From Heliocidaris erythrogramma (taxonomy: Eukaryota > Echinodermata > Echinoidea > Camarodonta > Echinometridae), in the NCBI GenBank assembly GCA_025617745.1, contig CM046871.1:30945579-31009578 (forward strand): DNA of 64,000 nt. Direction: 5' to 3'. The stretch's first letter is position 1; every line of letters begins with the position of its first letter. A program made the position numbers and the translations under genes. Shown one piece after another: positions 1-64,000 of the stretch. The notes under the pieces are model-generated. The model saw only the letters and a list, made by a program, of their open reading frames with translations, made no database searches and was not told the DNA's origin.

Positions 1-89
1 AGCTTGGTCTAATAATTCCTTACATGGCTGTATATTTTCTCTTTAGACTATTTCCAAGAGCACTACAGCCACACGCAATATGCTTGCAG

Positions 90-690
90 ATACAAGTTAT
101 TCATTAACAAGATATGTTTTAAACAACATTTCCTTCAGTTTACGTTTGAATGAATATAATGAAGGACTTTCGATTAACTCTAACGGGAGGGCATTCCAGT
201 AACTGGGTCCTGTAAACATAATGGTTTTCTGGGCAAAAATAGTTCTAGTACGTGGAAGGTGATATGCGTTGCTCTGTCGCGTAGGATAAGCATGTAGGGA
301 TCTGTTTTTCTTAAACATTTGTAAAAATATTTCAGGTAGGTTATTAGCAGATAGATTATACATAAAAATACTCACATTGTAATAGAATAGGTCTGATACT
401 TTTAGGATTTTGTTTGCATGGAACAGGCTGTTAGTGTGAGACAGGTATCCAACATGATTAATATTTCTAATAGCACGTTTTTGAATGTGAGCTAGTATAT
501 TTAGCAAATTTCCACAAGCGTTGCCCCAGGCGAGAATTCCATAGCTGAGGTATGGAGTCATTAAAGTAGAATAAACTGATAATAAAATTTTACTGGGAAA
601 GAAGTATTTAAGTCTGTTAAGTATACCGGTATTTCTTGAGAGGACTTTACTCAGATAAGTAATATGGGATTTCCAGGATAGATCACTATC
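90..690 (-). mobile_element. LINE fragment, C-terminal part of a CR1/L2-group reverse transcriptase
   Basis: The minus strand has a 154-codon open frame (561 to 97). It holds the post-RT region typical of CR1/L2-group LINEs: an opening like MTPYLSYGILAWGNA, the block YPTRQSNAYHLPRTRT, then GPSYWNALP. The same reading can be followed upstream to about 690 in a degraded frame (DSDLSWKSHITYLSKV-like). There is no catalytic YADD box, so this is a 5'-truncated 3' end of a non-LTR retrotransposon. The 3,293-5,080 element carries the same HLPRTRT block, so both probably belong to related families. No function is expected. Confidence 0.8.
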
Positions 691-710
691 AATATAAAGT
701 CCATCAGGAT

Positions 711-1370
711 GAATAGGAACAAAAACTGGAACTTACAACAAAAAAAGGGAAATCCCAGGAACAATACAGATCCTTGTCAATTTCTTTATTTATCATGAAT
801 AAAAGAAATGAAAAGTGTCTGCATCATTCATGGGTGACAACTTATGTCAAGTAAAAAGTGTTCTAGTTCTGGTTTCTATTCGCCCAAATTGTTTTATTCA
901 CCTAATTCTAAGGTGTGCAAATCAGATTTGATAAGGCATAATTATATAAAGTCACAGAGAGAGATAAGGAGAAGGGGGGTTGTTTTGAATCCGATAAACA
1001 GTATTCAAACAAAGCAAATCTATATAACTAGGTAATCAGTGCTACTTGAAACAGATAAGGGAAATCAAATTCGGGGGTGAATAGGAACAAAACCTGGAGC
1101 ATCGTTCCAACAAAAGAATTTCCATGATTAATGCAGAATGTTCTAATTATATGTTTATTGATGAAAAACGAAAGTCTCCATTCCTGAGTAAAAAAAGGGG
1201 GTAAAAGGGTTCTTAATTTTTCGCTGATATTCCCATTGTTTTAGGCTTCAATATTCAACCAAGCAAGTGTAGATTTGAAAAGCCATAGTTGATAAGTAAC
1301 GTCTTGTTTTGAATATGATATACAGTATGCCTCCTCAAAGAATGAAGTCTTCTATACAGGTGCTCATGGC
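711..1370. repeat. Diverged direct repeat, two units about 370 bp apart
   Basis: The phrase AATAGGAACAAAA-CTGGA occurs at 711 and again at 1,079. Later parts also correspond: TTGTTTTGAATCCGATAAACAGTATTC near 981-1,008 against TTGTTTTGAATATGATATACAGTATGC near 1,304-1,330. I read this as an old tandem duplication of unknown sequence. The small open frames here have no recognisable product. Confidence 0.4.
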
Positions 1371-1895
1371 GCTTAATTAGAAATATCTTAATTATACACA
1401 GAAAAACAATCACTAAATTATGTGGACCTTGTGCAACCTCAACGAAAGGCGATCCAAAGCGGAAACTCATGATCATTTCAAGATTAGCCTGAAGTGAAAA
1501 AGACATGGTATACAGTATGGGCCCTAAAAATCATGTATATATATAAATACAATGATAACACATAATACAACATATCTCTGGTGTCGTGGAATCACTCGAA
1601 CCTGTGCTAAGCCCTAAGAAAAATACACCCGACTGGGCGTGCCGTTCACCCACAGCTTAAGGGACAAAGCCCCGTGGGCTCATCATTCCCAGGTCACCAT
1701 CTCCCAGCCAGGCAGCACCTACACTACACTACACTCAACGCCTTGTACACCAGTAAATAAACATATTTATATCACACTTCAGGTAACTGATCCAAAAGAA
1801 ACAGATTTACAGCTGTTGAAGAAACCCAAATACGGAGATTCCTGGAAAACTGATGCTGGGGCAGATATATGTAGCCAGTTTCTCCTGGAATATTA
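1371..1895. other. Gene-free stretch, nothing recognised
   Basis: No supported gene. Short open frames at 1,255-1,506 (-) and 1,639-1,896 (+) have no family signature. A short ACTACACT run is present near 1,722-1,736. Confidence 0.5.
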
Positions 1896-2560
1896 AAATA
1901 GATTTTAGATTTAGATTTAGATTTATTTTATTTAAATTCTTTTCAGCAGTCAACATACAAATCACTAATAATGTAAATACAAATCAGTAATAATAAAAAC
2001 ACAAATCAGCAAGTAATAATCATAAACATAGTGTCTGGGTAACATGAATACCGAAGAAACGCATGACAACAATATTACTCATTAGAATCAATTTAGATAA
2101 TAAAACGATTTAAATACATGTACGTAGTTATTCAAGTGTGTGATTAAAGTAAGAAAAGAAATGAAAAAAGAGACCAGCAAAAGAAGCAGAGCTTGTACAA
2201 AACGCTGGCCCTTGGAATGATTAGATTGTAAAATATTTGAACAAACAAAAATACGGGAAAACGTTATTTTTTAAGCACATACAAAAATTTAATTTAAACA
2301 AAATGGATTTCCAGTGTATTTATTATTGTTTCGAGCGTATTGTTTGTTCAAATAGACAAAACTAACAAACAACAGTTAAAACATATTCTTGACGAATGCA
2401 ACTGCAATATGAAGTCCAATGAACTCATAAAGCAGCTTAGCAGACAAGCATTACTGGCTTCTTTCATTATATTTTATAGCAGGAAAGAACAAGTATGGGA
2501 ATGTCGCCAGTATATCTCTCTGTAATGTCAGTTACGCCTTGCATATACAGACATAAAGCA
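1896..2560 (-). mobile_element. Possible LINE or SINE 3' end with TTTAGA-type tail
   Basis: A run of TTTAGA hexamers at about 1,900-1,925 is followed by a T-rich and then AT-rich stretch. Read on the minus strand this looks like an AAATCT-type simple-repeat tail, which many non-LTR elements carry at their 3' end. The adjoining sequence to 2,560 is AT-rich, and the small open frame at 2,340-2,525 is unrecognised. The call rests on the tail alone. Confidence 0.35.
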
Positions 2561-3116
2561 AAATAATGATATCCAATTGAAGTCTCTGTATTTGCTCATT
2601 CTTTTCTTTTTCTTTTTAAACAAACGAATTACATTAATTTAGCATAAATTTAGCATAAATCTAAAGATGAATGTACACATGCATATCAATTTTATTTACT
2701 ATTTGAAAGTAAAATTCATACAAATTATATTTATTTGTTTTACCCATTATCTTTATCCATGGAATATTCTAGAAAGCCTATCATGTAAGATTACATCTAT
2801 AAGTTACCAATCTGATTCATACTGTATATGTATATAATATTTATGTGGTAAAAATCATGCAAACCTGCCATCCGCCTTTATAAGCGATGGACCTGGTTCA
2901 ATTGCAACTTTCTCACTATTATGTTAATGTTAATACTCTTGTCAAATGATTTCCTTTTCTCTGTTCTCTGATAATGTTATGTTTACCTTGTGTATTGTAT
3001 TCTACTTTTCTTGAAATAAAGAAATGATATCAACAATAATTATTTCGAGTTCATTAATTATTTTAGCAGAAAACTGTAGGCAATTGTAAGCATTATACAT
3101 GAAAGATCCACAAGGA
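2561..3116. other. AT-rich gene-free stretch
   Basis: Nothing coding is seen. The composition is strongly AT-rich and there is a short local repeat of AGCATAAATTTAGCATAAA near 2,640-2,660. Confidence 0.5.
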
Positions 3117-3262
3117 AGTAAAATAAAGGCCAAAAACCCAAAACAAAACAAAACAAAACGAAAACAAAAAAATCAACACAAAAACGAAACAAAACAAACA
3201 AAAACAAACAAACAATAACAAAGGACATAGTGACAGGGGCGGATGGGGGGGGGGGGGGGTGG
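3117..3262. repeat. A-rich AAAAC microsatellite followed by a poly-G run
   Basis: Imperfect AAAAC and AAAACAAAC units run from about 3,130 to 3,220. A pure G run interrupts at about 3,245-3,259. It lies beside the 3' end of the minus-strand LINE at 3,293-5,080, but in the orientation of a T-rich tail, so it is not a simple poly-A tail. Confidence 0.75.
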
Positions 3263-3292
3263 AGGAAAAGTTAAAAGTCGAGTTGTGTAAGT

Positions 3293-5080
3293 TTACATAT
3301 AATACCAAAAGATTATTGAGGGGTTGATTTTAGTGTGTATAAAAAGCTTTCTTTTTAGTTTAAGTTTAAATATGCCCAAGCTTATGCTCTCTCTCATGTT
3401 CAGAGGAAGGAAGTTCCAAAATTTGGGAGCAGTAAATATAAAAGTATTTTGTGTGAGTGCTGTACGAGTTCTTGGGAGGTGACAAAGATTAATTTGTCTG
3501 GTGGGATAGTGATGGATTTCATTATTTGCTTGAAATATATTATTAAAAACATTGGGTAGTTCTCCTTTGTGAAACTGATACATAAGTATGTTAAGTATGG
3601 CAAGATTTAATCAATAAATGTCGTAAATTTTTAGAATATTATTAGTATAAAAAAGACCATCAGAACGATGTCTATAATGTACATGACTTATGATCCGCAT
3701 AGCTTTTTTTTGTAGTAATAGAATTCTATCTAATAGGCATGTCGCGCTGTTCCTCCGTGCAAGAATTCCGTAGTTTAAGTAGGGAAGAACTAACGTGGAG
3801 TATAAAGATTAAAGAATATTGGGGGAAAATGTCCATTTTAGTTTGTTGATTATGCCAATATTTCTAGAAATAACCTTACATATGTTATCAATTTGATGTT
3901 TCCATGAAAGTTTGTCATCAATTAGTGTTCCTAAAAATTTTGTTGTAGTAACCTAGTGTATTTGAATGTTATCTATTAAGATTGGGTAAGGTAGATGGTT
4001 AAATGTATTACTAAATAGCATATAATTTTTTTTTTTTCTAGATTTAAGGACAATTTATTAGCTTTATCCCAAGTGATAACTGAATTCAGTTCAGAATTGA
4101 CAAGCCGACAAAGAGTTTCTAAGTTTTTGTGTGAAAGGAAAAGATTGGTGTCATCTGCGTAAATGATAAAGGAAAATAAATTCGATGATGTATAAAATAA
4201 ATAGCAATGGGCCAAGAATGGAACCCTGAGGTACACCACAAGTAATATTTCTCAGGTCTGACATATTATTTTCGATGCAAACATATTGTTGGCGTTCATA
4301 TAAATAGTTACAAAACCAATCTAAAACGATGTCCCTAATTCCATAATGGGACAGTAATGTAAAAGAATTCTGTGGTCTATCGTATCGAACGCTTTAGAAA
4401 ACTCTAAAAACATTCCTATTGTGTACCATCGCCAATAGAGGATGCAACTTTGTTGATAAAAGACAAGATTGCATGTGATGTATTATGACTTTTTCTAAAA
4501 CCAAATTGACAGTCGTGTAAAATTTCATTCTAATTTAGAAAATCTACAGTTCGAGAAAAAACAACTTTTTCTAATAATTATTTTGGAAAATGTAGTCAAT
4601 AAAGATATTGGCCTGTAATTTGATAGTACAAGAGGATTACCTTTCTTGAAAATGGGTATTATTTTTAATTAGCTAATTTCATTCTATTTGGAAAAATGCC
4701 TGTTCTCAAAGACAAATTACAGACATAAGTAAATGGTTCACTAATACATGAAATAATTTTCTTCGTAATGAAATTATCAATACAATCGTGTCCGCAACTA
4801 CGTTTGTTTGTGAAGTTATTCACAATATCAAGAATTTCACCTTCAATTACAGGAGCAAAAAAGAAAAATGCGACTGAAGATGGAGTTCAGTTCTTGATCT
4901 TGGAATTTGCACACAATGTAGGTGACCACTAGATGTAGATCTTCATCTGGTAGGATATCAGCCAGCTCGGTAAAGGACGAAGGAAGAAATGATGGGTAAA
5001 ATGATGCGATATTCCTCCAGTGACTCAAGGGAACATTATCTGTGATCTTAAGTTGAAGAATTGCTTTGTTCCGAAGCATA
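3293..5080 (-). mobile_element. Decayed CR1/L2-group LINE, reverse transcriptase region
   Basis: Read on the minus strand, the RT can be followed in order with several frame breaks. There is a YRPISLL-like piece near 4,600, then a FSKAFDTIDH-like motif A near 4,380, and motif B GVPQGSILGPLLF at about 4,240-4,200. Next comes motif C YADDTNLF near 4,165, followed by NKLSLNLEK. The C-terminal block HHYPTRQINLCHLPRTRT with PKFWNFLPL lies at 3,583-3,293. Frameshifts and stops mean it cannot encode one protein. The open frame at 4,843-5,079 is not recognised and may or may not belong to the element. Confidence 0.85.
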
Positions 5081-5182
5081 TCCTATGTGCAGATGTACTT
5101 ATCCTTCGCTCCTGGTCAAGAAAAAGAAAACACTGTCTCTGCTATAAAAAAAAACCTGAAGCGTGTATTGAGGATGTTATAG

Positions 5183-6310
5183 TACACTCTTAAAAATGCG
5201 TGGTCAAAAATAACCCCAAACGGGGTTACAAATGACCCCGCATGCGGGATCAACTATGCACAAACCCCGTGCGGGGTCACCCAAAGTAACCACATAGCGT
5301 GGTTACATTTCGACCCCGAATGTGGTCAAAATTTAACCACGATTGCGTGGTCATTTCTGCATAACTTGACCCCGCATAATTTGACCCCGCATACTAATGA
5401 TCATTACCTTATAACCCCGTCAAAACGTACGGGGTCATTTCTTCCGACCACGCAACGTGGTCATTTCCCGTCGGACGGGGTTGATACTTCTGCCGGATGC
5501 GCGTGTACCATCCACGTTTCAAAGATTAAAAAAAAGAAACTAATGTCAAGTAATATCATAACATAACATATTTTGTATATTTTGCTCACTATGACCTATA
5601 ACCTATCCTCTCCTATCGTATAGCATATCATACCCCTATCATCCTACTTTAACCCTACTCCTATTATAGTCCTACATCCTATACCTATTTATCCTGAAAA
5701 CCTTTACTTTATTATATAGGGACTGTATTGCAGTGCTTGCTAAAAGTGGTTAATGATTTTAATTTAATTTTCTAATGTAGATTTTTAGATCTTAAACCTA
5801 ATTACGTGTTTGAATATGTACAACATAATAATTAGTATACATACATTTTTCATCACATTCCAAAGTGCAATCATTGCATAAAAACTTAAAAATCAAGTGT
5901 CATTTATATATATAAATTCTGGTTGTTTACTGTTGCTCATGGGTATTCAGGATACATCATGAATATTCATGACAATGGCCCAACGTTTAACCAAGTAGAA
6001 GTCGGACCAATACTTTGCTGATGAATAAGCAATATTTCAAATGGTTAGTGATTAAACAGTGAAATTGGAACATTGTGACCAACATATTTTTGGAAATAAC
6101 CCATATGGTGTTGACCAATCGCATTGGTACATTTTTTGACCAGTCCTTTTTTAGAGTGCATTAAAATGACCAGTTTTTGCGTGGTCATTTTGACCACGCA
6201 AAAACTGGTCATTTTAATGCAGCGGGAGCATTATTGATCGAAAACAACCCCGAAACGTGGTCAAATAAATTCGACCAGGCAATATGCGACCCCGCATTTT
6301 TAAGAATGTA
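5183..6310. mobile_element. Non-autonomous TIR element rich in GACCCC and ACCACG motifs
   Basis: The left end TACACTCTTAAAAATGCG (5,183) and the reverse complement of the right end (6,293-6,310) match at 17 of 18 bases, as expected for terminal inverted repeats. Between them, about 5,195-5,500 and 6,160-6,300 are crowded with short inverted motifs, GACCCCG/CGGGGTC and ACCACG/CGTGGT, spaced 10-30 bases apart. The middle (5,560-6,120) is plain AT-rich sequence. No transposase is present. The motif array is unusual and may be protein-binding or purely structural. Confidence 0.7.
6158..6220. repeat. Perfect 63-bp palindrome
   Basis: The arm starting GCATTAAAATGACCAG at 6,158 is the exact reverse complement of the arm ending at 6,220. 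The arms are 30 bp with 3 bases at the centre. It sits inside the TIR element at 5,183-6,310, is built from its GTGGTCA motif, and could extrude as a cruciform. Confidence 0.9.
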
Positions 6311-6900
6311 TGGATGTGCTCTCACTGGGTTAAACTCAACAATGCTAAGTCTGAATTTATGTTGTTTGGTTCAAGGGCCCAGTTGTCAAAATCTGAAGTA
6401 TGTTCCATCAAAGTAGGGGATTCTGTAATTACCGTGTCAAATAAATGTAGAAATCTTGGTGTCAGTTTTGATTCTTCTATGTCTATGTCAAATCACGTCT
6501 CTCGTATCTGTAAGTCTGTACAATACCAATTGCGTAACCTAGGATTCATCAGAAGATACGCCACCCAGTCTAGTACAGAAAAGATGCATGCATTCATTAC
6601 TTCTCGTCTAGATTTCTGTAATGCGTTACTGTATAATATTTCACAAACCCAATTAGATCGTCTCCAAAAGCTTCAAAACAATGCTGCCCGTATAATTTCA
6701 TTGTCACCTAAGAGGAAACACATAACTCCTGTACTTATCGCTCTACACTGGTTACCTGTTCAATATCGTATCATCTTTAAGTTGCTCTTACTTTCATTCA
6801 CTGCATGGAACTGCTCCACATACAATCCTTCGAGGAGCCTTATGTAGGTCCTCAAACTCATCTCTACTTCCCATACCAGAAACTCATAATTCTTGGGGAT
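6311..6900 (+). mobile_element. LINE fragment, post-RT region of an L2/CR1-group element
   Basis: An open frame running to 6,847 reads NAKSEFMLFGS, then NKCRNLGVSFDSSMSM, then SRLDFCNALLYN and LQKLQNNAARII, and finally HWLPVQYRI. This is the standard order of the thumb and C-terminal region in L2/CR1-group LINEs. The catalytic RT core is absent. The fragment begins exactly where the TIR element (5,183-6,310) ends. The matching terminal piece of such a LINE (FLWNKLPK) appears at 10,217, beyond another inserted LINE. Confidence 0.85.
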
Positions 6901-7647
6901 AGATCATTTCTATATGATAGTTTTGAGAAAATAATAGCTTTTATAAATGTCACTGGTATACACAATGGAAAACGTGGATAGAATGGGATAGTGTATCTAT
7001 ATATTGTTACACAGAGAGTATTGAAATAGCAAAATTAATTATGTAAAGACATGTATGCTGGTTAGATGATCGTTTTGTGGGTCTATATAGAGTATACAAG
7101 GAATCTCAGGGATACGGCCACTGCTTTTTGAGTGGATAAGTATTTCAATTGACTGGAGTTGTTTATGTTTGTAGAAGGGGGGGGGGGGGATGAAGAAATC
7201 ACCCAACCTGTATTTAGTGTTATAAAAATAGTATTTAAATAAACAAGGATTCATTACGATGTAAAGTTATGTTGGTTAATATTGGTTATGCCAGACAAAG
7301 TCCGAAATGTATAGTGAAAAGCATTAGCATAAGTAGAAGTAGAGGAAGAGGGGAAGCGGAGGTAATGAACAGCTCGAAGATATGGAAATGGGATTTTGTT
7401 TTAGACACGTCTTTTCTTGGTATGTTTTTTTTGTGTGTGATTAATGTGTTTAGTTTGTAGTGTTTTATGTTCAATGTATTCTTTCTTTCTTTCTTTGAGG
7501 GTAATTGGTAGTGGCCTTTTGATCTGGTCAGCTTTACGCGGCGCGAATTGTGTGCTATACGGCCCATCCACTTCTCATTCCATTATATAATATCTTCTCC
7601 TCCACACCCTTATGATGAATAAGACTAAATCTTCTGTCTGCAATTTT
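6901..7647. other. Gene-free stretch with a poly-G run
   Basis: No supported gene. There is a run of about 11 G near 7,178 and a short TTTC microsatellite near 7,481-7,496. Nothing is conserved enough to name. Confidence 0.5.
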
Positions 7648-8764
7648 ATTTTATATCTTTAAATGCTAAAGGTGTTAGAGAGAAAAATAAAAGACGGAGC
7701 ATTTTTAGTTGGTGCAAGGAAAAATGAGGGAATATTATTTTTCTACAAGAAACATTTAGTACACAAGATATAGTTAATAATTGGAACTCGATGTGGGAGG
7801 GGAACTGTGTATTATAGTCACGGTACAAACGACGGTATAGGGTTTATGATATTATTTGACAGGGGGGTAAATATTTAATTAGAACATTACTGATACAGAA
7901 TGCAGATACATTTTCACAGTTGGGTTTCTGCAAAATCAAGAGGTAACAAAAGAAAATTGTATTTTCCAGTCGGAAGCAAGGAGGTGGAACAACCAGAGTT
8001 TTTGCGCACTATTATACATATCCTAGAAAAAGATGAATTTAAAAATAAGCCTTTATTATAGGAGGGGACTTTAATATGGTTAGAGATGTACATCTAGATT
8101 ACATAATATGAATAAAAAGCAGTCTAAGCTCAGTAATAAAATGGAAAACTTTTTAATTGACTATAATGCAATAGACATATTGCGATTAAAAATTGCCACT
8201 AAGAAACAATTTACGTATCACTAAGAAAATCCTTCTATGCAAAGTAGATTGGATTACTGGGTTATTTCCGAAAGTTTATAGGAAATACGCAGTTTTACAA
8301 GAAAATACTCCAAGAAAAAAGACAAGGAAAGAAAGGAAAAAAATGCCAGTTTAGAACAAGAAATTCTAAAATTAGAGGAAGAACTACAACTACCAACCAA
8401 TATTAGAGACAATGGTTTGATTGACAATCTGAAAAGAAAAAAAAGTGTAATTATTTACATGATCAACATACAGTTACCAAAGTACTACCAGGAAATGTTA
8501 AATATTTGGTTTGATATGAATGCGTTTATTAAAAAGGATGCAACTAATAAAAGAAATGAAATTTGTTCAATAATAGGTGTATTCACAAAGGAAAAACATA
8601 TTTTCATGAAAATCTTTTCTTAAAAAACACATATAAATTGTACCATATTACAGATGAAGAAGGAACATTGAAGTCAGACACTTATTTCAGATCTTTGGGA
8701 CTAGATGAAGAGGAAATAGCATTGATTAAATAAATATATGCAGATACACCTGAAGAATGGGAAA

Positions 8765-9358
8765 TTCATTTAAAGGAGAATGAAACCCTGGGGAAATATC
8801 CATTTTAATGAAAAGATAGTAAAGAGAGAAGCAATTTAAAAAAAGTTCCATCAAAATCGGTTAAGAAATGAAAAAGTTGTGAAAGTTTGAAAAGTCTCGA
8901 TTTACTTTCTATGGCGATCCTCAAATTGGCTATTTGCTTCAATGTGGCAGGTTTTTGTGGAGAACTCTCCATATGTTTTGTACACAAAATTTCAGATTTT
9001 CTCCATTATCTCTAAAGATGCTACTTGTCTCTTTGTGACCTCAACATATGTTGTGTAAAATACATTTTACCATGATATACATAGAGCTAAAAAAGAGACA
9101 AGCTGTACCTTGAGAGATAATGGAGAAAATCTGAAATTTTGTGTACAAAACATATGGAGAGTTCTCCACAAAAACCTGCCACATTGAAGCAAATAGCCAA
9201 TTTGAGGATCGCCATAGAAAGTAAATCGAGACTTTTCAAACTTTCACAACTTTTTCATTTCTTAACCGATTTTGATGGAACTTTTTTTAAATTGCTTCTC
9301 TCTTTACTATCTTTTGATTAAAATGGATATTTCCCGAGGATTTCATTCTCATTTAAGA
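8765..9358. mobile_element. Fold-back element with about 225-bp terminal inverted repeats
   Basis: The left arm (about 8,765-8,995) and right arm (about 9,130-9,358) are near-perfect inverted copies. The 60-codon frame at 8,987-8,805 (-) is the same peptide as that at 9,139-9,321 (+) except for the last residue, which is a by-product of the arms and not a gene. The loop is about 135 bp. The element interrupts the Tx1-like LINE, so it inserted later. Confidence 0.85.
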
Positions 9359-9535
9359 AAGCATACTTCAGTTGACGGTCTAAAAATAGAATTTATGTTT
9401 TCAAAGAAAACTTTTTAATTTGAATCAGTTTGTCCAAAGAATTTGTTTAGGGCGTGCATACAAAAAATGGCCGACATTCCTGCATGTCAGTTTTCAGAAT
9501 TTACAATTATCATAATTATTTAACGGTAAAAGAAA

Positions 9536-9844
9536 TTGAAAAGGTTTTTTTGTCGTCCTAAATTAAGCACATTGGATAATAAATTGCGAGAATTTCAATT
9601 TAAATTGCTCTATAATATTATATTTGTGAACCATCATTTATACAGGTTTCACTTCATATCAAGTGATAAATGCTCATTTTGTGGTAAAGATGAGGAAACT
9701 TATAGGCATATATTTTTTGAATGTGAAATAGTAACAAAATTATGGGAACGGTGTAGTAACATCTTAGATCTTCCCATTCTTAAAGACCTGATTTGGAAGG
9801 AAGTTCACACTGGATTAGAGGAAAAAACTGAAGAAAATAAATAA
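9536..9844 (+). pseudogene. Reverse-transcriptase zinc-binding C-terminus (zf-RVT type)
   Basis: The 102-codon frame contains LREFQFKLLYNIIFVN, then CSFCGKDEETYRHIFFEC, then KLWERC. Spacing of the Cys and His residues (C-x2-C, H, C) matches the zinc-binding block that follows RT in Tx1/L1-like LINEs. It is the last coding remnant of the 7,648-10,210 element. Confidence 0.8.
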
Positions 9845-10216
9845 TCAATCATGTTATTTGATTAATTAAATATTTGGTATATCTTAGTCGGGAAAAAAGA
9901 AGCCTCTAAGTATTGAAGAAATAGGAGAAAACTGCTTAAAAGTAAACAAGAAGAAAGAAAGATTGCTACCGAATGGAATACTTTGACACTACACTATATA
10001 AGAAATGGGAACATTTAAGAATAAAGAATGTTACAAAACAAAAAAAGATAGGGTGGGGGAAGGCTAATGTACTATGTACTATATATTTCATTATATTATG
10101 TATTTCTGAAAGCTGTATAATTTTCTATACATTCTGATAATTGTGTTATGTACATCAACTAAAAATGAAGTTGAGTTCATTTGTAGTGAATGAATGCAAT
10201 AAAGAATGCTACAAAA

Positions 10217-10390
10217 CAAAACATATGCTCGTCCATTCCTGTGGAATAAACTGCCCAAGACATTCGTAATCTCCTCTCTCAAACCTGGTTATTTAAAAAA
10301 GCGTTTTTGTAAATGTTCCCTTCATGCCTTTTCTTATATCTTTTCTTATATCACTGCGCCATGAGCATCTACCCATGATGGATACCGGCG

Positions 10391-10391
<1 letters not shown>
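10217..10391 (+). mobile_element. 3' end of an L2-type LINE with ATT tail
   Basis: The translation reads FLWNKLPKTFVISSLKPGYLKKRF, the usual last residues of an L2/CR1-type RT ORF. A short 3' UTR follows and runs straight into an ATT simple-repeat tail. It may be the terminus of the LINE whose middle lies at 6,311-6,900, with the Tx1-like LINE inserted between. That linkage is an inference. Confidence 0.65.
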
Positions 10392-10424
<33 letters not shown>

Positions 10425-11107
10425 TATTATTATTTATTTATTATTTATTATTATTTATTATTATTATTTATTATTATTTATTATTTATTATTATTTATTA
10501 TTATTTATTATTTATTATTTATTTATTATTATTTATTATTATTTATTATTATTTATTATTATTTATTATTTATTTATTATTTATTTATTATTTATTTATT
10601 ATTTATTTATTATTATTTATTATTATTTATTATTATTTATTATTTATTTATTATTTATTTATTATTTATTTATTATTTATTTATTTATTATTTATTTATT
10701 ATTTATTATTTATTTATTATTTATTTATTATTTATTTATTATTTATTTATTATTTATGTATTATTTATTATTTATTTATTATTTATTATTATTATTATTT
10801 ATTATTATTATTATTTATTATTATTATTATTTATTATTATTATTATTTATTATTATTATTTATAATTATTATTATTTATTATTATTATTATTTATTATTA
10901 TTATTATTTATTATTATTATTATTTATTATTATTATTATTTATTATTATTATTATTTATTATTATTATTATTTATTATTATTATTTATTATTATTATTAT
11001 TTATTATTATTATTATTTATTATTATTATTATTTATTATTATTATTATTTATTATTATTATTATTTATTATTATTATTATTATTTATTATTATTATTTAT
11101 TATTATT
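10392..11107. repeat. 716-bp TTA/TTTA microsatellite array
   Basis: Only A and T in ATT, TTTATT and TTATTTATTA units, with a higher-order alternation of TTATT and TTTATT blocks and three isolated G/C-free interruptions. The long open frame across it (10,324-11,142) is a low-complexity artefact of L, I and Y codons. The array starts directly at the 3' tail of an L2-like LINE. Confidence 0.95.
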
Positions 11108-12540
11108 CTGCGCAATACCAGATTGGTGATGTATACCCTTGAGAGACCGGATATGCCTTGTATATGGTTTTTGTCTTTTCATCTTTCTTCGTTTCTTCTT
11201 TCTTTCCCATAGCTTGCTGTTCTTTCTTTACTTCTTTCCCTTTTTTTCCTTTTCCTCCTGCCCCCTACCAGTACGCCAGTTTATGTTCATAGTTATTCTA
11301 CGTGTGCATGCATACAAATGTTGTTGTCTTTCCTCTCCGTCAGGCCATTGTGTGGATTTAATAGAACAAGCAAAATAATGTTACAGGGTGATGAAATAAA
11401 CACACCACCAGTCGGTCTGATTCACAAAAATAAATAACATTTCCCCCTAAATCTTCCCAGCTTCTGTAAAGTCTTGTCCTTCATTGAAAATTTTCCCTTT
11501 TGAATTCGTATGAAAGATGGACACTGGATCATAATTTTAGTTGTTTGTTCTAAAATCTAGTACCTACTTGTTTTCCAATATATTGGCTTTGGACGAACGG
11601 TGGCGTTCGCGTCAACGCGACGCGACGCTACCCACCATTTCGGACTAAACTATAACTCACAAGCGTAGCTTTCTCCTGAGGCCCCTCAATATTTCACTTT
11701 TATTCTATTTCAGTCTTTTTCAATCAACATGCATGCAAACGTAAAAAGATATGAAGTATTCACCTTTTATTTTCTCTGACAATATATTTCATGTTAGTTT
11801 GTATCATTAATCTTGTTTGTACTGTATTTATACTGTAAAAGCAATGTAAATGTGAAATATGGAACAATACTGAAACTTAAACTGAATATACTATTTTTCT
11901 CGACATTTTGTAATTCATGACTTAAATTTGTAAAGCTGCTGTTTTATCTTTTAATTATCAGGTGATGACGTTGACCGGTCACCTTCTTCTTAATGGCATG
12001 ACCATGTAGACCATCCGTGAAACATGAACATCGGGGAAAACCCCCAGAAAATTGCGTGTAATTTAGTTCTCATTAAAATTATTATTAAAATCTACTTCTG
12101 TAGGTTAGTTTTAAAAGTCTAAATTAGATACTGATTTACACGTAATGGATTAACATTATTTTACTCCAGCGCAGCGGGAAGGGATTCTCATAAATTATCT
12201 TCGAAAATATAAATTCATTAGATTGGACTGACATACCCGGGGAATTATTAGTGTTTTTAATAAATAAGATGCTTTCTAGGAATGCCATGAGAATTTCTAA
12301 TTCTTTAACAAATAAAATCTCTATGAAACCCTTTCTAACTCGACGAGCTTACTTTTTTTTCAGCCCTAAACTGGATACATTGGACAACGGAGAATGGCAA
12401 TCGATTATTTTCGTTAAGAGATAATGAAGAAAAGAATTAGATGGAAAATTGAAAGCGCCGGCAATAAAAAAGAGGGGAGAAAGCAAAATTAGTGACAGGG
12501 AGAATGAGACTAAGGGAGGATGAGAAAGCAAGGGGACTAG
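11108..12540. other. Gene-free stretch
   Basis: No gene or known repeat is recognised. A CG-rich patch with GCGTCAACGCGACGCGACGC is at about 11,608-11,628. The remainder is ordinary AT-rich intergenic sequence. Confidence 0.5.
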
Positions 12541-12548
12541 ATGAAGAA

Positions 12549-12575
12549 GGAGAGAGAGAGAGAGAGAGAGAGAGA
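12549..12575. repeat. GA dinucleotide microsatellite
   Basis: An uninterrupted GA run inside a purine-rich stretch (12,470-12,580). The leucine/serine-rich open frame on the minus strand here is an artefact of this run. Confidence 0.9.
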
Positions 12576-12779
12576 GGCTCGACATACGCTCCACGGCATG
12601 ATTCTGCTCCAGGATTTTTCTCCTCAAAGATATAGGTTTTGGGTTATCGGGTTGCTATTGGGCTTTATGTTTGGTCTATAGGGTTAGGGTTATATAGAGT
12701 TATCTGTCCAGAGTTGAAATGAAAAATTTGATCGCGCCGAGCATGAGTCGTAGAACCAGGTTAGAGCCAGTGCATGGGA

Positions 12780-12945
12780 GGGAGAAAGGGTGAGGGAGGT
12801 GGGGGAGGTGGGGGGAGTGGGGGGGGGGGTGATGAATGGATCATCCCTTCACTACTATATACAACAGATAATTGTTGTAACTATACTGAACTAGTAAACA
12901 GGAGACAGGTTCGAATCCCGCTGGTTCCAATTTTTTCTGACTTGT
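12780..12945 (+). other. G-rich tract followed by a tRNA 3'-half-like sequence
   Basis: The tract GGGGGAGGTGGGGGGAGTGG lies around 12,800-12,832. At 12,903-12,936 ACAGGTTCGAATCCCGCTGG has a perfect RNA polymerase III B box (GGTTCGAATCC) and is followed by a TTTTTT run, as in the 3' half of a tRNA or tRNA-derived SINE. No matching A box or 5' half was found, so it is probably a fragment. Confidence 0.5.
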
Positions 12946-13091
12946 GTTTTTCATTACAGATCGAGCATACGATCTTTAACACTGGGAGTAAAATGCCTAA
13001 AAATTTGTTTACAAATTAAAATTCCTCCCATTAAGCTTCTTCATATATTGAACTAGTTGATGGTTACATCCCCCAAATATCAAACCATGGT

Positions 13092-14060
13092 TTGAAGGTG
13101 TGTCACCTTAATATCAACTCTCTTCCAAATAAAGTTGACCACCTCAGATACATTTTAAAGAATACCCCATTTGACATTATCACTTTATCTGAATCTCATT
13201 GTGATGAAACTATTTCTGACTCTGAATTGCATATAGATGGGTTTGATATCATTAGAAAAGACCGTAATAGACACGGTGGTGGTATTGTTGTGTATATCGC
13301 AGAATCCGTTAGTTACAGTATTATCCGCACATTTGAATGTGAATTAGAATGTCTATGGATTCGTTTAAGACTCAATAAACAAATTAATCCCTTATTAATC
13401 TGTGCAATGTACCGCCCCCCAAATGCCCAAAATGAATTCTTTGATAAAGTTTCTGACATGCTACATCGTGCTCTTGATGGGGAAGAAGAGATTATTCTCC
13501 TCGGTGACTTGTGTATCTTGCTTCCCGAAAATCTTGATTCAACTGCCGAGTTGCTGTTATCAACTATGACAGGTTTTCTTATGTATCAGCTAATCGAGTT
13601 ACCCACTCGCACAACGAGATATTCACAAACACTGATTGATCACATTTTCACAACTGATCCTGATATGCATTTTGAATCGCGTGTTGTTAAAACGCATATC
13701 AGTGATCATTTCCTCGTGCATACTGTTATATTTTCTGGAAAAAAGTGCATAAACAAGAGTAGAAATTACATTACCTTTCGTAACTTCGCAAATTTCGATA
13801 GGGAAGGTTTCATATCAGTTTTGACTAACATGTCCTTTTCTGAAATCTTACAGGTAGCAGATGTTAACGTAGCTTGGAATACGTGGTATATTATGTTTAT
13901 GCAAGCTGTCAATATTTATGCGCCATATAAAACTAAGCGTATTAGAGCTAACCCGTGCCCTTGGGTGAATGCAGACATTTTCGTGACGCATATCACAGAC
14001 ATGCCAAGAAAACAAATACTACTGTTCTGTGGAATAAGTAAAAACAACTTAGAAATTTAG
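13092..14060 (+). pseudogene. LINE endonuclease domain (APE-like)
   Basis: The open frame starts KVCHLNINSLPNKVDHL, followed by FDIITLSESHCDE with the catalytic Glu. HGGGIVVYI, CAMYRPPN and the ILLGDL position (normally GDFN) come next, and SDHFLVH carries the catalytic Asp-His pair near the end. The order and spacing are those of the AP endonuclease domain that nicks target DNA. The usual Asn of GDFN is lost (GDLC). The frame ends at a stop at 14,058; the true linker continues in another frame (RNLVSKTLQCAKERY). The frame begins without a clear ATG, so the 5' end is uncertain. Confidence 0.85.
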
Positions 14061-14078
14061 TTTCAAAGACATTGCAAT

Positions 14079-15359
14079 GTGCCAAGGAGAGATATTTACA
14101 GGAGTCACTATATACTAACAATGGTAAAGTTGGTAATATATGGAACACTTATGTTAACAAAGTCTAAATCCCAGTCGACTATTTCTCTGACTGATAATGA
14201 CGACAATGAAATTTCTGACCCACGCCTTGTTGCTGAGCAATTTAACAACTATTTCGCTGACGCTGTTCAAAGTTTAAGTCTAAATGGAAATGATGAACCT
14301 ATATCTGGTAGTGATGATGAATTTGTTGATACATATTTCGAACCTACCTCAGAATTTACTGAAATATTCGAACTCCCTCATATTACGAGTGAATTTGTTA
14401 TGGGTGAAATTAAGAAACTTGGCCTCAAGAAGGCTACTGGCCCAGATGACATTTCATGTCGTTTACTGAAGGTAGCTGCCGATGTACCCTGTTTGCTGGA
14501 GAGCTTAAGTTATATTTATAACTTGTCCTTAAGCAGTGGCATAGTGCCTGAAGCGTGGAAAACTGCAAGAATTCAACCGATCCATAAATCAGGTAATAAA
14601 AAGAAAGCTGAAAATTTTCGACCCATTTCCTTATTATGTATCTCTTCAAAATTTTTAGAAAAGGCAGTTCAGAAGCATTTACATGATTTCCTAATTGTTA
14701 ATCAAAAGCTCTGTGATAATCAGTTCGGTTTCCGACCAAAACATTCATGTGAAACTGCCCTCATCTCTTTGATAGATTTATTGGCTCATAATGTCGACGA
14801 AGGGAGAGTCAGTGGTCTTGCCTTTGTTGATCTCCGAAAGGCATTTGACTCGGTTGACCACGATTTATTGTTACGCAAGCTTACTCTTTGTGGCTGCTCA
14901 AATCACAGTGTCCAATGGTTTCGCTCGTATTTGACCGAGAGAAGTCATTTTGTCTCGGTTAAAGGGATTTCGTCTAATAAAAGAAAAGTAAATACTGGAG
15001 TGCCACAAGGATCGGTCTTAGGACCGCTTCTTTTTATAATTGTAATGAATGACCTACCGATAAGCTTCTCATTTGGAAAAGTATTTATGTATGCTGATGA
15101 TGTTACCCTTGTCGTTAGTGGCACCAACACTGAAATTATCAATAGAAAACTGAACACATGTATGGTTGAGCTTCATAATTGGCTGCTCAAAAACAAGTTA
15201 ATTTTTAACGCTAAAAAGACAAAAGTAATGTTGGTCGGCTCACATCAACGAGTCAGAAACATAAGTGACCCGACGCTGAGTATTTCTGTAGCCGGCCAAT
15301 CCTTGGAAAGTGTGTCAACCTTTAAGTGTTTAGGGGTTACTATTGATGAAAAATATTGA
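14079..15359 (+). pseudogene. LINE reverse transcriptase domain
   Basis: RT motifs appear in order: KKATGPDDIS, then ENFRPISLLCISSK. FVDLRKAFDSVDHDLL is motif A. GVPQGSVLGPLLF is motif B and FMYADDVTLV is motif C (catalytic Asp pair near 15,095). NKLIFNAKKTKVML and FKCLGVTIDE close the domain. This polymerase copies LINE RNA at the nicked target. All catalytic residues are present, but a frame break before the domain and another at about 15,350 remove continuity with the endonuclease and C-terminus. Confidence 0.9.
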
Positions 15360-15432
15360 AAACGTGTCTTTGATAATGAAACAAAAATTGGGTGTTGTTC
15401 GCAGACTCCGAAATGTTTAAAGTAAAGATCAC

Positions 15433-15726
15433 TTGAAACAGTTGTATTGGGGTTATGTCCTACCACACGCCCTTTATTCTTGTAATACCTGGTCCAGGCG
15501 GTCGCAGTCAAACTGTGACATTCTGAGTAAACTTCATAAAAGAGCTGCGTACATAGTCTCTAGGCACTCGTGGGAAACCCGTTCACAACAGGTGTTTAAT
15601 GAACTACAATGGCCAAATTTTAACGAACTTCTTGAGAGGGCGATGGCTTGTTTAGTCTTTAAATGTATTCACGGTTTTTCCTGTCTAAAGGTAATAAATG
15701 GATTTGTCTTTTTAGACGAAGTTTGA
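15433..15726 (+). pseudogene. LINE post-RT C-terminal region
   Basis: The frame reads KQLYWGYVLPHALYSCNTW, then LSKLHKRAAYIVSR, then ERAMACLVFKCIHG, matching the conserved region after RT in CR1-group LINEs. It is in a different frame from the RT and is separated from it by a stop at about 15,418. Confidence 0.8.
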
Positions 15727-16296
15727 CAAAGGAATACCAGGAGCAGTAATAAAAGACTCCTTATAAATCACACCGCTGTAAAACCAACTTCTACCAAAAT
15801 ACTTTTGACAACGCAGGGGTAAAGTTATGGAATAATCTGCCACTCTCTGCAAGAAATGCCTTATCTATCACAGGATTCAAAAAGGAAACTGGAGAGTCTT
15901 AAGCAAGAACAATTAATGTATATTGTACAAATGGGGCCATTAGAGCATGAACCAAAAGTTCTGTCTTTTAATAATGTTGCTAGAATTGTGTGTGTATGTT
16001 TGTGCGTGTTTGTGATTGTGTTTTATGAGTGTGTGTGATTGTGTGTGTGTGGGTGTGTGTGTATTAGTATGCAATATGTAATTTTATTTCCTTCTCTACT
16101 TTCCTGTGTTTTACCATAATTCTACCTCTATGATTTTACTTAATCTCATATTCTATGTTTTAAATTGATATATTGATGATTTTTATGTTCATGTTTTTTG
16201 TCATGCTTATTGTTCACAGGGCCCCATGGTAGACCACTTATGTGAATGGGCCACCCTGTTTTAAATATGCGAAATAAATAAATAAATAAAAATAAA

Positions 16297-16505
16297 TCTC
16301 CTTCAAATGCTCTTTCTAATATGGGTTTGGAGGCATTTCCCCGCTCCCCCCCCCCCCCCCCAAAAAAAAAAAAAGTCAAGAGCGACGAAGCGCCCTCTAT
16401 ATGTAATTGACAGAGAACAAGTACAAGTCTGACAAAGCAGTGCAGCTGTAGTCTAACTAAGATTTTTTTAGTAATTTCAAACAGGGAAGACGTTCAAAAA
16501 TCAGT
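16297..16505 (+). promoter_or_regulatory. Probable 5' flank and 5' UTR of PSMD1
   Basis: These ~210 bases separate the end of the LINE (16,296) from the PSMD1 ATG (16,506), so any proximal promoter and 5' UTR must lie here or inside the LINE. The stretch contains a C16 run (about 16,346-16,361) joined to an A13 run (to 16,374). No clear TATA box is visible. The transcription start is not determinable from sequence alone. Confidence 0.4.
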
Positions 16506-16524
16506 ATGAAGATAACATCAGCAG
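16506..16524 (+). CDS. PSMD1: PSMD1 exon 1 coding part (19 nt)
   Basis: ATGAAGATAACATCAGCAG followed by GTAATT encodes MKITSA plus one base. Joined at phase 1 to exon 2 (23,001) it reads [15 protein letters not shown], which fits the conserved Rpn2 start (M-I-T-S-A-x-G-I/V-I-S-L-L-D). Both the phase and the residues agree, which is why this tiny exon is chosen although it is 6.5 kb from exon 2. Confidence 0.88.
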
Positions 16525-19500
16525 GTAATTTTCATTGAATTTTTTTTTTTGTATTCATAATGTATTGTGTGTGGATATCTTAAGAGAAAAGTATCATATC
16601 ATTTGGAATTGACATGAGAACGGTTTGCTGACTCACGTACATTGCTGTGTCCCACGGGTTCATATCTGTGTTGTAAATTTCGTATCTCTGTTCTATACAA
16701 ATTACATTCCTACTGCGGCAGCCTGAACGCGTAGCTTTAGCGTTCGGCATGTTCGGGTTGCGACACATCAGCAAGCAATGGTCATATTCACTCATAGGTA
16801 CACGCCATTGCCGACTGTGTAGTAACGCAGCCAACACACATCCCATACCTAAACTGCATCACTGTGCATTTTTGGCTATATTTAATTGAATATAATATAT
16901 TACAGTTTAGGCCTACTTACATCCAAAGAATTATATTGAATAATAGATGATTAAAACTTACCAGGTTGTTTTGTGACCTTTGAAGAGGGTTTCCTGAAAT
17001 TTTGGGTCCTTTTTGTCGATAACTGCTATCGAGACTGTCCCGTCAGCATCCAGTTTGTATTTTTCACGATTATGATGAAGGGAGCCCTCAGCGCTCGTAG
17101 TAGTACCGGCGCGATGGGTTCGTCGATCTCCTACGAAAACCTGAAAGGGCCAAACTGACGACGTAAAAAAAGAAAAAATATTACGTACGTACGTAATAAT
17201 TACTACGTACGTACGTAATATTTTTAATTTTTTTACGTCGTCAGTTTGGCCCTTTCAGGTCTTCGTAGAATAGCTTGTGTGCGTAACATTCTGCGTACGT
17301 ATCTACGGTGCGTAACCATGTAGAGCGGCCTCACTAGTGCGCAACATTATTGAGAGCAGTCGTGATCCGTATGGAGATGTGGGTAACAAGTACCAAAAAG
17401 AGGGCTGTAAATGTAAGTTTTTATAACTTTCTACATTTTGTATCTTAACGAACTGATAACTTAAAATCTAAAGAATGATACTTAAGTATCAGTTTGCCCA
17501 CAAAAACATCAATTTCAAACAAAATTACATCTGTATCCCCAATACCCAGTATACACACATGTATATGATTCTAATGGTCAATATGACCATTGCTTGCTGA
17601 TGTGGTCATACTCACTCATAGGTACACGCCATTGCCGACTGTGTAGTAACGCAGTCAACACACATCCCATACCTAAACTGCATCACTGTGCATTTTTGGC
17701 TATATTTAATTGAAACTCATATATTGCAGTTAACTTAAATCCAAATACTTATGTTGAATAATAGATGATTAAAACTTACCAGGTTGTTTTGTGACCTTTG
17801 AAGAGGGTTTCCTGAAATTTTGGGTCCTTTTTGTCGATAACTGCTATCGAGACTGTCCCGTCAGCATCCAGTTTGTATTTTTCACGATTATGATGAAGGG
17901 AGCCCTCAGCGCTCGTAGTAGTACCGGCGCGATCGGTTCGTCGATCTCCTACGAAGACCTGAAAGGGCCAAACTGACGACGTAAAAAAATCAAAAAATAT
18001 TACGTACGTACCTAATAATTACTACGTACGTACGTAATATTTTTTATTTTTTTACGTCGTCAGTTTGGCCCTTTCAGGTCTTCGTAGAATAGCTTGTGTG
18101 CGTAACATTCTGCGTACGTATCTACGGTGCGTAACCATGTAGAGCGGCCTCACTAGTGCGCAACATATTGAGAGCAGTCGTCATCCGTATGGAGGTGTGG
18201 GTAACAAGTACCAAAAAGAGGGCTGTAAATGTAAGTTTTTATAACTTTCTACATTTTGTATCTTAACGAACTGATAACTTAAAATCTAAAGAATGATACT
18301 TAAGTATCAGTTTGCCCACAAAAACCTCCATTTCAAACAAAATTACATCTGTATCCCCAATACCCAGTATACACACATGTATATGATCCTAATGGTCAAT
18401 ATGACCATTGCTTGCTGATGTGGTCATATTGACCATTAGGATCATATACATGTGTGTATACTGGGTATTGGGGATACAGATGTAATTTTGTTTGAAATGG
18501 AGGTTTTTGTGGGCAAACTCACTCACCGCACATCAGCAAGCAATGGTCATATTGACCACTCACGGGTACATTTCTGTAAAATAGTTGGTATTTTCTGTCG
18601 CATGTACTGAAGGTATGGGGGAAAAAATAAGATAAATATTTTAAATACTTGCTTTCAAATTCAGCCCTTAAAAATCTCACTCCTACCTCAAATGGCCGTT
18701 AGGAAGAACTTTTGATATTTTCAGCAAAATCCAAAGTCAAAATCTTGTCCAAAACCGGAGAAATCCCCGCCGATTTGTTTCGCGATCGCGTGTTGTTTAC
18801 AAACTGCCGATGTCTTAGACTAAAATCGGCCAATACAATTTTTGTCCACGAAGAAACTCGGGATCGCAAGCGCACATCGATCTTTACGATCGCGCACACA
18901 GAAAATCTGAACTTTTCCGTGTATGCCATAGGGACCGAATTTTTGAGGACAAAACTCTTTTGGGGAGATGTCAGCGCCCGCGGCGACCAGGAAATGTACA
19001 CAATGACTCCGATAGCTCGTTTCGCGAGAATCAACAGTAAATTACGGATTTGATTTTTGAAAATATCTTTTCCAACATTGGTGAGTTGAATTTATTGTAT
19101 TTCTTGGATATTTTGGGGTCGGTTTTTGAAAATTAAATGCCGATTTTGAGTGAATATTGGTGACTTTTGTGCAGTGGTGTTTTAAAAAGATGAGGTGTAT
19201 GACTGCCTACATTATACACACGAAGTATAGGAATGTAGCTATGAGTGGGCAAACTGATACTTAAGTATCATTCTTTAGATTTTAAGTTATCAGTTCGTTA
19301 AGATACAAAATGTAGAAAGTTATAAAAACTTACATTTACAGCCCTCTTTTTGGTACTTGTTACCCACACCTCCATACGGATGACGACTGCTCTCAATATG
19401 TTGCGCACTAGTGAGGCCGCTCTACATGGTTACGCACCGTAGATACGTACGCAGAATGTTACGCACACAAGCTATTCTACGAAGACCCGGAAGGGCCAAA

Positions 19501-22500
19501 CTGACGACGTAAAAAAAATAAAAAATATTACGTACGTACGTAGTAATTATTACGTACGTACGTAATATATTTTATTTTTTTACGTCGTCAGTTTGGCCCT
19601 TCCAGGTCTTCGTAGGAGATCGACGAACCGATCGCGCCGGTACTACTACGAGCGCTGAGGGCTCCCTTCATCATAATCGTGAAAAATACAAACTGGATGC
19701 TGACGGGACAGTCTCGATAGCAGTTATCGACAAAAAGGACCCAAAATTTCAGGAAACCCTCTTCAAAGGTCACAAAACAACCTGGTAAGTTTTAATCATT
19801 CTCGCGATAACTTCAGAACTGTTTGACGGATCAGCTTCTAACTTGGCCCATGTATGCATATGTGAGGGACGATGAACTGATTAGATTTTAGGGTCTCAAG
19901 GTCAAAAGTCAAAGGTCAGAGGCTTCATTATATACATAAAAATGGTTCGTGATGTATGGAGCCTAGGCCTACCTATTTTAGAAATTTCAAGGGGACAGTG
20001 GTCTATTTGCTATAAAATATCTATTTCCTTGGTGTATTTGATGACTGTAAGTCATCAATGGTAGGTTTTTTATTTGTATGGGATTAAAATGAAATTAAAT
20101 AAATTTTCTGTCTCCTGTGCTTTTTAAGTGAAAAGATTTGTAATTTTGTTGGACCAATCCTTTTTAGAGTGTACATGTATGCCATACATTTCCAATCTGG
20201 TGATGGCGGAGGCATAAATTCTGACCGCGCTCGGTTGAAGATTCATCTAGTTTGAATTATCTTTTCCAACATCGGTGAGTTGAATTTATTGTATTTCTTG
20301 GATATGTTGGGGGTCGGTTTTTGTAAATTAAATGCCGATTTTGAGTGAATGTTGGTGACTTTTGTGCAGTGGTGTTTGAAAAAGTTGAGGTGTATGACTG
20401 CCTACATTGTACACACGAAGTATAGTCATGTAGCTATGAGTGGTAGGAGTGAGATTTGAGAGGAAGTACATGTTTTAAAATATTCATCTTATTTTCCCCC
20501 CATACCTTTAGTACATGCGACAGAAAATACCAACCATTTTTGGATTCATATATCGTAGTGGTCAATATGACCACGTGGTGTGGAATGTACAAGCTTATCT
20601 GAAGCTAAGCTTGTACTCCACAATAGCTTGTACAGATCAATATGCTTCAATGGGTTTTGTGTGTATTAGCGGGTTATGGTTCATTCTAGATCATACATGA
20701 GAGGAAAATAATTATTTAATTAAAATTTCAATTTCAACTCTGAAACCTTAAATTTGTGGCTACATGTATATCGTGGTTGAGGAAACCCCTGGTTCGTTAG
20801 CACGCAAAAATAAAGCACAGAGTCTATGGACAGGGAATGAGGAAGCCAGTGTGTGTAACGCAAGAAGCGCTTCTGTGTGGAGTGAATGGTGGTTTCCTCA
20901 ACCACGATGATTCCAAATTTGTAGCATAAGCCATAGTAAGAGTTGAAGAGTCCCTGAATCAGGTAATCTAGCAAATATCAGATAATTAATTCTTTACAGA
21001 AAATGTGTGTTAATGTTATAAATAAAATACCAAAATCAAATTGTATCCAACTGGTCAAGTAACATTGTTGTCTTCTGTATTATGTTGATGTGCTCTTTCT
21101 TTTACTGGCTTTTTCCCCTCCTTGTATTCCCTTTATTCTTTATTTTCTCCTTCTTGACCATGGCCAATCACATATGTGAGGTTATTTCACTAGATAACCA
21201 TGGCATGCCTTCTTTTCTTTTCTCCCTTCTCAGTTTCCCGTACTTCTTGTGAGTCTCCTTTCTTCTCCTCCTCCTCTTCCTCCTCTTCTTCCTCCTCCTC
21301 TTCCTGTCTCCTCCTCCTCCTCTTCCTGTCTCCTCCTCCTCCTCTTCCTGTCTCCTCCTCCTCCTCCTCTTCCTGTCTCCTCCTCCTCCTCCTCTTCCTG
21401 TCTCCTCCTCCTCCTCTTCCTGTCTCCTCCTCCTCCTCTTCCTGTCTCCTCCTCCTCCTCCTCCTCCTGTCTCCTCCTCCTCCTTTCTTCTCCTCCTCCT
21501 CTTCTTCCTCCTCCTCTTCCTGTCTCCTCCTCCTCCTGTCTCCTCCTGTCTCCTCCTCCTCCTCCTGTCTCCTCCTGTCTCTTCCTCCTCCTGTCTCTTC
21601 CTCCTGTCTCCTCCTCCTCCTCTTCCTCCTGTCTACTCCTCCTCCTCTTCCTCCTGTCTACTCCTCCTCCTCCTCTTCCTCCTCCTCATCCTCATCCTCT
21701 TCCTCCTCATCCTCTTCCTGTCTCCTCCTCCTCCTACTCCTCCTGTCTCCTCCTCCTCTTCTTCCTCCTCCTCTTCTTCTTCCTCCTCCTCTTCTTCTTC
21801 CTCCTCTTCTTCTTCCTCCTCCTCTTCTTCCTCCTCCTCTTCTTCCTCCTCCTCCTCCTCTTCTTCTTCTTCCTCCTCCTCTTCTTCCTCCTCCCCATCT
21901 TCTTTTTCTTCCTCTTCCAATTCTGAAGATAGGTTACCTTCCTCTTCTTTTTCTTTTTCATTTTCTTTTTTTTTTTCTTTTTTTAACTTTATAATCTCTT
22001 CCTCTTTTCATGCCTGCTGTATAGTCGTCATCACCCCTTCAATGCATGAAGTCTAACTGTAAAACAGTATTGACCTCATGCCCAATTAATTGCTGGAGAG
22101 AATGAATTTTTCACAACATGTATAAAATAAATTTGGACAAAAATAAAATTATTTTTGAAATACTAAATTTTAAATTCGGCTGTCAGAAATCATACTCCTA
22201 CCTATAATGGCCAAACTAAAGCAGTTGTGTAATTTCCATTGAATTTCAAAGCTCAAAATTATGTATAAAACTGAAGAAATAATTGCTGATTTTTCTCCAT
22301 TGCATCTTGCCTCTCTAGCGTTCGCAAATCGTCTTGAGTTTCAACCTCGACCAAAACAAAACAAAACAAAAATTTGAGTGCTAAAAACTCAGTCTATATA
22401 GTGCGCTACATGTGCACTACATCATTGGATATGGACCAAATTTTTGATGACCAAAGTTTCTTTTTTTGAGATCCGGCAATCGGGACGACCAAGAAATGTA

Positions 22501-24344
22501 CACAATGTTTCCAATACACCGCTTCGCCGGAACTGACAGTAATTTACAGATTTTTATTTTGGAATTATTTTTAAATTTTTTTTCAACATCTGTGAGTTGA
22601 ATTTATTGTATTTTATGTTGGTGTCGGTATTTGTAAATCAAATTTGTGTAGGGGTGTTTGATAGTGATGTGGTGTATGACATAGTCCGAGTGTACACACA
22701 AAGTATAGTAATGTCGTTATGAGTGGTCGTCATGGCAATCTCAATATTGAAATTGTAGTGAACTGAATGTATTACAACAACTTCTGTAATATGATTATTC
22801 TTGGGCGTTATACTGTAGTGTCTTATAATTCTCAAAACCAGTCAATAGTTGTTCATAACCATGGACAAGTTTATGTGAGTTGAGTAATTCTGATGCATAA
22901 GATTTTGATCTTGTGACTTGCAGAGAAAATGAACAACTATGGGTATTATTCTTATCATCTCATTACCCACTGTATGTCTGTTTATTTTTTTTTCTTCTAG
23001 GAGGGGTGATTTCTCTTCTGGATGAGCCAGACATTCAGCTACAGGTAATATGCTTTAAATTATAGAATATCAACCATAACCTTGCCTTGTGCCAAGTAAA
23101 AGAATGTGTAATTTTCTAAACCCTACATGGCTTAGTTTTTAATCACAGGGCCAGAAATTGTACATTTATAGGAGGGGAATAGATAGACAAAATATTTAGG
23201 TAGGTAAAAGGAAATAGTGCCAATCATGGCTACAGTTGAAGTCATAAAAAGTCTGCAACAGAGATTTGAACAGGCCAAGACACAGTCAGATAACCAAAGA
23301 ATTGAGAAGGTTCGTTCAGATGAAATGGAAAAAAAATTGTTGATAAAGATTTATGAATGGTTGTCATTTGCCTAGAAAAGGGCGAGACTTGAGTTATTTA
23401 TTCACCACTAATCTTGGAATTCGGGATCATTATGTAAGAAAAGAATGTTGGAAATCTTTTGTTGTGCAAGAACTAATGGTACAAATTATATAGCAATTTA
23501 TCATTTAGTCATCTAAATGGTAATTTGGATACATTTAATTTTCTGAGGGGCAGCTGTCTGGGGGGGGGGGGAATGTTCTTAGGAGGTACATGTAATTGGT
23601 GTGTTAAATAATTATCCAGCAGGTACAAGTAATTGTTGTAGGTGTAGTTGGTCTGGACTTTGATGTCTGGGGAACAGCTGTCCTAGGAAATAGTTTTCTG
23701 AAGAATGGGGGGGGGGGGGGGGGAGGTTGGCATGATAAAGTTAATAAAAAGCATTAGATGGAAAGAAACTTGCATTACACAGAGACAAGAATGGAAAGCT
23801 TTGCTGTTGCAAAGGATGCAGAGTGTAACCTTTTATTCATTTTCTTTTTCTAGTCGTTTGCATTGGAAAGGCTGAACCAACTTGTAGATGACTTCTGGGC
23901 TGAAATCGCAGACACTGTGGAAAAGATGTGAGTATAGAGCATAGATTGGCAAAGCTAGCTCAAATCTATACCATGGATTAAAGCACCGCATTGCTGTTGA
24001 TGGCCACAGGGGTCCAAATAAGCAATTAGATAAACAGTCTGTTTATTCTTATTTAAATTTCAAAACAACGTACAAGGTATCCCTTTTAGATCTATAAGAC
24101 AAATGAGATTAGGCTTAGCCATTGACAAAGAGTTAAAAATAGCAATATGTATAAATGAATAATGAAGATCATATTGTAACACACTTTATTATCATATCTC
24201 TCTTCCTCTTTTTGTCATGCCCTCTCTCTTTCTCTCTTTCTCCCGTATAACTCTCTCACTGTCATTTATTCATCCACTTACTGTCTTTTCCTCCCCCACC
24301 ACCCACACTCCCTGTTGCCTCACACTATCTCATTTCTCTCTTCT

Positions 24345-24380
<36 letters not shown>

Positions 24381-27300
24381 GCTCCCTCCCCCTCTGTGTG
24401 TCTCTCTCCCCCCTCCCTCTCTCTCTCATATGCTCCCTCCCCCTCTGTGTCTCTCTCCCCCTCTCTCTCTCTCTCTCATACTAATTTCTTCCACCCAGTG
24501 AGATGCTGTATGAAGATGAGTCTTTTCCAGAGAGGGGACTGGCAGCCCTTGTGGCATCAAAGGTATGTTGACTTTATTATATACAGTGGAACCTTGCTAT
24601 AACAAACTCCTTGGGACCAAGGAAATTACCTCTTTATATCGAAACCTTGTTATATCAAGACTAAAAACAATAGAGAATACAAAGAAGTGGAAACAGCGAA
24701 ATCACTTTGTTATAAGACGGGTTTGTTATGAAGGTGTTCTGTATGAGGAGGTTCCACTTTGACTGTAAAACATTATGTTTTGACTCACTTCATATGGCTA
24801 CAATTTTCTCCCTGAACTGAAATAGATGTCCTCCTTGTGAATTTTATTCCCATAAGATATATGTCATATGTGACCCGCCGCCTCAAAACCTACAATAAGT
24901 CGCACGGACCACAACGTAGAAAACAACCCAAAATAGTAAATTTGCTTGGATCACTCGATTTTCTGTTTTTGATAGAAATAGGTAGTTTCATTATCATTCT
25001 ATCATGTCTCAAGTTTGTGAGTCGTAAGTCGACTTGGAAATATGTTTTTGGGGCATTTTAAAATGACTCTTTTTTTTCAATTGTCCAGCTAATGAATGTT
25101 TGGAGAGCTTTTGTAATACTTTCATTCAATGCCAAATTACTACTTTACCTCCAAAGGTATTAAATTGATTTTTGGAGTGAGTAATGAATAGGTCCTCTTG
25201 GAGCAGCTTGCCAAAATTCAGCCTAATCTGATAATCCCTTCATACTGGTTGCTATGGCCATTTGAATACCCAATTTTACTCGGGCGCACACAGAAAGCGA
25301 AGGTTTAGCACTCTTTTGTTCCGAACTTAAATGGCCATTTTCTCTGAATAGGAGTTATTGATTGTTTGTTACATACCGATTCTAAATGTGATATTTAAAG
25401 GTGTTATCATTGAGTAAACTAGGCAAGTGATATACCATTGGAATGCTGAGAATCTCTACTTTCAGAAAATGTATAAAACAAACAAAATAATTTTGGCGAC
25501 TTATTGTAGGTTTTGATGCGTCGGGTCATATTTCATATTCACTTTAAACCATGAAACAAGCCTTACAAGTCAAAATTTCATACTTGAGAGTTAATTTATG
25601 ATATTTTTGAAAGGGTTAATTTTATATAGGAAAAGCAGAATGCTAATAAACACTGCTGATATCGAAGGCTTCAAGTGATAGGAAAACAACTATTGTTGTT
25701 TTTTTAAGTCAGATATGCTTTAAAACATCCCAAATAATTTGATGTCATGGTAAAGTGAAACATCTGGACTGTATGAATCTCTGTGAAATATATACTCTCT
25801 AATCATGTAGCAGACATGCTGAATGCAATCTTTCACTTTTTTCACCCATAATTTTGATATGAGGAAAGGCACTTTTGTTCTTCCTCAAATTTTGACATGT
25901 ACTCTTTGGAATATCAGGACCGATATGAAAATATAAATCATTGCAGGAATGCAAAACTGTTTGTTAAATTTCAAGTAAAATCTTAGGATGGCATACATAT
26001 GCCTCCCATCTTACAGTATGTACCAGTGAACACGAAAATCTTCTTTGACATATCCATTATAACTTTTGTTGTTGAAATCTCGGGAGCGTTTCATCAAGCG
26101 TTTTGTCAGTGATTATTACTGACAAATGTGCTCTCAGCCAATCAGATGCAAGGATTTCAGTAGCTTGTAACAATTGTCGGTGAAAATCACTGACAAAACG
26201 CTTGATGAAACGCTCCCCTGTTCTGTAGGTATATTATCATCTTGGTGCCTTTGAGGAATCCTTGACATATGCTCTTGGAGCGGGAAGCCTCTTTAATGTC
26301 AACGCGACAGCCGAGTATGAAGAGACGACAATCTGTGAGTAGATTATTTTGAAAGATATTCACTGCTTTGAAGGGCTATCATCTTGGTTGTTTCATATTC
26401 TGTTTAATTGTTACCTATAGCTGGTTGGTTTTTACGACATGATTTTGAATACATGGGACACTCAAAAAATGAGAGAAATTTTCCATGAAAAGCCTTTATT
26501 CTAATCCTTTCATTTGCATTAGTGATAAACGGCATAAATTCACCTACGATAATTTTCTGTTAGAATGTGTTATTTCATGTAATTTTGTGGTTTACAAGTT
26601 AGTTCAAGCTTTGTAATGAAGTGATTGGTAGAGTAACAGAGCAGCCATATTTATCAAATCCCTGCGTACATGCAGAGATTTGATATTTGATTGTATTCAT
26701 CAGTAAACAATATCGCTGCACCTTGTTAAAGTAGCTATTCAAAGAAAATCACAAATATGGCAATTATTGTATCACTAGAAACTGGGAAGCTTACAGATGG
26801 CAATCGTATAAGTTTTATGTCAACTGCGTATCTGATGATTATAAAAACAACACAAATAAAAGCTCTTCTCAGCATCTGGAATATCCGAGGATTCGCCAGA
26901 AATATAGCGATGTTTTGATGTCGTCACACTCGGGATCGATCCTGCTTAAGCAGACGACGTCCTATAATGAATGAACGTAATTGCAATGCAATTATTTATC
27001 AAATTATAAAGAGTTTGGTGTATTTAAACATGACCTTATTTCACACCATTATAAAGGGAAGGTGAAACTGATTCTGATAGCTAAAACCGTTTGATTGTAA
27101 ATACACAGGAGAAGGGTCAATGTTCAATGAAATAAACCCCACTTTCAAATTGAAAAGCCCTCCGAATAATAGCAGGATGGTATTCGTTCCCTCTTGAAAC
27201 GCCGAACATGCCCCGGTGCAAGCAGCTGAAAATACAATGGCGTCTTATTTTGTTTACAAGTGACTGATTCCTTTATTTTTTTAACGCTGCATTTTTCATC

Positions 27301-28115
27301 AAAATAATACCATACACGAAGTTAAGAGTGAGGCAACAGACTAACATTAAGACTGACGCTAGTGAAGGAAGAGAAATAAGTGAAGAGGAGATGACAAAAT
27401 AGGCTCTGAAAAATGTGTAAGATGTTATGGGACATCGTCTGCTTAGACAGGACTGGTCCATGGTGTGTCGTCACATATCTCAGCAGCGTTCGAGGAGCTC
27501 TTCAGCTGCTATATCGGGGGCTGTATTTTACCGTTTTATAATTGATAATAATCATTACTTCAAATGTTTCCAAGCGTTGAATTTGGATAACCTTGTTTAA
27601 TTTATGCCATCTATGCAATAATAAGTATTAAGCCAATATTTAAAATCATTAAAGTTCTACTTTAAAGAATTGTCACTATTTTTGAAGCCAGAACCTTTTT
27701 AGAGGATATGAAGTAGATATTCTTGAAGGGAAATTTTATTGTGACATTATTTGATAACGATCGCTGAATATACTTATAAATCTGTTCACCACACAGCCAA
27801 GTGCATAGACTTCTACACCAAGCTGCGTGTGCACAACCACGATCACCCAGATGAGCCAAAGGCCATCGACACTCGCCTGGAAGAGATTGTCAACCGGATG
27901 TTCCAGCGTTGCTTCGAGCAGCGCCTCTACAAGCAAGCCATCGGTATTGCCTTGGAAACCAGGAGGATCGATGTCTTTGAGAAAGCTATACTTAGCTCAG
28001 TGAGTAGCTGATAACGATTAATGATGATGATGATATGGTATTGAAGATGCGGTAGATGATTATAATGATGACTATGATGATGATGATGATGTTGATGATG
28101 ATGATGAAGATTGAA

Positions 28116-28148
<33 letters not shown>

Positions 28149-31100
28149 GATGATGATGATTGAAGATGATGATGATGATGATGAAATTGATGAGAATGAT
28201 GATAAATGAGGAGGATCATGATGCTAATAATGATGTTCATACTGTTTAATATGATGAAGGTGATGATAGATGATCATGATTATGAACATGAGTTCCTAAG
28301 ACGCTTGCTCGTATTAACCATTATACAGGGCTAGACACAAGCAGGATGAGAATTTTGCACAGACTTGTCTTTAACCATATTTAAAAAAAATTTTTTTTCC
28401 AGGATGATGTACCAGGAATGTTGAAGTACAGTGTGAACATTGTCATGTCACTCCTTCAAGAGAAAACCTTCAGATGCACTGTAAGTAATATTAAGATCTG
28501 GGGAAGATGAATACTAATGGAGTGATGCAAGAAAGTTGCGATTGATTGCAAGTTGCAACTGATCGGTACTGACCATTCAAAATCATTGTTGCAAGCGCAT
28601 CTTCTTGAATGGGCAGACCCTGAACCATTCAGAATGGTTGTTCTAATTTGCTTTACAATTTGCAATTGATTGCAACTTTCTTGCAACACCCCATAAGTTA
28701 GCTTTTACAAGATGATGATGATAATGATGATGGCTTCTTGTACAGTGCCGGCATCCGCATATGCTGGCACTCATCGTTCTAGAGTGTGTCACAAATTCAA
28801 ATTCTTAGTCAGTGTTTCAAATTGATATATTTAATTTTCCATTGTCCTATGTTAGGATTATCATTCTTGAGATGATGATGTAGCTGGGAACAGGTAAGTC
28901 TTGAGGGCTGACATTCTTACGAGCTTACCTGTCAATATTGGTAGAGGTTGGGTTTTACATTTACATAATGAGACCATATACATTGTACTTAATTCAAAGG
29001 GAGATGGGGTAGAATTTGATCAAATTTTTCAGCTGCATTCATTTTCCTTATCTTCAGATCTTGCGAATGCTGGTACGTCTGTACCTCAACTTGGCCACGC
29101 CAGACTTCATCAACGTCTGCCAGTGCCTCATCTTCTTGGATGATCCTCCTGCTGTCGCTGATATTCTTGACAAGCTCATCTTGGAGGGAGGGGTAAGATT
29201 TCTACCTGCTCATAGTTCATTCAGGGGCAGATCAAAGATTTTGTTTAAACAAAGAGGGTGGGGGCAATTTAAAAAAAAATTCTGATAATAGCAATTCTCA
29301 GGTGCTGATTTCCAAAATAAAGTTTCTGGACAAGCCAGATTTTCTATGCCTTTTGGGTGTGAAATTGTTTATATGTAAGGTATGCCACTTGGGTTTTATA
29401 AGGAGATAGGGGGGGGGGGGGCACAGGCTAGTTTAAAGTTTGAACAGCGTTGTTGTTTGGGTGGTGATCTGACACATAATTGGGCGGCCTTTCTATGTGC
29501 TTTATCTCATGAAAGATTTAGGGTTAGCGATAAGTTTGCAGTTGGGTTAAATGTTCAGATTAGGGTGAGGGTGAGCTCGTGAGGGAGAGGGTTAGGTGTA
29601 CATGTACATGTAGTGTTAGGTCCAGGTTAGAATGAAGTTAGGAACTCGTTAGTGTTAGAAATTGACCGTGCTACAATTTCACCGAAGCATGTTGGTAAAA
29701 TTGAATGTATAGTGTCTGTTAATGGAAAGCATATACGGGGTTTCTTTCAGGATCAAGCTCTAATGGCCTTCCAAATTGGATTCGACCTGTACGAGAGCGC
29801 TACGCAGCACTTCCTGTCCCGTGTGCAAGCATCACTCAAGACAGTTGGCACTCCCAGTACAGATACCACCCCAGCACCAGCAAGTACGCCAGCGGAAGAG
29901 GAGAAGAAAGAAGGGTAAGTTGCTAGGAATGAAAGATAGATTGCTGGATATAAAGATGGATGAATAGGTATATGTTAAAAAGTCAGTATATTTTGATGAC
30001 AGTATCCAATTCTCATACCACCCCAGCTTCCACAATTTCGCCAGAAGAAGAGGAGAAGAAGGAAGGGTGAGAGAATAGGATAGATAGATACACTTTAGAT
30101 GGATATATAGATAGACAGATAGATAGTAAATATTTGGTATATCTCAGAGATGGCACACCCAATGGTGTTAGTAACCCACCTCCTGAAAGCACAAATTTGG
30201 AAGGCATATAAACAGCTAGCCAGACAGATTCACAGAGAAAATACACACAGACAAACAGACAGACACAGATATAGAAAGATACAAAGACAAAGACAGACAG
30301 ACAAACAAAAAGTATCCAGTACCTCTGAAAGCAGATACAGATCTATAGCAAAATCCTACTGAAGAGTAGAAGAAAGATCAAGGAATGGGTAGTGAGATAA
30401 ATGATGGATTGATTCTATGATTGATTGATTGATAATTGGAATAGGTCAATCTATGTGTCTTTGTGATAATGAAATATTGCAATTGTTGTTTGTTTTGCAG
30501 TGAAGCCATGGAAACGGATACTGACAAAGCAGAGAAAATCGAAGCCATTTCGTCTCAAGCTCCTGTACCTGATGAACAGGTAGGCGTTAATCAGACATGT
30601 TTAATACTGTGATTCTATATCTCTCTAGTATTATATATTATGTACATGTACATCAGTGAGGGCATTAGTAAGTAGTATCCACACAAGGTACCTTTGGAAT
30701 AGTTTGACTATTTTGGAGCTAATGAGAGTGGATAATTATGCTAATGCCACAACATGTATTTTATAATTTGCTTTATTTGATGGTGATGAGGATCCTTATA
30801 AGGATCCTTGACTGACAAAGTTTAATCTTTATGATTTACTGGCTGGTAATTAAAATATGCTATTGACCAGTCAGGAGCTTTTTCTAATGACCACTTATGC
30901 ATTAGGAAAAATAAGTGCTCGGTCATATGTCTGCTCTCAACCAATCATTTGATTACGATCTACAAGTACATCATTTTAAAGAAAGCTTCTGAAAGACTTG
31001 AATATACCACTTGATGAGTAAGAGTCTGCATGTTCTCATTGTCATCTGAAGCATGTTTTGGGCCCGATTTTAATAAGAATTTTTTTGTAAATAACAAATT

Positions 31101-33261
31101 TGACCTCTGTCTCCTTATTCCTAAACTGCACTTGCCTCATTCTTCCTCTCTCTCTTTCTTCTTTGTAGTTATCACCAGAGGAGAAGGAGCACAGAGACCA
31201 ACTGAACAAGCTGGCTCAGATACTGAGTGGTAACCTCACCATAGCTCTCCATCTGCAGTTCTTGATACGAAGCAACAAGACAGACATGCTCATCCTCAAA
31301 AACACCAAGGTCAGTGGAATGCTTTTTGATTTCTTGGTACATTTATTAATTCCATTCATTGGTGAATATAGCCATCAGTTATATTCCATGGATATGAACT
31401 TTCTGATAGAGGTGACTGAACATGTGTTTTGAAGAAAAATGTAGACAGGCCAAACACTCAAATTCATGGGCTGGATTTGCTACCCACTGTACAGAAGGGG
31501 TTAAGGTTCGGATCCAAAGCTGTTTGTACTTAAAAAAGAATGTTCCTTAGTAGAGCAAATAATCATAGATTACATGTACAACATAATTCCCATTAGACTG
31601 GAAAATGGATTACGCAACCTCGAGGTGACTTATGTATCCAAGAAAACTGCGGAATCAGGACCTGTTCCAGTATCCCAAGCTCTTATTATTATGGGTGGGG
31701 CTGTATTGTAGATCAAGGTAAAATCCTGTGAAAGCTGATGGAAAATAGAAAACATGTCTCTTTTATTGATTAATATGAACATGGACATGTACAATGGGCA
31801 TCCCACAATAGCACTTTTACTTTTTCTCCTTTATTACCAGGAATCTGTACGGAATTCAGTATGTCACAATGCAACAGTCATTGCTAATTCCTTTATGCAC
31901 TGTGGTACAACAAGTGATGCATTCCTCAGGTAAATCTAATCCCTTGAACTTCTCTTTCCCTTTAGCATCATGAAGTATATTTGCATAATTCAAACAGAAA
32001 TTAAGACTTTATTGATGGTAAACTAATACATGTATGTTGGCAATTGCAAAAAGCCAAATTATTTATCCTATTTAAAAAATGCTTTTATATATATATATAT
32101 ATACTTTTCATCATTAAATTTAAAAAAGAATATTGACATTTCTTCATTTATTTCTTATGGATAATGTTCATAGCATGAATGTATATTGTAAAATTTTTAT
32201 GATTTTTTTAATGTGATGTGAGCAAATTTGTCAGTTTCTCTAATCTTAAAAGGTGTTTCCACTTTCAGAGTATGTTGGTAGAGTAATACAACATGTGAAA
32301 TGATCAATGGGAATTTCCTTTGAACCTCTGTTTTTAATAGAGACAACCTTGAGTGGTTAGCACGAGCCACCAACTGGGCCAAGTTCACGGCCACGGCCAG
32401 CCTAGGGGTCATCCACAGAGGTCACGAGAAGGAGGCCCTCAACCTGATGTCAACGTACCTCCCCAAAGATTCGACGGGTGGGAGCACGTACCAGGACGGG
32501 GGCGGTCTCTACGCTCTCGGTCTGATTCATGCTAATCATGGGGGGAATATTATCGAGTACCTGCTCGGTCAGCTGAAAGAGGCTACGTCAGAGGTAAAGG
32601 AAATACTTTAACACCAGGAACTTTCTCGAATTGTTAATGACAGCAAGCAGCAAGAAACTTTTGTGAATTGGAATAATTTTATGTTGTTTCAATTGTGATT
32701 TGATTTTTTCCACGACATGAATCTTTCCACTAGTGACATTTGAGAAATTTTCATGCATGGAAAAATATTTGTTTTACAGTATTGGTCCTATGACATATGC
32801 TCCTTCAACAATTGCCTTTGGATCAATTTCCGACATTACTAAATCCCTAACTTCATCCCTGGACCAAACACTATGTCTAACCCTAACCCTACTCATAACC
32901 TAAAACCTAGTTGCAACCCACCCCTTGTCCTTGACTAGATATAGCCAGGACCAATTCCCGGAGCACCAGAATATTTGCTGCATGTTTTGAGGTGGGGTTG
33001 GTAGCCTCTGCTTAGGAATATGGAGCATAGTGATGCCAGAAACAGCAATACGAGGGTGAAAGTTTGAGATGGTGAAGGTATTGATGGTGTGATGTAAACT
33101 GGTATTCAGGGTTATGAGATTGAGATGATGATGACGGCGATGATGATGATGATTATGATGATGACGATGATGATGATGATGATGGCGATGATGATGATGA
33201 TGATGATGACGGCGATGATGATGATGGCGATGATGATGATGATGATGATGATGATGAAGGC

Positions 33262-33324
<63 letters not shown>

Positions 33325-36300
33325 GAGTATCCTGATAAACATTATTTTGAGAGAGATGAGGAGAGTGATGATAATTGGTTTGGGAATGTTGGTAACGATG
33401 ATATTCATTTTTGTCATGATCATAAACACTAAGATTTATAATGTACATGTGTTAAAGATCAAATGACTGCATATATTTTCATAAATAGTTGTAAGTCATA
33501 TTGAACAAATATCAATTTAGTGTTTGAAATTCTATTCCTCTTCCTTCAGATGGTGCGACATGGAGGTTGTTTAGGTCTAGGTCTGGCTGCCATGGGAACA
33601 GCAAGACAAGATGTGTATGAACAGCTCAAGTGCAATCTCTACGAAGACGATGCCGTCACAGGTAATGCACACAGTCAAACCTGTCTTTTTGGTCCCCTTC
33701 TGTAAAGGTCACCTGTCTGTAGTGGTCACCTCTATTTTCTTCCTCTATGAGGAAATGTAGAAAGACCATCTGTGTATAGTAACCACTGTGCCTTGTTTTC
33801 CTCGGATTTTCTAAATGTACACTGTTGATTATTTTCATTGATTAATTCCGTGTTGGATTATTTGATTGATTGGTAAATTAATTGATTATAATAATAATAA
33901 CAACTAGAAATTGAATTCGTCACGAGGACGAATTAGGTGGTCTGTCCTTAAATTGGCACGATCATGATTGTAATCAGGATGATCATATTAATGGGGAAAT
34001 ACTAAACAGAAGATAGGATGTCAAGAATGTCATGAATGGAGATGCTTCCTGAGAACAGGAATGTAGCAAATTGTGTAACGGTCATTGTAAAATGATTATG
34101 GTGATGATAACGGTGATTATGATGATAATGACATAATGATGATGGCGATGATATAATAGTAGCGATGATGATCATGACGGTGATGATAATAATGATGATG
34201 ATACAGGATACTTGGGAGATTAACACCATAGCTCTAATACAGTAAATCACAATTTCCATAGGGTTGTACATAAACTACTGCACACTGCTTTCTAATAGAC
34301 ATAATACGGAAAATAAGACAGGTTATTACATGATTTGTGATTTTTTATGTTACAATAGTCGAAGAGGATGTTAAAATGACAGGCAAAAAGAAGCAAAAAA
34401 AAAAAAAAAAATCGGCCCCGGGGATCGAACCAGGTACCTTGACCATGGTAGTCATGTGCTTTACCGATAGACCAAAATATTTCCCATAGAGATAACACGT
34501 AAACGAAAAACGGGATTCTCAAATCCCATTTGGTAGTTCAAAATTGGGCATGATCCCGACACCTGATCAAAATTTGGAGACCACATTTATAAAAGCTTAT
34601 AGTCTCAGCTACAACATATTAAAATCTGGAAGGAAAACGACCAAAAATAACTGAGATACTGCTCAGAGAACGATGTCATGTAGATTCATGATTCGAAAAA
34701 AAATCATCTTCCATAGACATAACACGCAAATAGGGAAAATTCTGACATGTCGTCTTTAATTGAAAATTTCAGTGTGATGACGTCATCCAAATGAATAATA
34801 ATGAGCGCTCCTGTTGTAGAGAATTGTCTCAGCTATAACATATCAAAATTTGGAAGAAAATCGACCACCTATTACTGAAATATTATCAAAAGAATACAAA
34901 AATGATGACATCATTTTTTTCAAAATCATTTTTTTGAGTTCATATGCAAATATGATGACGTCAGAACATGCGATCGGCAAAAAATCTACATGAATTCAAT
35001 TCTACATCTCACAGGCTTTCAGAATATGTAAAGAAATTGGGGGGTTTCCGCCCATTCTGACGAGCTATGGCGAATTCTAGATGGGCATGTTTTTACCACT
35101 TTTTACATTAGAATGCCCATTGACGCGCACACGAATTTGAAAGTTTGACGCGCGCGTACGACATTATGGAAGGTCGAGAATAACTGTAAATAGTTGGAAA
35201 TTGTCAAGAATAGTATCAGGAAGACGATACATGCGGAAAAACAGCGTTTTTACGTTCTCTATGCGCTGTGCGCGCGGACACGCACGGACGGAAAATTTTA
35301 AAATGCTTAAAATGTCCTGAACAATACTCTAATTTGATTAAAAAGTGATTTTGAGCATTTTTAAATTTTGACGCGCGCGTACGTGCGCGTCATGATGTGC
35401 GCGCGGATTTTGATGACATTTTATGTCGACCCTTGACCTGAATTTAATGTATGTCAAATATGGTTCATTTTTGATGACTCGTTATGAAGATATGATTGAT
35501 AATGTGATTTCACAAAATGGCGCCTGGATGACGTCACGATGACCTGATGACCTTGAAATAGATACCCGACCTTGATCTGATATGTCCTCATGACTGTAGA
35601 GATTTTGATAAAAATTGACTCAGCCGATATTGAGGAATCATGGTAACAAGAAAGTGGTGGAAAAATAAAAATAAATAATAAATAAATAAATAAATAATAA
35701 AGAAAATTCTGACGAAATTAAGAGGTGGTCTGTCGACTACGACAGACCACCTAATAATAATAATATCTCTTGTTTACCCAGGGTAGCCTCATCAGTACTA
35801 AATACTGTTCTCCCTGAGGGCCCTGCATATTATTACCCCGGCTTTAGCATGGCAACCGTAGCACTCAGTGCATTCAAGGAATAAATCCTACCAGGTACCC
35901 ACTTACTACACCTGGGTCGAGTGTGGTAAATGTAGATTAATGTCTTGCCAAAGGACGTTAGTGCCGTGGCAGGGAATCGAACCCCGTACCTTGTGATCTG
36001 CAGTCCCGTGACTTATCCATTAGACCACAACACCTCTACATTTTGATTGATTTTGATTGATTGATTAATGAGCCTGATCGGTTAGTCACAGACAGACATT
36101 TGACAGATTTTGAAAGTTTGAAGGCCTGTAGAAAATAAATATTTAATTGAAGAGAGCTTATTTTATGTTTCATTGTGAAGGGCATCACTGAAGGAGTTAA
36201 AATTTGAAAAAATTTGGTTGCTATGGTCACCTACTGAAATTATAATCCATAAAATATTCAATGTCACGGACGGACAAAATGCCTACTCAGGCTCTAATTC

Positions 36301-39300
36301 GTTAAATCATTGATCAATTCTGTTTATTGCATACTATAGGTGAGGCTGCTGGTCTTGGTATGGGTCTAGTCATGGTCGGTACCAAGTCCGCCCAAGCCAT
36401 TGAGGACATGGTCAGCGTAAGTATATTAAATAGCAAAACGTCTTCTGTACGTCCTTCTCTATATATTTATGGTATACTGAATTTGTAGGTGTTAATTGTA
36501 GAAAAAAAATCATTACAGTGTGTACATGCAGACACTACCCTACAGAGCAAAATATTTTTTTGTATTTCCTTCTCTACTTATTTCGTAGTTTAGAAAAATA
36601 TATTTGTTTCTAGAATTTGTAGGTGTTAATTACAGAAAGAATAATGGTTGCGTAACTTAAATCAAAGTTCCCCAGAGCTGTCTTCCCTTTTTTGAAATTT
36701 TTTTGCAAAGGCTGAAAAAATGTGTCCGCCAGGAATCGAACCCGGGTCGTTGGCTTAGAAAAGGGAGGACAGCTCTGGGGAACTTTGATTTAAGTTACGC
36801 AACCATTATTCTCTCACTTCCTTTCACATTGTATTTATTTCCACGAGAGTTGCCAAAGCTGTTGTATATGTTATTTCCTTACAATATTGTTAATAATTAT
36901 TCTATTGTATACATGTATCTCAAAGCATTCGCTTGGATCCAGCTGAGGCACGCATCTTGTCTTTGTTCAAAACTCACCTGCCCCCGACAAAGGAATTAAT
37001 TAAAGGCCAACTCCACCCTAACAAAAAGTTGATTTGAATAAATAGAGAAAAATCCAACAAGCATAACACTGAAAATTTCATCAAAGTAGGATGTAAAATA
37101 AGAAAGTTGTGGTATTTTAAAGTTTCGCTTAATTTTGCAAAACAGTTGTATGCACATCCTGCTCAGTATGCAAATGAGGGAACCAGTGATGTCACCCACT
37201 CACTATTTCTTTTGTATTTTATTACATGAAATACGAAATATTTTAATTTTTCCTTGTTATAATGTGAAACAAGGTTTGATTCCACGCTGAACATGTGTAA
37301 TTGCCATTGTTGCAACCTATACAAAATTCAATGAGAGCCTCCTAATTGTGAAATCTGCAGAAATTAAAATATTCTATATTTCACGTAATAAAATACAAAA
37401 GAAATAGTGAGTGGGTGATGTCACTGGTTCCCTCATTTCCATACTGAGCAGGATGTGCATATAACTGTTTTGCGAAATTAAGCGAAACTTTAAAAATACC
37501 ATAACTTTCTTATTTTACATTCTATTTTGATGAAATTTTCAGTGTTATGCTTATTGGATTTTTCTCTATTTATTCAAATCAACTTTTTGTTAGGGTGGAC
37601 TTGGCCTTTAATAAGGTTGAAGATTTGTCAATCTGTCGGTGAATTGAATCTGGTGTCGCCGAAACCACTGGCCCGTCTCTGTGGTCTAGTGGTTAACCCT
37701 AAAACCCCCCCCCCCAGACATTGCTCGCGACATGTCCGCAACGCGCTAAGCATTTGCCGCGGCGTTTCATGACTTCTTTCTTTTGAATCTCGCGCATCTT
37801 TTGAGACCAAATTTGCGATGTCCGGGCATGCGGTTCCAAAGTTACGCAACATTTCGTACTTGCACGTCAGACCGAAAATTGCTCAAAAACGTGATTTCAT
37901 GTATAATTTCAATACAAAATGTGTTTTCAGCCAAAATTTAGAAATCTATGAATATTTTTACATTAGCTGATTGAAATTAATTTATTTTATGCTGTTTATG
38001 TTCGCAAAAGTGTCCCCGACAAATTTCATCCAAAAAACAATAAAAAAAAAACCAAAGAAATACATAAGAAATTTTAAATACAATAAAATACATAAGAAAT
38101 CAATTTTGATACCGAATTTTTTTCATGTATATTTGCTAAGAATACTGGAAGGAGTGTCTAGACCAAAAATTAGCATATTTTGAGCTTTATTTAATGATTT
38201 ATAGCAAAATTTTGATTTCATGCATAAATTTGCATAATTAATTAATGTGAAAATTTTTCGGAGCATTTTACTATACAGTTTTGTAGATTACGTTCTGGAC
38301 GACGTGCGTGCCGATTTCACATTATATATATATATATATATATTTTTTTTTTTGGGGGGGGGGGGTGGGGGAATAAAATAATTATATTACCAAAAAGCAG
38401 AACCATCATGATAGGATTTGGAACATTATTCAGTATACAGGTACACATACATGCACCTCTACTTCCTCCTTTTTTACTTTATATATGATCAAGTTTATTT
38501 TCTTTATATATTTGCCTATTCTGTGTTATAATCAGGACCAGGGTGGTCCACAAACAAAAATTCAAAGTTGTAAAATTGCAACTGGCAAGAAGTATAGACT
38601 GATGTATGTGAAGCGCAAAGTCCAGAGCCTGCTTGAGGGCCCTGGAAGTTGTGTGGTTCTCTGAGGCTTTCTGGTGCAACATCGGGCATATTTTGAAACA
38701 AATTTGATGACTTATATTTCATAAATAATTGGGTTTGAAAATGATTATTTAAGAAATCCTAACCTGTCGCTGTTGCAGCTTAAAATCCCTTTCGGACCAC
38801 CCTGAACAGGACCTTATCGATCTCCAGTTTATAACATGTGTATGTTGTTTATACTGATAAACCATAACTGAACTGAACTTTTGCTAGATAATACTGAAAC
38901 ATTCGGTCATATGCATTGTAAAATCATATTACAAATTCTGCATTCTCAGACACCATTCCATGTAACTTGTAATCCTCATGTTGTGTAACAGATCATTTTG
39001 ATGTATCTTTGTTTTTTTTTCCCAGTATGCTCAAGACACACAGCATGAGAAGATCCTCCGTGGCCTGTGTCTTGGGATTGCTTTGGTGAGTGGAATACCT
39101 AGTCTGTTCCATAGAAAAAAAATCTCTTGCTGCCATTTGTAATGGATGTTCTGTATTGTCTTCAAGCTGGTCTACAATATGCTTATGAAATGCTACATAT
39201 TGGATTTCTTCATATAATACAAAAAAGAATGTATATTTTGAAGACTGATTTAGGTAAAATGATGAATATCTTCTGAAATAAATATTACTTAAAATTTCTC

Positions 39301-39806
39301 ATGAAAGTTCACTCATATGCCTATTGTAATCATAGTGGCACAGTGAATGGTAATTTGGGTCTAATTTGTACATCAACCTCATTTATTTCGACTTTAAACA
39401 GTAATGTCATGATATTTGATATTGAGGTACATATACCTGTTAAGTTTATTCCAATGCAAAATATTGGCTATATGTTCAGTGGAATTCATTCCATTCCAAA
39501 ATATCGACTTGGAAATGAGAGGCAGAAGAAATTGTTTTTTATGTTTTCATCATTTAAATTCCGCTATTTCTGACTTGTTCATCAGACGATGTACGGACGT
39601 CTGGAGGAGGCTGACACCCTCATCGAGAGCTTGAGCCGAGACAAGGACCCCATCCTGCGACGGTCTGGCATGTACACCATCGCCCTTGCCTACTGCGGCA
39701 CCGGCAACAACAAGGCCATCAGGAAGCTCCTCCACTTCGCAGTCAGCGATGTCGATGACGATGTCCGCAGGGCTGCTGTCACCTCCCTTGGGTTCTTGCT
39801 GTTCAG
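16506..39806 (+). CDS. PSMD1: 26S proteasome non-ATPase regulatory subunit 1 (Rpn2), first 17 exons, 3' part outside window
   Basis: Rpn2 is the large scaffold of the proteasome lid-base interface. Exons with AG/GT borders: 16506-16524, 23001-23044, 23854-23927, 24499-24562, 26229-26334, 27797-27999, 28403-28480, 29058-29192, 29751-29914, 30501-30579, 31169-31309, 31841-31929, 32341-32593, 33550-33661, 36340-36416, 39026-39085, 39586-39806. They join in frame to 639 codons plus 2 bases; the family is about 950 residues. Landmarks: [12 protein letters not shown] (11-21), [12 protein letters not shown] (about 146-157), [14 protein letters not shown] (about 208-221), and an acidic variable linker (about 275-325). 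From about 335 come proteasome/cyclosome (PC) repeats with small-residue cores such as [10 protein letters not shown] and [11 protein letters not shown]. The last exon ends LGFLLFR at phase 2. The rest of the repeat toroid and the C-terminus are not in the window, so the next intron exceeds 24 kb. Exon borders are read by eye. Confidence 0.95.
16962..17140 (-). other. Exon-like segment, copy A, with acceptor and donor
   Basis: On the minus strand a pyrimidine-rich stretch ending CCCTTTCAG is followed by 179 open bases ending AACCTG, then GTAAGTTT. In phase 0 it encodes [12 protein letters not shown], then [19 protein letters not shown] and [15 protein letters not shown]. The product is not recognised. 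The intact splice borders and open frame suggest an exon of another gene captured by the repeated element. The 61-codon frame on the + strand over it is a shadow. Confidence 0.5.
17131..17268. repeat. 138-bp near-perfect palindrome, copy A
   Basis: The arms begin CTACGAAAACCTGAAAGGGC and end with its complement, TTCGTAG. The centre is an alternating TACGTACGTA run. It can fold as a hairpin of more than 60 bp and overlaps the acceptor side of the exon-like segment. Confidence 0.93.
17780..17958 (-). other. Exon-like segment, copy B
   Basis: Second copy of the 179-base segment, with the same acceptor (CCTTTCAG) and donor (GTAAGT) borders. It differs from copy A by very few substitutions, including a His-to-Asp codon change ([12 protein letters not shown]). 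The frame is still open. Confidence 0.5.
17949..18087. repeat. 139-bp near-perfect palindrome, copy B
   Basis: Same structure as copy A: CTACGAAGACCTGAAAGGGC at the left, its complement at the right, and an ACGTACGTA core. One arm carries a single-base change (ACGTACCTAATAA). Confidence 0.93.
18309..18519. repeat. Perfect inverted repeat, 98-bp arms, 15-nt loop
   Basis: The left arm AGTTTGCCCACAAAAACCTC (from 18,309 to 18,406) and right arm (18,422 to 18,519) are exact reverse complements by eye. The loop is ATTGCTTGCTGATGT. It marks the hinge between the tandem units on the left and the large TIR element on the right. Confidence 0.93.
19478..19614. repeat. 137-bp near-perfect palindrome, copy C
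   Basis: Third copy, inside the inverted unit. Arms read CTACGAAGACCCGGAAGGGC and its near complement (CCCTTCCAGGTCTTCGTAG), around TACGTACGTAGTAATTA. Confidence 0.93.
19606..19784 (+). other. Exon-like segment, copy C (inverted)
   Basis: Same 179-base segment, now on the + strand and therefore in PSMD1 orientation: acceptor CCTTCCAG, open phase-0 frame, donor GTAAGT at 19,785. Being sense to PSMD1 it could be spliced in as a cryptic exon. It is 179 nt (2 more than a multiple of 3), so inclusion would shift the PSMD1 frame. Confidence 0.5.
20579..20908. repeat. Short hairpin and a 139-bp MITE-like element
   Basis: At 20,579-20,620 GTGGAATGTACAAGCTT pairs with AAGCTTGTACTCCAC. At 20,770 ATCGTGGTTGAGGAAACC is repeated inverted, ending at 20,908, giving an 18-bp TIR element of 139 bp. 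There is no coding content. The interval between them is unremarkable. Confidence 0.75.
21255..21980. repeat. CT-rich (TCC/TCTTCC) minisatellite-like tract
   Basis: About 700 bp of almost pure pyrimidine on the + strand, organised as TCCTCCTCCTCTTCCTGTC units that change to TCTTCTTCC units. All long frames here (S, L and P rich on +, E and R rich on -) are artefacts. Such homopurine-homopyrimidine tracts can form triplex DNA. Confidence 0.95.
22130..22740 (+). repeat. Diverged relative of the 18.6-19.2 kb repeat
   Basis: The stretch matches 18,640-19,240 in order: CTCCTACCT..AATGGCC, CAAAATTATG..ACTGAAGAAAT, AGAAATGTACACAATG, GTGAGTTGAATTTATTGTAT and ATGAGTGG. It is clearly older, with many substitutions and insertions. 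It lacks the palindromic insertion. Confidence 0.7.
23045..24498. repeat. PSMD1 introns 2 and 3: poly-G runs and CT microsatellites
   Basis: Intron 2 (23,045-23,853) has G runs near 23,562 and 23,709-23,722 but no recognisable element. Intron 3 (23,928-24,498) has a CT-rich tract from about 24,191 to 24,480 with TCTCTC runs and two ATGCTCCCTCCCCCTCTGTG repeats. The tract ends beside the exon 4 acceptor and supplies much of its pyrimidine tract. Confidence 0.85.
24582..24767. mobile_element. 186-bp MITE with ACAGT..GGAACCT termini (pogo/Tigger-like ends)
   Basis: The left terminus TACAGTGGAACCT and the right terminus AGGTTCCACTTTGACTGTA are complementary apart from a 5-base interruption. The interior has paired TTGCTATAACAAA and TTTGTTATGA-like pieces. 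TA flanks and GGAACCT-type ends resemble non-autonomous pogo/Tigger elements. It lies in PSMD1 intron 4. Confidence 0.65.
24866..25533. mobile_element. ~670-bp MITE with 37-bp terminal inverted repeats
   Basis: TGTGACCCGCCGCCTCAAAA..CTACAATAAGTCGC at 24,869 pairs with GCGACTTATTGTAGGTTTTG..CGGGTCATA at 25,495-25,531. No coding region. It is in PSMD1 intron 4. Confidence 0.85.
26092..26217. mobile_element. 126-bp MITE ending 12 bp before a PSMD1 splice acceptor
   Basis: GGGAGCGTTTCATCAAGCG at 26,092 is repeated inverted as CGCTTGATGAAACGCTCCC ending at 26,217; the arms go on with TTTTGTCAGTGA. A degenerate relative is at 40,807-40,915. PSMD1 exon 5 begins at 26,229, so the branch-point region of that intron must lie within the element. 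Confidence 0.9.
26335..27796. other. PSMD1 intron 5, no element recognised
   Basis: No gene or repeat identified. An inverted pair of short motifs (GACGACGTCC / GACATCGTCTGC) around 26,950 and 27,430 is weak. Confidence 0.45.
28010..28285. repeat. GATGAT microsatellite in PSMD1 intron 6
   Basis: An imperfect GAT/GATGAA array starts about 15 bases after the exon 6 donor. The serine/isoleucine-rich frame on the minus strand is an artefact. Confidence 0.93.
28523..28690. mobile_element. 168-bp MITE in PSMD1 intron 7
   Basis: GTGATGCAAGAAAGTTGCGA at the left pairs with GCAACTTTCTTGCAACACC at the right; the arms continue with TTGATTGCAA on both sides. An internal AACCATTC pair is also seen. The remaining intron to 29,057 holds nothing else. 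Confidence 0.75.
30018..30067 (+). pseudogene. Duplicated 3' end of PSMD1 exon 9 inside intron 9
   Basis: The last ~47 bases of exon 9 (29,868-29,914: ACCACCCCAGC, then GAAGAGGAGAAGAA, then GAAGG) recur at 30,018-30,066 with about 8 substitutions, again followed by a donor-like GTGAG. If the upstream CCCAG were used as an acceptor the reading phase would not match exon 10, so it is probably non-functional. GATA and ACAGAC simple repeats follow (30,080-30,310). Confidence 0.75.
31310..33549. repeat. PSMD1 introns 11-13: mostly plain, with TA and GATGAT microsatellites
   Basis: Introns 11 (31,310-31,840) and 12 (31,930-32,340) are unremarkable apart from a TA run at about 32,086-32,102. Intron 13 (32,594-33,549) has a CCCTAA-like patch near 32,875-32,895 and a GATGAT array at about 33,120-33,325. 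The His-, Ile- and Met-rich open frames across it are artefacts. Confidence 0.85.
33900..35750. mobile_element. Probable non-autonomous mobile element bordered by GGTGGTCTGTC ends
   Basis: AATTAGGTGGTCTGTCC near 33,932 is echoed by TTAAGAGGTGGTCTGTC then GACAGACCACCT at 35,720-35,750. ATAATAATA-like sequence lies on both sides (33,890 and 35,751). The interior has CGCGCGTACGTGCGCGTCAT-type alternating purine-pyrimidine runs and repeated ATGACGTCA-like sites, but no transposase. The borders are approximate. Confidence 0.5.
34413..34478 (-). other. tRNA-like sequence with A and B boxes
   Basis: The minus strand has TGGTCTATCGGTAAAGC (A-box-like), then GGTTCGATCCC, a perfect B box. It is followed by a long T run (the A17 on the + strand at about 34,395), a good polymerase III terminator. 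The acceptor stem does not pair, so it is a tRNA-derived SINE head or pseudogene rather than a working tRNA. Confidence 0.6.
35751..36038 (-). mobile_element. tRNA-derived SINE with tRNA-Cys-like head and ATT tail
   Basis: Read on the minus strand from 36,038: TGGTCTAATGGATAAGTCA (A box), then GACTGCAGATCA, an anticodon arm with GCA as in tRNA-Cys. GGGGTTCGATTCCC (B box) follows, then a body with GGGTACCTGGTAGGATTTAT and GCATGCTAAAGCC-type sequence. It ends in an ATT tail at 35,751-35,762. Internal promoter plus simple-repeat tail is the classic SINE layout. It may belong to the SINE families known from sea urchins; naming one needs a repeat library. Confidence 0.8.
36635..36812. mobile_element. 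Fold-back element with a tRNA T-arm-like loop
   Basis: AAAGAATAATGGTTGCGTAA at 36,637 pairs with TTACGCAACCATTATTCT ending about 36,812. The ~60-bp arms also share AAAGTTCCCCAGAGCTGTC. The loop, on the minus strand, holds GACCCGGGTTCGATTCCTGG, a perfect B box with a stable T stem. It lies in PSMD1 intron 15. Confidence 0.85.
37003..37613. mobile_element. ~610-bp fold-back element, ~225-bp arms
   Basis: TTAAAGGCCAACTCCACCCT begins the left arm and AGGGTGGACTTGGCCTTTAA ends the right. Both arms contain GTGAGTGGGTGATGTCAC-type sequence and GAAATTTTCAGTG. The short frames at 36,996-37,199 (-) and 37,527-37,772 (+) are mirror products of the arms. No transposase. Confidence 0.9.
38325..38366. repeat. 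TA run, T run and G run in series
   Basis: Alternating TA changes directly to about 10 T and then about 12 G with one interrupting T. No coding meaning. The flanks in intron 15 (37,614-38,538) otherwise hold nothing recognised. Confidence 0.9.
38539..38804. mobile_element. hAT-like MITE, copy 1
   Basis: It begins CAGGGTGGTCCACAAACAAA and ends GGACCACCCTG. The flanking octamers ATCAGGAC and AACAGGAC differ at one base, fitting an 8-bp target-site duplication. A second copy is at 42,438-42,740, sharing CTCTGAGGCTTTCTGGTGCA. Confidence 0.85.
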
Positions 39807-42800
39807 GTGAGTCGTGTTGACTTTGTGAATGATTAAGCCTCATTAACAAATGATGAGGTACACTGCCTAAAAAAAAAAAATGCTGGGCACTTCAAAATAA
39901 ATCTGTTTCATGTGGAATGAAGTTGGGATGAAAAAAAGTAGCTACACCCAACAAAGGTCCATACATGTATTGAACTTGAAAACTTTATATGCCTTTGTGT
40001 TATAAGATATAGAGACGTAAACAGTAGTATTGCCCATGCCATTTTATTTTGCCATGGCGGTTTCGTTGAGGCGGTGTGCCTCGTCATGCGTGATCGAGAC
40101 TTTACGGAGGTGCTATGAACCTGTTGTGACTCCTTTTACATTCTCCGCAATACCTGTACGTGCTCGGAACAAAAAGTAACCAAAATCTTAAGTGTGTTGG
40201 TGTGTTTTGGTATGTTTTTGTTGTTGTTGGGTTTTTACAGGTGTGTATTAATGAGATCGGATTATGGGCGATTCCGTGCAGTGTCCCGTACGACGTATTA
40301 CATGTATATTTGTCCATGTATTTCATCCATAAATGACAAATATTTTGGTATGACCGTGACCTGTAGGTGATGATACCAGAAAGCACCATTATTTCAATGG
40401 TCATACTGAGAGTTACTTCATTTGTGGATGAAGTGTGTGGAGAAAAGGCATATGTCGTACGGGACACATGGCACAGAATCGCCCTTATCTACTTCTTGGG
40501 GCCAACCGTCAACGTCACAATCAGAAAGTTGCGCGCGCATGTCTCATGATTGCACCTTTGGTTGTTTGTCTAGGCAAACTAGAGTGTCGATTACCAGACC
40601 AACTTGAATCTGCCTAAGTAACCAATGCCCTGTCTTTATAAAGATTTGTGATTGATCCAAATATTGATCACAAACTCAACTCAAGTTTGATATCAATGAG
40701 TCACTCCTAACATGTTGAGAAATAGGCAGTCATAACTTGCGATCAATTTGGAAGAGGCTTTACAGTCAGTTTCGATCCATTGCAACCCTTTATATGATGA
40801 GACCAGGGGAGCGTTCCATCAAGTGTCTTGTCAGTGATTTTCACTGACAAATTTGCTCTTAACCAATCAGATGTAAGGATTTCAGTAGCTTGTAACAGTT
40901 GTCGGTAACTGATTTTTTTTGCAGAAGGCTGCAGGTCTTGTTTCAAATTTTCTTCTACAGATTTATGTATATACAGATCATACAAGAAAAGGATAAGATT
41001 GTTTTTCTTTTCATTTAAAGATAAATCTTTCGCAATTACATTGTGAAAGAAAGTTTCTCACATCAATTGGGAAAGGTTGATCATGTCTACATAAGAATTA
41101 GTGTATACTGTGAGGTTTGGGTTTGGGAATCCTCAAAATGATAAGGAATTGTCCCAATATTGCTGAAAAGCACATGCACTGCACACAGAATAGGGTATAT
41201 GGGACTGCACACACATGTAGCATGAATGTTCCGCTCGAACACTTCAGCTACATCTCGTCATATTTCAAAAATGAGGGCATTTGAAGAGCAATCCTTTTCA
41301 TGTGACATTACTATTATAATGTTCTTCCAAACTGACATAAAAGGAATGAGAAAGCTCACAAATTATTTTTCACCTTTCCGAGAACTTTAATACTCTTCTC
41401 TTTAATGCATAACACAGGTTATCATTTCAATATCGGAAACAACGAACAGCGAAATAAAGTTATATTATGAATACAATGGCAGTTTTGCGTATATTCTTCC
41501 TCCTCTACTTATTCATACCTGTACATGCAGGTGCATGTGATTACAACTAAAGCTTTCTTTCCAACTATGCATACATACATGTAACTGTACATGCACCTGT
41601 GCTTTCATGTAAATAAATGATATTGAATGCCCTTCACTCAAAGAATATGGTCTTGATAATTACATTTACATCATGAAACAGTAACGTGTACTTGCATGAA
41701 CTTGCGCATTAAATGGACGTGAAATCTTTAATGTTAATACAAAGCATCCATGGAAATGTCAAGTTTATTTTATTATTGTAAATGAATGGTCATTTTGAAT
41801 GTTGTTCCCTTGATATGCGTACATGAATGTATGCACCCTGTAACCGTGGCAAATATGAAATGTAAGCCAGGAGTAGGCACGTATCATGTAGGTTATAAAA
41901 TCATAGAAAGATCATTCTGTGTACCCCCAGTGGTTAAAAAAAAAAAAATCTTCTGCAATGCTTTTAAATTTGAAGGAAAAACAGAATTCCTACTCTCTGA
42001 TTTTCCTTAGACCTGTGTGTAAGGTACATGTAAGTGCATGATATGAATTACAACAATTTATTTCTTTCATGTACATGTACAAAAATATAAGAGTACAACT
42101 ACTTTGTCACATATTACCACACTGATACATGTAATGGTTGTACACGTTGGCCCTAGAACAACTCATCTTAAGGTTTTCTATTGCGACTCCATCATCAGGC
42201 TTTTCATTCCACATTTTCATCTTGATATTGCTACAATATACATGGACAGGTAATTTGTGCACTCAAAAGAATTTTATGGGAAGTGATCAAAGTTAAAAGA
42301 AAAGTTAATGTTCATTTTGAATAACAGTAATGAGAATTCTCTAAGTCATTACAAATGACTCCAATGTCTGAAAAGTCAGCATAGAATCATCTAAAATAAG
42401 AGAGTAATATTAAAGGATTTTCACACCAATATAACAACAGGGTGGTCCACAAACAAAAATTCAAAAATGTAAAATCACAACTGGGATTGAAGTATAAACT
42501 GATGTGTAAGAAGCGCGAAGTTCCTTGCGGCTGGAGTCAAGAGCCTGCTTGAGAGCCCTGGAAGTTCTGTGGTTCTCTGAGGCTTTCTGGTGCAATATCA
42601 GGCATGTTCGAAGTATTTTGAAACAAATTTAATGACTAATATTTCATAAATAATTTGGGTTGAAATCATTATTCAAGAAATTTTAACCTGTCGCTGATTT
42701 TCAAACCTGTAGTTGGAAAAACCCCTTTTGGACCACCCTGATAACAACCCATTATGTAACTTTGATTTCCATAACTTTTAGGACTAATATTTCAACTTTT

Positions 42801-43193
42801 AAGTTTATTTTCAGAAGTTAACTTGAATCTTTACTCGTCATCGCCTCAGTTCCCTTAAGCTTACTAAAATATACATGCACCTGACTTACTGGAGTATGTT
42901 AGTCCATTGTCCAAAAGTACAATCGTTTGATGAATCAGGAGTATTTGTAGCAATAAATACATACATGTTTTCACACAATATCATCCTCTTTCTTTTTGAT
43001 ATAAATAAGAGCATTCTGAGTTCGTGAGGCAAAACTTTCAGGTTGTATTAATTTTGTAACGACCATGTATTCCATTGTCACCTCTGTTTTGTAGAAAAAA
43101 ATACCTTATATTTCAGTGAAGCACTTCAGCACTATTCAGAGATGCATGTAGACAAATCTAAAATATATTTACAAGCCAGGGTTATAGTCGTAT
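39807..43193. other. PSMD1 long intron, first part: no gene, several repeats
   Basis: A fold-back lies at about 40,255-40,495 (GGGCGATTCCGTGC..GTCCCGTACGAC against GTCGTACGGGAC..GAATCGCCC). A partial copy of the 26,092 MITE is at 40,807-40,915. Repeated TGTACATGCACCTG-like sequence occurs near 41,520-41,605. A complete hAT-like MITE is listed separately at 42,438. Nothing coding is supported. Confidence 0.65.
42438..42740. mobile_element. hAT-like MITE, copy 2, with target-site duplication
   Basis: Termini are CAGGGTGGTCC and GGACCACCCTG. The 7-bp direct repeat ATAACAA lies immediately outside both ends (42,431-42,437 and 42,741-42,747). The internal sequence is homologous to 38,539-38,804 but about 37 bp longer, with a TTCCTTGCGGCTGGAGTCAA insertion. 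Confidence 0.9.
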
Positions 43194-44959
43194 TCATTGG
43201 GATGCCTCTGGCAATGCCCAAAGAGTGTTACATGTACCATGGCGATTCATGCTTCCATCATAGGCAACAAACTTCCGCCGCAAAGGGACACTCCTTTCTT
43301 TTCCCCTTTCTGTCCTCCTCACGTTAAAGGAATTTTTCTTCGGGAGGATGTATCTATTACATGATAAGAGCCTGATAAAAGCTCGTCTGAACCTGACGTT
43401 GAATGCAGTGTAGATGAAAGGGTTTACCATGCTGGATGCCCAGCCAATCCACGTGCAGATTGTAAATACAGTTGCATCAATGGCACAGTTGGGACAGTGT
43501 GCCCCAGTGACGTTTGCCACGAAGAATGGTGTCCAACCCACGACAAAGGCAATAAAGACAAGCCCAAGGACCTTGCTTGCCCTCTGCTCAGTGTTGAGCC
43601 GTTTCATGCCACTTGGGCCTTGGTGCGACATGGTTCTTCTCAGGCTTATATTAAAGTGAGTTGCATTTGGTTTGAGACTACTACTATCACTATTGTTTGA
43701 TGAGAGAGATGCATGGGACAGGTGGCACTCCTTCTGGGTCGGCAAGCTTTCAGTGCTTGAGGAATCGCACGTGGTGTCTTTGACAGATACAGGCTTAAAG
43801 CCATTCTTCTTAGCAGTCTGGAGAATGAACCTTGGATAGTTCTTCTGTTTGTCTTTGTTGTGGAGGGTGTTGTCTTTTTCTCTACAGAGTTTCATCTTCT
43901 TGTACAGGGTATACATTGTCAAGCAGTATGTGATCACGACAATGGACAACGGGATGAAGAACGCTACAACCGATCCGTAGATCATGAAGTGGATGTTGGT
44001 CACGGCACATTGGCGATTGTTGAGGACTGTTGCGGGTTGCAGGAAACCCATGATGCATAGAGGACTGGACAGTCCCGCTGCACAGGCCCATACGATGCAT
44101 ATTTTGATGATGATGCCACGTCGGGTTCTCGGTTGGCGTTTGCTCCTCAGTGGGTCACTGATGGCAAGGTAGCGGTCGATACTGACAGTGCACATGTGCA
44201 GTATGGACGATGTGCAACAGAATACATCCAGGGTGGTCCAGACATCACACATGATGAGGCCCATTGACCAGTAACCTGAAACACAAACAAGCAAATGTTT
44301 GACTAAAGATAAAAGAACTACATGTACATCAGTGACGAATAGAACATCCAATTTTTTCTTTGACAGATTTCCATCTGTAAGTGTCTAATTGAAATTTAGA
44401 AATAAAGGCAAAGTTATGTCTGAGAACAAATATGCACCTAATCATTGGAAGCTGTAAGACTTTTTAAAAAAATGTCACTCTATTATTTGATTTTATTAAC
44501 AAAACTACATTGTACATGTACTGGTACATGTTCTCTGAACAGCGCAGTACAAGTTGGGAATATTTCCATCATCTTTCTCAAGTCAAACATCCTCTTCAGT
44601 ACAAGTGCCAATATCAAGGATGTAAAGTTCTTACCTAGCAAGCCTGTTGCCAGTCCAAAGGGCATTACCAACAGTGCCACTAAGAGATCGGCCATGGCCA
44701 TGGAGAAGAGGAAAAGATTGGTCAGGTTCTGTAGTTTGCGATCCGTGCTGATGGCCAGACACACCAGCAGGTTCCCTACGATGCTGCAAACGATGATCGG
44801 TAATAGAAGCAGCACAGGCCAGCTGAGGTCAGCATCTGATACATCATCATTGTCATTGTAGTCGAATTCACTGTTTAACAGCAGTGTTGTGTTGTAGTTA
44901 TTAAGGTAGTTCTTAGGCCTAGCCTCAGAGGGAAGCAAGGATGGCCAGGTTGTCGCCAT
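43194..44959 (-). CDS. HTR2: Serotonin 5-HT2-type G-protein-coupled receptor, two coding exons
   Basis: A plasma-membrane aminergic receptor, expected to bind serotonin and couple to Gq. Exon 1 is 44,959-44,635 (donor GTAAGA) and exon 2 is 44,275-43,194 (acceptor TTTCAG), giving 468 residues; the phase-1 intron falls in the first extracellular loop. The ATG sits in ACCATGG. N-glycosylation sequon at Asn23. TM1 has GNLLV (Asn63); TM2 has Asp91; Cys118 should form the TM3 disulphide. Asp125 is the amine-binding Asp of TM3, and DRY is at 142-144. TM5 has AFFIPLSIVVITY; TM6 has EQRASKVLG then WTPFF (356-360); NPFIY is at 393-397; Cys414 is a likely palmitoylation site. TM3, TM5 and the EQRASKVLG block resemble 5-HT2 receptors more than dopamine or adrenergic ones. 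It lies whole and antisense within the last PSMD1 intron seen here. Confidence 0.92.
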
Positions 44960-47380
44960 GGTTACCTTAATTGATGTTTTGACCAGTGGAGGAACATCTC
45001 AGATGGGTTGCGAAGAGTCATCCAGTGTTGTTGGTAGAGTCCTGAAAAGGAAGAAAAAATCAAACAATAAGAAAAATTGAATGCATGTTGAATGGGGAAT
45101 GAATGTTGGTATCCACAGAAGTCTTCCCACCAGCATATATTTTAACTGGCATGGTACCCTGATATGAAATGATACATGTATCACGTACAGGCATGATTGC
45201 CTCACTTAGTGTCTGGTTGCAATTTCGAGGGAGTTGAAGAGGGGTATTAGCAGAACAGTGGCTGTAACTGATACCTCTCATGTAGGATCTTCCTCTTGCC
45301 ATTAACAATGATCCTTTGCCGGTAAAAGGAGTTAATGGTGGGTTGTGAGCCACGGAAAGCTTTGCCATGTGATCCCTGACCATTCCTAGTTTCCGAGGCT
45401 TATTTCACAAATACTTTTTCTTTGCCCAGTCCTGGCTTAAATTTTTGAAAGTCATCTATAACATGGATGCATTCATCATGACATTTTTTGCCACTAAAAG
45501 ATTGAAATGTTTGCGAAATCACAGATTTTAAACTCATAGGTGTGGTACATGTATATAGAAAACTAAGTTTAGGTCAAAATTGGACTTTCTGAAGTCTCAT
45601 GAATGCAACCAAGCTCCTGAAGACATTCATATTTTGCCATACATGTACTTCAGGCTGCAGGTGCGCACGCTACAAATTAGCATCAGCGATGTGGTCAGTT
45701 CTTAATTGTGGCTTCAAGAAATCCTGTGAACGCAAAGACTGTGCATCATCTGTGATGATTGTGGTGTTTCAATGCGTTGCCTTGAAAGATCTCTGCAAGC
45801 AAGATGATTAGCGCTACATGTAGCTCATGGAGCTGTGAGCCAAGCGTGTAAATTGTCAGGCACAGGCTGAATGATGTGTGCAGCTTCACATTATTACTCC
45901 CTCCGGAAATTCAATGTTTAGAAATGAATTTATGAAATATGGACGGCACGTCAGCCCTTAAAAAGTGCCTCCCAACCCTCTTAGAACCATTCCCCGCCTG
46001 TGGGTACCAAAAGGTGGGGACCGAAAGAGCCAGGGGAGGCGCCTATTCGAACCAAAAAAAAGGCCCAAAATCCTTCGCGTAATATATATATAGACTGACG
46101 ATTGGTACTACAAAACTTAAAGATAACATTTAACAAATTCATAGTGACGAAGCTTTTCGTCCTGCACTCATCGGGTCACAACGCAGGAATGAGAGAATAC
46201 AAGAAAATACGAAAGTCAAGGAAGGGTGTGTACAGCGACCCGGATATGATCCAGGCACGCTAAAATAATCGAAGAGCCTGTACAAACTCCTTTTGTCGGC
46301 ACAATAGCGGATCTCTCGACTGAATGAACAACACCTCTAAGAAGCGAAGATGCTGAGAGCTGGGTGCTCAGGTAACAATAGTGAACTGAGCATGGTTATA
46401 CGCCGTGGAAGTCCGAAGTTTGCTCCCGCGGGGCAACGGCATGATCAGGTAATGATCACGCGTGCCCTCTCGCGGCATAAAACCCTCCACAATCTGCGGT
46501 TGAGTATCCCTTTAACGCACTTTGCATCTCTGTCTCTCTGTATCTTTCTTACAACACAAATTTTGTGTACTTTGTGGGGGCTTTCTTTTTTTCACCCCCA
46601 TTTCGCTTTTATGTATGTACAGTGTTTTGAGTTGGATTACCATGTCATATCTGAACGAGGCTACATGTACACTACCAGTGTTATTGGATGCGTTTTAATG
46701 GGATTTACCATAGATGGGTAGGGACTTCTACTAAGTTTCTGCTACAGTGGTCACAATGTGTTTAAAACACATTCTCAAAAACTGAATGTTCTGGAAATTC
46801 CAGTGATACAAATACCGGTAGACATTCCTTGCCCATTTTTCATATAATCATTTGATGTTTACGACATATGGGCCTAATTAATGCGTTGGTCCATTAAACG
46901 TAATTTAATTTAAACGTAAATTTTTAACCTCTTTTTAACTTCTTTTAAAACTACATACCATGCTATTGTCTAACTGGATTTGGACCATGCATAAAGTATA
47001 ATAGATGTGCTATAAAGGTGATACACGATCTATCACGCATGATGTGGGCTTGGATTCCCATGGGATTGTCTACCAGCGACACTGTATCACCCACCCTAAA
47101 TACCTGTGACCCATGTAGCAGAAAACATATCATTCAAAATTGTTGCCCGCCCATCCTTTTGATTCCAAAACAAATTAAGACCGGATATAACTTTGCAAAC
47201 CAATGGTTTTGCACAAACTTTTTGATTGTACACGATAACAATGCACATGATCTGGTGATCCAGCCACAGATGTGATGAAGTTTCTCTTTAATATGCACCT
47301 GCATTATACCTGTGGCTTTAAACCTCAATGACTGCACCGTAAAAAGCAACCTCACTATAAAAACACTAGAGTGATCTGTT
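44960..47380. other. Upstream flank of the receptor gene, no gene seen
   Basis: Any promoter or 5' UTR of the receptor would lie here, on the minus strand. No clear TATA box or further exon is visible. The short frames (45,599-45,811; 46,350-46,721) are unrecognised. Confidence 0.45.
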
Positions 47381-47545
47381 AACTGGGCGTTGTGGCGTGC
47401 GCCTGTAATCCAGCTACCAGTGGAAGTTACAAACTGATTCAGCGGACCCAGGTTCGAGACTGAGTCACGTCTTTCGGATGGCCACGTTAAAGGTCGGTCC
47501 CAGACATCTGATTGATAAACGTCTGTAAAAACCCAATTACACACA
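47381..47545 (+). mobile_element. SINE with a 7SL RNA (Alu-domain)-like head
   Basis: From 47,385, GGGCGTTGTGGCGTGCGCC followed by TGTAATCCAGCTAC reproduces the Alu-domain core of 7SL RNA (GGGCG-GGTGGCGCG-GCCTGTA-TCCCAGCTAC), about 28 of 35 positions by eye. Further along, GATTCAGCGGACCCAGG and GGTTCGAGACTGAG parallel the 7SL/Alu region around the B box. A body with CTTTCGGATGG, CCACGTTAAA and GGTCGGTCC and an ACACACAC tail follow. No 7SL S domain is present, so it is a retroposed SINE or 7SL fragment, not an SRP RNA gene. Confidence 0.7.
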
Positions 47546-48679
47546 CACATGTTACAAAAAGTCTGTTCCCTGCATCTAATTTGTTAGTAAAAAACTGACA
47601 ATCTGACAAACATGTATGCTGACAATTGTTGGTAAAATCTCTGTATAAACTACATACATGAACAAGTGTAGGAAACCTACCAAGCTCTAATGGAATAGTT
47701 TTTACCAGTTACAAACGATTTCATTGTCAAACGTATTCCCATTGATCCTTCCTAGTTATAATAAGCTTTTACATCTTCAACATATAAATGAATAATGGTC
47801 ATTATTTTCTCAAAGACATGAAACCAGTTGCAAGTAAATAATACACAATACTTTTCTTGCTTCCATGCTCACATAAAACACAAAAGCATGGTGTCATCAT
47901 GAAGCTACATTGATGGTGTTTTCATTTCAAAAGACCGAACTCACAATTCTTACCTTTTTGTAAGTTGTAGAGCTACTTTTGTGTGACTTGTAAGCAACTC
48001 TTTTGGAGCTTTCAAAGATCCAAGCCATTCACTGCTCACAACTATTTTCTTCTTTTTTTTTCTCTGCTGCTTGATAATACTTCGAACAATCCCAAAGTAA
48101 ATATTAGTCTGAAGTTTAATACAGTGCAGTGTGCAAAGTGGTTTATCCCCGATGTAATGAATCTAATCAGAGTAGTCGTCACAGTTCTCCTGCACACCAT
48201 TGACAGGTTGACATGGAGCTAGAAATAGGTGCTGTTGTCCTTTTAGAAATTGTCAAACTTCAATCCATACAGTATGCATTTAGATATGTACATAAACAAT
48301 AAGCGAGTTCGTAATTTGGATTTGCGCGTGAGCAGATAAAGGTCATTTGAGATAAACTGGCATGTTCGTTTAAAATTCACTGAGATAAGCATCGACTGTG
48401 ATGTAATGATTATTCATATATTCATTTTATTATACTTTTCATTAAATCCACTGAAAAGCAACAAAGTGTTCATTGATGGTTGGCTTTTGACAGTCTGCCA
48501 AATGATAGCCAACTTGCAAACAATGCGCTTTCCCAAGTGTTCATTGACGTACTATTCTAGTCACCTGGTCTACGATGTCTTTCTTTCATAGAGTTTGAAT
48601 TCTGTAGGTTGCTATGTCGGGCAAGCTTACATATTATCTTTCTTTGAAAAGATGCCTATCCTAATGAAAAAAGGGATAG
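47546..48679. other. Gene-free intron stretch
   Basis: Nothing recognised; small open frames only. Confidence 0.5.
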
Positions 48680-48998
48680 GTCATGTGAGAAAATTGCAAT
48701 GCCCCGACCGGGATACGAACCCGGGACCCTGGATTACATGACCAGTGCTCTACCAACTGAGCTATCCGGGCTCCCGTCGAAGCAAGGTAACAATCTCACA
48801 TATAGCCAAATTCAATTGTCCTCTATAGAAATTTGTTGGCATGGATTTGCCCGACTTTAGAGGGAAGACCTGTCTCATTGGTAGGCCATTATATAGCGTA
48901 CGCACGGAATTGGTATGGATGTACCCCCTACGCTCGATGGAAAGAGAGGGGCTATATGTGAGATTGGAATACCAATAATTGTAATTTTCTCACATTTA
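48680..48998. mobile_element. Nested fold-back element carrying a tRNA-like gene
   Basis: The outer arms ATGTGAGAAAATTGCAAT (48,684) and ATTGTAATTTTCTCACAT (about 48,978) pair. The inner arms CAATCTCACATATAGCC (48,790) and GGCTATATGTGAGATTG (48,951) also pair. The tRNA-like sequence lies between the outer and inner left arms, with only ~11 bases at the corresponding place on the right. Confidence 0.8.
48701..48771 (-). tRNA. tRNA-Thr(UGU)-like gene, probably a pseudogene or SINE head
   Basis: A 71-base cloverleaf fits without gaps: acceptor GCCCGGA/TCGGGGC (6 of 7 pairs), D arm GCTCAGTTGGTAGAGC, variable GGTC, T arm CCGGG-TTCGTAT-CCCGG. The anticodon arm CTGGT-CATGTAA-TCCAG gives anticodon TGT and resembles tRNA-Thr. 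Base 33 is A instead of the invariant U, and the 31-39 pair is U-U, so decoding is doubtful. A TTTTTT run lies about 34 bases downstream. The flanking inverted repeats point to a mobile element. Confidence 0.6.
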
Positions 48999-51900
48999 CT
49001 CTCTTTATGATATATAGATATTAAGAAAAAACAGAACAACCCCCCCCCCCCCCCTCCCCCTTAAATAAAATATGCTTTCCATTTGATTAGTTAGCTCCTT
49101 CTTGACAAGTGAATTAGAAAATTGGTATTTTGTTGTTTTAACAGGATGGCAGGAAACGCTATTCCTCCTGACTGCGTTTCTGCTTTCGCAGTCTTACTAC
49201 TTTGCTGTAGCTAAAGGAAACAAGTAGTACTTAAAATTTACCGGTAATAGGAACATGCTTAGGCCTCTATATGAAAAAAATATGGATGGGCTTATATTGT
49301 GCAGTTTATATTCAACAGATATTTTGAACATTTTGAACATATAGGAAGAATGCACCAAGCTTCAGGAAATGCTCCTGTGTCATTTTACCATTGCAGTTTT
49401 AAGTAAATTTAGGCAAATTGTTATTTTTTCCTCCCCCCCCCCCCCACTATTCATCCTGAGTTATTTATCCGTTCCATCTTTATTTGTCAACTGTCAAATT
49501 TGTCTCTAATTCACACTTCTCTGTTGTTCCCCGCTTTCTCCCCAAACCCCTTCCAGACAGCTCAGTCATTCATCCATTGAATTCTTTCTATCTATCTGTG
49601 AGGGGGTGGTCTGGTGATCAAATATACCAGTAGATATATATATAGAGAGAGAGAGTGAGAGTCTCTTTCACGATTCTTCGTCCTCCATCCATGCGCAGTA
49701 CTGTGCTTACATACAGTATTGAAGGAAATGTATTTTTTTGTTTGGTCAAACTATGGTCTGTAGAGGGGATATGAGAAAGTAGACCTTCTATTCTGTTTAC
49801 AGTCACTCCAGATGAACATGTTTGAAGTTCTTGTTACTGGTATCTAAACAATATTGCAAGATAGTGTGTGTGTGCTGAAGCAAAGGCCATGTGGCATACC
49901 TTGTACAGTATGTAAGCTTTGCTCTCTCTTTTTCATTTTGCAACTTTTTGCAAGAAAAAATTGACACCCCATTTCATGTGAAGAGAATGGCAAATGCAAG
50001 CAAAAAGATCCTCTGTGTTACATAAAGAAAGAAAAAAATGAAATAAAAGAAAAAAGAAATTATAAGAAAATTTGTTTGAAGTGTGTATTACACATATGTC
50101 GTTATAAAAAAAATATGCTGCGGTTTACCGCATACTTGTAGGAGCCTTGGTTGTCAGAAGGTTTGAAGGATACCTACAGTGTAGCATGCGAAAATGTTTT
50201 TGTTGATGATGTACCAGCTAGTGTAATTCTCTCATTTGTTGCTTCAAGTACCTGCTTGAGGGCCTGCCTTTATGCCTGCACATGTATTGAATATTGACAA
50301 AGCACAGGAGATTGAGTGTCTGTGGGTTTTTTTATTAGGCTATGAGAAGCATGTGGTCATGTGATATCTCATTAGCAGAACATGAATGGGAGGAAACATG
50401 CACAGGTTACAAATGTATGTATATCCAGGGCAATCCAACCTTGGTAATGAGATGATTTGTGTGAAAGGAGAAAAATAAGAAAAATAGGATGGTGAAAGTT
50501 TGAAAGAAATCGGAAGAAGAATAAGAAAGTTATGGATGTTTGAAAAATGAGATCACTACATCTGTGCGAATCTCAAATTGGCAATTTGGTGAGTCAATTG
50601 TGACATACTTGCGGACTACACAAAAATATGATTAATTTGCGGTTTTCTCCGAAGCGCCTTTACCCTCGGGGGCAGTACCGGTACACAAAATATATTGTAG
50701 ATAGCATTGTTATACATGTAGGTCCTCATGAAAGAAACGGATCCTACCGAGTATTAAATACATTTTGATAAATATGATATTTTTAGTCATTTAGTGTGTT
50801 GTAGAAAATAAGTGAGTTGTCCGCAACTACATCACAGTGACATTACCTATTCGGCCAATTTGAAATTCCCATACATGTACATGTAGTTATCTGGACGCTC
50901 TGTCGTAAAAAAGATAAGATCTCTCCCCCTTCCCCGCTAAAGGGGGGATAGTCTGAACGCGGGGTTAGACACAGTCAGATTATGACATGCTTTGCAATTC
51001 GAGCTAATTGCTCAAGCAAGCGGACATTGCTTGACTCGACCTACATGTAAGGTAGAGAGGGAATTTCAAACTTGTTTGACTTTTTTTCTTGAGAAGCGCT
51101 GATCATTATAAAGCTTGAGCATATTTAGGCTAATGGAGATGCACCTAGAGACTACAGATGTGTTTTTTCTTTGTTCTTTGTATTTTTTTACTTCCATACT
51201 CTGTGGTATGACCATGAATTTGTTTATGACAATGTTTTATTTCTGCATGTCCATCAGTTTACCAGTACATGTACAGCATCATTCTTCATGTTGCATTCAA
51301 TTTTGATGAAAACATTTAGTGAGCTATCCAAGCAATTCCAACTCAATTTCTGTGGTAGCTGAATCAGCCGACTATTCCGAGGAAGCTTTTCAAAACTAAA
51401 GTAAATTTTACATGGGGGAGTCATTAGGAATAATTGCTAGTTTCACATAATGTAGTTATTATTATTATTTTTTTTTTTGGCAAATCAAAGTACATACATG
51501 TATAATTACAAAGAAGAACAAAACACAATACAGGAAGGTTGAAATTAATGTAATCGATCCCCCAATTGTACTGACAAGTTGCCAGGAATGGGGCTACTTG
51601 AATAGCTTTGAATAGCTATTTCTTACGACTGTAATGCCGAAGCCGTAAATGATGTATTTTGACAGAATTTTCATGGGTTGAGGTGATCCACAAGCCAAAC
51701 ATTGATTCCCTCGGATCGATCGGTGCACTGCAAAGGCTCCTAATAATTGAATCTCTACGGGATAAACTATATGTAGCAAAAAGATGAATAGAGTGGATAA
51801 AGTAGCTAATCTCCATTTAACTTCCTCAAAACCAGCTTACATCATGGCAGAGATGTCTAGGGAAATTCACTTTTTGCTCTGAAATAGTGACAATTTTTGT

Positions 51901-52140
51901 TGTTTAACCATCAGGTTCAATTTTCCACCATAATTGGTCTCCAGGACCAAATGTATTCATTTCTATTCCTTTGGGTTTTTGATTGAGACAATGATCTGTG
52001 GTCACTCTCTGCCTTGTCCTTCAGAGACTCAAATTTCAGTAGCAGAAAGTCTCCAATGAATTTGCATTTCATTTTATCAATTCTCTTCATTTTGCCCTCT
52101 ATTTTTAGTTGCTTTAGATAAAATAATTATAAATTAGCTC
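48999..52140. other. Gene-free intron stretch with homopolymer runs
   Basis: C runs near 49,041-49,054 and 49,433-49,444, a TATA/GAGA microsatellite at 49,636-49,656, and a poly-T near 51,470. No coding or named repeat supported. Confidence 0.5.
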
Positions 52141-52148
52141 TGTTATGT

Positions 52149-52420
52149 TTGTATCTCTTTCTTTCTCTCTCTCTCTCTCTCTCTTTCTTTTTTTTTCTCT
52201 CTCTTTCTTTTTTTTTTTTTTCTCTCTCTCTCTTTCTTTTTTCTCTTTCTCATTTACTCCTCTTTGCACCTGCATGTTATCTTCGTCTTGATCTATATTT
52301 TTTTGTTCTTCTCCCCCTCTCTCACCCTCCCTATCTCTCCCTCCCCCTCTTTCCATCCCCTCGCTTTCTCTTTTTCTTTCTCGAGTATCTTTTTTGTTCA
52401 TGTTCTATCTCTCTCTCTTC
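52149..52420. repeat. CT-rich (TCTCTT) tract
   Basis: Pyrimidine-rich simple repeats with T runs. The F/L/S-rich frames on + and E/K/R-rich frame on - are artefacts. The following stretch to 53,190 has no feature except a C9 run near 52,947. Confidence 0.93.
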
Positions 52421-53189
52421 TCTCCTTCCATCCTCGCAGCATGATCCATATTTATTTCTCTTCATTTCTCTTGAAAAACATATCGTCATCCAGACGAGCA
52501 TCATTATCCTCCCCGCATTATCCTTCTCCCCCGCCTCCTATAAATGAAGAATCCATCAATACATGACCCTCACAAGATGCCCTTGTTTATCTCCTCCGTC
52601 CTGTCGTGCGCACCTAGAATTAAATCAGCATCACATTTTCACTAATACGGCTGCTATTAAAACAGATTCCCTGTGCTGCCGTCACAGAATTGCAAGGTTC
52701 CGGACATATCTGTTACTCAACCAAGAATTTAACATTATATTACAAATCTGTGATATGTTTTTTTTTCAAGCAAAAAACGTGACATATATAGAGAGAGATG
52801 GTCATTCCCTTTCTAAAGGCGGGGGACATTGTAATGTTTTGAAATAAAAGTTTTGTGCACAAATCTAAAACCTTAACCACGTTTTATATCAGAAACTTCA
52901 AAGTAATTTTCACTGAGTGGGTTGTCAGAAAAAAAGCATTTTGTTCCCCCCCCCCCCAGTAAATTATGTGTGTCCACAGGTTGCATTAAAAATTAAAGTG
53001 GTATAAATCAAATGTTTACAAACTGTATTGGTTTGAGGAAGGTTTCATTCAGGCTTGTTTCCATAGAGCTCTTTCTATTCATATATGTACTTCTTTAGGT
53101 CAACTTTGTGTTGGAACCCAAATACATAGGCCCCTACATTACATTTAAATTTTAACACCCTGCTTACAAGTGCAATTATCTGTTTAGTA

Positions 53190-53515
53190 CCATATATGTT
53201 TACTTTTAATACGGTTCCCAAATCAGAGGCTGTCTGTGTGTTATGAGATTCCTTTCAGCAGAATTGATGGAAGTCAGTAAATATCAGACTACAGCATCTT
53301 TTTAACCAATTACCTATTCCTTAATTTGCAATTTAGAGCTTTCTGTATCCTTTGACAGTACAATGTATGTTTACTTTTAGTACCGGTTCCCAATTCAGAG
53401 GCTATCTATGTGTTGTGAGATTCCTTTCAGCAGAATTGATGAAAGTCAGTAAATATCAGACTACAACATATTTTTTTACAATTTAGAGCTTTCTGTATCC
53501 TTTGACAGATCAGTA
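53190..53515 (+). repeat. Local tandem duplication, two units of about 170 bp
   Basis: GAGATTCCTTTCAGCAGAAT occurs at about 53,247 and 53,428. ATATGTTTACTTTTA upstream and AATTTAGAGCTTTCTGTATC downstream also match. The second unit is shorter by a ~35-bp deletion. Confidence 0.9.
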
Positions 53516-56433
53516 AATACTGCTTTCAGAAGGAGTAGCCGCGGGCGTGGTTACGGAAAGTACAATTTATCCTATTGAGGGACTGTGAGGCATCTCATTA
53601 AAATAATTGTACAAACTTTTCTCCTGAGAATTGTAGGTGTCTTTTTTTGTTCATCCTGTAGTCTTTAGCGATTCACACCTTGCCTCTTCTTTTCAAAGAA
53701 ATATGCAGAACCTGGACTATATTAAAGTTGGATCCTGGTCTTATTGTAGACATTCCATGCTGGCTTTATACATGTATATCTTTTTATGTGCAGCCATCTA
53801 CACACTTCAGCAGTTGCTGTTACATGTAAGTACTTGATATGCTTCATGTGAAGTGTGAGCTTGAAAGTTTATACCCAGTCTGAATTTTGTAGACTAAATA
53901 TAGATGTGTAGCCCCTAATCCCATTGACATCATGTGCAATTACGCTAGATTTTAGCGATGTGAATTCTACCAGAATGCAAGCAATTTGATAGAGTGACCT
54001 TTGTTTGTTGTTCTCTTTGAACAGACGAAGAAAAGGGAAGAATTTGATATGCATGTGCAAGAATGTTCACGATTGTGACGAAAGTGCGAAATTAGACTAT
54101 TAGAGGATAACTTAGAAGTGAATTTTGTCATGGAGCCAGGTTTCCCCTTTCAGGATGTGTATGCTTTTGACCGTGGGGATACTGGTATAGATACAACTAG
54201 GTAATCTTGGAAGCAGTCTCGGGGTTGTTCAGTCATGTGTCCACTTTTTAACGTTGTGAATAAACAAGTTCCAAGGAAAACCAAAATAATCAAAGGAATT
54301 TATTCATTCCCTCCCCCCCCCCCCCCCCCCCATGTAATTTTGGTTTGTGCATGTTGCATGTTCCGTTAACGTGTATCACTATTTTCTTGTATGCTAATTC
54401 ACCAAGATGATTACCTATTAAAGCCTAGATCATCATTACCAGTATAAATTGCTCATTTCTAAGTATTCATCCCTGGTTACTCATAGCTCAGTGCTTACAG
54501 GTTAAACTGTATTTCTTTAAGAAAAAACCTGTCTATTTAACATCTTTTAGAATATTGTTGACATGTAGTTTTCATCATATAACTGTATAATGAGGTTGCG
54601 TAGACAGGAAACCATAAAAAACACAAACTTGGGTACATGGGGCTATGTTATAAAGACTCTTGACCCAGTTATAGTTCCAACCAATCTAGAATCTGTTTAT
54701 TCTTTGTTTGTCTTGTACATATGTGATTGTAGTCAGAAATATACATGTACATGTTGATCACATTCATGAAATTATTGAAATCGAATCAGATACTCTTTAC
54801 AGATCAGCACTGATTTATTTTCCATCCTGGTCCCAAAATCTCTTTAGAATTGCCAATAGGTATTTATCAATCATCAGAATTCTAGATTATCTCTGCAGTG
54901 AGTAGAGACTTCTTAATATATTAATCATCATCATCTAGATTTATAGGTGGATTTCCACTTGACCAATAATTCAAAGTGGTGGAAATGCAATGAGCTCGCT
55001 CTGGCTCGTGAAAGTGCACCCCATGTGTGAAGCGGATTGTGGTGGCGCCACTTTAACTGTTATTCCCATCTAAAAACAATGGTACAACTGCAAGCAAGCT
55101 TTCTCCAGCCAGTCCTGCCTGATGCCATTTCCTTTTTAAATTCATTGATGTCATATGCCTTTGCCACGTCTGTGTTCGATATTCCAGAAGTCAAGGGAAG
55201 GGTGTCAGGACTTCCCCTTGAGTTGGTGACGTTGAACGATGTGATTAGGAGGTGTGATTGCCGAGTAAAAAGGACTGCCATCTTTATAAGTCGCAACAGT
55301 TGACTTGGTTATAAATACGACACATGCTCTGGCGACATTGCGTCGCAGTCGGTATGTCACACTACCAAATTCTTAACTTTAAAACCTGAAGGGCTGAACC
55401 AAACACAATTTACCTTACTGAAAACCTATTACCCTAAACCTAACCTAAAAACCAACTGCAACCCTCGCACTAACCCTAAGCCTATTAAAGCCTATACCTT
55501 TGATGAAATAAAGCCCTGAACAATTGTCACCGGGGCCAACGTTAGAGCACCAGGAGATAGGAAACCAATAGTTCTTCAAGTTAGAAGCAAGCACTTTACA
55601 TAGGAATTTAAGATGTAGCCCTAGGTGTCGTTGTTTCTTATATTTAGGCCTACCTTCCTTTTTGCTCTTGATAGGTTTCTGAATCTGCAATACACTGTCA
55701 ATGATAATACACTGTACGCATGGCCGATGTGACGAAGGGTTGTATTGAAATCGTGGCTATCAAATTAATGAAATATTCATAGAAGGTCAGTCACAGGCTT
55801 TCTCCTTCTTCACATATTCAATTGTGATATCCTATTCAGGTCACTTCGGAGGAAAGCTTTTCTTCATGCAGCTATATGTACAATGTAGGTCCCTTTTCAA
55901 GAAATTTCTAATAATAATGGGATAAAGTTTCTGTATTAAAAGGCAAAGAATATTGATTGTGATTCAAGATTAAAACAAAAAAAGAAGAAAAAAAAACGCC
56001 TCAAAATATCTGTAGAGTGAGGTTGATTAAAATTGTTTTCGTTTAACAACCAAAGAAGTTAATTACTCAAGAAATTTATTGGACAAATACCAGTAAATAT
56101 ATTGATATGTTTTATTGAGATCACGTGGAGCACTTTGGATGGGTCTGATTCATTGTTTGTGTACATTAACATGAAAGATCAGCTTTGAGGGATTATTTTT
56201 GAGTGACTAAGGGATGATTAAATTAAACTGGGAAGCAAGCATTAAAATGTGTTGATTGCTGAGAGTGAGAAGGACATTACGTTTTATGTTGAAGGGATAT
56301 GAGTTAAAGGCATTCTGGCTGTCGGGCGATGGACCATGTTTATGATCTGGAAAAGAATTAGGATGTGACTGATCTTGGGTTTATCATGATCCCATTAATT
56401 GATAGGTTCAGCCTCTCCGTCCATCGCCCTGTT
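53516..56433. other. Gene-free intron stretch before the DIRS element
   Basis: A C20 run near 54,311-54,331. A CCCTAA-like patch at 55,430-55,485 is followed by sequence distantly like 32,880-32,970 (GGAGCACCAG / AGAGCACCAGGAG), probably one dispersed repeat. The open frame at 55,037-55,303 is unrecognised. Confidence 0.5.
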
Positions 56434-56450
56434 ATTTACTACAATAAATC

Positions 56451-56588
56451 AATGTACCTACCTATTTGCTAGTCTTCCGACTGCGCAAGCCATTCGAGTA
56501 ATTAAAGTCACGACAGTGCATATACCCCCCTAGGATCACGCCTTCCTCTGTGCACGTACGCATGACGCGCGCACACAATCCTCCTCTT
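56451..56588 (+). repeat. DIRS left terminal inverted repeat
   Basis: From AATGTACCTACCTATTTGCT to CCTCCTCTTT. It is the inverted partner of 62,451-62,588, with GACTGCGCAAG here against GACTACGCAAG there. It contains CACGACAGTGCATATA and a CGCGCG run; the element's promoter is presumably in or just after it. Confidence 0.95.
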
Positions 56589-57048
56589 TCCTTCTCGCAG
56601 CCTAAAGAGTTGCAGCTAAGTCACTATCTTGCGCAAAAATTCAGAGTTTGCTACTCTTTTAGCGCGTTTTGGGGTGACTTTTGCCAATATTTCCGTCCTA
56701 GACTTGTTTATTATCTGTTTAGTGTCGGTTTATGTCTGTCACGTATTTATTTTGGTGATATTTGAGCTTATATTCATACCTCACTTTTCACCTCTTTCGT
56801 ATAGTAGCCCAGGGCATTCGCTTTGGCGTTTTGCCGGGCGCTCAGCCCTGTAACGTTTCGTTGGTGTTTCGTGTGTGTGGCTGTTGTGTGCATATACCCT
56901 TACGAGAGTGTTCTTTTGTTCGTAGTGCGTGAATGGAATTTTCCACACATTGCGCGGGAAAAATCCATTCCGTTTCACTCTCGCTTTGTACGCCCTTTTC
57001 TTTATAATTGTTTATTGTTGACTCTTTTATATCTCCTTACAGGTGATA

Positions 57049-59325
57049 ATGAGTTCTTCGGAGGAAGAGCAATCGAGGTCTTGGTTACCTCCAGGCTCTT
57101 CCAATTCTTCTTCCCTCCCGTCCACTACTCTCACTTATAAGGGCGTCAGCCCAGTGAGTGTGTTGGAGACCTCTGTGTTTCGCTCGCCTACCAGCGAGTC
57201 AAACACGATGGTTAGGGGAGGTAAGGGCGTCAGTCTGTCTGCTCGCTCTGGTATTTTTGTACCGGGAGCGTCGAGCAAGACAGGCTGTATAGGTAAGTTA
57301 GGTGTTCATAAGTCTTCGGACCGAACACCCGTCATTAGCAATTCTAGCTCCCTCCAACTCACGACCACCGCGTCTGCAGTTGGGGGGGCGGTAGCTAGTA
57401 TTACCGGGTCCTCTCGACCCCCGACCACCGTCGGGAGCCTGGAGGGGGCATTAACTGGTAAGACCGCTAAGCGGTCAGCTAATGATGTTACTGGGTCTTG
57501 CCGACCCCCGACCACCGTCGGGGTGCCTAGCGAGATTTCACCCAGTGTTACTGGCTTCCCCCGACATCCGACCACCGTCGGTGTGTCTGGGGGAATTACA
57601 GCCGGTAACGTAAATCCGCATCCCGCTAAGAAGACCTCCTCCTCGAGCAGGTTCTCGCAGCGGAAGACTGCTGGTTCCCGCCAGCCACTGACCAACGTCA
57701 GTGCTCCGGGTGCTATTTCCAGCAGTGCTGCAATGCAGCAGCCCGTCCACTCCCCGGCAGTCAATGCGAATCGGGGCTCTGGTCGGGGAAGCACAGTCCC
57801 TAGAGTTGCGGCCGAATTACTTCTCCCCACTGGGGAGCCCGGCCCGGACAATTTCGGTAGTAAGGCTTTTATACTGCAGCCTAACACTTCCCGTGCTTCT
57901 AAACGGCCTTCTATTACGGTGGCTCACACCCCCGCTAAGAAGCCTAAAGCCAAGAAGGGTAAATCCAAGGATAAACCCAAGTCGGGTAAGAAGGCTCAGC
58001 CCTCTCTTCCCCCCGACTCTCAATCTGAGCTGCTCAGATTAATGAGACTCTTTGCTGAGCAGCATGGTTGGGATACTAATCCCCCGACGCTGCCGGCTAC
58101 TGAGACGGGTTCTCCCCAGTCAGTTGTCACTGTGATGGAGGATGTTCCCGAGTCGGACCCCGGTGTTTTCCCGGTCTCCGATATTCATGAGAACCTGGGA
58201 CAATTTTGTCCGAATGCGGTTTCTCGACCTACTCCTCCCGTGCCTGCGGCTCTCGGAGCCCCGCCGGGGGAGGAGTCTGTCACTGGTCCGTGGGCATATC
58301 CACCCCCATGGGATTTTCCCCACCGGACTACTTCTCCCGAAATTGATTCTGTCTCGCAGGTTTCTACCCCGTCTGTTTCAGAATCTCAGGCCGGCTACGA
58401 CCCCCAGCCTTGTCAGGCTATGGCGGCAGATGCCAAGGCCCTGTTAGAGAAGTATATGCCAGAAATTTTCCCCCAAGTCCAGTCGGACAGTGATCAGCCA
58501 TCGCTGTTATTCAGACAGCATGGCCCGTCTCCTGGTATTCCTCTTACAGAGGACTTCAAACAGGAGTATGGGGATAGGGAGGCACTCGCCGATGCGGGTC
58601 GGGCTACCCGACGCCCCTTTGGTAGTGCCTTCTCTTTCTATCGGGATGATACCCAGGGCTTCTTTTCAGCCAAGGGTTTATCCCAGGAAATTATGGGTAT
58701 GGGACAACGTTTGAATATCAATTTCAAGTCTCAGTCCTATAGATCCGCCGAGAAGCCCCTAGTGAACTTTGAAACCAAAGTCAGGTCGGGCTTAAGGCTT
58801 TCGGCGTACCTGGGTTCACTGTTACGCCTTCGGGCCAGATCAGTTGAACTGAATGTGACCGAGGGAGACTCCAAATTGTTGGATGAACTCCTGCTTTTGT
58901 TAGCTGGACTTCAGTGGTCTCAGCTCTCATCAGCGGCGATTGACATTACGCATCAACGCCGCAAGCTGGCGCTCTCCACACTGGGAGTGCTAGAGAAAGA
59001 CATCCCGCCTCTCTTGCGGGGTATCCCTTCCTCTCATCCCAAACTCTTTGGGGGCCTGTTTAACGAGGTCTTCCTCAAAGAGATAGAGGGTCGCAAACAG
59101 GCAAAAGAGATGGCCAGACAATTCTTGCCCACTCAGCCTGCTCGGTCCTTTCCGAAGTCTAAGTCGGTCTCGACAGGCGCTAACCGCTCAAATCGTCGAG
59201 TGACTGTGACTATCCCTCGGGTTGAGACCCCTACCCTGAGCAACCGTGGTAGAGGCTCGGCGAGAGGAAGAGGGGGGCGTAAGACCGCCGCCAAGGGCAC
59301 GGTCAGGCCCAAGTCGGCCTTTTGA
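57049..59325 (+). CDS. DIRS ORF1, gag-like protein (758 aa)
   Basis: ATG at 57,049 (MSSSEEEQSRSW). The frame is open to TGA at 59,323. The product is Ser/Pro/Thr-rich. About residues 120-225 hold four degenerate ~30-residue repeats with the core R-P-P-T-T-V-G (RPPTTVG, RPPTTVG, RHPTTVG, RQPLTNV). A lysine-rich stretch (AKKPKAKKGKSKDKPKSGKK) at about 300-320 looks like a nuclear or nucleic-acid-binding signal. A more ordered C-terminal half (LLRLRARSVELN) follows, and the tail is Arg/Gly-rich (RGSARGRGGRK). A gag-like role in RNA packaging is inferred from position and composition. CTCCTTACAG just before the start resembles a splice acceptor. Confidence 0.85.
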   Translation: MSSSEEEQSRSWLPPGSSNSSSLPSTTLTYKGVSPVSVLETSVFRSPTSESNTMVRGGKGVSLSARSGIFVPGASSKTGCIGKLGVHKSSDRTPVISNSSSLQLTTTASAVGGAVASITGSSRPPTTVGSLEGALTGKTAKRSANDVTGSCRPPTTVGVPSEISPSVTGFPRHPTTVGVSGGITAGNVNPHPAKKTSSSSRFSQRKTAGSRQPLTNVSAPGAISSSAAMQQPVHSPAVNANRGSGRGSTVPRVAAELLLPTGEPGPDNFGSKAFILQPNTSRASKRPSITVAHTPAKKPKAKKGKSKDKPKSGKKAQPSLPPDSQSELLRLMRLFAEQHGWDTNPPTLPATETGSPQSVVTVMEDVPESDPGVFPVSDIHENLGQFCPNAVSRPTPPVPAALGAPPGEESVTGPWAYPPPWDFPHRTTSPEIDSVSQVSTPSVSESQAGYDPQPCQAMAADAKALLEKYMPEIFPQVQSDSDQPSLLFRQHGPSPGIPLTEDFKQEYGDREALADAGRATRRPFGSAFSFYRDDTQGFFSAKGLSQEIMGMGQRLNINFKSQSYRSAEKPLVNFETKVRSGLRLSAYLGSLLRLRARSVELNVTEGDSKLLDELLLLLAGLQWSQLSSAAIDITHQRRKLALSTLGVLEKDIPPLLRGIPSSHPKLFGGLFNEVFLKEIEGRKQAKEMARQFLPTQPARSFPKSKSVSTGANRSNRRVTVTIPRVETPTLSNRGRGSARGRGGRKTAAKGTVRPKSAF

Positions 59326-59496
59326 TACCTTACCCCGAGTGCTTGTGGACAGTGTAGGCGGGCGGCTCCAGAGATTCCTCCCAGTTTGGGGGGCAATCTC
59401 CGGCGACGCCTTCGTACTATCCGTCGTGCGCGACGGCTTTTACATAGATCTGATAAAGCCGATTCCAAACGGCGCCATCAGAATCCGCCGCCTCCA

Positions 59497-61269
59497 ATGT
59501 CAGCCCTTTTCCAGCAGCACATCTCCTCAGAGATCGCCACGCTGCTGGGAAAGGGCGCTGTAGAAAGGGCGAGAGATCATCCTCATCTCTGTCTCTCCCC
59601 AATTTTTGTCATTCCCAAGCGCTCGGGAAGTTTACGTATGATTCTAAACATGAAAAGAATCAACAGGTTTATACCTCCAGTGCATTTTCGCATGGAGACC
59701 TTGGCATCTATTCTGCCCTTGATCAAGCGGGACGACCTTGCGATCTCCCTCGATCTCAAAGACGCGTACTTTCACATTCCCATTCACTCTCTGTCGAGAA
59801 ATTTGCTGGGATTCGCGTTCCAGGGCGAAACGTTTCGATTTCGTGCCCTGCCCTTTGGGCTGAGGCCGGCTCCTCGAGTCTTTACTCGAATAGTGTCGGC
59901 CCTGGCCGCGTTTCTACGGAATCGCGGCCTCCGATTATTCGTCTATCTAGACGATTGGCTCCTAGTTGCAAACTCAGAGTCCCTCCTGTTGGATCAGTTA
60001 TGCCTTTTACTGCGACTAACGCAAGACTTAGGCTTTCTGATAAACTGGGAAAAATCGGAATTATCTCCCACACGTACCCCGGTGTACTTGGGTGCGGAGA
60101 TAGATATCCCGAATCAGCTTGCCCGCCCCAGTCGGGACAGTATTCGGACTATCACCATGACCGCACGGTCATTGCGAGTAGCCCGCAGGGTCAGAGCCAG
60201 ACAATGGCTTCAATTCCTGGGCTATCTGGCCAGTCTAGTCGACGTCTTACCAGACTGCAGGCTGTTGATGAGGCCCTTTCAGAGGCACCTCCTCAAGTTT
60301 TACAGACCAGGCAAAGATTCTCTTTTGGGGTGGATTCCACTCCCAAGTGATATCAAGCTCCTTCTCGCCCCCTGGTCGAACAGTTCGTTTCTTGCCCAAG
60401 GCAAGCCTCTCTGTACACCTCTTCCGTCAGTTTCTCTGACGACAGACGCCTCCCTTCTCGGTTGGAGCGGTCATTGCCGGGGCGAGATGATTTCAGGGGA
60501 CTGGTCTCACTTGAGAGTTATGCCCCATATCAATGTTTTGGAAATGATGGCGGTCAGCCTGTCTCTTCATCATTTCAGGCCCGGTCTTGTTGGTCGCACT
60601 GTACTCGTTCTTACGGACAATGTCACAGTAGCTGCCTATATCAATCGCCAAGGCGGCACTCGGTCTTCCTCTCTGAACACCTTAGCTGCCCAGTTGTGGA
60701 GGTGGTGCCGGTCTATGAACATTATTCCGGTAGCCTCCTACATTCCCGGTCAGGAAAATCTGATCGCGGATTTTCTGTCGCGGGGCAAATGCCTCCCGTC
60801 AGAGTGGACTCTTCATCCGGAGGTGTTTGCTCTTCTCCAAGAGGTGTGGGGTCCTCTGGAGATCGATCTGTTCGCCTCCACCCTCAATCACCGACTCCCG
60901 AGGTATTGCTCGCGGGTTCGGGATCAGGAGGCGTGGGCGATGGATGCCTTTTCCCTCCATTGGGGAGCTATCCGGGGGTACGCTTTTCCCCCCATTCCTC
61001 TGATCCCTCAGGTCTTGAGGAAGGTCAAGGAGGACAGGGCTTGGCTCTTGTTGATAGCCCCACATTGGCCAGCGAGACATTGGTTTCCAGACCTGCTGAG
61101 TCTCCTGGCCGGCCAGCCGTTTCCCCTTCCTCTCAGGGAGGATTTGATAATTCAACCCCTCTCGGGGATTGTTCATCAACGCCCAGCGGTCCTCCACTTG
61201 ACTGCCTGGCCGTTGTTGGGGAAGACGCCAGAAACTCGGGGCTCTCCGAAAGGGCCTCCCAGTTTGTAA
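59497..61269 (+). CDS. DIRS ORF2: reverse transcriptase, RNase H and methyltransferase-like domain (590 aa)
   Basis: First ATG at 59,497 (MSALFQQH), but the frame is open back to the ORF1 stop at 59,325 and is the same frame as ORF1. RT: FVIPKRSGSLRMILNMK, then motif A LDLKDAYFHI, and catalytic YLDD at residues 150-153. GFLINWEKSELSP and VYLGAEID end the RT. RNase H: TTDASLLGWSG, HINVLEMMAV, VLTDNVTVAAYI and YIPGQENLIADFLSR supply the D-E-D-D set. The C-terminal part (LEIDLFAS, WAMDAF, LLIAPHWPARHWF) fits the adenine-methyltransferase-like domain of DIRS elements. It makes the cDNA copy of the element. Confidence 0.93.
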   Translation: MSALFQQHISSEIATLLGKGAVERARDHPHLCLSPIFVIPKRSGSLRMILNMKRINRFIPPVHFRMETLASILPLIKRDDLAISLDLKDAYFHIPIHSLSRNLLGFAFQGETFRFRALPFGLRPAPRVFTRIVSALAAFLRNRGLRLFVYLDDWLLVANSESLLLDQLCLLLRLTQDLGFLINWEKSELSPTRTPVYLGAEIDIPNQLARPSRDSIRTITMTARSLRVARRVRARQWLQFLGYLASLVDVLPDCRLLMRPFQRHLLKFYRPGKDSLLGWIPLPSDIKLLLAPWSNSSFLAQGKPLCTPLPSVSLTTDASLLGWSGHCRGEMISGDWSHLRVMPHINVLEMMAVSLSLHHFRPGLVGRTVLVLTDNVTVAAYINRQGGTRSSSLNTLAAQLWRWCRSMNIIPVASYIPGQENLIADFLSRGKCLPSEWTLHPEVFALLQEVWGPLEIDLFASTLNHRLPRYCSRVRDQEAWAMDAFSLHWGAIRGYAFPPIPLIPQVLRKVKEDRAWLLLIAPHWPARHWFPDLLSLLAGQPFPLPLREDLIIQPLSGIVHQRPAVLHLTAWPLLGKTPETRGSPKGPPSL

Positions 61270-62249
61270 TGAGAAGCCGTAGAGACTCCACTAGAGATCT
61301 CTACAACTCTCGTCTAGGGGCCTTCTTTTCTTGGTGCGAGAATCTGGGTGTCTCGCCACGTGAAGCCCCTATCGGTGTTATTGCCGATTTTTTGATCTCC
61401 CTTTTCGATAAGGGTAGATCGATTTCAACCATACGTGGCTATCGTTCGGCTATTGTCGCCGTCCACGTTGGTTTTGCTGATGGTTCGGGAGTCTCCAACT
61501 CCCCTCTTTTGGCTAGGTTGACTCGCTCCTTCTTCTTGCAGCGTCCATCAACTCGTAGCCTGACTCCTTCTTGGAGTCTACCCAAGGTCCTTGACGTGCT
61601 TGCGAAGCCACCTTTTGAACCTTTGGGTAAAGCGTCCTTTCACCATTTAACGGTCAAGACGCTATTTTTAGTCGCTATTGCTTCGGCACAGAGGAGGAGT
61701 ACTCTTCATGCTCTGTGTATAACACCGGGTCACATCCGTTGGGAAAACCATGGTGTGCGACTTATACCCAAGCCCTCCTATATTGCCAAAAATCAGACTG
61801 CTTCCTCTGGACCAGTTGAGATTTTTCTTAGACCGCTGTCGGACCATTCCTCAGTGCAGGAGGATAAGGTCTGGTGTCCGGTGAGGGCCTTGAAATGGTA
61901 TTTAGATAGGACTAAGACTCTTCGTAAGAGTGATCAGCTTTTTGTCATCACTCGAGAGCCCTTTTCCGCCGCTTCCAGAGAATCCATTTCTAGATGGATA
62001 GTCGAAGCGATCCAGGCAGCTGGGCCGGAGGCCCTATTGACTGATGGGAAGCCCCGTGCTCACGATACCAGGGGCATCAGTGCCTCTTGGGCTCTTTTCC
62101 AAGGGGTGCCCCTAGTGGACATTATGAGGGCAGCCTACTGGCGTTCCTCCACGTCCTTCACATCTTTTTATTTAAAAGATGTTCTGTCTGAAGAGTCTTT
62201 TTCTAACAAGACGTTGCAAGCTGCAACGTCATCCTTGGGTCCCTGTTGA
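61269..62249 (+). CDS. DIRS ORF3: tyrosine recombinase (326 aa)
   Basis: The ATG overlaps the ORF2 stop (TAATG at 61,267-61,271). The frame is open further upstream, but the region before overlaps ORF2. The N-terminal helical domain includes TRDLYNSRLGAFFSWC and STIRGYRSAIVAVH. The catalytic domain has the first Arg in SAQRRSTLHAL (residue 142 or 143), the H-x-x-R box HDTR (His265, Arg268), and Tyr301 in TSFYLKD, the nucleophile. The enzyme replaces an integrase and recombines the circular cDNA with the target. All three catalytic positions are present. Confidence 0.93.
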   Translation: MRSRRDSTRDLYNSRLGAFFSWCENLGVSPREAPIGVIADFLISLFDKGRSISTIRGYRSAIVAVHVGFADGSGVSNSPLLARLTRSFFLQRPSTRSLTPSWSLPKVLDVLAKPPFEPLGKASFHHLTVKTLFLVAIASAQRRSTLHALCITPGHIRWENHGVRLIPKPSYIAKNQTASSGPVEIFLRPLSDHSSVQEDKVWCPVRALKWYLDRTKTLRKSDQLFVITREPFSAASRESISRWIVEAIQAAGPEALLTDGKPRAHDTRGISASWALFQGVPLVDIMRAAYWRSSTSFTSFYLKDVLSEESFSNKTLQAATSSLGPC

Positions 62250-62290
62250 CCTTCCTCTTGGGACATGCCCCCCATTTGAATCTGTGCTGG

Positions 62291-62390
62291 TCTAGCAAAT
62301 AGGTAGGTACATTGATTTATTGTAGTAAATCAGTAAAATCAGAATTGATTTTATTATTTGCTAGATAAATCTATGTACCTACCTATGTCC
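62291..62390. repeat. DIRS internal complementary region
   Basis: TAGCAAATAGGTAGGTACAT..TAGTAAAT is the complement of the left terminus. TCAGTAAAATCAGAATTGAT..CTACCTATG is the complement of the right terminus. The junction is AAAT at 62,327-62,330, complementary to the ATTT at both element borders. Confidence 0.93.
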
Positions 62391-62450
62391 CACCCTCCTA
62401 CCCCACTCCTTGCCTAGCAACATGTCAAAGTTTGTCTGAGGCTGCTCGTA

Positions 62451-62588
62451 AAGAGGAGGATTGTGTGCGCGCGTCATGCGTACGTGCACAGAGGAAGGCG
62501 TGATCCTAGGGGGGTATATGCACTGTCGTGACTTTAATTACTCGAATGGCTTGCGTAGTCGGAAGACTAGCAAATAGGTAGGTACATA
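62451..62588 (-). repeat. DIRS right terminal inverted repeat
   Basis: Runs from AAAGAGGAGGATTGTGTGCG to AGGTAGGTACAT, the inverted copy of 56,451-56,588. A unique right extension (62,589-62,629) completes the terminus. Confidence 0.95.
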
Positions 62589-62633
62589 GATTTATCTAGC
62601 AAATAATAAAATCAATTCTGATTTTACTGATTT

Positions 62634-62968
62634 CAAACTTTCCTTGCAGGCCACAATTGGTGATGTCATGGCCCAGATAGCAGGAAGACTGCTGAAGAAT
62701 TTAATCAAATTGTGTTTGGGAATATAGGCATTCAAATGAAGCAAAAGGAAATGTAGAAAAAGAAACTTATAAATGCTGGAGGATTTAGTCAATGTAATTA
62801 AATGCAGCAGTGCGGCACTAAAAATTCAATAATTCGGCCTTCCATTTTCCATGCTACTAACTCTTCCTTTCTGGGCCTTTACTTTTGTCCACTGTTTCTT
62901 TCAGTCTTTCCTTGTTATTGTATCCCCCGGCAGTATGCCGGAGGATACTTTGGATTCAGCAGCGTTTC
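62634..62968. other. Flank downstream of the DIRS element
   Basis: TTTCCTTGCAG at 62,640-62,650 resembles a splice acceptor, but the following frame (ATIGDVMAQIAGRLLKNL) does not match the next expected PSMD1 sequence and stops soon. No gene is supported. Confidence 0.45.
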
Positions 62969-62991
62969 GCCGCCGCCGCCGCCGCCGCCGC
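62969..62991. repeat. GCC trinucleotide repeat
   Basis: About seven GCC units, next to CCGGCAGTATGCCGG, a small perfect inverted repeat at about 62,928-62,942. Confidence 0.93.
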
Positions 62992-63003
62992 GTCACATTC
63001 TTG

Positions 63004-64000
63004 TGTGCGCTCTAGCGGTCACATTTCTCGACGAATTTTTTTCAAACTTTCTGTGGACGTGTATCTTGGTAAAATCTGGACCCCTATAGTTTCTGGTGAT
63101 GCTGCCCCCAGTGTTCCGTCTTTTATAGGGTAAAAGGCCATATTTTTGGGGATAGTTTGTGTGCGCTCTAGCGGTCACATTTCTCAACGGATTTTGTTCA
63201 AATTTTGTATGAAGGTGTCTCTTGGTAAAATCTGGAACCCTATAGATTTTGGTGATGCTGCCCCCAGTGTTCCGTCTTTTATAGGGTCAAAGGTCATATT
63301 TTGATAGATGTCTTGTGTGTACTCTTGTGTGCGCTCTGGCGGTCACATTTCTCAACGGATTTCGTTCAAATTTTGCATGAAGGTGTCTCTTGGTGTAATT
63401 TAAAAACCTATAGTGTTTGGTGATGCTGCCACCAGTGTTCCGTCTTTTATAGGGTCAAAGGTCATACTTCAGGGCATGGCGTGAGTGCACTCTGCAGGCC
63501 ACATTTCTCAACGGATTTTGTTCAAATTTTGTATGGAGATGTATCTTGGTATAATCTACACATGTTTAATTTTTGGTGATGCTGCCCTCATTGTTCCGTC
63601 CTTTATAGGGTCAAAGGTCATTTTTCCATTTCTTGCACTCTTACTTCTGCATTTCTCGACGGATTTCGTTCAAATTTTGCATGAAGGTGTCCCTTGGTGT
63701 AATCTAAAAATCTGTACTTTTTGGTGATGCTGCCACCAGTGTCCCGTCTTTTATAGGGTCAAAGGTCATACTTCAAGGGATGGCGTGAGTTCACTCTGCA
63801 GGCCACATTTCTTGATGGATTTCTTTCAAATTTTGTATGGAGATGTATCTTGGTATAATCTACACATCTTTACTGTTTGGTGATGCTGCCCTCATTGTTC
63901 CGTCCTTTATAGGGTCAAAGCTCATTTGTCCCTTTTGTGCAATCTTACTTCTGCATTTCTTGACGGATTTCATTCAAATTTTGTATGGAGATGTATCTTG
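63004..64000 (+). repeat. Tandem repeat, about 156-bp unit, at least six copies, runs off the window
   Basis: Each unit reads CTCT(A/G)..GGTCACATTTCTC, then ACGGATTT(T/C)GTTCAAATTTT, TGTCTCTTGGT, TGGTGATGCTGCC, GTTCCGTCTTTTATAGGGTC and AAAGGTCAT. Spacing of the GGGTCAAAGGTCA motif (63,128 degenerate; 63,284; 63,452; 63,608; 63,756; 63,912) is 156, 168, 156, 148 and 156 bp. Two unit types appear to alternate (CCCCCAGTGTTCC against CCCTCATTGTTCC). There is no conserved open frame. Confidence 0.95.

Follow-up and report, generated by a model that had tools for sequence, protein, structure and literature searches.

The window, by which we mean the whole 64,000-nucleotide stretch of Heliocidaris erythrogramma DNA analysed here (contig C19, positions 30,945,579 to 31,009,578), holds PSMD1 coding exons 1 to 17 on the forward strand (16,506-39,806). 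PSMD1 encodes the proteasome subunit Rpn2 and is essential. The coding part of exon 1 (16,506-16,524, MKITSAG) ends in phase 1 and matches the N terminus of the Lytechinus pictus model P0121; exon 2 lies at 23,001-23,044, and its borders, like the donor side of exon 1, were taken from the window DNA sequence. Fourteen further exons (exons 3 to 16, 23,854-39,085), all with AG/GT borders and compatible phases, precede exon 17 (39,586-39,806), the last one in the window; it closes on LGFLLF(R), in phase 2, at the donor TTC AG/gtgagt. From exon 3 to exon 17 the introns, 14 in all, measure 403 to 2,678 bp. Translated exons 3 to 17 are 97% identical to P0121, while exon 17 alone matches PSMD1 chains in the PDB (E value of 1.4e-41) and has one match in its own genome. 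Downstream of it, in 39,807-64,000, six C-terminal queries found no PSMD1 exon (best E value of 0.93); as a control, an N-terminal query gave 15 window matches at E values of ≤0.004.

On the reverse strand lies a 5-HT2-like receptor gene with two coding exons, one running from the start to TM2 (44,635-44,959) and the other from TM3 to the C terminus (43,194-44,275), separated by a 359-bp phase 1 intron between TM2 and TM3 (44,276-44,634). Its extent is given here as that of the coding exons, and its product is complete, with 468 residues and no internal stop. PDB matches of the exon 2 reading frame are topped by 5-HT2C, 2B, and 2A, and the closest proteins among the matches listed are 5-HT2-like proteins of S. 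purpuratus (79%), L. variegatus (75%), and Diadema setosum (62%). In a 69-row tree of aminergic receptors, the window receptor falls within a 62-row 5-HT2 clade (100/99) that includes vertebrate HTR2A, HTR2B, and HTR2C, as the first-pass annotation of the window had anticipated in calling it a 5-HT2 type; outside this clade are the 5-HT1, D1/D1B, and octopamine-beta rows and one row each for DRD2 and ADRA1A. A second tree agrees in separating the 5-HT1, D1, and octopamine-beta rows from the window receptor. Identities as a 5-HT1, D2, or alpha-1 receptor were ruled out by the tree.

Within the 62-row clade, whose deep branching order the tree does not resolve, the window receptor pairs with that of S. 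purpuratus (97/88) in an echinoderm group of eight (100/97), and the vertebrate 2A, 2B, and 2C receptors form one clade (100/100, five rows). Judged by its sequence, the receptor is an echinoderm 5-HT2, a co-ortholog of vertebrate 2A, 2B, and 2C. Residues D3.32, R3.50, G5.42, S5.43, W6.48, F6.51, F6.52, N6.55, and P7.50 are identical to those of three vertebrate rows, and position 5.46 is A in the window receptor and in two of these three rows and V in the third. The S3.36 and Y7.43 of vertebrate 5-HT2 are replaced by C3.36 and W7.43. Since C3.36 is shared by all eight invertebrate rows compared, that of the window receptor among them, and each of the four echinoderm rows has W7.43, these residues are read as marks of lineages, not limits of the 5-HT2 family.

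Search of the animal's own genome (1.064 Gb, 26 contigs) with Acanthaster PSMD1 placed all 15 reported matches (46 of 53 candidates scored) at one locus on the forward strand of C19, six of them past the window end. The rest of the exons follow in order, on that strand, on the window's own contig (37,017,750 bases). Exon 18 occupies window-extended positions 78,536-78,650, in a phase complementary to that of the exon 17 donor: AG from the donor side and A from the acceptor side form a split codon for R, and the frame across the junction reads LGFLLFR/TPEQCPTVVSLL, beginning LGFLLFR/TPEQCP. Seven more exons lead to a stop at ~102.5 kb, giving about 25 coding exons in total, with exons 19 to 21 located by motif, the last four by eye, and the C-terminal half read without a single assembled frame. 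Human PSMD1 has 25 exons.

Exons 17 and 18 thus share a contig and a reading frame and flank the receptor, which runs on the opposite strand; the receptor coding exons are therefore wholly inside one PSMD1 intron. This intron 17 spans 39,807-78,535 (38,729 bp, phase 2), its window part being 39,807-64,000, so that H. erythrogramma carries a 5-HT2-like receptor gene nested antisense in PSMD1. The first-pass annotation had read, from the window, that the PSMD1 exons stop at 39,806 in phase 2 with none later and that a complete receptor lies at 43,194-44,959; the donor sequence and the C-terminal queries bear out the former, and the uninterrupted two-exon reading frame bears out the latter. Its proposal of antisense nesting holds with the later exons found on the same contig and strand and in order, the next one, expected past 64,000 in phase 2, lying at 78,536.

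The coding features recognised in the host intron are the receptor and a young-looking DIRS-like retroelement on the forward strand (approximately 56,434-62,633), which has a reverse transcriptase frame, a tyrosine-recombinase-like frame, and 146-nucleotide inverted terminal repeats and fills about 6 kb of the intron. Past the window, in 64,000-78,534, the longest stop-to-stop frame is at most 121 residues. Other frames in the window part of the intron, outside the retroelement, reach up to 138 residues. On the forward strand, 90 bp past the exon 17 donor, an AATAAA at 39,896-39,901 could either direct polyadenylation of a short PSMD1 transcript or be a chance match. Two other PSMD1 introns are large, intron 1 (~6.5 kb) and the one that follows exon 19 (~19.3 kb), and no receptor was found in either.

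Linkage of the receptor and PSMD1 in other animals

We measured linkage in other species by comparing receptor and PSMD1 matches on contigs of equal length, taken as the same contig, where the size reported for each protein is that of the longest contig holding it. The comparison covers the hand-typed rows with both a species name and a contig size (54 for PSMD1 and 68 for the receptor), drawn from the best 120 each of 179 and 1,082 receptor matches and of 3,003 PSMD1 matches, the PSMD1 protein search having scored only the 7,988 candidates with the most shared words. Among these rows, no contig size recurs between different species. Receptor and PSMD1 lie on contigs of identical size in 14 of 23 species, or 14 of 20 once three are left out: two spiders with 5-HT1-like receptors (both placed so in one tree and one in the other) and Mytilus, whose listed receptor falls in a different paralog group and sits on a short scaffold. 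The linked species are three hemichordates (Saccoglossus, Ptychodera, and Glandiceps), the nemerteans Lineus and Tubulanus, the annelid Owenia, and eight molluscs (Mactra, Dreissena, Sinanodonta, Argopecten, Ylistrum, Patella, Littorina, and Babylonia).

A shared chromosome-scale contig indicates a shared ancestral chromosome only, and this is the reading that applies to 12 of the 14 linked species, in which the pair is on a contig of at least 16 Mb. Closeness is seen in the other two: the shared contig of Saccoglossus measures only 241 kb and that of Ylistrum, the one such case outside the deuterostomes, 1.2 Mb. No shared contig was found for six species whose receptors are true 5-HT2 members, namely, Aplysia, Lymnaea, Plakobranchus, Bulinus, Lottia, and Lingula (both Lingula scaffolds being short); the first four, heterobranch gastropods, have the receptor and PSMD1 on different contigs. 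Unlinked receptor paralogs also occur beside linked ones, as P0027 in Dreissena and P0251 in Babylonia. Searches for stray eukaryotic DNA gave no relatives, either for PSMD1 in genome_contigs (23 pattern matches) or for the receptor (7 pattern matches) and PSMD1 (43) in viral_contigs.

Given equal-sized contigs in hemichordates, nemerteans, an annelid, and molluscs, the linkage looks bilaterian in age, and so, probably, does the nesting observed in this urchin. We infer that the receptor would sit in the same intron in the 14 linked species and that this site would be homologous to that of vertebrate HTR2B. The first-pass annotation had dated the nesting to before the echinoderm-vertebrate split; its antiquity is supported, and the nemertean, annelid, and mollusc linkage suggests that the proposed depth may be too shallow.

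The exon 17 boundary in other PSMD1 models

Of the best 120 PSMD1 models, 10 stop precisely at the residue that closes exon 17, the counterpart of human R628; they include sea urchin (two), sea star, bivalve, gastropod, brachiopod, horseshoe crab, sea spider, and macaque models. Another four, all vertebrate, diverge right after this residue (gecko, rattlesnake, Erpetoichthys, and a further macaque model), and that of Gopherus does so one residue before it. TPEQ or a near variant continues in 98 of the 120, the searched motif is missing in seven, and further truncated models stop at various later positions. It is likely, from these protein sequences, that an exon boundary exists at this residue in several phyla, vertebrates included. 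That annotation often breaks at the end of exon 17 supports, but does not prove, the presence of a nested gene there, as breaks at one exon may stem from the splitting of large introns during annotation. We considered whether the exact FR ends point to a short PSMD1 isoform under selection and demoted this reading, because any phase 2 exon that ends in AG before a consensus GTRA donor will read R-stop and because the query itself ends at this residue, so that the ranking favours models that end there.

Discussion

Our preferred reading is that the antisense 5-HT2 gene in PSMD1 intron 17 was most likely inherited from the bilaterian ancestor and has been kept there mainly by its essential host, an account that we consider reasonably probable as a whole. 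In the mechanism that we propose, loss of PSMD1 would not be tolerated: an inversion or translocation breakpoint between the receptor and either flanking host exon would break PSMD1 and would be removed by selection. Separation would then be achieved only by a receptor copy placed elsewhere, followed by loss of the nested copy. The split contigs of the heterobranch gastropods and the unlinked paralogs of Dreissena and Babylonia indeed make copying out of PSMD1 seem possible. We regard such passive retention by the host as fairly probable. We lean, if only slightly, toward a further statement, that the same phase 2 PSMD1 intron has held 5-HT2 since the bilaterian ancestor and may also give rise to an ancient short PSMD1 product; the latter is raised because models of several phyla end at this point, an R-stop is read there, and AATAAA follows 90 bp on.

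The main rival of retention by an essential host is shared regulation, which we judge unlikely, though it deserves consideration before any other. According to this explanation, the nesting is equally ancient and would be kept by receptor enhancers in PSMD1 introns or by coupling through antisense transcription, as the first-pass annotation had suggested; selection would then act on the arrangement as such, as in a lock of the genomic-regulatory-block type. A host intron of 38.7 kb, far above the 14 introns of 403 to 2,678 bp, would offer room for regulatory elements, and one publication assigns conserved microsyntenic pairs to echinoderm TADs and links them to long-range regulation (PMC13317027). 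However, the ~6.5-kb and ~19.3-kb introns of PSMD1 are also large, with no receptor found in them, the young-looking retroelement takes up some 6 kb of the host intron, and the two genes are on different contigs in four heterobranch gastropods.

Next comes the explanation that only chromosome-scale linkage is ancient, as part of one ancestral linkage group, and that urchins and vertebrates acquired the nesting independently. The 12 linked species whose pair is on contigs of 16 Mb or more leave room for it, as they are uninformative on closeness. We nevertheless find it improbable, since the scaffold shared by the pair is just 241 kb long in Saccoglossus and 1.2 Mb long in Ylistrum, a break at one and the same exon recurs in PSMD1 models of several phyla, and urchin and human would agree in host and orientation only by coincidence. 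An artefact, be it a misjoined window or a PSMD1 truncated or split with the receptor merely downstream of a broken gene, is very improbable and was dropped as largely refuted: although none of the best 120 PSMD1 rows is named as a full-length sea urchin protein and the only two named as sea urchins (Lytechinus pictus and Diadema antillarum) both stop at exon 17, neither the window nor the 79.6 kb beyond it contains an N, the exons found past the window on the same contig keep order and strand, frame and phase fit at exon 18, the stop follows a conserved C terminus, and a full-length model exists in Acanthaster.

In vertebrates, HTR2B is nested antisense in PSMD1. The urchin locus resembles this arrangement in host, receptor family, and opposite strand; unlike HTR2B, the nested urchin gene is an echinoderm 5-HT2, co-orthologous to 2A, 2B, and 2C. 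To the known vertebrate nesting, the urchin locus adds an invertebrate member and a probable depth that is unusual. Few nested gene pairs, to our knowledge, have lasted across phyla; Synapsin-TIMP and the cholinergic locus, with VAChT inside ChAT, are deeply conserved examples. Like them, the urchin pair consists of a small gene in an intron of another gene, probably retained across phyla, but its host is a proteasome subunit, and we know of no functional tie between PSMD1 and its nested receptor. The pax1/9-slc25a21 and mipol1-foxa pairs are described as ancient microsyntenic pairs (PMC11175523). As in the reading preferred here, they are neighbours kept since the bilaterian ancestor, with the difference that they are described as linked, while our receptor sits inside a PSMD1 intron. 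PSMD1/HTR2B/ARMC9 has been given as one suggestive locus, in a passage that makes no mention of nesting (PMC3990600). We found no description of PSMD1-5-HT2 nesting in invertebrates in the literature searched (titles and abstract openings, with few subscription journals).

If the reading of ancient nesting is true, genomic position would join sequence in anchoring 5-HT2 orthology, with the echinoderm, hemichordate, and spiralian genes descending from one locus. If the nesting is bilaterian, the pair would also allow the reasons for the persistence of nested genes to be tested in nature, setting protection by an essential host against regulation: lineages that keep the pair can be compared with the heterobranch gastropods, in which it seems to have been lost. 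Animals as distant as urchins, acorn worms, scallops, and vertebrates would then have kept this gene within a gene for over half a billion years.

The host intron of PSMD1, in which the 5-HT2-like receptor is nested antisense, harbors a DIRS-like retroelement at 56,434-62,633, with an RT ORF at 59,386-61,269 and a tyrosine-recombinase-like ORF at 60,462-62,249, which matches Phage_integrase weakly (E 0.028). Since its inverted terminal repeats (146 nt) are 99% complementary, the sequence suggests that this element is a recent insertion, which would have enlarged the intron. Another retroelement, LINE-like and carrying endonuclease and reverse transcriptase ORFs, lies upstream of the first coding exon of PSMD1 (13,092-15,359). 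Beyond the window, the intron after exon 19 (79,647-98,959 in continued numbering, about 19.3 kb) is another very large intron of the gene; it contains simple repeats and, on the minus strand, a 980-codon open frame that, judged by eye, looks like a LINE.

An AATAAA motif, a possible poly(A) signal, is located 90 bp past the exon-17 donor of PSMD1 (39,896-39,901). Together with reading through exon 17 into the donor, which gives R-stop, this motif would permit a short PSMD1, some 640 aa long; the PSMD1 models of L. pictus and Diadema antillarum resemble such a product.

Among molluscs, a second 5-HT2-like group emerged from our protein-database searches (rows P0018, P0019, P0026, and P0092), annotated as D2-like, D3-like, or 5-HT2A or left without a name. 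One Dreissena member lies on a contig equal in size to that of PSMD1, and in Haliotis rufescens, a member and the other 5-HT2 occupy contigs of equal size (9 Mb), hinting at an old duplication near the PSMD1/5-HT2 locus.

Position 7.43, encoded in coding exon 2 of the receptor in the window (43,194-44,275, minus strand), is W both there and in the other three echinoderms of the comparison, and Y in the seven non-echinoderm rows (vertebrate, hemichordate, mollusc, nemertean, and insect). On the basis of this residue, the ligand preference of the receptor could have shifted.
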